Source: Planoprotostelium fungivorum (taxonomy: Eukaryota > Evosea > Variosea > Cavosteliida > Cavosteliaceae). Taken from it: a DNA stretch of 46,041 nucleotides. Location of the stretch: contig MDYQ01000220.1 in the NCBI GenBank assembly GCA_003024175.1, positions 1-46,041 of the forward strand, read 5' to 3'. A program made the position numbers and the translations under genes. The notes beneath the pieces are model-generated. The model did no database searches. It worked only from the letters and a program-made list of their open reading frames with translations, and was not told the origin of the DNA. Shown piece after piece: positions 1 through 46,041 of this stretch (positions within the stretch are counted from its first letter, which is position 1; each line of letters starts with the position of its first letter).

Positions 1-66
1 TGAAATCATTCTTTATAAACAGAGACTCATTGAACTGTTTGGTTCTTATGTGGTGACCATACACCA
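1..66 (+). repeat. Left arm of a 66-bp inverted repeat (partner 5741-5806)
   Basis: The first 66 bases are the reverse complement of 5741-5806 with about two mismatches; the arms diverge inward of base 67. The left arm is cut by the window edge, so the repeat may be longer. On the left it truncates the 3' end of a coiled-coil gene copy. It could be the terminal repeat of a composite element of about 5.8 kb, or two inverted copies of a dispersed repeat. Confidence 0.85.
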
Positions 67-399
67 CACTTCCAGCTGAACCTCCAAAGACATTGTCTTG
101 TTTTTGCATTCTATTTGTACCCTTTTCATTTCTGCCTTGTGCTCTTTCTCTTTCTCTTCTATCAAATCCTGTAGCCTTTCTTTATATCTCTTGTTGTTCA
201 TCTTCATACACTGCTTCTTGTTATTATATGATGCTAGCTCCTTCTCAAATAATCCCTTCAGGTTATCAGATTCTTCATTCAGTTCACACTTCTTGCCTCT
301 AATCTTAGGATACAGAATGCAAAGCTTTAAGCAGTCTACAATGCTTTGTGGAAGCTGAGAGACTAAATCATTGTATGCAGAGCTCCACCATTGGGTCAT
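46..399 (-). CDS. Coiled-coil protein, copy 1, truncated at its 3' end
   Basis: A 117-codon frame beginning MTQWWSSAYNDLVSQLPQS. It is a close paralogue of the frame at 6383-6817: the first ~105 residues align almost without gaps, and sequence upstream of the ATG is also similar. Residues ~35-110 are rich in K and E with heptad-like spacing, so a coiled coil is likely. The paralogue runs about 35 residues further; here the frame switches into the inverted-repeat arm at about base 67 and stops, so this copy is broken or spliced differently. No enzymatic motif is visible. Both copies sit beside mobile-element debris, so it may be an element-borne gene. I do not recognise the family. Confidence 0.55.
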   Translation of the reverse strand: MTQWWSSAYNDLVSQLPQSIVDCLKLCILYPKIRGKKCELNEESDNLKGLFEKELASYNNKKQCMKMNNKRYKERLQDLIEEKEKEHKAEMKRVQIECKNKTMSLEVQLEVWCMVTT

Positions 400-619
400 A
401 GTAAAATGTAGAAATCACGTAATACAATAGTAAATATAGTAATTTGGAAGAGTAAATTAATATAATTTGGTGTATTTTGCTCTTTGAATACATAAAAAAG
501 AAGAAGATTTACCTGTTTTACTATGTTTTACTCTGAACTTCTAGTTTACTCATTTTCAATATCTACATCTTCATCTGTGACATCCCCTGAGTTCTCTGCA
601 GGTATTGACCCAGTTATTA

Positions 620-3227
620 TCAGCTCCAGGAGTGGGGTTTCAGGAGAGTGTGTGATAATCTATGAAGGTGTTGAACGGTAGAGAGAGCACCGTGACAGAG
701 GAGCATATCAGTCATCTCTTGGTATCCCTTCTGGGCCAAAATGATCAACGGCGTACTTCCAAACGGCTGTGACCGTGAGAAAGAAATCAATTGTAGCCTC
801 ACCTTGTTGTCATGAACGTTTGCACCCTGCAGAGGGGAGGTGGTTGTTGTATACGGCAAGCATGAGGGTAAAGAATGGAATATTTGTTCAAATCCCTGAA
901 TTGTTTCATTATGCCCTCCCTCATTGTCTTGTACCAGAGATGTATTTCTATTCCTTTGGTGTTTGCTTCCTCTCAACAGTGAGGAGCTGACAGCCAAATA
1001 TTCAGAGAAAATCTTTGAAATCATGTCTTTGTCGTGTTGTTGAGTGATGACCTTGCCTGAAGCTACTCCATCAGGCCACCGAATATCTTTTGTGTTGAGA
1101 AAGTAGGGATATTTAGCTTCACCCTCCTTCCCACTGTAGTCAAAGTCTATTATGTAGACAAAACAGTCCTGTCAAAAATGAATGAGACAACCCTTTCCTC
1201 AGTTTCACCTGTTGTCTAACCAGTATATTGCACAGACGAAGATCTCCATGGACAAATCCTCTCTCATGCATTCCGTTGATAGCTTTGTTGACACTCTCCT
1301 TAACTACAGCACGTTTCTCTTCAGGGACTTCAGTTGGAGTGACACCAGCCACATAATCCATGATAACATACGTCCATCCAAATAATTGCTGTGTCGATCA
1401 ATCATTTGACATGATGGCCTCGTACCTTAATAACTGCTCTGATCTGAGGAGAAAAGGGCGTGCATGACATGTGTGCTTCTGTGTTGTAGGCACAGGTGAC
1501 CTTGACAACAACATCCTCCTCTGTAATACCCAATTTTGCCCTGAATACCAGAGATTTCCCAATACGGTGCTGATATGTCAGAGGTGTCTCCTGGCCATCT
1601 AACTCAACAACACAAAGAAAAGGGAATCCATCAATAGGGCGGCATTCTGTCTCATCTCTATACAATCTGTTCAATGAATATATGGCTTCCCTAGATGACA
1701 ATAATGAGCCCCTCAAGTGACGTAAAAAAATCACCTCAGTACACAGATTGTCATTTGGTACATACAACAGATTGATTGAATAGTAAGGATCAATTATGGG
1801 TCCATCATCTGTGAAAACTGCACCAAATATGACCATCTCTTGTTGTGTAAAACTGATTAAGAGGCAGGGACAGGCTGATCTACCATAGCTCTTCTTTGTT
1901 GTACTCTCTATATAGAACTGGTAATAGTACCCGCAGTTCTGAAGAAAAGCTTCACCTCCAGAGGTTGTTTTGACTTCTCTGTGTCCACATGAGGAATTGT
2001 GTGCTATAGTAAGGACCTGCGAGACAAGTTTACGCCCCTCCAATTCGATGCTTTACATCATGTCTCCTGCTTGTCTCGTAGCGTCTCGCTAGACAATTAC
2101 CCCTTATTTGTTGGACGAGACGCTGCGAGACATCAGCAAGACACATTACCAAGGGGCAAACAAAAGGGGCGTAATCTTGTCTTGCAGGTCCTTATGCTAT
2201 AGTAACTGCTTACATGGACAATGACACATATTCAGGTCCACCAAGAGTAAGATCTGTCTCCCATTTCACCTGCAATTTGTTATTTCCATTTATGTTGATC
2301 AGTGATGTTGTGACATACCAATCCTTGTCCTTTTCTTGTTGTGAGGGTCCATCCCAAAGAGGATTCAGATGCCCACTGCTGAATCTCTTCCCTCAACTTT
2401 TTCTCCTCTTTCCACTGTTGGGAAACTGCAATCATGAGGTCAAATGCATCCTGGCAGTCCTCTTGAGTGGGGGAGACTTGATCAATTGACATGAACTGGT
2501 GAAATGCTCTCTCCAAAGTTGGATCGACAATGGAAGAGTGGCAGTGATCTGGTTCATCTCTCAGGTGATTCAATACCTCTTTTGGTGTAGCCTTGGGGTC
2601 TTTACTTATGCCTGAGGGGGATTCTCTATTCTTTTGCAGTATATTTCGGATGTCATCCCTCTTTGTACCTGATGGAATTGAATATTTAATTGGATGAAAC
2701 ATGTAACCTGGTTCTGCAGCGTCTTTTGTCTCTCCCGTTTTCATTTTTTGCATCAATTGTAGGAGTTGATCATATTTTTGCTGAAGTTCAGGATCTGTTG
2801 ATCAATTCAGTCTGATATTTGCGAAGCCAGAAATCTTTGAGTTGCAAGACGCAGCCAAAACGACACTCTGGGCCGCCGCTATGCGAGCTAGAGCCTGAGA
2901 GGCCCGTAGAGCCCCATAGAGGCCCTGGAGACACTGCGACGAGAATAAAGACAATATAAAGAGAATAAAGAAGGGTCAAGGCTCACCAGCGGGGTTGGTC
3001 TGAGCAGGAGGAGGGACTATGGCGTCTCTGAGGCCCTCCCAGTCAGCGTCGGTGTTGGCTTGGGCAGCGGCATACCACACATCGATAGTGGCGTCCTCGA
3101 CAGTGGTGTCAGTGAGGATTCTAGGTGCTGCCTTCCCACGGAATGTGATGTCGTAACCGTTGGTACGGTGCTGTTGAATCAGACCATTGAGGAGACCTCG
3201 GTTGGGGTGGGTGGCGGTGTAAGGCAT
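620..3227 (-). CDS. Modular family member A: header, kinase-like domain (CR-effector type), ankyrin tail; carries a MITE
   Basis: The first coding exon (2987-3227) is a header of about 80 residues beginning MPYTATHPN and ending in PAG with a phase-1 donor. A 192-nt intron (2795-2986) leads to ...DPELQQKYDQL, and the same frame continues through a Q/K/E-rich stretch. After the MITE at 2010-2194 come GEAFLQNCGYYYQFYI, then VVVKVT (possible kinase Lys strand), then MDYVAGVTPTE, then the catalytic loop FVHGDLRLCNILV; after an intron, VYIIDFDYSGKEGEAKYP. HGDLR...N and IDFD match the kinase-like half of CR effectors, in which DFG is replaced by DFD. The tail (FGSTPLIILAQKGYQEM...LLCHGA) is one ankyrin unit. 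A TAA codon lies in frame beside the MITE, so the gene is either rescued by splicing or a pseudogene. The stop position is uncertain. Confidence 0.6.
2010..2194. mobile_element. Non-autonomous DNA transposon (MITE), 185 bp, with 8-bp target duplication
   Basis: The ends are inverted (TAAGGACCTGC / GCAGGTCCTTA, with similarity continuing for about 28 bp), and the element is flanked on both sides by TGCTATAG (2002-2009 and 2195-2202). The interior holds further inverted segments (around 2072-2092 against 2113-2135), so the whole can fold back. An 8-bp duplication fits the hAT superfamily, but no transposase is present. It lies inside member A. The end sequence contains CTTGTCTCGCAG/G in the gene's orientation, which looks like a 3' splice site. 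Confidence 0.85.
2883..2987 (-). repeat. Conserved intron block after the header of member A
   Basis: About 105 bp nearly identical to 11230-11334 in member B, covering the phase-1 donor, a pyrimidine-rich run and a conserved core (key segment GGGCCTCTCAGGCTCTAGCT on the minus strand). A diverged version of the core follows the header of member C at 39645-39705. It lies inside an intron that is three to four times longer than the local norm. Confidence 0.8.
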
Positions 3228-3790
3228 CTGAAAAATATCAGTCAGCATCTAGAAGATGATGTGACGCCGACGTCTCGAGAGGTTGAGGGGCCAATGTCTG
3301 AGCGTATGAAATTACCTTGAGACTGTTCGAGGTGGCGATGATCGGCGAGAAGATACGGACGAGATCTGATGTGACGGTCAGAGAATGTAATCATACACAT
3401 TATTACCTTGTGGATGGCTTGAATTGTGGCCCACGGCGAATGGACGGGAACGATATGGACTTAAAACCTGAAATGAACGTCAGAAAAGACAAAGAGGAAC
3501 CGACGTTGGGTCGGGCGTGTTGTTACCTAGAGGAATGCTCGATGGGTCTTCTTCGAACGGACAGTGGAATATGGACCCAAGATCTGGAATAGTGTCGGAA
3601 TGAGAAAGATATGAGCCGACGTTGGCGTGGCGACGTTACCTGTGGACGCTCGAGACGAAGTCTAAGAAGATACGGCCGATACGGACCGAAGATCTGAAAA
3701 GAAATAAGTCAGATTTAAGACAGACCAGACGATGAAAGAGAGACGGCGATGATACAATAAGATGTCTACGAACGTCTACCTGTGCGTGGT
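3228..3790 (-). repeat. Leader of member A: serial mini-exons and introns upstream of the ATG
   Basis: On the minus strand the region reads as at least four short exons (about 50-61 nt), each ending before gtaa, separated by introns of about 40-105 nt that end in cag or ttag. The exons resemble each other (ATCTTCGGTCCGTATC, ATCTTGGGTCCATATT and so on), as if made by serial duplication of one exon-intron unit. The last intron ends directly at the header ATG (3225-3227). At least one exon ends in an in-frame TAG in the frame I tried, so this is probably untranslated. The same leader is found at 11560-11900 and 38990-39382. Confidence 0.7.
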
Positions 3791-3899
3791 CTTTGGAAAG
3801 TGAAAACGTTCGAGCGGTTATACTATGATATCTTTTTGCGATATCTCGATAAATATCGAAGCGAAAATTTCCACAAAACAGCCCAGCCAGCCCTGACAC

Positions 3900-4500
3900 C
3901 CTGGCACTTTGTGTCTCAACTTGTATTTGTTATACAATGCTGTGATTGTCACCAACACTGTTCAAAGCAGGCTCAAGATGTCTGTAAAATGTTGTTATAG
4001 TCTGTACAGGTAATAGAGAGGTGTGGGAGGTGTGCACAAAGCATGTTGAGCAGATGTAAAGGGAAACACAAAGCACACAATAAAGCTTGCCTCACCACTT
4101 TGTGGTTCAGCAAGCAAGCAGGTGGTGTGTAGAGATTTCCACTAGTCTGCATAAAGCATGCTCTGGGCACACAAAAGCTTATAAACCATTGTCTAATTAT
4201 TTGTTATAGTCTAATAATTTAAAAGTTGTGGGTAGAAAGCATGTTCTTAGTAGATGACAACAGAAACACCACACTCAAGGCCCACCCACATGCCCTCATT
4301 AGCCTCTGCCTCTGTGAGGCAAAGGCTACTATCTTTTAGTATGCAGTGATTTCTACCCAGTCTGTATAAGCATGCTCTGGGCACACAAAAGCTTACAAAT
4401 GTTTTGCAAAGAATTTACAAACTGATCACAGGAAGCAAGCATTCAGTATGTGGTGAGTTGTAGATAAATGCACTATAATACCCTCTTTTTATATGATGTC
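3900..4500. repeat. Dispersed-repeat patch without genes
   Basis: No convincing coding sequence. Segment 4290-4486 is repeated at 12196-12394 at roughly 90 percent identity by eye. Segment about 4148-4215 (containing AGCATGCTCTGGGCACACAA) recurs at 4370-4395 and, inverted, at about 6040-6110. These are probably pieces of one abundant non-coding repeat family. Confidence 0.7.
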
Positions 4501-4504
4501 GAGC

Positions 4505-4643
4505 AAGTGATTTGGTTTTTCTGGTTGGTGTCCATGCATTTGGATCACTAATTTTTTTGTCGGGCATATCTCAGTAGTCGGGAGAGAAGTGATCACTTCT
4601 CAATGCACCATTTGACTACCAACCGGAAAAACCGAATCAAGTG
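4505..4643. repeat. Foldback element, about 140 bp
   Basis: Arms at 4505-4530 and 4617-4643 are inverted copies of about 26 bp with a few mismatches (core GGTTTTTCTGGTTGGT against ACCAACCGGAAAAACC). The perfect palindrome AGAAGTGATCACTTCT lies at 4586-4601. No clean target duplication is seen. It overlaps the 3' end of the next coding region. Confidence 0.6.
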
Positions 4644-5483
4644 ACCATTTGAATGATACTGTATGGCCCAATTGTCCAATATACCATTGACATAGGACAG
4701 AACATGAGCCGGTTCGTCTACCACGGGTGGTGGATCTCTTCTCGTCATCAATTCAAATTGGGCTGAGAGCTCCTCCATTGTCTGTAACAACCTTCGATTC
4801 CCCTTCTTACAAATGTGATCCATGATCTCTGTCCAATCGATGTCTTCCGGACTCATCAATTTCTCTGATTCAGTATTGCCGCAGTGTGAACAGTGTCTGA
4901 ATTCGATAGCACACATACCAGGTGCCTCATCTGACCACATCACTCGTCGTCTCCTCCTTGTGTGCTGGCACACACCTTGAGAGGAAACATTACAGCTCGA
5001 CTTCCACTTGAAGCCGTCACTGCTTCCCGAAGGTAGAAAAGCTCCTTGATACACGTAGCAATAGACGCTGTTCGTGTCGGCCAAGAATTTCTCTGTGATG
5101 ATTCAGTTGTATGAAGGGAAATCGCTTCAGCTGGTAATCTCTGTCTCTCTCTCAATGTGCATTGTGGATGATCTCTGGCGTAGAGGATCAAGTCCTCCAC
5201 AAAGATCTCCCATTGACGTTTCGTCCAGCTCCTGTCTACACAAGGAGACAGTGGAGGGCTTAGGTAGCTTGATGAACAGGGGCTAAACGGGATGGACACA
5301 GGGCTTGATAGAGGAAGAACGTCACCGGTGAGGATAGCATTGGAGGCATTGTAAAAAGAGGTCGGTTGCGCAGGTGCATCTTTAAGACTTTAATCATTTA
5401 AGAAAATGATGCTGATGTGACTCACTGCGTTTAGCACGCTTCGCAGTTACCACAACATATCGCTTGTCGGAAAGTTGGACCAT
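4593..5483 (-). CDS. Hypothetical multi-exon protein
   Basis: I do not recognise it. A possible start (ATG at 5481-5483) gives MVQLSDKRYVVVTAKRAKR, then a 46-nt intron beginning gtgagtcac, then a Ser/Pro-rich stretch (APAQPTSFYNASNAILTGD) and WTKRQWEIFVEDLILYARDHP. A later exon carries CAIEFRHCSHCGNTESEKL, a short Cys/His cluster that might bind zinc, and ends in FFRLVVKWCIEK. The frame must change between the middle and last parts, so an intron is missing from my model or the gene is damaged. A further exon (MSKACELLSDILVDER, start near 5724) may belong upstream. The setting among repeats suggests an element-borne or decaying gene. Confidence 0.35.
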
Positions 5484-5740
5484 TCTCAATCTGATGGTTG
5501 ATTAGATCTCAAGAGGGTCCATTCGGCTCACTTTGTGTCAATGATATTGATCCGATGTCCTCAATGTGGCTTCTGAGGTGCCCCCCATTGTACCCACTCG
5601 ATCTACTGTCATCCAAAACTCGGACTGTGTGCTGCTTTCATGTGAGCAATCTGTTGGATCTCACACACTTCACGTACCTCTCATCCACCAAGATATCTGA
5701 CAGCAGCTCGCACGCCTTGGACATTGTGATGCGGTGTATG

Positions 5741-5806
5741 GTCACCACATAAGAACCAAACAGTTCAATGAGTCTCTGTTTATAAAGAATAATTTCAAAC
5801 CAAAGA
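5741..5806 (-). repeat. Right arm of the 66-bp inverted repeat
   Basis: Reverse complement of 1-66 with about two mismatches, spanning ACCACATAAGAACCAAACAG. The frame reading through it on the minus strand joins unrelated sequence on its two sides. Confidence 0.85.
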
Positions 5807-6382
5807 AAGCCAAGGTGTTCCTTTTCAATGAACATGCATTGAATGTGTTTCTTGGTTGCTGAGTTTTCACTGACTTTTCTCCGAGTTTTCCAATTAGTTG
5901 ATGATGTCAAATGTTGGGCACAACAGGTGCAGCTCTTCCAAGCAGCGTATGACCACTGTGGCCCTGTCGTCTGCCTTCAATATCTGGAAGGCTGTCTGTT
6001 GTCATCTGCTAAGAACATGCTTTCTACACACATCTTTATTAGACTATGACAAATAATTAAACAATGATTTATGAGCTTTTGTGTGCCCAGAGCATGCTTT
6101 TGCGCAGATTGTGCGCTCTGTGTTTCTCTTTGTATCTACTCTGTGCATGCTTTGTGCACATCCTTCACTTACCTTCACAGACTATATTAATATTTTATAA
6201 GTATTTGCAAGCTTTTATGCACTAAGAGCACATTTTATGCAGTCTTGTAGCAAATCACTGCACATCTCTTATCAGCTGGCTGAACCTGAAAGGTGAAGCA
6301 AGCTATATCATGTGCCTCGTGTTTCCTTAGAGGCTGCTATAGAGTATGCCTAAAATGCACTAAAGGCCAGTTTCTAGCAAAT
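5807..6382. other. Non-coding repeat-derived stretch
   Basis: No supportable gene. It holds an inverted copy of the 4148-4215 repeat near 6040-6110 and further degenerate pieces containing GTGTGCCCAGAGCATGC and similar words. Confidence 0.55.
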
Positions 6383-7304
6383 CTATTGATGTTCCAACTT
6401 TTCTTTATATGCTCTGATTACTATCATCTGCTTTGTGATAAATTTGTCTCTTTGTTCTAATGTCTTATATGAGGCACAGCTCTCCTCTAGCTGAAGCTCT
6501 AAAGACATTATTGTCTTGCTTGTACATTCTACTTGTACCTTTTTGATTTCTGCTGCAGACTCTTTCTCTTTCTCTTCTAGCAATTCTTGTAACCTTTCCT
6601 CATATCTCTTATTGTTCATTTTCATACATTGTTTCTTGTTGTTGTATGTTGTTAGTTCCCTCTCAAATAGTCCTTTGAGATTCTCTGATTCTTCATTCAG
6701 CTCACACTTCTTGCCTCTAATCTTTGTATTCTGTATCCTGTGTTTTAAGCAGTCCACAATGCTTTGTGGAAGCTGACTGACTATATCATTGTATGCAAAG
6801 TTCCACCATTGAGTCATATTAAAATGTAGTAATTAGGTAAATATAGTAATTTTGCTAGGTCCATCACCTGTATCCTCTGCAGCTTTACCTAAACTGCTTC
6901 TTAGGTTTATTCATCAACCAACTTACCTGTTTACTCTGTTGCTGTCTAGTAAGATCATTAGCTTTTGTATTTGCTGCCAGATACTTGTTGTATGCTTGTT
7001 GCATCATTCCATGATTCTGATCCAGAATTGCTTGAAACTGCTCATTATCAGCTAACGTCTTTTTGACTGCAGGAAGACTGACCTTTCCTGTCTGCTGTCT
7101 TACTTGCTCATTGAGGCTGCTGAAATTAGGGAAGCCAATGAGCTCAATTATGTTATCTCTTGTTAAATAGTTAAGGAGCTTACTGACTGGTAACTCATCA
7201 AATGCTTTTGGTTCAGTCCTCTTGACTGGAAATGTCTTAACAAGATCATAGTCCAATTCAAAAGGCAGGAAAGACAGCCGGAAAGGTGAATATACCAATG
7301 GCAC
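6383..7304 (-). CDS. Coiled-coil protein, copy 2, with an upstream exon
   Basis: The downstream part (6383-6817, MTQWWNFAYNDIVSQLPQS...) is the fuller paralogue of 46-399 and continues into LEESCASYKTLEQRDKF, giving about 140 mostly helical residues. The upstream part (6885-7304) encodes VYSPFRLSFLPFELDYDLV, then DELPVSKLLNYLTRDNIIEL and a Gln/Asn-rich helix. Whether the two parts form one spliced gene is unproven: a donor-like gtaaagctgc follows the upstream part, but the downstream part also has its own ATG. No known domain. The neighbours are Polinton-like integrase and polymerase remnants, so it may be element cargo. Confidence 0.5.
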
Positions 7305-7417
7305 GATGACCTAACACCGGAGAACAGAGACAGCAAGATCAATACAAACAACTGTTGGATATCAAGTTGAGACAAGATGTCTCTCAAGTTTATATGTCAA
7401 TGTGATCCAAGATTATT

Positions 7418-7699
7418 ATGCAGGGTGAACAAAGAGGAGAGCTTTGCACTCAATATAAACTGAGCTATTTAAACCTGAAAATTATTCTGAGAGATGAACA
7501 TAGCTTCAAGATATCCCCATCTGATATTGCTGACATTAAGTTGAGGCTGCAAAACAAATCAACAACTAAAAAAGAAATTATGGGTCTATATAAAATTAAC
7601 TACAGGACATTAAATCACTTACTCTCTGAACACTCTATTGCTTATGGAGTTGCCAATGATAGTATTTCCTGTGATACACCACTCCTGATGCTGCTTTAA
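7418..7699 (+). CDS. Small protein with helix-turn-helix-like segment
   Basis: A 93-codon frame. Residues ~35-65 (SPSDIADIKLRLQNKSTTKK, then EIMGLYKINYRTLNHLLSEH) have the spacing of a resolvase or Hin-type helix-turn-helix: a helix, a turn at N-K-S-T, and a recognition helix around YKINYRTLNHLL. It overlaps the 3' end of the opposing integrase piece by about 65 bases. It may be the DNA-binding part of a recombinase gene or a regulator of the surrounding element. Confidence 0.4.
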   Translation: MQGEQRGELCTQYKLSYLNLKIILRDEHSFKISPSDIADIKLRLQNKSTTKKEIMGLYKINYRTLNHLLSEHSIAYGVANDSISCDTPLLMLL

Positions 7700-8267
7700 C
7701 CCAATAAAAGATGAACTTACCATCTATGATATTTTTTGTGACTGTATATACTTCACTAGACCAATTTGATACTGTTGATTTTGTTTTTGCTGAAAGTCTC
7801 CTCTGCTGCTCAGGTGCAATAAATGGAGTGATATGTGCTTGTATTCTTACTTTGTCTCCTCTAGCATAATGTAGAGTCTCAGGAATGATTGGGTTATTTT
7901 TGTCATTCAGATATTTATAATAATTATGCAACTGAGGTATCAGTAGCAGTTTATGTAATGATGTATCTGCAAAATGGACATTTGCTGGCAATTCCCTGAT
8001 AGTATGATGATAAGAATGGTTATAATTCTCTGTAATAAACTCTAAGGCATCAATATACCACTGTGTTTATATACTGAAAGATACTGATTGATGAGATAAA
8101 AAACTTCTGATATCATCAACTGAGAATTCTAGTTTAAAGACATTTTGTCTGCTAGCACTTCTATATAATCCTTCAATAGAGTTAGATGTAGTAGAAGGAT
8201 CTAACCATATGCTGAGAAGATATTCAGTCAAACTAGGTACAATTTTTTGTCTTTTCTCTCTGTGCAT
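7635..8267 (-). pseudogene. Polinton/Maverick-type integrase, broken
   Basis: Two minus-strand frames carry the two ends of the family. 8067-8267 gives LTEYLLSIWLDPSTTSNSIE and GLYRSASRQNVFKLEFSVDD, like the N-terminal region before the catalytic core (family pattern: L..YL..W.DP.....S...LYR). 7635-7991 gives YARGDKVRIQ, NWSSEVYTV and FYWVKAASGVVYHRKYYHWQL, matching the C-terminal SH3-like module that ends in 'FY..EL'. The central RNase H-like core with its D,D-35-E residues is missing between them, so this is a deletion derivative. It is divergent from the polymerase remnant, about 145 bp away. Confidence 0.6.
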
Positions 8268-8411
8268 ATTCTCTATAAATCACTTTCTATTTCTATATAA
8301 ATGAATATTACTAGTATTGAATAAATTACATTTTTAAAAAAGATCATCAGTTATATATTACAAATTGACAATCCAACATGCCAACTGAAACCTTTTTACT
8401 TTAAGATAGAA

Positions 8412-9931
8412 TTGAACTGCACATTAGTTAACATTGAGGATGGAACAACTATAGAGAAGACATACTTGTTCCCTGCAGATCATGCCATCAAAATATCATC
8501 TATCAAACACATCAGTGATCTCAACAACACTCTACAATTGTGGATACAAAATTCTTTTGCTGCTGATGATGCTGTACCTGACACTAAACACAGAGTACAT
8601 GAATTCATTGCTTTCAAACTTAAGCTAGCTAAATCTCAGCAAGGTGGATGCAAAGGATATACAGTGGATTTGGGTCTTAAAAACAAAAGGTGTCTGAAGA
8701 ATCCTGATCTCAAAGACAACCTCTGCTTTTGGAGAAGTATTGCAATTGCTTTGTATGAGTCTTCTTATCAACATATTGGTAAAAAAGACAGCAAAATACA
8801 GGGAAAAAGCTATTGATTTAAGGGATCAATATTTTGCACAATGTGGTCAAATCATCTTAGATCATGTACAAGTAGCCGATCTCCCTGTTATCTGTCAATC
8901 ACTCAATCTAGATCTAACAGTTTACACTTTAGATGATAATCTAAACAGTCTGAAGTTATATGAATCAGGCTACAGAAAGACAAATGTAATATGAAGAGTG
9001 CAAACCAATGGAGCTACTCCTCCATCAGTGGTGGAGGAGAATCTCAGAGCTTCCCTGGGCCCCACATGTAGGATCATCAATCTTATCATGGAGTAAGGTA
9101 TTAATGTTAGACTTTGTGTATAATTGTTTGTACCAGCATTATGACAAAACAGAGGTGGACCTCCTGTATACAGACACAGATAGCATATACATGCAGGCTA
9201 AAGTATCCAGCTATGAAGAATTCAAACAGAGATTCCCTGATCATTTACAAAAGCTCCATTTTGCTGCAGCAGGTGATATAACACCAGGAAAGATGAAGCT
9301 GGAATGTGAGCTGAAAGAAGCTGTCTTTGTAAAGCCTAAGACATATAGTTATGTGAAGAAGGATGGCAAAGAGGATGTTAGAAATAAAGGAGTGGTGTTA
9401 AGCCAGAACAAAGAGATATTAATATTTGACAGTTATAAGAGAGCAATATTCTCAGATGATCTGATCATGGTAAAGAACACTCTGATTAGAAAGACAATAC
9501 ATAATGATGCACTCTCCATGAATACAATGACAGTAGACAAAGCAGCTTTAGATGGATGGTATGATAAGAGAATAATGATAGACAACATCCACACTGTACC
9601 TTTTGGGTTGTACAGCAAACAGTTCAGTGAAGAGGATGTGATGAACAGGATAATGAAGAACTTGGCAGCCAGAGTGAATATTGGACTAGGACAGCTCAAG
9701 ACATACCTTCTGTGCACTCAGAATCAGCTAAAGACACACCTGGCATCTCAATTTCATTCTGGCATGTCACAGATGAATTATGGTGTACTGTGGAACCTTG
9801 ACCACTGTGTGCCTGTATCATTTGCCAGAGATAACCTAAAGGCTCTATGTCATTACTCTAATATTCAACCTATGCTGGTCACAGAGAACAGTAGCAAATG
9901 TGCAGATCTTGGTCTTCCAAAGGGAATGTGA
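8412..9931 (+). pseudogene. Polinton-like protein-primed DNA polymerase B, internally deleted, with HNH-like tail
   Basis: The N-terminal part (8412-8816, then 8740-8994 in another frame) holds KDNLCFWRSIAIALYES and DLPVICQSLNLDLTVYTLDD, resembling the N-terminal 'CFFRCLA' region of Polinton polymerases. The C-terminal part (9008-9931) has motif C YTDTDSIYMQ and KPKTYSYVKKDGK, the K-x-Y segment of the thumb. The exonuclease domain and palm motifs A and B expected between them are absent, and there is a frame change near 8800 and a stop at 8992, so the gene cannot make an active polymerase. The last ~70 residues (NYGVLWNLDHCVPVSFARDN, CHYSNIQPM, N-SK) look like an HNH/His-Me nuclease module. 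The target of that nuclease is unknown. Confidence 0.75.
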
Positions 9932-10141
9932 TATAACAATATAAATAGTGAATAATGTTACATATTTTTTTAGTTGTTGGTCTTGTATTGTCACTTGTTC
10001 AGTTTTCCAAAAAAAATGGCAAGATCATCAGCCACATTATCTACATCTACAACTTGGTGTCTCTGCACAGTTGATTGATTTCCTTGCCAAGGTACTGGCA
10101 ATCTGGCTCCTATTGTTGCAAGCAGACTCAAGGAACATAGG

Positions 10142-10760
10142 TCAACTGGACTTGATAGATTTCCTTGCTTTCATGTCTCGCTTGTATTCCTGAAGCTGGC
10201 AGATATATTCGTCTGAACGTAAGATCTCTTCATCTGTGGCTGCATCTTCTTTGTCATCAAGACGTTTCAAATCAATCAGACTCTGTAGAATGCGCTGGAT
10301 AGAATTAGAAAGAGTTAGATAAATGGTTCTGGTTTTGGAAAGAATACCTTTTTCATGGCCTTGCAACGGCGCTGTTCAGTGAGCGTGGTAATCTCTGCTG
10401 AAAGTTTACAGTATTTGTTCTCAGAAGCCAGCAAGTGTTTCTCCGCTGGTCGGTCGACAGTTTAGCACATTTATTGGAGAGCTCCTGATGGAGTTTCAGA
10501 TACTCGTTGCTCATAGTAAAAACAGCGGTGAGACCAGTCTTGTCGAGCTAAAGATGTGAGAAAGATGAGATTCACATTAAATCACTCACGAGAGATATTT
10601 GGATGCCTGCCTGAAGCAGCATGGCATTTGCTTTTTCATCAGATAAAGTGCATTGCTGTTCTAATTGAGCGTGTTGAGCTCCAAGTTTGTTCTGTGCCTC
10701 TTTCCTCCAACCGATAATGATGTTGGCCAGCTGATCATGAAGATGGTATCTTGCTCAAAA
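10142..10760 (-). CDS. Coiled-coil protein, 3' part, possibly frameshifted
   Basis: Minus-strand exons encode LANIIIGWRKEAQNKLGAQH..., then after an intron LDKTGLTAVFTMSNEYLKLH, then HLLASENKYCKLSAEITTL and, after an intron at about 10281-10333, RILQSLIDLKRLDDKEDAAT ending in KARKSIKSS. The composition is helical and Leu/Lys/Glu-rich throughout. The second and third pieces are in different frames near 10440-10460 without a convincing intron, so either a sequence error or a mutation lies there. It follows member B on the same strand and could be its continuation or a separate gene. No family recognised. Confidence 0.45.
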
Positions 10761-10795
10761 CACAACATCTCGCTCAAAACACAACAGCAGTCCTC

Positions 10796-11559
10796 TTAAC
10801 TAAATACATAATACTGTTTGTTATGAATGTACGTTGCCGTCCCAATCACTCCCAAAACTACGCCGACTGCGAAGGACACGGCGATCAAGCCTGCAGGCAG
10901 GAATGCTACTATTTTCTCGTAGGTTGATCTGTTTGCCCGTGTAGCAACTTGGTCGGTTCTCTGACTGAGAAGTGGTATGCTCGTCTCTGTTCCCGCCCCG
11001 GGCTCTCTGGTCTTTGGGATCTGGCTTCATTCAATTGGATTGTGTTTCAACCAATAACAAATACCTTCTATGACCCGATTGAGAGTCTCTCTTAATTCAT
11101 CTATCTGTCTCTGCTCATTTGAAACTGTTAATTTCATTCGGTAATTTAGATAATAGAAAATCACATTATTTTCCTCTGGTAAAAAACACACAACAGAGTC
11201 AGCCAAAAACCCCTCTCAGCCGCTTATACGCGAGCTAGAGCCTGAGAGGCCCGTAGAGCCCCATAGAGGCCCTGGAGACACCGCGACGAGAATATAGAGA
11301 ATAAAAAGAGAATAAAGAAGGGTCGACACTCACCGGCTGTTGCAGCTCCTTGGGCGGCGGAGCTCCCGTCAACGTAGTAGGTTCCTGCAGCAACGGTAGA
11401 GGGGTCCCCAGCATCGCAACGACATGCGGCATCGAAAGAGACGGTAAGTGTGCTGGCTACAAGTTCAAATTTGGACGCGAGAACACTGGTGACTGCGGGA
11501 GCGAGGAACTGATATTCGCTTGTGGCATCTCCATTCTTGGCGCGGTAAATCCACAACAT
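10796..11559 (-). CDS. Modular family member B: alternative header, coiled coil and membrane helix
   Basis: The header exon (11334-11559) begins MLWIYRAKNGDATSEYQF and ends AATAG with a phase-1 donor, as in A and C, although its sequence differs. A 158-nt intron (11176-11333) carries the conserved block. Splicing to 11175 gives, in frame, ENNVIFYYLNYRMKLTVSNE followed by QRQIDELRETLNRVIE, a short coiled coil. After a further intron one frame gives TDQVATRANRSTYEK and a strongly hydrophobic run, IVAFLPAGLIAVSFAVGVVL, then GVIGTATYIHNKQYYVFS and a stop. This reads as a tail-anchor-like membrane helix, but the acceptor that sets this frame is weak. No catalytic domain is visible. Confidence 0.5.
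11230..11334 (-). repeat. Conserved intron block after the header of member B
   Basis: Near-identical partner of 2883-2987, beginning at the phase-1 donor of the header exon. A possible reading frame through the core (CLQGLYGALRASQALAR) exists here, but the equivalent frame is not kept in A or C. Confidence 0.8.
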
Positions 11560-11900
11560 TTTGAGTTGTTCGACAAAAGAAGATGTTTAGGGTAGACGAG
11601 AAGATAGAAACCGTCAGAAAAGATGAAGATGAACCGACATTGGGTCGGGCGTGTTGTTACCTTGAGAAATGGCTCGAAGGATCTTCTTCAAATGGAATAC
11701 AGACTAGGACCTGGAACAGAGTCAAAATGAGACATTTAAACCGACGTTCAGAGAGGCGTTGTTACCTGTGGACGCTCGAGACGAAGTCTAAGAAGATACG
11801 GCGCGATACGGACCGAAGATCTGAAAAGAAATAAGTCAGATTGGACATGGTTCAATACGATGAAAGAGAGACGGCGATGATTCGATAAGACGTCTTACCG
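11560..11900 (-). repeat. Leader of member B
   Basis: Homologous to 3470-3790 and, more weakly, to 38990-39382. Two mini-exons are visible with donors gtaacaacgcc and gtaacaacacg. Both introns carry a motif close to ACGTCGGTT about 15-20 nt after the donor. The header ATG follows without a further obvious intron. Confidence 0.65.
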
Positions 11901-11943
11901 AATCACCTTCAAACACACAAGCCAACACACCTCACAGCTCATT

Positions 11944-12096
11944 ATGTCTGGAAAGAACACCAAGCCCACTACAATCACACCCAAACCTACAAACTTCAAA
12001 CGCAGGGCAAGGACGTCTTGGTTGGGGTGGCGGAGCATCTACTGTCAACGTTGGCAGGTCTGGCTACGGCGGTTGTTGGTTAAACTCCACAACTGA
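11944..12096 (+). CDS. Small basic ORF, doubtful
   Basis: A 50-codon frame beginning MSGKNTKPTTITPKPTNFKR, basic and Trp-rich at the end. An overlapping frame is Gly-rich (GRLGWGGGASTVNVGRSGYG) and runs to a stop at about 12160, so a spliced form is also possible. No homology recognised and no neighbour suggests a role. Confidence 0.2.
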   Translation: MSGKNTKPTTITPKPTNFKRRARTSWLGWRSIYCQRWQVWLRRLLVKLHN

Positions 12097-12195
12097 CACA
12101 GCATCTTTAACTGTTGTCATTACATAAACATAATTAAATTTGATGTTGATCTTTATACAAATTTACCCACTCACATATAGTAGCCTGCCTCACAG

Positions 12196-12394
12196 AGGCA
12201 GAGGCTAATGAGGGTATGTGAGGCACAGGCTACTATCTTTTAGTGTGCAGTGATTTCTATCTAGTCTGTACAAAGCATGCTCTGAGCACACAAAAGCTTA
12301 CAAATGTTTTGCAGAGAATTTACAAACTGATCACAGGAAGCAAGCATTCAGTGTGTGGTGAGTTGTAGATAAATCCGCTATAATACCTCTTTTC
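12196..12394 (+). repeat. Dispersed repeat, second copy
   Basis: Matches 4290-4486 along its length, including AACTGATCACAGGAAGCAAG, at roughly 90 percent identity. It separates the element-rich left block from the conserved genes. Confidence 0.8.
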
Positions 12395-12538
12395 ATATGA
12401 TGGACGTCATTCAAACGAGTTTTCACTGGTGATATGGCGGTATGGGAATAAAATCATTTATTCTTAATTATTAAAATCGCAGATCAGATCTGATCGTTGA
12501 CTCTCTTTTGAACAGCAGGTCCTTCTACAGTTGAGACA

Positions 12539-14361
12539 ATGTTCGGAGGAGGTGCATAGATCATACCTATCCTATGCACCATCTAAATACACCTCAGATG
12601 AGGTCTCAGCTATCGTCTTGGACATAGGGAGCAACAGTGCGCGAGCAGGTTATGCAGGAGAGGATACACCAAAGTGTGTCGTCCAAACAGCTGTTGGCTC
12701 GATCTCTGGAGATAATACAGTTGGTAACGGAACGAAGGCCTTGGACGAAGGATTAGATCAAGAGGTCAAGAAGGATTCCAACTTTCGCAGGTCTCACTTC
12801 CTTCAAATCTCCTCTGATTCTAATCGATCGACAGATACTACGTCGGCTCCAACGCCCTCTCTTTCCGTCGCGACGGTATAGAGATCTTCCAACCCATCAC
12901 GGAGGGTCTCGTCAATAACTGGGAACAAATGGAACAACTCTGGAATCACCTCCTCAGAGATCGATTACGCATCGATCCCTCGGAACATCCCATTCTCGTC
13001 TCCGAACCTTCTTACAACACAAAGTGATATCTCTCACCACCCTGTCTCATCTTTTTGACCTGACTCAGGGCCAATCGCGAGAAGACAACAGAACTCATGT
13101 TCGAGAAATATTCCACACCCGCTCTGTTTGTGGCGAAAGACGCCGTCCTCGCATGATATCCTTTCTTCATCCTCCATGAACATCATGAATTCATCTTCTT
13201 TGACTGAAACACTTTTGCCTCTGGAAAATCTGGAGGCCTGGTCATCGACAGTGGTGCCGGTACCACCAGAGTCACTGCAGTCCACGACGGTTACGCCCTC
13301 ACCAAGAGTGAGTGAGACGAGGACCTACAGAAACTGAGACGTGAAAGGTATCGTGAAGACGAGATTGGCTGGTGATTTCATCACCGAAGAGTTCAGCCGC
13401 ATCATCGGTGAGTCCTCTCATCGTGACCTCGAGGTGAAATTGTGCAGAGGGCAAGGGAGTCAGCATCAGACCTCACTACATGATCAAGAGCAAGAAAGAA
13501 ATTCGAATGAACGAATTCGAAGTCGAGCTGAACGGTGAGAGAGCGAGTCATCACGTGAACCTTACCGTTTCAGATCTTCCCAACATCACCGACAGCTACA
13601 GACAATACGAAGCGAAGGTGAAATGTTTCACCACCGTCTCATCTGACGCGACATCAGCACATCATCCGAGACATCAAAGAGACCGTATTTCGCGTCTCTG
13701 ATTTCGCCTTCAATGAAGAGTGAGACGACAGAGATGTTCGATGAAACTGAACCAGAGAAGGACGAATGCAAACATTCCCGCCGTCCCTTATGAACTCCCC
13801 GACGGTAACACCATAGAGATCGGCACCGATCGCTTCAAACTACCCGAGCTGATGTTCAACACGAGCGTACTTCAGGTGGAATCATGTCTCAATCGTTGAG
13901 TTCCACGTGCTGAGAGGAGAGCAGAAGCTGAACACGAACGTTCCGGCAGAGGAGATGATGAGCATTCCCCAGATGGTGCTCAACAGCATCGGTAGGTGTG
14001 ATGCTGATCTGAGGAGAGAACTGTTTGGAGGTATCCTCTTGACGGGAGGAAACACTCTCTTCCCTCAGTTTGCAGAGAGGTGAGCGAACTCTGTGGATGG
14101 TGTGGTGAATCGTCTTCAGGTTGAACAAGGAACTGTCTGAGAAGCAGCCACCGCAAGGGTACAAGTTGAGGATGATCACACCGACACCACAGGACAGGAA
14201 ATACGGGTGAGATGTCGGTAGGATGTCGTGTGCTGAGGGGGAGTAGAGTGTGGACGGGTGGTAGTATATTGGCCTCGTTGGGAGCATTCCAGCAGATGTG
14301 GATTTCTAAACAAGAGTATGAGGAGTACGGACCTCCTGTCGTAGACACAAAGTGCCCATAA
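12539..14361 (+). CDS. ARP4: Actin-related protein 4 (BAF53/ACTL6 family), chromatin-remodelling subunit
   Basis: Nuclear actin-related protein of the SWI/SNF, INO80 and NuA4 complexes. The start exon MFGG splices over 12552-12597 to [20 protein letters not shown], the family opening. Further blocks in order: [36 protein letters not shown] read as [14 protein letters not shown] across an unusual intron, [36 protein letters not shown], and the C-terminus [20 protein letters not shown] ending DTKCP. The gene has about ten short introns, mostly GT-AG, and one AT-AC intron. The boundary around 12765-12835 is not settled. Length and ending match the family, so the identification is strong. Confidence 0.93.
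13156..13212 (+). other. Candidate U12-type AT-AC intron in ARP4
   Basis: No GT-AG pair restores the ARP4 frame here. An intron beginning ATATCCTTT, exactly the U12 5' splice-site consensus, and ending AAACAC restores [20 protein letters not shown] in phase 2. TCTTTGAC, close to the U12 branch site TCCTTRAC, lies 14 nt from the 3' end. Confidence 0.85.
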
Positions 14362-14546
14362 ATGTTCAATGCTGATGTCTTCTCTATCATTTCTACTACT
14401 ATTCTTACGATCCACCATATCTGTCAAGATCTTTGTCGTCAAGCGATAACCTCTCGATCTAGTGGTCGAATACGTCCTCGTTGCACTCTGTGTCCTACTA
14501 TCTTCGCTTGGTCGACTAATCAGAATTTATTCGATCGAAAGCCACT

Positions 14547-14670
14547 ATTGTGCGGCCCATGCGAATATTTCCCTTTCTTTTTCACTCGGTACGATAACGC
14601 AAAATCACCATGGATACTCGTCTTCTTAACGCGCTTTTAAAAAGGTAAATAATCGCTTGGGCCGCACAAT
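14547..14670. promoter_or_regulatory. Spaced inverted repeat in the ARP4 to ankyrin-gene interval
   Basis: TTGTGCGGCCCATGCGA at 14548-14564 is inverted at 14653-14669 with one or two mismatches, with about 90 bp between the arms. It lies 140 bp upstream of the proposed start of the next gene, in the only sizeable gap (14362-14807) between these genes. It may be a cis-regulatory pair or a small foldback. Confidence 0.4.
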
Positions 14671-14807
14671 ACAACCTGACAATGCGCTAACATTTGGCCC
14701 AAACCCAAAACCTAGCCCATTTTGAGGAATGGCCAGAAGACCATTCATTCCACACCAAAAAGACAACCTCTCGCTCGACGCAAACGTTGTCCAGCGCAGA
14801 GAAAGAG

Positions 14808-16982
14808 ATGAACTCTGACACAAGAACCAACTCGACGACACAGAAGTACATACCACCAGCAAGACGCACCGAGGGTGGTCGAGACAACGCTGCTGAGAGA
14901 GACCGGACGGAGAATGCGTATCGACCCAACCAGCCAAGCACAAGTTCGCAAAGGACTGACCAGAGAGGAGACTCACGTTACGACCACCGAGATGGAAGGT
15001 ACCCAGGATGCTCACAGAGTGATGATTGGCGAAGTGGCGGTGGAGATCGTAGCCGTTCCAACAGGTGATGTGTATATTTTACCTCACCCAACATCTCACT
15101 CTCGAATCAGACCCCAACGCCACTCTCCCTCGGTACATCAAAGTCAGCCGAGCAGTAATTCCAGATTAGACTCACACATGGTGAAGTCGTCCATCTTCAC
15201 ACTCCATCTCTGACTGTCCTCCGTTCAGGCCTTGGAGCGTTTCCGATACGAGATGGAAGACAACGAGATCGACTGCGACGTCCGGAGCGACGTGACCTAC
15301 CTCCACAGCGAAGATCACAGCCCCAATTCATCTTCTTCGATGACACACAGGAGGGTCTCTACCATCAACGTGACCGACGACATCACCAGCGTGACCACAG
15401 AAAGATCGGACGGCCCACCCACGAGCTACAGCTGGCCGACGCCCTTCACGGGCCAGTGGATAGACAAGTCCGACCGTCAGTACATCGTGTCAGAATCGAG
15501 AGTGTATGACGCCTGCCGCATCACTGTCGTGTCCATCCACAGAGGAGAAGGACTGATCGCCGTGGGTCGCGTGGAGGTGACGGATCATCATGAGATGTCC
15601 CTGAGATTTAATAGGATGCCGGCCAATCGGGAAGACCCACTCGATTCCTCCTCAATGCTGTCCGATTTGAAGTGGGACAGGTGAATGGGTCGGAAGTGTA
15701 GTTGCGTGACTCATCACAGGTACCTCATTTCCAATTGATTCGAATGGAAGTAAGGGCGGGTGGAACGAAGGTCGTGGAGGGAGAAACAAAGACGGAGAGG
15801 AGGGCCATCATTCTCACATCCACCGACGGAGTCGATTCCATCGAGATGAATCAAGTGCAAATCGGCATAGAAGAGTACAGAAAATGCAGCGAGAGGTGAG
15901 ACGACGGGACAACCGATCCGTTCACGATCTTCTGACACGGTTTAGATGGGTGGAACGTATCGTCTCCTTGATTAAGAACAGCACCTTAGATTCGACGCTG
16001 TCGGGGGTTTACAAGGTGAGGATAATATATATGTGTAAATAAGCCACTGAGAGCACAGTCTTACTTTGGGTACAATTACGTGGCGGCTGTGCCTTGTGGG
16101 GAAGACAAGTTCATCGTGGCGGGAGTGGTGATCCTGCGTCACCGGGACCAAGAGATGAGATTCGATGATAACATTGTTTTCATCGGCACCTCTCACGAAG
16201 GAAGCACCACTTCTATACGTCAACTGAATGCTCCTGTGGGTCACTGAATATGTGATGACACCTGACACGCGTAGGTGTCTTACAACACCGCTTCCATCCC
16301 ATATCAGCGAACTAGAGAGGTCCAAAAACGAGAGCAAGTGTTTGGCAGGAAAATGCCTCCCCTCCCTGCCCTTATGGGGTGGTACAACGCAGTTCAAGAC
16401 ATTACGCGTCTCTTACATCTCAATCTCAGTTTCCTCCTCGACGAAGGTGAGTCAGAGACTTTTACATCAGGGCCTCTCCCGACATCCCTCAAGGTGACCA
16501 AGAGGAGGCCATACGGATGCTCAAAGAATCGACATCCGTCCCTCACCTGGCCTTAAAACCCCTCATCAGCAATTTTCCCGGCCTGATGCCCATCATGAGG
16601 GCCGCGCAGAAGGGCATGACCGAGACTTGCAAGACACTGATGCACTATGGAGCAGACATCCACGCATTCCGACGCGGCGAAAAGGGAAGAGAGAACTCTC
16701 GGTCGTTAGAGTATGCCGTTGTCGGTGTGAGTCGTGAGACGATGGAGGAGAAGCGAAATTGATTCGGCGCAGAAAAACGAGCAGATGGTACGATTTCTGT
16801 TGGACAGTGGTGTCAAGATCAGATCGACGACGATCGGATACGCAAGAAAGAGTGGACATCAGAAATCGGGAGATACAAGAGAGGAAGACACGGATTGGAG
16901 AATGGTCGACTTTCTGGAGACCTATCAGAAAGAGCATCCAGAATCGATCGAGAACGAGGACACTTCAAAACAGCTGAAGTAA
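14808..16982 (+). CDS. Ankyrin-like repeat protein with basic low-complexity N-terminus
   Basis: The chosen start gives MNSDTRTNSTTQKYIPPARR followed by an R/D/S/G-rich region resembling N-termini of RNA-associated proteins. Later exons give YIVSESRVYDACRITVVSIH, then SYFGYNYVAAVPCGEDKFIV and RFDDNIVFIGTSHEGST, then MPPLPALMGWYNAVQDITRL, and then ankyrin-like helices: LMPIMRAAQKGMTETCKTLM...HYGADIHAF and EQMVRFLLDSGVKIRS. It ends KEHPESIENEDTSKQLK. Exon choices around 15069-15235 and 15684-15790 are uncertain. The family is not recognised beyond the ankyrin-like part. Confidence 0.6.
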
Positions 16983-17242
16983 AATCGAATGATAAAGGCA
17001 CCTTGCAAAACAGCACTGCTTTTGTCAACATACAATAGGTTCCTGTCGGTGTTGTTCCCACTGGCAGCAAATGGTCCTTCAAATTGACATCTCTGCTGTA
17101 CGCCACCATACACGACTTTCAAGAGTTGGGCTATTCATTGTGGCTCAAAACATTTCTGAATTTGTCACGTGAGGCGATGACGCAATCAGCCCTTCGAATG
17201 TCATTGTGTAGAAAAGAGCAATCACACAACGACACCTCAGAC

Positions 17243-18314
17243 ATGAGTCTCCTCAAGGCCTTCAAGATCGGTGACGGAAAGATCATCCCAGGCATAGGTT
17301 TTGGTACAGGAACAGGTGAACCATTCTGAGCACGTTCACACATCACAGACAACTTACTTCCCTTCAGCTCTGTTTGCGAAAGATGCTGGAGAATCTGTCG
17401 TCAGGGCCATCAAGGCCGGCTACAGACACATCGACACCGCCCAAGTGTGGGTCTATTTTGAATGTGGGATCATCTAACGATCAGGAAGATATCAAAACGA
17501 AACATCGGTGGGTAAGGCTTTGAAAGATGCGGGTGTCGATCGATCGGAACTCTACGTCACCACCAAAATCATCGAAGGAGCTGGAAAGAAGACGGAAGAG
17601 ACGTTTTCTCAGCAATTAGCACAACTCCAACTCGATCATGTTGATCTATATCTTATTCACACTCCCATTTTGAAGGAGGCAACGATCGAGGACACGTGGA
17701 AGGCGCTAGAGAACATCCAGAAGAGTGGAAAGGCAAAGTCTATCGGTGTATCTAACTTTCGTGTGTCCGACCTTCAAAAGGTGTCATCTCATTCGTTCAT
17801 CATTCAGCCTTTATGATACATTACACCATCACAACATCCTGTCATTCACATCTGACGATGTGAATTCAGTTAGAAGGCCATACTACACCTTCCGTCAACC
17901 AGATCGAATTTCACCCTTACGTATGGAAGCAGACATCATCGCTCTACGATTATTGCAGACAGAAGAACATCATTTTAGAGGCTTATGGAGCTCTCTCACC
18001 CATCATCCGCTCACAAGAGGGTCCTCTTCATCCCGTCTTAAAGGAGATCGCGCACAGACACAACGCCACCACGGGACAGATTCTCATCGCATGGACAATC
18101 GGTAAGGGAGTGGTGCCCGTCACTACGACAAACAAAGATGAGAGGTGATGCGAGAAGACGATAGACATCATCGTGATGGACGATGACGTTGTGCAGATTG
18201 AAAGAAATGTTGGCGGCTCAAGACTTGAAGTTGAGTGAAGGGGAGATGGATGAGATTGATCGAGCGGGAAGCACGGTTCATGAAAGATATTTTGCCAAGC
18301 ACATGGACTCATGA
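17243..18314 (+). CDS. Aldo-keto reductase
   Basis: NAD(P)H-dependent oxidoreductase of the AKR fold. Five exons (17243-17315, 17368-17446, 17489-17780, 17870-18144, 18197-18314) total 837 nt and give 278 residues in frame. The family order is intact: MSLLKAFKIGDGKIIPGIGF, then HIDTAQVYQNETSVGKAL with catalytic Asp and Tyr, YVTTKI with the Lys, LYLIHTP with the His, KSIGVSNFRVSDLQK, SVNQIEFHPYVW, AYGALSPI, TTGQILIAWTIGKGVVPVTT. All four tetrad residues are present, so it should be active. The substrate cannot be told from sequence. Confidence 0.93.
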
Positions 18315-19142
18315 AGATAAAGCAAATTATCTTGGTGCTGAAGATGTTACACAATGCCTTGAAAAATTGTTCCATCTTGATTCAGAACACTCGTGTAGGA
18401 GGATAATCCCGTCTGAGACGTCTATCATCCTACGATCGACCTAAATCGTAGAGATATCAATGATCACATCACGGATTGCCATACAACCGATGCTTTTAAA
18501 TGAATGAACAGCATAGATATTTATTGAGATAATGCATCCACAGACACAGGTACAGAGGGAAGGGAGGCGTAGGTTAAGTTGAATACGATGGTGGATGCAA
18601 TGGGCAGAAGAACAGTGGTCGTGATAGTGACGAGATATCCTACATTGAACGATGTGTAAGACATCGTGAACACCACCATGATCACACTTTCGATCGAATT
18701 TCAGTTTCGTACATTACTAGTAGAAGTTCTCTTCTGCCTACTGTATCGAACGCATCACCACTGGTCGATTAAAACAACGACGGGCTGGCTGATATGATCA
18801 AGTATAGCCTGGTCATTGTGATGTCGTCAGACAACGCAACGATTTGATCTGGTACAGAAGAGGCGTGAGCTCATTTCACAAACTCGCGTCGTGGCGATGA
18901 TCTCCGTTGAAGGTGTATCATGGATCGCTTCATCCTCACAACCACTGTGACATGCAGTACTCCTTTTGCTGTGTGAGTAAATGAATAGATAAATAGGATA
19001 GTTAGCTGTTATCTAGGATCAAAGTCGAATTGCCTGAAGGAGTGTCTGTCTGACGGAATTGAAACCACTTCAGTGTGACGGTTTCGTAATTACAACCAGC
19101 ATAAGCCCGCTGACAGCAAAAAACGCCAGGTTTTTGATCACG
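18315..19142. other. Interval with no confident gene; possible small membrane ORF on the minus strand
   Basis: On the minus strand about 18522-18680 there is a short frame, MVVFTMSYTSFNVGYLVTIT..., with two hydrophobic stretches and a TAA stop. It is preceded by an acceptor-like cag, so it could be the last exon of a small membrane protein. Further upstream exons were not found. The rest is probably the 3' flank of the reductase and the 5' flank of the next gene. Confidence 0.3.
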
Positions 19143-20696
19143 ATGAAGCCAAAGAGAAAAGAAAAGAGGAAGAGGATCAGAGATGAAGTTCCTGTGGAGA
19201 ATCATCTCCGAGCCATCGGATACCCAAGCACAATCAAGATAGATGCTAAGATGGGATCTTCGATGGACAACGGTTCTCAGTTAGTCAAATGGTTAAGTAC
19301 AGACGTGCATCGATTGATAGACAGATACGATGTGCGAAATCTCCTCGACGATATACGCTTGTTCGCTCCTCCATCGAGGAGGAAGGTAACAAATCACGCC
19401 TGAAATGGTCTCTCACGTCTCTAAGAAGGAAGACACAGCCAATACGTCATTATACGCCCTGCGTTGGAATGATCTCTTGAACCCTGAGCAAGACGAGGAG
19501 GAAGAGAGGGAAGAGGAGGGAAAGGAGATAGAAGAGGAACAAGTGGATACAGAACAAGTTGAAGCAGCAAAGAGAGCTTCCCTAGATCCAAACGCGTTCC
19601 ATCAAGTGTGCCTTCCATCATGAAGCAGACTGTTCACAGTGCGATACAGGTCAGTTTCACGTACGAAGCGCCGAAAGAAGAGAAGGAAGAGGGACAGAGA
19701 GAGGTGAAAACATTCCATCAAGGAACGATTGACAGAGAGTAGACGACCGGAGAAGATTACGAGCTGAAATTTCCTGTACCAAGAGGAGTGGAGACACCGA
19801 GGAAGAAATTACATTTCGATATTATGTGGAGGACAGTCAAATTCGTTCGCGATAAAGGTGGGACCATGATGATCAACCACTTCCTTGTGTCGTTCGTCTT
19901 CTCGGTGAATCTGCAGGTGAGGGAATATCCCATACAAACTGAACTGAAGGAGACAGATGCATGAGCCAGATGGCACAATTGTAACAGAAGACCAATCGTG
20001 ATCACAGGAGCAGACCAAGTGGAGCTGTCGTTGCGGATAAGACATTCCAATAACCCAAATTTCAATTTCCTGTGGGATAAGTCACCCCTGCATCCGTTCT
20101 ACAAGCACTTGAAGGACAATTACTCTTCCATCTCTCTGTGGATGACCATGGAGAAGGAACAAGAGGCAACGGAAGAGACAAAGGAGACTGAAGATAAGAA
20201 GGATATTCCTTCGCACATTCTCAAGCCACCAGAGGATGTGATGCAGCTGATCGACAAAACGGTCGGCAGTCTATCTACGAGAGATGCCGATTTTGTGAAA
20301 GTGGTAAGTCTCGGAACAGAGACAATTGAATAATTAGAGATACAGGTGTGTGAAAGAGCCAAATATAACCCAAAGATGTCTTTCTTGAAGCCAGAGCATC
20401 CTTACCATCCTTACTACCTATTTAAGAGAGACAAAACGGCCGAACAGATGATGGTATGATATTTATCAGTGCAATGATAATGAGATCAGGAGAATAACAG
20501 AAAGGAAGACGAGAGAGAAATGACCAAGAGAAAAGAGGAGAGCGAGGCAGAAGAGAAGAGAAAAGAAGAGGAGAGTGAAGAAAAGAAGAGAAGAGAAGAG
20601 GAGGAGAGAGAGAAGGCAGCAGAGGATAAGAGGATGATGAGATTGAAGAGGGCGAAGCTAGCAATGGCCATGTTGGGACAAAAGAGTGACGAGTAA
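19143..20696 (+). CDS. SFSWAP: SFSWAP / suppressor-of-white-apricot splicing regulator
   Basis: Nuclear regulator of alternative splicing. The N-terminal part contains LVKWLSTDVHRLIDRYDVRN, the DRY segment of the DRY_EERY domain, followed by an acidic stretch and a segment near SFTYEAPKEEKEE (compare GFTYG in animal SFSWAP). Two SURP modules follow: WRTVKFVRDKG joined to RIRHSNNPNFNFL...LHPFYKHL, and PPEDVMQLIDKTVGSLSTRD joined to VCERAKYNPKMSFL...YHPYYLFKRD. The last exon is an extreme E/K/R helix ending KRAKLAMAMLGQKSDE. Exons between 19600 and 19990 are only partly resolved and the start could lie further upstream. It is convergent with NAD synthetase, with 30 bp between stops. Confidence 0.8.
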
Positions 20697-20726
20697 TACA
20701 GATGTTGAAAGTGCGAAGCATTCATT

Positions 20727-23670
20727 TCAAGCTTTGTCTGTCTGTGCCTTTCCATTGAATCCCTCGTCCTCAAAGACCTTGACCATGTTATCGATGGATC
20801 TAAATTGCCAGGTCCACTTTGAATTGTACAAGAATTGTCGGAGATCAAATCTGTGAGGGTGTGAATCACAGAGAAGAGGATGGATCCAACCTGTTATCAT
20901 CTGGTCCATAGACCTCAGCGTGGTATGAAGGTGTGAGGGTTGTCATCTTGTGTCGATTGATAGAGTAATAGTAGAAGAATCTGTTTCAATCAACTGACTC
21001 GATCTCATGTCACCAACAAATCGCACCTCTTGACTTTTTCTGCCACTTCGATGGGCTTGAGATGGTCCCATTCGTAAATCAGCTTCTCAAACATGGACAA
21101 TGGGCCGCTGATAAGATGACTCTCCAATACGAGGGTGAGACTCACCATCGGTCCACTTTTCGAAGTCTTCCAAAGATGCCCAACTCGACGTAAGACATAC
21201 CCATATCTGCTTCGTCCGATTGTGTGTAATCAGCTGTGTTTGGCTCCAGCTCGGCTGTGGGTGTGGCTTCCACTACGTCTACCAATGATCCCCATCCTTT
21301 CATCTTGGCTGCCCATCTGGCACGATTACATTCATCGTGTGACTCTTCACTCACACTAGGAACTTTTTCAAGTCTCCCTTGGCGATACCACCGATGGGAT
21401 TCACATCAGCGGAGGAGCAATCGTACTTGGTGAAGTATCCCTGGCAGAGTCAGATGATCTCATCTCTCTATGTATGAATGTACTCTGAGTGATTCGTCCA
21501 CATTTGCACTGCCCAACACCAGCAGATATCCCTGCTTCCCTTCGTTCCACAAGAGAAGACCAGCGAGGTAATAAGCTAAACACATCCTATCCCCATGTGA
21601 ATTGTTGGAGACATAAATATCTCACCTGGAGCGAGCCTGGATGTTTTGCAGGGCGATATTCTCCGTGTACGATCCTCCTTGTGTCTTAAATTTGATGGTT
21701 TTATCGGATATCTGCTTGAAGATCTACACTAGTCATTCGTCGTCCCTCCATCTCTTCACCTTGGCATACGAATCGACTACATCGTCGATCTTAACGGCGC
21801 AATGTTTCGCTCCCATGTCTGCGGCCACATCCGCCGCTCTTTCAGAGTGTCAGTTCATGAGGAGAAGCATTCGTTCACAATGGACGGTGACTGACCTGTT
21901 CTTCGTGGTATCGGAAGAATTGACAGTGCCCATGTAACAAGAGAAGAAGATCTCTGAGCACAATTCCTTGGCATCTTTGGGAACCCAATCACTCTCTCTT
22001 CTCGCGATCCTCCTCGCATCTTCCAGCACTTGCTTCTCGCCAGCTCTGATCCCATCCAGCACCAACTCGCACATCAATCCTGCTCTCTTCAGCATTCCAT
22101 CATCAGACTTTCATCGATCGATCGTGCGATGCAAAGAAGGAATGAGAATGAATCATACCAACGATAGCGGCAGTGGCAGCAGAATCAGCACCACCAGAGA
22201 GAGGGAGAAAGTATCCGGAGGCACCAGATCGCCTGAGATAATCCCACAGCCAACATGCAGGTCCATATCCGATCTCCTCCTCAACGATCCACAATCGGGG
22301 CTGGTAGAGGTCATCGATCGATCCCACCATAACAAAAAGATTTCAACAGACCTGTATCTCTGGTGAGGGAGGCACCCTCAGGGTTTTGCTCTTCAATTGA
22401 AAGTCGACATCGACCCTTTGCACGCCAACAGAATCGGCCGCCTGTATACCTCGACTGGAGCTACCTCCAGCATAGTTCTTGATCTCCTCCAGACACACTG
22501 TCGCCGTCACCACCTTTCGAGTTGAGTGAATTGGGCAATCGATCCTCTCACCTGGACGTCTCTCAAGCTGAATTGATCTCCTTGTGCCAGCAACTTTCCG
22601 TTGAGGACAATCATGGCACATCCATCAAAGTACATACGATTTCCATCGCAGCCTCTCTGGTTACTGTACAAGTAGACTCCTCCCACTGTACTGTTCAGTT
22701 CTTCTATTGTCATCCATTCACCTTTCGATGTGGCAGATTTGATGAGGTCCAGACGAGTGTTCAGCTTCCTCAACTGGTGGTGGGATCCTGATCCATTAGT
22801 GATGATCTCCACACCTATTCCATTCAGTCTTCGTGATTCAAGGTACAAAGAAGGAGAGGAGACATCATAGATGAGAAGTCACCGTTGAGCCCGAGGAAGA
22901 TGTGGGGACTATTGGGAGTGAATAATTCTTCACAGGTCTCCACACCAAGACAAGTGTCCAGAGTGGCAATGCATGCATCACCAAAGGGAACCGTAGTCTG
23001 TCCTATCAGGGGATTCGATATGAGTGACAATACTGCAGAGTTGATTGACTGTACCTGTGATCTGACGGATCATTCCTGGGAGGTAATACTGTTCCACCTC
23101 CAGATGATGTTTCCACGGTGCGAACCACCTTTCATCATCGTCAGAAAATGATTTCGATATAGATCGTCACCTGCTCTCTCTGTAATTTCCATCGTCAGCC
23201 ATGTAGAGTTTGGGTCGTATCAGGATCACTTTTCCATTCAAGATGAACACTCTGCAGTTGTATCTCACGTTACGGTGACTGTCATCCTCAGATTCTTTCA
23301 CCGAATGTTCGCCAATCACCTGACTGGCATACCAAGATCGACCAAGATGCCCTCTGTCTCCCTACTTTTCAGAATCTCCACCACGACCTGATCGGTATTC
23401 AACCGGTGTTACAGTTGATGTTGATTTACCTCCCAGCAGTGAAGATAAAGGTCCTCCTCGTAGAAGTGATCTTCACAGGAGTATCCACACACTTCTAATT
23501 CGGGGCCTAAACGATACGTGGCACTGACGATCGTGTCAATTTTGACCCATTGAGGTGACCCACCCCTTCTCTTTGGCCTCCCTAATGCTTTGAAGGATCC
23601 TGTGTAGGTTCCCCTCAAAGTCCATAGCCCATTGATTTAGATTGCAAGCGGCAAGAGTTACGAGGCGCAT
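20727..23670 (-). CDS. NADSYN1: Glutamine-dependent NAD+ synthetase
   Basis: Makes NAD+ from nicotinic acid adenine dinucleotide, ATP and glutamine in the cytosol. The N-terminal nitrilase-type glutaminase: [18 protein letters not shown], then [11 protein letters not shown] with the catalytic Glu, [15 protein letters not shown] with the Lys, and [15 protein letters not shown] with the nucleophilic Cys. The C-terminal synthetase: [20 protein letters not shown], the PP-loop [66 protein letters not shown] and [20 protein letters not shown]. Both active sites look intact. Many 40-60 nt introns. Length and domain order are those of eukaryotic two-domain enzymes. Confidence 0.93.
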
Positions 23671-23826
23671 GTTGTCGTTCGCGTGTTGTTGTGACTGTTG
23701 TGACCCCAAACAAGTTCGATTTTCGCCGAGTTTCGTTTATGACACAAAATGCGTTACGCGCCGTGTTGAAACGAACACTGAGGATGACGAATAGTTGTGA
23801 ACAAATGAGATCAATGAACCAATTAG

Positions 23827-26800
23827 ACGAGCATCTATGACCTCTCCTTGTTGAACTTTTCCTTGATCGGTTTCAGCCATTCCTCGTCTTCCAACAGGTT
23901 GGGAGCCTTCTTTCCATCCTTGACCGATTGTAACACCTGTATCACATGAATGAAGAACATAGAGAGCTGACAGAACATACACTGAGCTGAGCTCCGTCCA
24001 GATCGTCGTTCGCACTCTTCATGAAAGCGAAAAAGTCTTGATTCATCTGTGGGAGGGGAACGATCTCCAACAAGTTGAACACATTGTCGTCCTTCAGTTC
24101 GTTCAACTTCTTCTGGGCGGATCTCAACAGTGATTCGGCCCACTGTGATTCCTTCTGTTGGAATGTTCTACAGATGAGGATCCTGTGGATGATTCTTTCA
24201 ACGGACATGTGATGGAGCGTGACGCTCAGGACGATTATCACCTGTCTGTGGAGAGGGGGCAGGATAGGGGAGATCGAAAGAAGAAGACATTGCCGAACAA
24301 CTGAGAGAGGATCCAAACGAGAGCGACGGAAAATCGAGAGTGAGAGGAGGCCATCTTGAAGAAGAGATCTCCTCCCTCCTTCAACAGGAGTAGACTGGTT
24401 AACGTCTGTTCGATGAGAGTCTCCTGTGATGACACCTGAAGGAAGATTCAATGTGATGAACACACTGCATCTCTACCTCGTCGGGAAGAGGCTCCAGCTT
24501 GGTGTCACCGATGCGACCATCTGCGATGACCATGGACCAATCTCTCTCCTTCACTTGGGCCAAAACTCCTCGAGTGAACGCTTCCCCTTTCTCCCCACTA
24601 TCCTCTATCGATTGGTAGTTGTCTACAGAAGTGAGAAAGAGCCATCAGAGGAGCATCAATGGCAGGATGGATCTAAGATCACCTAAAGAAGAACCGAAGC
24701 CAGAACCGTTACGCTTTTTGGAGAGGAGAAAGTATTTGGTCATCTCCCATGTGAATGGAGTTCTTCCCAGGTTGAAGAGATTCTCTTCCTTCAATTGGAA
24801 CATGGACTCCACATGGTATGCTTCCAATTCTCCCATTGATACATTCAAATGATTTGCCAACATGTGCGGTGGTGAGTAGCTTGACAACGTCTGGTCTTCT
24901 TTCAGAAGATGTCCGTGAACGAAGGAGGGATGTAGAGTGGAAATGCATCGATAAATGATTCACCTCCGGCTTGTTGATGATGTCTATGAGGTGTCGATCG
25001 TTGCATAATCCGTAGAGGCTGGCTGTCAGATTGCGGTCGAAGGTAAATCTCGGGTTCATGATCTTCTCGTACCTGCTCGCGTCACTCACTCGTAGAGGCA
25101 AAAGGGTACCTCTTCCCCACGGTCAACCAGGAGGAGGTGTTTGGTTCCTTCGTGTTTTGATTCCTGGCAGAGGAAGAGAAGACACCCTCTTTGATGTGCA
25201 CCTCTGCTTCCGTCTTTCCTCTGATTCCGATTCCAGCCCTGTCAGGTCTTCTCTCCTGCGTGATGGCTTCTTTCATACCCTGTCCTTCCCTTCCCAATCC
25301 TTCTCCACGTGTGTATCCCATCGCCTCCATCATCTTTTGTGCTTTACTCACGTGCTTCACTTCTGCCGCACATAAGGAACATTCACTGTGTCCCCTCTTA
25401 CCTTCTTCCTCGACTTTCACCGGTGTCTCCTCTTTCGCTTCGCCTGATTTGAAATTGCTCTCCATCTCTTCACGAGCTCTCTTTCGATCGGCCAGAGAGC
25501 CCACGTTCTTCTTATCGCTCTGATGATTCTGAGAATAAGCTCTACTTCCATCGAGGGAGAGGGAGGAGATGATGTGCTCCTCTTGTCTCAGATCTCGTAT
25601 GCGGAACCTGAGGCATGAGGATGACATTCCGATGGATTCTCACCTTCTTGGGAAATCTCGAGCGATCCTGTGCTTCTCGGGTGTGATGTATCTCTTCTCG
25701 TCTCTGAAGTCATGAAATAGACTCATGCTCCTCTTCAGCACTGCCTCTTGAATCCTGGACATCATCTTTGAACATCGGATGAACTGCTCCACGAAGGCTT
25801 GGGGGATGTCCTCTCGGTAGAACAAGGATTTCCCCGGTACACCTGTGGAAGAGACGAAGGACAGCAGTGTATCCAAATACTCCTGTGAGATTCCCTGAAA
25901 ATCCTTTCCAACGATATAGATCTGTCAGAGTTATTTTCATCCATCTACTTGTCAATTCAATGGATAGATCCACACCTCTGAATTGGCAGCTTTGCTGGTG
26001 GCAGGCTTACATATGATGACCTTTCTGAAGAGACAGTAGAAGAGATAGACGAGGTCGAGAGAGGAGTGTTCGAACAGTGTGAAGGCCTTAATGACAACGT
26101 TGCCTCCAATGGCCACAGAGCCTAATGCAGCCACAGCCTCACAATAGTGGAGATTTGCCACCAAGCTCTCCTGCTCATTGGGTGACCAATCGCAATCTAC
26201 ACTTCCATCTCCAGTGACAAGTGTGTTTCCTCCCTCTGTTTTCGTTCAGTCATAATCCACGATCTCCACTCACTCTGTTTCGAATCTTGCCATATCTTTA
26301 AGATGTTGTCTTGATCCATGATGTTTCCCGTGTTATCCACTCCAAAATTCCAATGTTGTATCGTGTGCACGATGAATCGATCATCATCGATCATGGCACC
26401 AGTACTATTCCCTTCCTTCAATTCAGAGGGCATTGATACAGAAGTGCATATTGGATGATTTGTATCAAGTTTGGACTCACCTTCGTAATATGGGTTCAGT
26501 GAGACACCACTCCATGACCATTGTGGGGGGACACCTCGATCGTCACAATGTTCCTTTCTGAGATAGTGATTCACGGCACAGATGAAGCCACCAGGGGCCT
26601 CGCAGACATGCAAAGTGTTGATGTCTTTCAGGGTGCCCACTCCACACAATTGATAGGCATATAACATCTCATACATCTTTGTCCAAGCGATGGTGCACAT
26701 CTCTGGTGAAAAATTGTTCCTCAGCTCTCTGACGACAAATCCAGTGAGACTGACGAAAGCACTGTGAGATAGCCAAGCGTTCATGTCTAACTCATCCAGA

Positions 26801-27153
26801 CTTGATTTGCTGGCGGCTAGACTCTGCTTGGTATCTCTCAATTCTTCGATTGTGTATTCTGTGGATGCGAAGAGGCGTTCTCTACTAGGTAGTGTAGGTC
26901 TCTCAGAGAGAGGAGCAAACACGAACTCCTTCTCAATATACTTTCCTGGACGACTGATGTACCGTTTTAAGACGTCCAACTCCTCAGGATTCATCCATGC
27001 ATTGGACACTCGATCACCAGAATTGAAACGAGAGTCATAGCTGATACATTTCAGCGTTATTTGATACTGATATTAACCTGGTTCTTTGTCGATTGTCTCG
27101 CATCCCTGAATGATGCCTTGGTGATCGGTCTGTCTGTAGATACCCAATAACAT
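23827..27153 (-). CDS. CMTR2: Cap-specific mRNA 2'-O-methyltransferase (CMTR2-like) with internal G-patch and second methyltransferase-like domain
   Basis: The start MLLGIYRQTDHQGIIQGCET splices over about 69 nt to VSNAWMNPEELDVLKRYISR. The first FtsJ-like domain has LHVCEAPGGFICAVNHYL (SAM loop), WSWSGVSLNPYYEG, FGVDNTGNIMD, TGDGSVDCDWSPNEQESLVA and GGNVVIKAFTLFEHSSLDLV (catalytic Lys) with CKPATSKAANSEVW. It is therefore probably active. A gtgag...cag intron in phase 2 at about 25,590-25,630 then joins ARDFPRR to FRIRDLRQEEHIIS and a G-patch (MMEAMGYTRGEGLGREGQGM). The C-terminal domain has MVIADGRIGD, GGDLFFKMASSHSRFSVALV and LLEIVPLPQMNQDFFAFM but no SAM loop, so it is a degenerate second domain. 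Two adjacent genes remain possible. Confidence 0.82.
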
Positions 27154-27188
27154 TATTTGGTTAATTTCATGAACCAAAATTAACGGAC
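27154..27188. promoter_or_regulatory. Very short divergent intergenic region
   Basis: Only 35 bp separate the proposed starts of the methyltransferase (minus) and the LRR/ankyrin gene (plus). The sequence is AT-rich, with no clear TATA box. Either the promoter overlaps transcribed sequence or one of the starts is further inside its gene. Confidence 0.4.
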
Positions 27189-28693
27189 ATGACGGAAAGC
27201 CAGTCAGCGCAACCAACCGCTCGCCTCGACTTGGATCCTACTGAGTTGATTGAGGACTACCAACGTGGAAAGCATCCCCCAAAGACGTTGTTTCTCGAAG
27301 GTACGTGGTTGTCATCTTTTAAACTTAGTCTCAATAGGATGTGGATTATGTGGAGCATCTCTCGAAGCGATCCTGAAAGAGGCCGTCGTGCACGGTAGTG
27401 ACATCGCTATCTTAAAACTGGGTCAAAATAAGTTAGATGCCTCAGACCTATTGACAATATGGAGAGTATTCCGTAACGTGAAGTGAGCACTGTACAGATG
27501 TCAATCGTATGCTCATTGGACACAGAACATTAGTCAGCATTGATTTGGTGTGTAATTGGTTCATTTACTCAGATCTGATTGAACATTCGCAGTCCGATAA
27601 TCTCTTGGGCTCCTTTGGTGCCAAGAAATTAGCCTCTCTGTTAGCTTCCGATGCAGAGATCCAACGCAAGCTGCAAACGAAAAGCACTTCTGCAGAGGTG
27701 CAAAGCAAACAGTGAAACCCTAAATCTGATCGTAAAGCAGCAATTGAGCACTGATGTTCAATTCTCGCTGATCGAGCTCAACTTAGCGGGAAATAAGATT
27801 TCTGACGATGGTTTGAGAGATCTATCCTCATCCGTGCAAGGCAACAAACACTTAGCCTCCTTGGTCCTCTCGCGAAATACATTTGGAGACGACTCAGTCA
27901 AGTCCCTCTCAGATGGTGATGGAATGAATGGCATCCAGACGACTGAAAGAAAAAGCCCTATTGGGAAATCATGCACTGACACATTTGGACATCAGTGAGA
28001 ATCTTAGGGTTACGGACGTAGGTGTTAAGGTGACTGAACAATCGTCGGTTTCTGCCTGACTGTTGAGAGGCATTAGCACAGTCGCTGTTGGGCAACCATT
28101 CGATTCTTGACATTATCACTGAGAGGGGTGACGAAGGGTCTTGCACAAAATTGAAGGAGACCTCATCCAGAAATTACAATTTGGCCAACCAATTTCACTC
28201 AGTGTGTACAAGGAATGTTATTCGGAGAAACTGATCAAAGTTTGATCAGGCAATCAGGAAAGAGGATATTGAAGCGGTGAAGAAGTATATCCGCTTACGA
28301 GTTTCGCTGTCGTCAAAAACGGAAGGAAATTCAGCACTTCATTGGGCAGTCAGCGCCCGCAATAATGATATCGTCAGGGAATTGTTAGAGAAGCACGCTC
28401 ACACTATGGCCATCAATTCAGAGAATCTCACACCCGCAGAGCTTGGCAGAAGAGACGATGTACCACAAGACATCTTAGCTACTCTAGAAAATGGAGCAAC
28501 TCGTGTTGTTACTGAGGAAACGAAGGTATGGTGGTGTGTGGGGTGAATCGGATGACATATTGGACAGAATGAACAAGATAAACAGAAGGAAGAGGAGTTT
28601 GAGGATGAAGTGAGGTTTGGTGGGGAAGATAATCCAAGAGATGACGAGTCAGACTCCTCATCAATCAACCTCGAGGACTTGGACGACCTGTAG
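27189..28693 (+). CDS. Leucine-rich repeat protein with ankyrin repeats and acidic tail
   Basis: The start MTESQSAQPTARLDLDPTEL is followed by RNI-type LRR units, each L-x-x-L-x-L-x-x-N-x-L: IAILKLGQNKLDASDLL, LVSIDLVCN, SLIELNLAGNKISDDGLRDL, LASLVLSRNTFGDDSV and LTHLDISENLRVTDVG. A later exon carries two ankyrin-like units (IRKEDIEAVKKYIRLRVSLS, then NSALHWAVSARNNDIVRELL). After a last intron the protein ends in an acidic tail (EEEFEDEVRFGGEDNPRDDE) finishing LEDLDDL. At least six small introns. Probably an intracellular scaffold; no enzymatic signature. Some exon joins around 27480-27720 are tentative. Confidence 0.75.
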
Positions 28694-28747
28694 AACGATA
28701 AATGTATGATTTTACTTCAAATAATAAGGGCCAAAACGAAATTTTAT

Positions 28748-31403
28748 CTAGCTCTGAGACAATGCACTGGACGGTATCGGCTCAACTATCTGCTGAATCT
28801 TCTTGATGTATGCTTCGACCTTCATCCTCAGCTCTTCATCTCCTTCCACTCTCTATCTGAATTAAACGCAGAACTACAACCATCTCTCACATCCTCTTTT
28901 GTGTACACTTTACACTCGTGACTTTCGACCCGAATATGAATCTCTTCCTCTTGTTCTCTGACACCTTCCCCAAATTGTTTCGTCAACAGGTCCAACATCA
29001 TTGATTGGGTGATCTTGCTCACGCTTATTCCTGTAAAGAACATGAACATCTGTGAGAAGACTATCACGAATTCACCTCTTGGGTTCAGCTGAGACTGCAA
29101 GATGATACAGATGACCGTGTCAGCGATCATATCGTTGACGGGATCAGAAGACCACTCTACGAGGATATTCTCTCCTGATGCTCGCAATACATCCACCGTG
29201 TTGCACACTCTAAGTCCTTTCCTTTCTTCTTCCATCATCTCCACCTTCACGCCGTTATCTATGATCTCCAGTAGTGATCTCACCGTCTCGAACAGATCCG
29301 ACAGATGAGGTAGAAGAGTCTCGATTGATGATGAATAGGGGAAGTGTAACTTATGGACAATCTTAGATGCGTTCATCTGTGTCAAACTGTTGATGTCTGC
29401 CGGATCGATGATGTGCATGGAGAAATCCTTCACAACGGCAATTCCTGATACCTTCCTCCCCTCCGTTGGTGTATCAGTGGCCAATCTACCGATGACCTAC
29501 ACTGTCATCATCCTGCTCTTTATCACCGCTCACCTTCGCTGTCTTCTCAGCTTTGAACTGAAGCTGAATGGCCTGACAATTGCTCGGTGTGAATACCCTC
29601 AGTTTCTCATACTTTTGCACCAGTGACGTCTCCAATTTTTTGATCTCCGCCTGCTCTCCATGCAACAGAATCTCGAACAAGTCAAGGGATGGAAGGATAG
29701 ATACATACCACGTTCGGTGTGTGGAGTGTTTCGATAAACTCGCTCGTTTGGAGGAAATCTGAGTGAGCCGAGAATGGAACGGTGACCACTGACATGTTCA
29801 AGGCCACTGTTCCACTTGATATCGTGACATGTGTGGGTTCATCTTGTACCATCTATACTCGTCACTCAATGGATACACGGAAGACATACCCTGGCGAAAG
29901 TGTTCTCGGCGCAGTAGTCCGTGAGAATGAGACCATTCTTCTTATCTGTACACCAGGCATCGAACAAGTCTCTTGACAATCCCGCTTGCATGTTACCCGG
30001 TGATGATATCACCACACACCTTCCCGTTTCTCTTGGAGTAGCCCTTACGTTCGTCACATGCTTCAGCATGAACGGATTGGAAACAGATATCTGAACTCTT
30101 CAGTGTGAGAGCAGTGGATGATCAGACCTGTTTCCTCATCTTATCGTTCATCATATTGGTGTATGTCTGATAGACTGTCATACATCTCTTGGCCAGGTTG
30201 GAAATGTAATAGATGGGTACTTCCCATAGTTCAGGGTGGAGCTCCCAGTACTCGTCTGCTCTCGCTTATCATCGATGTGAGGAGCATCGACTCACCTAGA
30301 ATGAGCAGCAACTCTTGCGCTCTACCCAGAGGAGAGGCGGGGAGCAGACATTTTCCACCCCTCTGAGTCATGTGAGTGGATGTGGATCGAACGACTGACC
30401 TTGAGGATGTCGTGGACAAAAGTGGTGAGTCGCCTCTCCCTCTCCAGTCTCGGCTCTAAGATCTGAACACCACCGATGGATTCCATGATGAGGACATCGG
30501 GGGATACCAGAGGTGTCTCAGCTCCCATCAAGTGTCGGTCGTCGATTCGGGTGAAATCTCCTGTGTACAGTACTCTTGTTCCTGCGATCTGTATCTCTCA
30601 GATGGTGTTCCACGGTGCGTGTTCACCTCGATGATGAACATGGCAGCTCCCAGTACGTGACCAGCATTGTAGCACCAGAATTTGATTCCCGATACCTGTT
30701 GAGTGTTAGTTCTTATCTGAACAAGAGCCAACCTCCATCTCTGTGTGGTATGTGATACCCTCTATCTTTTGCATAGATGCCTCCACTTCATTCTCTTCAT
30801 ACAATAGACTGTGATTCCCCGCTTTGATTTGCTCGATCAAAATCATCTTGTACAGCGCCTTCGCAGGATGTGTCATGAACACCCTCCCTTTGAATGTAGT
30901 CTACTGATTTTAGAGACAGACATTATATCACAAATGGGGCTCACTTGAGCCAATAGATAGGGAAGAGACGCACAACGATCCATGTGAAACCTAAACAAGC
31001 TGAGTGTTCACCTCATTAGATCGAACAGAGCCCTCCCACGGAGCGAATCCGTTGAAAGTGGTTAGAACACTTGCTGACTCACTGGGTGATTAGGAGGATA
31101 TCAATTTCTGAAAGATCAGCAACATCGAAGTAAGGTAGGGCATTTTGGCCTGATAGTACTGGATGTAGTCCACAATCAAACTACCGAAAAGTTATGGCGA
31201 TGTTCAATAATCTCGCTCTCACCATTATGTTTTTTCCTTTGTATTTCATGACCACACAAGACCTTCCATTGGTGAATCGTCTATTTCCGCACCTCTTCTC
31301 ACCTTCCAACTTCATTTCCAGACCCTAAAGGCATGATCTCTAGCTCGTCATCATTGTTCAGAGCAAGTATGTTAGCCTTTCTCTTTTCTCCGACACTCGC
31401 CAT
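28748..31403 (-). CDS. CPSF3: CPSF73-like pre-mRNA 3'-end endonuclease homologue with altered zinc motif
   Basis: Metallo-beta-lactamase/beta-CASP family, normally the nuclease that cuts mRNA at the poly(A) site. [20 protein letters not shown] opens the protein; then [14 protein letters not shown] spliced to [19 protein letters not shown]. The zinc motif, HFHLDH in the family, reads QFHMDR across an intron. Later motifs are kept: [43 protein letters not shown] and [13 protein letters not shown]. The segment normally ESTYGTHIHEKRE reads [13 protein letters not shown]. The C-terminal domain ([20 protein letters not shown]) is specific to CPSF73 rather than INTS11. The enzyme is predicted to be inactive or impaired. 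It shares a 67-bp divergent interval with ATG1. Confidence 0.88.
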
Positions 31404-31470
31404 CGATCTGCAGCTGTGTGTCCTGATGTGATCTGTTGACGAATTACAACCGGTAAAACAGCATTTTAAA
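31404..31470. promoter_or_regulatory. Divergent promoter interval between CPSF3-like and ATG1
   Basis: 67 bp between the two starts, containing ACCGGTAAAACAGCATTTTA; no TATA box clear enough to call. Both genes probably share it. Confidence 0.4.
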
Positions 31471-34071
31471 ATGGAATTTCCTCTCCTTCAAATTCGCTTG
31501 GGCCATTTCGCGATGTTTGATCCCACACGACCTTTCGAAGTTGGCCCTTATTATACTCCTAGTGGAAAAGAATCTCTACTCGGACGAGGTTCTTTCGCTA
31601 ATGTGTATAGAGGAAAGAATAGACGTCCGCAATCTGGAAGAGACAAGAGCGGTCGTTCATCTATCTCTGTGGATAATGTGAGTGCACGATCAAGCATCGT
31701 AACTCATCTGTTGCAGACGCCCGAAGTAGATGATGTCGCCATCAAAGTAATAGATATCGATAGACTTACGAGAGGAAATGAGAAGCACAGACAACACCTT
31801 GATTCTGAGATATCCATCATGAAAGGATTGGTACACCCGAACATCGTAAAGTTATACGACGTATATACGGTTTGTACATCCTCCGAAAACACGATTGATG
31901 AAAGCTCACAGATGTCCGACTCCCACATGGTCATGGTCTTTGAATACTGTGCAGGTGGGGATCTATCCAAGTACATCATGAAACATGGCAAACTTCCAGA
32001 GAGTCGAGCTCAGTATTTCATGAAGCAATTGGGTGAGTGTATATAAATTCAATAACTAACACCCTGCAGCCTCTGCTCTTCGGTTCCTTCGGTGAATGGA
32101 TGTGGATGTTGATGTTTCTAACGATCACACAGCGGAAAGAATATCATACACCGAGACTTGAAGGTGTGGTTGATGAATCGAAGGGACTGATCATATGACA
32201 GCCACAAAACTTGCTGCTCAGTGCGAGAGATGAGAGTGCATCCATCAAGATTGCCGATTTTGGCTTTGCCAGGTGTTCATTGTTCTATCATCTCTTCCGT
32301 ACTGTGCGATCGATTCGATATCTGATTCAATCAGATTTATAGAACCACAATCAGTCGCAGATACACTGTGTGGGTCACCACTGTACATGGTGACGTCCTT
32401 TTCGCCATAGTCGATGTTTCTGAACAACTCTACAGGCCCCAGAGATTCTGCACATGCAAAAGTACACAGTGAAAGCAGATTTGTGGTCTGTAGGGATGAT
32501 TCTGTATGAGATGTTGGCTGGTGTTCCCCCATTCAAGGCCAACTCCCATGTCGAGTTGATGCGAATGATCGAGAAGCAGGTGAGATGAAAGAAATATTGC
32601 AACTGAGTACACAGGTCATCTCTTTTCCGTCTAGTATAAAAGCGATCGTGTCATCCGAGTGCCAGAATCTGATGCATTCACTGCTCCAAAAAGATCCCAT
32701 GCAGAGGATCTCTTGGGAAGAGTTCTTCCTTCATCCCTGGGTATCCCTGCATACCTTCATAGATGTCCCAACTCCCTCTCCTTACAAGGGTTCGTCACTG
32801 CCATCACATCTGTCACACTCACATCAAACAGTTTCGGCCCCCATCAGCATAGGCTCACTCCCAAACGCAACCATTCCCAAAACAGAGGGAAGAAGTTCAG
32901 TTCCAAATTCATTGGATTCACAAGGTGCTTCATCCCTGTGAGTGAGTGTTGAATCGAACAGGCAACTACGAAGTTCGAGGGCACAGCTACTCCCAACCAG
33001 CAATGTACGAGAGGGAGTCCATCCGATCTCGCACCAGTGAGTAGGAATAGAAGAAAAGAAGGTGATTGACACAGGGCCATCACCACCCCAATTGGGGGAG
33101 GAGTATGTACAGAATAATAGGTCACGAAGGAATTCGATGAGTAATCGAGATGTACAGTACCCACCCATCAATCTTTATCCGTTGGGATATCCCAGCAGCA
33201 ATTCAAATCCACCGGATCACTATCACGATTTGTTTTCATCCAAGTCCAAGAGGAGAGATGAGGTGCTTTTCATGTAACGCAAGATACGAACCACCTCTCG
33301 TAGTATCGTAGCATCTGATCCATTGCAGAAGAATGACTCTATGACGTTCGTATCATTGTTGCAACCGCAAGCAAAGGCAGAGGAGGTGAAGAAGGGGGAG
33401 GGAGAGGAACTGATGGTAGTAGACACTGACATACCATCAATTGGATCAAAGGGGAAGGAGGACATTCTCAGTGTTGTCGCTGGCAGATCTGAAGATGGAG
33501 GGATGTCAATATTCTGAAGCGTACGTACTGTACATCAAAGCACTCCACCTGCTGCGCTCCATTTGTCTATCAGCCTACCAAATCCACAGCAATCCGTCTG
33601 GCTCTCTCCCTGACCGAAACGGTTGGTTCAGCAATTCTAGAGGAATTCTGATTCTCAGCAGTGCTTGTTATTGACATCAATCGATACCGGGAGGTGTTTG
33701 CCGAGTACATCAAGAAGGTGGACTATATGAAGCAGAACATTCGGCACTCAGATACGAGTCCACCACCCGAAGTACTTTTGTATCAGTTTGCGGCTCATCT
33801 AGTGAGTGCTTCGTGGGTTTGAAGACTGAGATGTACAGGGGAGAGAGGGAGCAGTATCAGAGGCTTTGCATAAGTACGATAAGGCCAAGAAACTGTACCA
33901 GAATGGATTGGTCATCTTGGAGCTTCTCCTGTCTGAATCTCAGATGGAAGGGGACGCCATCATCCTGCAGAACTGTGAGCTGAGGTCTTTAACATCGATT
34001 CATCTGTAACAGTTATCACGGCCTTCAATCAAAGATTGCAGTCATGTAACCTCGAGGCCTCAGGCAAATGA
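31471..34071 (+). CDS. ATG1: ATG1/ULK-type serine/threonine kinase with C-terminal MIT-like region
   Basis: Autophagy-initiating kinase. Glycine loop [13 protein letters not shown]; an insertion of about 40 residues rich in Arg and Ser; [11 protein letters not shown] with the ATP-binding Lys; [87 protein letters not shown]; and [16 protein letters not shown]. All catalytic residues are present. A Ser/Pro-rich linker follows, then helical pairs ([55 protein letters not shown]) typical of the tandem MIT region of ATG1 that binds ATG13. It ends CNLEASGK. Start is the first ATG; a second lies at about 31513. Confidence 0.88.
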
Positions 34072-34179
34072 AGAGGTTGTTGAGACAAGTCTATCGATTT
34101 ATGTGTGGGCGTGTTGTTTTCGGGGTTGTCAGCTGTCACTATTGAGAACCCTTTTGTTTTGTCTCTCCCGAATTCGAGC

Positions 34180-37100
34180 ATGTTGGTCTCTCAACAGCGC
34201 CTAGTATGGATACTTCTATTCATTGGGGGTTCTTTATCTTCAGACACACTCTCCTTTAGACAGGTGGTTACTGAGGGCCCTCGGATGCTGATGATTTATG
34301 CGACCGATAGTGGGGACTCATGTACTTATCAAATTGTAAGTCATATCATTCGTAATATCGACTGAAGTATTCCAGTATAAGCAACCGACTGTTCTTGGCA
34401 GTCAGCCCACCCTCGAGCATTCGAATGTGATACAACCCCCTTATCCGAACACATACTGCGTTATCCCTTCAGTCTCGTGTTCTTTTTCGAATTGTATGGT
34501 TACCACTTCCTGGTTAGACAAGAACGAATCGAACACAAATCCCCCCAACACGACTGTCATTACGTTCGACATCACAACCCCTCAATCCTATAGGGTTCAG
34601 AATCTCATCTCCATATCTCTCACCCAGCAGATGGTGGTCATTCCTGGGAAAGCAGAGGTGAGTCTATCCTAGAACCGAACTGACATTCATCAGAAGAATG
34701 GAATACAATGTTACTCTATTGATTGGGAGCGGTGCCAGATCTTGCCCCTTTACTTTGGTTCAAGTGGGATGCTCTACACCTGGGCTGATCCCTTCACACC
34801 CAGCACTTGTACTCAAGATGCCAGGTGGAGTCTCAACACGGCGTCCAGAGAGTTGTACGTCTCCTTTGGTACGACGCGTGTGGTGATCGATATCGATGAC
34901 TCCTCGATGGCGGAGGAGAGCCAACCCTTTACCATGTGAGCAGAATAAGACGATGATAGCTAAAATAGAAAGGTCTATCCTAGCCTATCGTTGGGGTAAT
35001 TCCGACTATCTGCTGCTCGGTATGTCGAAAGGCTTGGGAGTTGTCTACGAGAGAGTTCTGAAGGCCAATGAATATAAATTGGCTAACTTTCTTATCACTC
35101 CAACGAAATTCGATGGTGACTTGGACATGACGTATTTGGACCAAGGGCGAGGCATGGGTGAGTTCTTATGATTCAATTTCCTCGTCGACTTATCTGCGAT
35201 CAGTTTATGCACACCAAAGTGCCTTGGGGTGTGGTTAACGATGAAGATGTACTCTGAGCACACACAGATACACAGCCAGAATGAGTATCAATGGAAGTGT
35301 GGACACGTACTATTTTGAGGACGAGCCCGGGGCAGCTATGTCGTTCAACCCCCTTACTTGGAGAATGGGATTTGTTGGTGTAGATAGCACAAAGAACAAT
35401 CTCCTATACTGGGAGGTCGAACCATACGGTGCGTCATCTTGATGCATTCCAATAACATGGAGCAGATTGCCATCACAAGACGGAGTGCTTTATGTGTCTT
35501 TCTGATCCATACTGGTGACACCTCATCATGTGATGTCTCTTCAACAGAGTGTTGAAGACGTCACAGTGGATGGAATGTAGAAGAGTCAGTGTGCAGCAGC
35601 AGGAACAATATAACCACAATGACCAACGGAGACCAATGTCCTGTCATAACAGCATTAGTGCCACCTTTGGGAGCATTACAAGCACCGATCAACATCACTT
35701 TGAACACCAAGAATATGCCCGACGTTGGCAGTCGCAACTGGAGCTGCGTGCTGGAGTGGTCCAACCACGTACAGTCCTACGTAGCGGTACATAATGACGA
35801 CCTCACACAGTTTTATTGTGTAGGAAATCAAACCTTTATCACCGCCACGGATGTGAGGGTGTACCTCAGTACTGGGTCCATGCACACTTCTTCTTCTCTA
35901 TACGGGTATGATGAACATCATTATTCGCAACACTGAATGGCTTCGAGTCTCAGGTCGTGTGCGAAATCAGCCTCATCATCGTCAGAGTGCATCAGTGAGA
36001 ATGAGTTACTGATTGAGTGGTGTAATGGAGTGATAGGACTTCCCAAGCCAGCATTTTCAAACTGTGGATGGTGCAACGATCTCAATAGATGCACTTACAT
36101 GGGGGAATGCAGCAACACGACATGGATGAACGACGACGAACCAACCGTTAGTATCAAGGCCTCAAGAATGTATTATCAGTCACCAAGTATCACACTGAGT
36201 GGTTATCGATTGTGGCCGGATTCATACATCGCAACGATTCAGAGCACAGCAGTGAAAAGGGACTCTCAAGACACATACAATGCCACATATCAGAGTGACG
36301 GTTCTCTTCTGATTTCAGTGCCTGGAACGAAATCGATCGACAATACTGTGTGGACGATCAATGTATACCGATCAGGTATATCCATCTCTCTCCCACTCTT
36401 GACTCTTTGTAGAAGTACCGATCACAATATCCGGAGCGAACACGATTTCATTCTACGGTGAGTGATCTGTGAGGAATTTGAATGAAAGAATTCAGATTGT
36501 AACAAGCGTACGTGCGAGCAGTGCATCACTGACGATGCACCGAATTGTATGTGGTGTGACGGCTCATGTAAACACGTACCATCCAACACCTCCAGCACCA
36601 ACCAATGCCTCGCTTCGTGCCGTATGTGTTTAGTTATCATATGCATACACCTATATACATATGCGTCCATCTGGTTGACATGAAATAGCTTCGGTGGAAG
36701 TAGTGCGAACAGCAGAGTCGAGGAAGAACTTGATCATCCTGGTTTCCGTTCTGGGGCCTCTCCTCCTCATCGCCGTTGCTGTCACTATCATCGTCATCCT
36801 ACGTAAGCGTAACAGTAATCCGTACCGTTACACGACTGTGAGTTGGGGTTTCTTTCGTAGGAACTGAATATGCTCTTAGATAAAGCAAAACATGCCTCCC
36901 CCACCCAACTTCTACATGCCCAACATGGGCGTTGACTCTGTCTCGCACTACAATGTACCTAAATCCCTTATTGGTGGTCTCTTTAACATGGAGAACATCA
37001 TCTTGTCCAACCATGCAATTCATGCCTCCTTGGCTCATGTGACATCACACGAGTAGGAAATGAGTATTGAAAGAATTCAGATTGCAAAGAGAGATGTGGA

Positions 37101-38355
37101 TTCATTCGGAAGATATCTGATGGTGTTGGCTTTAGCTAGGAACCCAATCACTGCGATGGAACTGCTATTACATCACATTGATTTAGAATTGGCCACCTCT
37201 AGTGAGCCAAATAATCCATCACCTATTCATTCTTCATAGCTGAAGCAACTCTCTTCCGAATCAACTCTGTAGCTACGTCCATGTTCAACACATTTGCAAA
37301 GGTGATAACCGCAAGGATGTTGTGTCTTTCTTAAATACATCCAGGTTGTGGGGACTGAATATTTATGGGAAGCCCTGTCAGCTGCTGTCTGGGAGATATC
37401 CAACGTAGTGCAGACAGACAATCTGGATGGTGATTCTACTCTACTTGGTACTATGGAGGTATTGTCACTATCGCGTATGTGAATCTGATACAATCAAAAG
37501 GTTGATCCAGACAAATTGATGGACGATGAGCTGGATGAGTTGACAGCAAATAGTTACCAATTACTGATGGTAGCATCAAAGGTCTTCAATAAGATCACCA
37601 AAACAGTACCAAAGATGTCTGTGTGAGTGATGTGATGACTAATAGTATTTTTGGCTGATCCTACTTTCAGGTTGATGAGATCGGTCATCATGAACATCAG
37701 GAACAAAATAGCGTCTAAATATCCAGCATCAGAGAGAAAGGGTGTTGGTGCATTTTTATTCTTGAGATACATAGTACCCTCTATAACCAATCCCACTGCT
37801 TATGGCCTGGTTGTCAATGGTGGGTTACACACCCACCTAGCTCAATCATAATGACGTCTACAGCCCCATTGTGTACACATTCAGCAAGAGTTCTGATGAT
37901 GTTATCAAGAGGTGAACGAATACGATGTTTGGGTCGATCTGACACGTGTCTAGTTCTGCAGAATCTTGCAAACGAAACCTTACCAGGACTAAAGAATTCT
38001 CACCTTAAAAAGCTGGATCAATTCGTTTTGGAAAACACATCCAAGCTACACAGATTTTATGATGAAATAGTGGTGAGTATTGTTGACTGTTCTGTTTGAT
38101 TAAACGAAAAAATAGTCTATACGATCCGACACTGTGAGAAAAAAGACGAACGGATTGACAATCACCATATCCCCATCTGCTCATGAGAATGCTGTTTCTT
38201 GGATTCACAATTACCTCTTGAAGAACAAAGATCACTTGAACACTCCTGAATTATACGTGAGGCAGTACTCAATTCGTAACATATTAAATATTCATTAGCT
38301 ACTCTCACAAAGCCTACTCCCAGAAGAAGTTGTCCGAAAAAATGACAGAATATGA
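34180..38355 (+). CDS. Plexin-like receptor: signal peptide, IPT and PSI modules, transmembrane helix, cytoplasmic RasGAP
   Basis: The signal peptide is MLVSQQRLVWILLFIGGSLS. The N-terminal ~400 residues are unassigned extracellular sequence. Then an IPT-like start (CPVITALVPPLGALQAPINI), a PSI-like Cys cluster (CGWCNDLNRCTYMGEC), another IPT-like segment (SIKASRMYYQSPSITLSGYR) and a second PSI-like cluster (TCEQC, PNCMWCDGSCK). The membrane helix is LIILVSVLGPLLLIAVAVTI followed by RKRNSNPYR. A 42-nt phase-0 intron (37039-37080) removes an in-frame TAG and joins the tail to the GAP domain: TLFRINSVATSMF with the arginine finger, ERKGVGAFLFLRYIVPSITN, FSKSSDDVIKR and LKKLDQFVLENTSKL. The C-terminus (about 38288-38355) is uncertain. 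Confidence 0.8.
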
Positions 38356-38989
38356 GGATAAAACAAGAGTGCACGTAGACCAATTAAGTGCATTTGGTCG
38401 TCATTGTGCTGATTGATAGGCGTTGATAGCGCGCGCTGATTCTTGGGGGCACGGGCTGCACCTGTGTCTTTTCTGTGCTCTTGGTGATTCTCGCTTATTT
38501 GGGTCGATAAAGGTAAAAGGTATGAAAACGAACCCGCTGGACAATACAAAAATGAACTGGGAAAAACTCGAAGAAACTAGTGCTACTCGGCTCAATATCT
38601 TATCTTAAATCCCGTTCGTGTCGAATATTGAGAACTTCTCTGCGGCAGCGCCCCGCATGGGAGAGGTAATTTGACTTATCTTGCTGGCGTGGGAATTCAT
38701 GAGAGATGGACGTTGACGGTACTGTGAAACAGCTTTGCGGTGAGCAGTTTGAATTGGATATCTTTAATTGCTGCTCGACGAGAGTAAGTGGTGGGACTGT
38801 CCGTCAGAATGCAGGCCACCCTGAGGTCAGATTTGTCACTCAACTCTAAATCTAAATCATTCTCCGCCAGGGCTTTTATTTTTGTTTTCGACATCCGCGA
38901 ACTGCGCTTTGCGACTGTCATCTGATCTCGTAAGCTTCAATTTCCAGAGACCCTGGTCACGCACAGGTAGACGCTCGACCAAATCGTCA
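38356..38989. other. Interval without a confident gene
   Basis: Past the receptor stop an alternative frame (KAYSQKKLSEKMTEYEDKTR) reaches a TGA at 38414-38416 and could be an alternative last exon. The rest shows no homology, no conserved splice pattern and no RNA gene I can recognise. Confidence 0.5.
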
Positions 38990-39382
38990 CCGCTCTTCGG
39001 CAACGCCGGTCCATGTTTATTATGAACTATTTCTTTTCAGGTCTTCAATCCGTCTCGTGCGCCGTATCTTTATAAACTTCGTTTCGAGTGTCATAAAAGG
39101 TCACAACAACTTGCCTACGTCGGTTCTCTCACACATTTCTGACCCCATTCTAGTTCTTGGGTCCGTATTGTCTACTGCCCCTTTCTCTAGGTAACAAGTG
39201 AAAATTATACAACCGCATCTGTCTCATTTTCTGACTCCATAACAGATCTCGTCCTTTCATCCCTCATCGAGCATTACCACTTCTGACAGTCTCAAAGCTA
39301 AAATCATACGCTTGGACCGAACACTTGGTCTCTCTGTCTTCGGGTTGGTTCATGTTCCGAATTTTCTGACTTTCACTTCAGG
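38990..39382 (+). repeat. Leader of member C
   Basis: The plus-strand counterpart of the leaders of A and B: mini-exons CCGTATCTTTATAAACTTCG, TTCTTGGGTCCGTATTG and ATCTCGTCCTTTC, with introns containing CCTACGTCGGTTCTC and ending in ctag or acag. The last intron-like segment ends in cttcagg just before the header ATG at 39383, as in A. In C the final donor appears changed (AAAGCTAAAATC where A has AAGGTAATTTC). Confidence 0.65.
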
Positions 39383-41528
39383 ATGCCTTACACCGCCAAT
39401 CACCCCAATAGAGCTGCCCTGCTCAGCTTAGTCCAACAACACAGACAGAACGGATACAACTCAGCATTTCGTGGAAAGGCATCAACCAGGATTCTGAGTG
39501 ATACCACTGTTGAAGACGACGAAATCGATTCCTGGTATGCAGATGCACGAGCAGCCAACGCACAACCTCCACCAAACAACGTAGACGAGCTATGGATAGA
39601 TCTGAGGGACGCCATAATTCTCCCTGCTCCTGCTCCTTCAGCCGGTGAGTCTCAAATCTCTTTGCGGTGCCTCTTGGCTCTACGGCCTTTCAGGCTTCAG
39701 CTCTCATAGCGGCGACCTTGAGGGGTCGATTTGGCTGTGTCAAGATGTTGTGGCTTCAAGTCCTATATAGTGTCATTTTTAGTGCTGACACCATTAGGTG
39801 TAGACGATTCTGTACAACGAAAAGCCACATGGATTACCCCAATCAACTCAATTATTCCTATACATCATGGCAATGATTTAGAAAGTTTACCAACGATATC
39901 ATCCTTACAAGGATTGATCGGATACCTACAGAGTTCTCCAGCTCCTATTCCTCTGAATCTACAAGATTGGGACGACGTCACTGATTTGCTGCAGGATAAC
40001 AACGTTCGAAACCGTTTTTTCATACATGCTTCACCAAGTGGAGTCCACTCTCATCAAGCATTCAACGATCTTTGGAGGATGTCCATCACTGCCAGACCAT
40101 GCTCTGGAACTGAGGACTCTTGGCACGCTCGTTGGGATGGACCAATATCTACTGTGTGCATGTACTTTGGATACACTTGGAACAGAAATACTTGTAATAG
40201 TACATCTACAGGGAGGAATCGGTGAGTTGTCATGATTGAAGATCTATAGTGACAGCAGCAGACCAGACTATGTGATATACTATCGAGATCAAGCCCTAGC
40301 AAGAGGAGAGGAAAAACCAAGTTCAAACTTCAGTAGTTGCAATCCTCAAGATGAGCTAGTTGAGAAATTAAACTGGAATTATCATGGTGAGAGATATAAA
40401 GATCATTGTTGTTTATATCATACATACATATGGATAATTGTCCTGAGCCACACAGGCCTCCCCTATCTTTATGGATGGTCTGCTGTAGGGGACAATATAC
40501 ATGTATATGCCATCACCCACAGCAAAGGAAAGAATCATCGTCACAGCCTGTTCAACCTGGACATTGCTCATGCTGCTGATCGCCTAAAGCTGGCAAATAT
40601 TGTGAGGAATATGCTTCGATCACTACAAGCATTAGTAGACACCATCAGTAACCCCAAAGAAACATTACTCCTCACATTAGAACGACCTGGTGAGATATGC
40701 AATTTGTATTAAATTGAACTTATACACAGATTTTCGAGAGGTTATCATTGATACTATCAACAATAGAGTGGTAAAAAAATGGAAAGAACACAGCTCTTTT
40801 GATGAGCAGAAGGCTAAGGAGCTTTCTCAGGTCAGTTCAGTCTAATGAATGTAAATTTTGATTGATTTAGAAACTATGGACAATCTATGAACTTATCTCA
40901 AAGAAAAGCATACCCTTCACAGACCAACGCTATAGGCAGAGAACTGCATTAGTTCAATGGGAATGGGTCCAAAAGACTGCTGGCAACTACCTTTGCACCA
41001 TGACAGCACCTATTGGAGAGCCAATATCTCTACCTTTGAGTGATGCTGAACTCAAGAAAGCCCTCATCTGCATCCTGACTGCCTTGTCTGAATTACACAA
41101 GTACAAGGTTGTACACAGAGATATCAGGTATGATGGCAGTGTAAATGTCCATTAAATGGGGCAGGTGGCCCAATGTCATCTATCATCAAAGCACTCAGAG
41201 TTACCTACTCATTGACTTTGAGGATGCTTTCTACTGCCCTCCTTCAAAGGTGTCAACCAAATCAAAGAAGCTGAAGAAGCCAAAAGAAACCTCCCCAATG
41301 ATGCCTTTAAGGCCTCTTGGGCAATCAGGTGGATCTCATGCACCTGAGGTGAACACAATGCCATGCCAACCTGGTGTGGATATATGGGCAGTTGGCAGAT
41401 TAATAGCTTTGAATGGAACACCTGTGCCATTCCAGCATATTTGCATTCATGCCAGCAATATAGATATCACACAGCGTCCAACAGCCCAAGACCTACTTAC
41501 TCAGCTGCAAGAAATTCAAATCTCATAA
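39383..41528 (+). CDS. Modular family member C: header, PD-(D/E)XK nuclease-like domain, protein kinase domain (CR-effector type)
   Basis: Six exons (39383-39644, 39798-40221, 40250-40689, 40730-40830, 40871-41127, 41165-41528) sum to 1848 nt and give 615 residues without a break. Residues 1-87 are the header MPYTANHPNRAALLSLVQQH..., homologous to member A. Residues ~90-390 resemble the restriction-endonuclease-like domain of CR effectors: SWHARWDGPI, then RDSSRPDYVIYYRDQALARG followed by EEK, giving P-D...E-x-K, then LPYLYGWSAVGDNIHVYAIT. The kinase follows: HKYKVVHRDIRWPNVI catalytic loop, LLIDFEDAFYCPP in place of DFG, VDIWAVGRLI, and TQRPTAQDLLTQLQ. This is the only intact member. The cell target is unknown. 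Confidence 0.85.
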
Positions 41529-42674
41529 ATGCATTTGTTTCTATATATTGACCACATAAGCTGAAATCTATTGTCTCATGCAAATGCAAAGAAGCTGGTA
41601 GCATGCTGTGAGGACCTGTTGAGACAGTCAAATTATTGATGCTGACTCCACCAGATTGATAGCATATTATTTATTATACATGTTTTATATTGCTATGATA
41701 ATCTTCATGGTGAATAAATACAGTATAGGTGTGATGATGCCACATTACTGGATTATATGGTATATTGTGTACTAAAAACAGACTGTTCAAGCTCCTCATC
41801 AAGAAGAATTATTCTACTTTATCATCACATAGAATCTGAATTTGTAAATATGGTATATAACTGTAAATACAATTTGGGTGTTGTACACCCATATCAAATT
41901 GCCTTCTGTTTTTTCGTTTAATGATATCATGAGATATTATGAACTTTTGTTGATGCAGAATTGAATGTGAAGCAATATACAATTGAGAGATGATACAACA
42001 AAGGTCAGCTGTCCCAAGTTTTTACTTTTTTAAATTTTTTGATATTACATCAATTTTTCCTATCATATCAAAGCTGTAACAAGATTGCGCAGGCCCAGTC
42101 TATTGTATCTGTAGAATAGAATCTGGCTCTGTGAAATGCTGGATTGCTAGAAAATCAAAAGGAGACAGCAAGTGGTTGAAGAAAAATGTACTGTTTTTTC
42201 AAACTGTTAAGTTTATAAATTCTAGTTTTTTCTCAATGGTCTGATGGTAACAATATATTTTATGTATGACATTCTATATTGTAGATAGAACATAGAACCA
42301 ATTTATCGTATGCAAATTGAGATCATTTACAGCAATAGTTGCAAAAATAATCTAAATTGCTGTGAAAAACAACATCAAACATTATAATATTTTGTTAATT
42401 TGAAATGCTATAGGAAGTTGTCAAAACAATGTTTGACACAATTGAATTGCCATTTAATACTGTAAACAGGTAGCAGATGAATCTGTGATATTGAGAATGA
42501 GTAAACTAGAAATTTGGAGTCAAATGTAGAAAATAAGGTGACTCTTTTTTGCAAAGAGCAACTATTTATACTTCTTTGCATCTATCATCCTCTGTGAGGT
42601 GTATTGTTTCTTTCTATTGTTTGTCCAAATTGTGCATATGTACTTTGCAAAACATAATCACTATTAAGGTAGCA
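41529..42674. other. AT-rich intergenic stretch
   Basis: About 1.1 kb with no convincing gene on either strand: many stops, A/T runs and no conserved splice pattern. It separates the stop of member C from the transposon end. Confidence 0.7.
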
Positions 42675-42716
42675 CGATACCATAGAATTCCGACTGGAAG
42701 ATTCCATGCCAACGAT

Positions 42717-45126
42717 CTACAATTTTATCACGTGACTTGCGAGCTTGATCCTCACAACGGCGCGCCTTTTTATCGCCTCGCGGGAAGACTGATGAGCCAA
42801 AACAATTCGAGTTGTTGGTCTCTTCAGGCGTTGGCTTTCTCTGAATCCATTGGCTATACCCATGCCTGTTGAATATGATGGCCCCATCACTCTCCTCTTC
42901 TTCTGTGATGTCTTCTGCCCCTTCAATTCCGCTCTTTGCCTCTTCCTCTTCTCTGAACTCTTGTATGTTGCGTGGTATCCTGTTGTGCGAGCCAATCGAT
43001 CAACGAACTGCTGAGAGAGCGGTACTTGACATCTTTCCGCAATCATCTTGTAGGCAGCAGATGATCCTTCGTTGAAGTGAATGATGGCCAGATCCACGCA
43101 TGATGTGTATGCTACGCTGCGTCCTTTGTTTGTATCCTTGGGCGAATAGTGGCGTAGAACGGAATTGAACGTCTCGTTTTGTTGAGATGATGACATGTGT
43201 GCGATCTTTCTGGCGTTGACGTCGCATGCAAAGGTTTCGATGATGCTGTTGAGCTGAGATCGGAGGCCTGTATGGTTCAGAATTGACTGCCACTGTGGGT
43301 TGCCGCGTCCTTTACACCATTCTCCGCAATGGGTGTGTTCTCCGTAGTAGTGAGGAACAATGGTCCGGAGATTCTGCTGAAGGCCCTCCCAATCTCCCAC
43401 GTTCTGTTTCACTGCCATACAAAATGCACTCTGGATGCGTTTGATCTTGTCAGGATTGAATGCCTTTCCCCGCTCCATCTTGATCCCTTTAAAAGATGCG
43501 TGCAGGCCGTAGAGCTGGCTTCCAAAGTTCCGTTTGATGTGTGTAAAGTCTGACAGTTTCTCAATGGGTCCAATGACATCCTCAAGGTCCCGCAGATGTT
43601 TCTGCACACTGGAATCCTCATCCCCAATCAGTGTGGAGATGATCATGCCATGATCTGATGCTTCTAGGAAGCACTGCACAACAATATCTGCCTCCATTGC
43701 CTTAGCAGACTGATGCCAATTTCTACTGCAGTAGTGATCCTTCACTTTCTTCCAGACTCCTTTTGCTACCTTCTCCTCTCCCACTCGACAGATGTCACAC
43801 TCTTTACACCTCACTCCGTGGAGAATGACTTTGTGAGATTTTTGTCCAATGACCACTCCTGTGCCAGCAGATGCAGACCCATGATGCATGTGTGATCTCT
43901 TGCTCCAGCAGGCGTCATAAGACCCAGTGATGTGGACCAGGGGTATATTCTTCTTGGATAAGACAAAGTTGACCGCAGCTCCAGCCTCCTCTGACAGAGA
44001 GACCTCTGTGTGACGAGACTTCTCCTTGCTCTCCTCAGCTATAATTCCAATGATAGATCCAATTTTCCGTGAGATTTTATCAAATGTTCGATGAGTNTCC
44101 AAAGTTCCGTTTGATGTGTGTAAAGTCTGACAGTTTCTCAATGGGTCCAATGACATCCTCAAGGTCCCGTAGATGTTTCTGCACACTGGAATCCTCATCC
44201 CCAATCAGTGTGGAGATGATCATGCCATGATTTGATGCTTCTAGGAAGCACTGCACAGCAATATCTGCCTCCATTGCCTTAGCAGACTGATGCCAATTTC
44301 TACTGCAGTAGTGATCCTTCACTTTCTTCCAGACTCCTTTTGCTACCTTCTCCTCTCCCACTCGACAGATGTCACACTCTTTACACCTCACTCTGTGGAG
44401 AATGACTTTGTGAGATTTTTGTCCAATGACCACTCCTGTGCCAGCAGATGCAGACCCATGATGTGTGTGTGATCTCTTGCTCCAGCAGGCGTCATAAGAC
44501 CCAGTGATGTGGACCAGGGGTATATTCTTCTTGGATAAGACAAAGTTGACGGCAGCTCCAGCCTCCTCTGACAGAGAGACCTCTGTGTGATGAGACTTCT
44601 CCTTGCTCTCCTCAGCTATAATTCCAATGATAGATCCAATTTTCCGTGAGATTTTATCAAATGTTCGATGAGTCATGAGGTGGGGTACATGTAAGAATCC
44701 AAAGAGTCTGTCCAATAGTGAAGCACCTCCTCCCAGTGTTATAGAAGCAAGTGTGGCACGCACATTGATGAGAGGTTGATTCTTTGGCTCTTTATGTGCT
44801 CTCTCTTTCTAGAGACAGTCAGAAGATGTTAATGTTTACTGTTCTCTCACTGTGAGAATCACTGTGTGACTTTGGTCCCTCAGTTTTATCTGTGGGCTGG
44901 TGTCCCAGGCTTGACAATCAAGGCATCTTGAACATGAGAAGTGGAGACGTGTTGACAGGCCATACTTGGTGTCCTCCTTGTCGTATCTCCAGCGACCATT
45001 GCACTGGCAGAAGCAGAAAGTTGTGATGAAGTTGATCATTGTGTGGAAATGTATGAGACGGAAACTCTCATTCTCTAACTCCAACTGCTGTGCTGGCTCA
45101 ATATCTGGTAGTAGAGGAATATCCAT
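42717..45126 (-). CDS. Mutator-like transposase (Pfam PF20700-type), interrupted by a duplication
   Basis: Start MDIPLLPDIEPAQQLELENE, then CFCQCNGRWRY...LHFSCSRCLDCQAWD, a treble-clef-like Cys cluster. After an intron: INVRATLASITLGGGASLLD, HRTFDKISRKIGSIIGIIAE, HITGSYDACWSKRS (the 'DxxWxKR' catalytic region), CKECDICRVGEEKVAKG, YCSRNWHQSAKAMEAD (family pattern C..NW.GS.KAME.D), IISTLIGDEDSSVQKHL (IGDDDS pattern), SDFTHIKRNFG, THCGEWCKGRGNPQW and ARKIAHMSSSQQNETFNSVL. The C-terminus is basic. Sequence 43521-44096 is repeated at 44098-44673, so the middle of the protein is doubled in this assembly. Without the duplication the gene looks intact. Confidence 0.85.
43521..44673 (-). repeat. 576-bp direct duplication around a single N
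   Basis: Two units of 576 bp, 43521-44096 and 44098-44673, differ at about seven positions (about 1 percent) and are separated by the single ambiguous base at 44097. The unit is 192 codons, so the transposase frame continues through both. Confidence 0.95.
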
Positions 45127-45554
45127 CTGTGATGTTCAGATGATGCCGGCAAATCGAGCGAACTCACCATGGACGGATCCAGATCATTCAAAGAGTGTTC
45201 GGGCACAAAACACGTCTATCATCGGTCAGTTGGGTTAAACGTTGCCACTGACCATTTTGGATGGATGGATAACCGGGTGCTGGTACCTCCAAAGACAATA
45301 ATTTACACTGCATTACCGTCAAATTTCTCCTCTCACAATAGTAATCCTCACACTCGATTGCTCCCTTTGCATTGTATCATCGCTCTCGCAATGGGGTCTC
45401 TTTGCCCGTCCAAGTATTGCGATACTTTCTCTCCACCTCGATTGAGCCTTCGTGGTGAACGGCATTGACGATTTTGAGCGAACATCGCATCGATGTTCCC
45501 GCACGTGACCTCCGATTTTGCCCTTCGGAGAGCGGCCTCTCTCTCTCCTCAATT

Positions 45555-45870
45555 ATCTCAAAATCTGTTCGAATTTTAATTCTGATGAATTTATGATGGT
45601 CAGAACAATAGCTAATATATCCAATATTGTCTTCAGAGTGTGGGGTCATGTGGCATCTGAGCGAGAAATCTTTTATGTGCTGTAGAGACGTCAAATATTC
45701 TATAGATCCGCAATGGTTCAGAGGTACCTCTACAACTTTCATGAATTCTCAAAATCTGTTCGAATTTTCGATCCAAAACTTAAACTACCGGTAGCCACAC
45801 ATTTGATCTATTCATTTATACCGACAAACATGGGTCTCATGTGCCATTGAAGCGAGAAATGATCATCGCA
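45555..45870. repeat. Diverged subterminal direct repeats of the transposon
   Basis: CTCAAAATCTGTTCGAATTT occurs at 45555 and again at 45748, and each is followed at a similar distance by related words (GGGGTCATGTGGCATCTGAG and GGTCTCATGTGCCATTGAAG) and then GCGAGAAAT. This is a roughly 190-bp unit, duplicated and diverged, between the transposase start and the right terminal repeat. Confidence 0.65.
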
Positions 45871-45979
45871 TTCGAAGTCAGACGAGTTTTCCATACAAGC
45901 CTCGTGGTAAAAAATTTTATGCAGAGAGGGCAAAAGGTCACATGATTGACGAATTTTCCAATCGGAACTCTATGGTATC

Positions 45980-46041
45980 GGGTTTAGGGTTTAGGGTTTA
46001 GGGTTTAGGGTTTAGGGTTTAGGGTTTAGGGTTTAGGGTTT
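45980..46041 (+). repeat. Telomeric repeat array (TTTAGGG)n
   Basis: Almost nine perfect copies of the heptamer to the last base of the window, with the G-rich strand running 5' to 3' outward, as expected at the right end of a chromosome. The first GGG overlaps the last base of the transposon's terminal repeat. Confidence 0.98.

Follow-up and report, generated by a model that had tools for sequence, protein, structure and literature searches.

A putative Crinkler-type effector family of Planoprotostelium fungivorum whose headers and modules probably reassort within a shared intron block

Introduction

A stretch of 46,041 nt of Planoprotostelium fungivorum DNA (contig MDYQ01000220.1; hereafter the window) carries three loci, A, B and C, which look alike at their 5' ends and differ at their 3' ends. 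Are these genes assembled from exchangeable parts, and do they belong to a known class of effectors? The original prediction saw a three-member family with interchangeable C-terminal modules and compared it with Crinkler effectors. Work on Crinkler-type effectors began with plant pathogens. CR effectors in the broad sense are reportedly those of Zhang et al. 2016, and their module repertoire includes nuclease, kinase, HNH and peptidase domains. Two papers (PMC5289972, PMC6131194) describe these Crinkler-RHS-type effectors as a header followed by an enzymatic C-terminus, with headers that are ubiquitin-like or of an unrelated alpha-helical kind.

Architecture of the three loci

As read from the DNA, each gene opens with a leader and a header exon. 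Behind the phase-1 donor of the header come a conserved intron block of about 110-135 nt and then the module. The features are as follows.

Locus A, 3228..3830, minus strand: leader (blastn against other leaders genome-wide)
Locus A, 2987..3227, minus strand: header exon (241 nt), type H1, four-helix model, phase-1 end
Locus A, 2850..2986, minus strand: conserved intron block behind the donor
Locus A, 620..2794, minus strand: module exons coding for a stretch judged nuclease-like by eye alone, then a kinase (splice model, Pfam; last exons uncertain)
Locus A, 2004..2202, minus strand: palindromic, MITE-like insert in the third intron (self-blastn, 71% over 205 nt)
Locus B, 11560..11930, minus strand: leader (blastn)
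Locus B, 11334..11559, minus strand: header exon (226 nt), type H2, predicted ubiquitin-like fold, phase-1 end
Locus B, 11200..11333, minus strand: conserved intron block
Locus B, 10796..11191, minus strand: module, predicted coiled-coil/membrane-helix stretch as originally described
Locus C, 38930..39382, plus strand: leader (blastn)
Locus C, 39383..39644, plus strand: header exon (262 nt), type H1, phase-1 end
Locus C, 39645..39797, plus strand: header-to-module intron (153 nt) with a shortened block copy
Locus C, 39798..41528, plus strand: module exons coding for a Crinkler-type part, nuclease-like by eye (RPD...RGEEK), and a kinase

The shared leader was confirmed by blastn (A/B 82% over 294 nt; A/C 68% over 249 nt), and the similarity is found again at the intron start (A/B 87% over 139 nt; A/C 82% over 67 nt). 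The leader of A is probably a 5' UTR of several tiny exons; it is likely non-coding, because one leader exon differs by one base in length between A and B. All three header exons open at ATG and close in phase 1 at GTGAG, with lengths of 3n+1. The header-to-module intron is unusually long, as had been noticed: it measures 192 nt in A and 153 nt in C, while the remaining introns span 28-69 nt; one further intron, which carries the palindromic insert, is exceptionally long at 235 nt. The idea of a constant header did not hold, since the headers of A and C (65% identical) differ in type from that of B.

The gene model of C is a single open frame of 592 codons in 7 exons, 96% identical to a public model (P0001) named 'Crinkler (CRN) family protein'. 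The public model has 15 extra residues, taken from the intron block via an internal acceptor, and omits 11 residues of the kinase part that are present in ours. The module of C has one paralogue, C154, near which leader and block matches had already been found; the DNA between the leader and block matches, examined afterwards, carries a new header type with a phase-1 end. For A, which had been described as kinase plus ankyrin, the kinase stands (Kdo and RIO1 exceed the Pfam cut-off, Pkinase is under it), whereas the ankyrin match stays below the cut-off (15 of 21.1 bits). The exon borders of the B module are provisional. Public model P0007 includes the B stretch (by eye) and extends further downstream, and a Pfam scan of P0007 gave no match.

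Family size and the intron block

The relationship of the three loci stood, while their membership of three did not: the family is genome-wide, and 52 header-intron junctions were recovered. The 35-nt block core had 48 genome matches at up to 3 mismatches and none for the pattern read backwards, so the block is not a chance similarity. The leader, header and block DNA of A as query gave at least 77 genome matches, with 40 of 121 candidates scored. Seven of 58 block copies were without a recognisable donor and were left out. Some decay was present, with a header stop in 4 of 48 assigned junctions (two of the four belong to one gene, C261). Several family members lie on contigs of 10-60 kb.

The genome-wide search, which had been proposed as the check, recovered the same phase-1 junction with differing modules behind it, the H1 header alone standing before 16 different downstream DNA clusters. 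An open frame of at least 55 codons upstream of the donor was found for phase 1 in 43 of 52 junctions, and for the other phases in 4 and 3 of 52, in agreement with the view that phase 1 keeps the frame. This control supersedes a count by header type (45/48), which was partly circular, since most header types had been read initially in the phase-1 frame.

The block might mainly be an RNA element, a 3' splice-site hairpin or a Gly/Ser linker exon kept for splicing, with recombination incidental to it. The fold of the block core (-38.5 kcal/mol, z -3.09, equalled by none of 200 shuffles) and the GSSSHSGG-like linker that several public models, C among them, read from the block agree with this. 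However, the longer block reached only z -1.20, and covariation in 42 of the 52 copies (10 double changes against 156 broken cells of 1,019) gave no support. Nor is the linker frame conserved: the CTCTCAG acceptor is present in 36 of 52 junctions, and 29 of these 36 have a header frame that closes within 6-23 codons. Since neither covariation nor frame supports a structured RNA or a coding linker, we regard this explanation as very unlikely. In some public models a portion of the block is taken as exon, which counts against the predicted header-to-module splice.

Header types

About 12 header groups are present in this genome. H1 (A, C) is predicted to form a four-helical fold and H2 (B) a ubiquitin-like, beta-grasp fold such as has been reported for the headers of Crinklers. 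The variant H2v was placed with H2 by reading of the alignment (30-33% identity; no BLAST match below E 1). At short-word sensitivity, a search with all header types but H6v, H14 and H15 gave matches only in P. fungivorum and in one JGI protein. The Crinkler N-terminal domain PF20147 gave no match in 32 proteins scanned, none of which carries H6v, H12, H14 or H15; a genome search for a PF20147/LxLFLAK N-terminus gave 0 matches, with its controls equally silent.

Three public models (P0006, P0008, P0022) contain two headers in a single protein, P0006 coming from a single-N region and the other two from contigs outside the examined DNA. A single N lies between or inside header copies at C83, C115, C142, C156, C287 and C316, and the N-free C99 and C261 have only one recognised header each. 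The tandem header units examined straddle suspect assembly joins, and we have largely withdrawn tandem arrays as a real feature. The picture of C115/C354 as a 'deletion product' is also weakened, because an N separates the two C115 headers.

Modules of the Crinkler repertoire

Pkinase, HNH_2 and Trypsin_2 were above the Pfam cut-offs in the modules, and an AAA match of P0018 was under its own. Among the modules are predicted HNH nucleases, kinases, trypsin-like proteins and a Crinkler-type nuclease-kinase, as in CR effectors. The nuclease-kinase part of P0001 (C) matches P0005 of the fungus Diversispora, a protein with the Crinkler domain PF20147, at E 3e-24, and both RPD...RGEEK and the kinase motifs are kept. 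When the H1 and H2 headers were compared with P0005 by profile, no match was found.

On these matches the C-terminal domains fall within the CR repertoire, and that of C is homologous to the module of a Crinkler-domain protein. In the gene models (not transcripts) a header stands at the N-terminus and a distinct enzymatic domain at the C-terminus, and predicted folds give both a ubiquitin-like and an alpha-helical header. Since the modules belong to the CR-effector repertoire, the likeness to Crinklers, first offered as an analogy of logic, goes further than analogy. Self-recognition, named along with an effector or conflict role, finds no specific support.

Evidence for reassortment

Identity was compared in 923 junction pairs of differing header groups (shuffled control 0.60). 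The medians were 0.592 for the header (841 pairs), 0.818 for the block (923) and 0.583 for the DNA behind it (853), the first and last of these being at chance level. Matches between loci begin or end at the block or within it, which supports the proposed recombination in the intron.

The repeated block could have led the assembler to join headers and modules of different genes. Single-N joins had similar flanks in 15 of 19 cases against 2 of 261 random points, and an N lies between -250 and +500 in 8 of 52 junctions. Some chimeras are likely, because the assembly is gapped and 15 of the 19 single-N joins in the examined DNA are flanked by similar sequence. As a general explanation we consider chimeras decidedly improbable: after cutting at every N, the 990 pairs of 45 N-free junctions still comprised 127 with header similarity only, 11 with module similarity only, 0 with both and 852 with neither. 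Block copies also vary between loci, and a separate JGI protein, P0028, joins H9 to another module in one reading frame. The N-free recount, made without start and end cut-offs, replaces earlier counts of 31 and 10 pairs made with them.

All 11 module matches begin between -26 and -3 of the donor, and the 107 header matches that run into the block end between +5 and +168. Among the 11 pairs, 3 involve C17 (no recognised header), 2 are within header groups and 6 between unrelated headers. From -21/-27 onward C333 (H9) and C74 (H7) align over 1,051 columns with 96.6% identity, and they have no match upstream. Public proteins likewise combine the same module with unrelated headers: P0002/P0012 (82% over 284 aa), P0026/P0011 (78% over 219), P0013/P0017 (70.5% over 407), and the HNH proteins P0004/P0022 (89% over 119) and P0004/P0019 (97% over 66).

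A mobile 5' cassette of leader, header and block, copied before many genes, would move the front alone, without exchange in the family. This would suit the spread of H1, whose 16 junctions with sufficient DNA downstream (15 genes, C261 counted twice) fall into 16 downstream DNA clusters. The Mutator-like transposase near locus C (42720-44204) and the several members on contigs of 10-60 kb would fit as well. Against it, the 11 N-free pairs have the same module behind different headers with similarity from the block on, and leaders are common to different header groups in 332 of 740 pairs; pieces must therefore also be exchanged within the family, and we hold a cassette alone to be quite unlikely.

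A single family without swapping, in which coding parts diverged past recognition under selection while leader and intron were homogenised, would resemble what is reported for Hessian fly small secreted salivary gland protein genes, with conserved UTR and intron and diverse coding parts (PMC2955719). Non-coding parts more conserved than coding ones are a known pattern. But the predicted header folds differ (beta-grasp in H2, four helices in H1), modules are up to 99% identical behind unrelated headers, and headers up to 97% before unrelated modules. In the fly genes positive selection and homogenisation are the forces reported; here whole different domains appear exchanged. This explanation is extremely improbable.

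The comparisons show predicted headers and modules in many combinations, with similarity that sets in shortly before the block and is lost inside it or shortly behind; on these gene structures headers are exchanged as well as modules.

Comparison with known systems

Like CR effectors, the family has a modular header and enzymatic module with predicted ubiquitin-like or alpha-helical headers. It differs in having about a dozen header groups in one genome, and a conserved intron block, with a shared leader, that marks the header/module border. For oomycete CRN proteins with the HVLVVVP recombination site, PMC3726527 reports the same N-termini with different C-termini and the reverse, broken at the header/module border. 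A recombination-type break at this border is apparent here too. In the oomycete proteins a coding motif forms the border and the headers belong to a single family, whereas here the border is intronic, in phase 1, with many header kinds, and no PF20147 match was found in the 32 proteins scanned. Our open-access literature search returned no paper on Protostelium with Crinkler, and nothing on Crinkler together with intron, recombination and domain shuffling.

Proposed model and its meaning

We think it probable that these genes are a CR-type effector family, of predicted splicing and function, that reassorts by recombination in the shared intron block. A gene would consist of a common 5' leader, a header of one group, the phase-1 donor with the block, and a toxin-like module out of many. 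Headers would be joined to modules when the block, or in the same way the leader, undergoes ectopic recombination or gene conversion; as the join falls in an intron and almost always in phase 1, the products can stay in frame. The header may set the destination or binding partner of the protein. The module may be the catalytic part, a nuclease, kinase or protease that would serve in conflicts with prey, parasites, mobile DNA or other amoebae. That the block is a dedicated exchange site, with separate header and toxin pools and repeated use together with the leader, would make a combinatorial effector generator, its use perhaps regulated or tied to a life-cycle stage; this we consider unlikely.

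The putative family of reassorting effectors would be a large Crinkler-type set in a free-living, fungus-eating predator, joined at an intron block of nearly fixed phase. It may offer a simple, testable model of modular toxin reassembly in a non-pathogenic organism, and its many header groups in one genome would be material for working out what headers do.

Loci A, B and C

Planoprotostelium fungivorum is a variosean amoeba, presumably one organism with P. aurantium var. fungivorum under two names. The eukaryotic assembly has 36.9 Mb in 471 contigs, and the window is a complete contig of 46,041 bp (C170). PMC7251208 describes P. aurantium var. fungivorum as fungus-eating.

The leader and intron were similar among loci A, B and C, in agreement with the original prediction. 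The header exons were 241 nt (A), 226 nt (B) and 262 nt (C), all 3n+1; header type H1 was common to A and C, and H2 was found in B. The header-to-module intron had 192 nt in A and 153 nt in C, and the remaining introns had 28-69 nt with one exception of 235 nt. Locus C had seven exons and an open frame of 592 codons, and its spliced protein showed 96% identity over the whole length with a database "Crinkler (CRN) family protein" of P. fungivorum. The splice model of locus A was open for 649 residues with one non-canonical donor (GG) close to the end, so its last exons are uncertain.

Other features were observed in the window:

46-399 and 6383-6817 (-), lysine- and glutamate-rich ORF in two copies, 83% identical, adjoining loci A and B
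3228-3830 (-) and 38930-39382 (+), small leader exons, mutually similar, with ATCTTxGGTCCxTAT-like starts (by eye)
9008-9931 (+), ORF resembling a family B DNA polymerase (YTDTDSI, by eye), perhaps part of a Polinton-like element; no Pfam match at E 0.01
42720-44204 (-), Mutator-like transposase (PF20700, E 1.2e-51) near the telomere, partly duplicated across the N at 44097
44097, single N
45971-46041, TTTAGGG telomere repeats closing the window, about 4.4 kb from the end of locus C

From the likeness of the small leader exons by eye, the 5' UTR looks as if it had arisen through exon duplication.

Family size and header types

With the leader, header and intron DNA of A as query, at least 77 matches were found (40 of 121 candidates scored), and with the intron of A alone at least 41 (40 of 92 scored). 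The 35-nt core of the conserved intron block had 48 genome matches versus 0 for the control. The fetched loci contained 58 block copies. Leaving out seven in which no donor was recognisable and including C manually brought the number of junctions to 52, two of which belong to one gene (on C261). A header type could be assigned in 48 of these 52, and the 17 types fell into 11 groups, or 12 with the later find on contig C154. H1 occurred at 18 places in the genome and H2 at six.

Phase and sequence conservation

Upstream of the donor, an open stretch of 55 codons or more was present in the phase-1 frame at 43 of the 52 junctions; the phase-0 frame had one at four and the phase-2 frame at three. 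Conservation was compared in 923 junction pairs with different header groups, with a shuffled level of 0.60. Median identity in the intron block was 0.818 (923 pairs). For the header it was 0.592 (841 pairs) and for the DNA behind the block 0.583 (853 pairs), both at the shuffled level. The leader was common to 332 of the 740 different-group pairs with known header starts, and leader matches extended more than 20 nt beyond the ATG in 4 of 405.

Downstream of the block, a CACGTG palindrome was present at +110 to +220 in 8 of 52 junctions versus 16 of 685 other downstream windows. It may be the remnant of a once longer shared block.

Probable reassortment of headers and modules

Similar flanks were found at 15 of 19 single-N joins in the fetched loci versus 2 of 261 random points. 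The window itself contributes one such case, a duplication of 577 bp. Single Ns with similar duplicated flanks, a sign of faulty scaffold joins, typify the assembly and undermine the fetched tandem header units. An N-free set was made by cutting at every N and removing the second C261 donor; it held 45 junctions, or 990 pairs, with a minimum of 100 nt upstream and of 300 nt downstream. Of these pairs, 127 had the header alone in common, 11 had the module alone, 852 had neither and none had both. All 11 module matches began at positions from -26 to -3 relative to the donor, and the 107 header matches entering the block ended between +5 and +168. Six of the 11 module-sharing pairs crossed unrelated header groups; two lay inside merged groups (H2/H2v, H3/H6) and three involved the junction on C17, which has no recognised header.

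Module classes were listed against headers from public gene models, which are predictions rather than transcripts, and fetched DNA. The HNH module stood behind H1, H4, H7 and H13, and more distantly H2. For the trypsin-like module the headers were H7 and H9, with H1 more distantly. Headers H3 and H1 preceded a protein resembling P0015 (HEIGGH motif, by eye); H4 and one decayed H1 copy preceded a protein resembling P0018 (AAA match weak and below cut-off).

One paralogue of the module of C was found elsewhere in the genome, on C154, in two pieces (42% and 35% identity). Leader and block matches near it had already been seen in the search with the leader, header and intron DNA of A; its header and phase were not known beforehand. 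The fetched 621 bp (C154:29840-30460) held the leader end, an open header of 82 residues, a phase-1 donor and the block. This header matched none of the other 17 types, and is a further type ahead of a paralogue of the nuclease-kinase of C.

Modules and relation to Crinkler proteins

Above the Pfam cut-off, Pkinase was found in C, P0009, P0010 and P0027, HNH_2 in P0004, P0006, P0014 and P0019, and Trypsin_2 in P0026; many of the scanned proteins had no module match. The module of C matched no Pfam nuclease family, and its nuclease label comes from homology to a Diversispora protein that carries a Crinkler domain and from RPD...RGEEK, a motif read by eye. In P0028, found only at JGI, an H9 header (100% over 62 residues) is in one reading frame with another protein, without an intron. 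The part behind H9 has a P-loop-like motif (by eye), and P0028 had no match in Pfam. This protein may be transcript-derived.

The mode of exchange and the role of the proteins are inferences. Our verdict is that the family probably belongs to Crinkler-type effectors in the broad sense, that it has many kinds of header and, unusually, an exchange block inside an intron, and that it is distinct from the oomycete family defined by PF20147, the Crinkler N-terminal domain.
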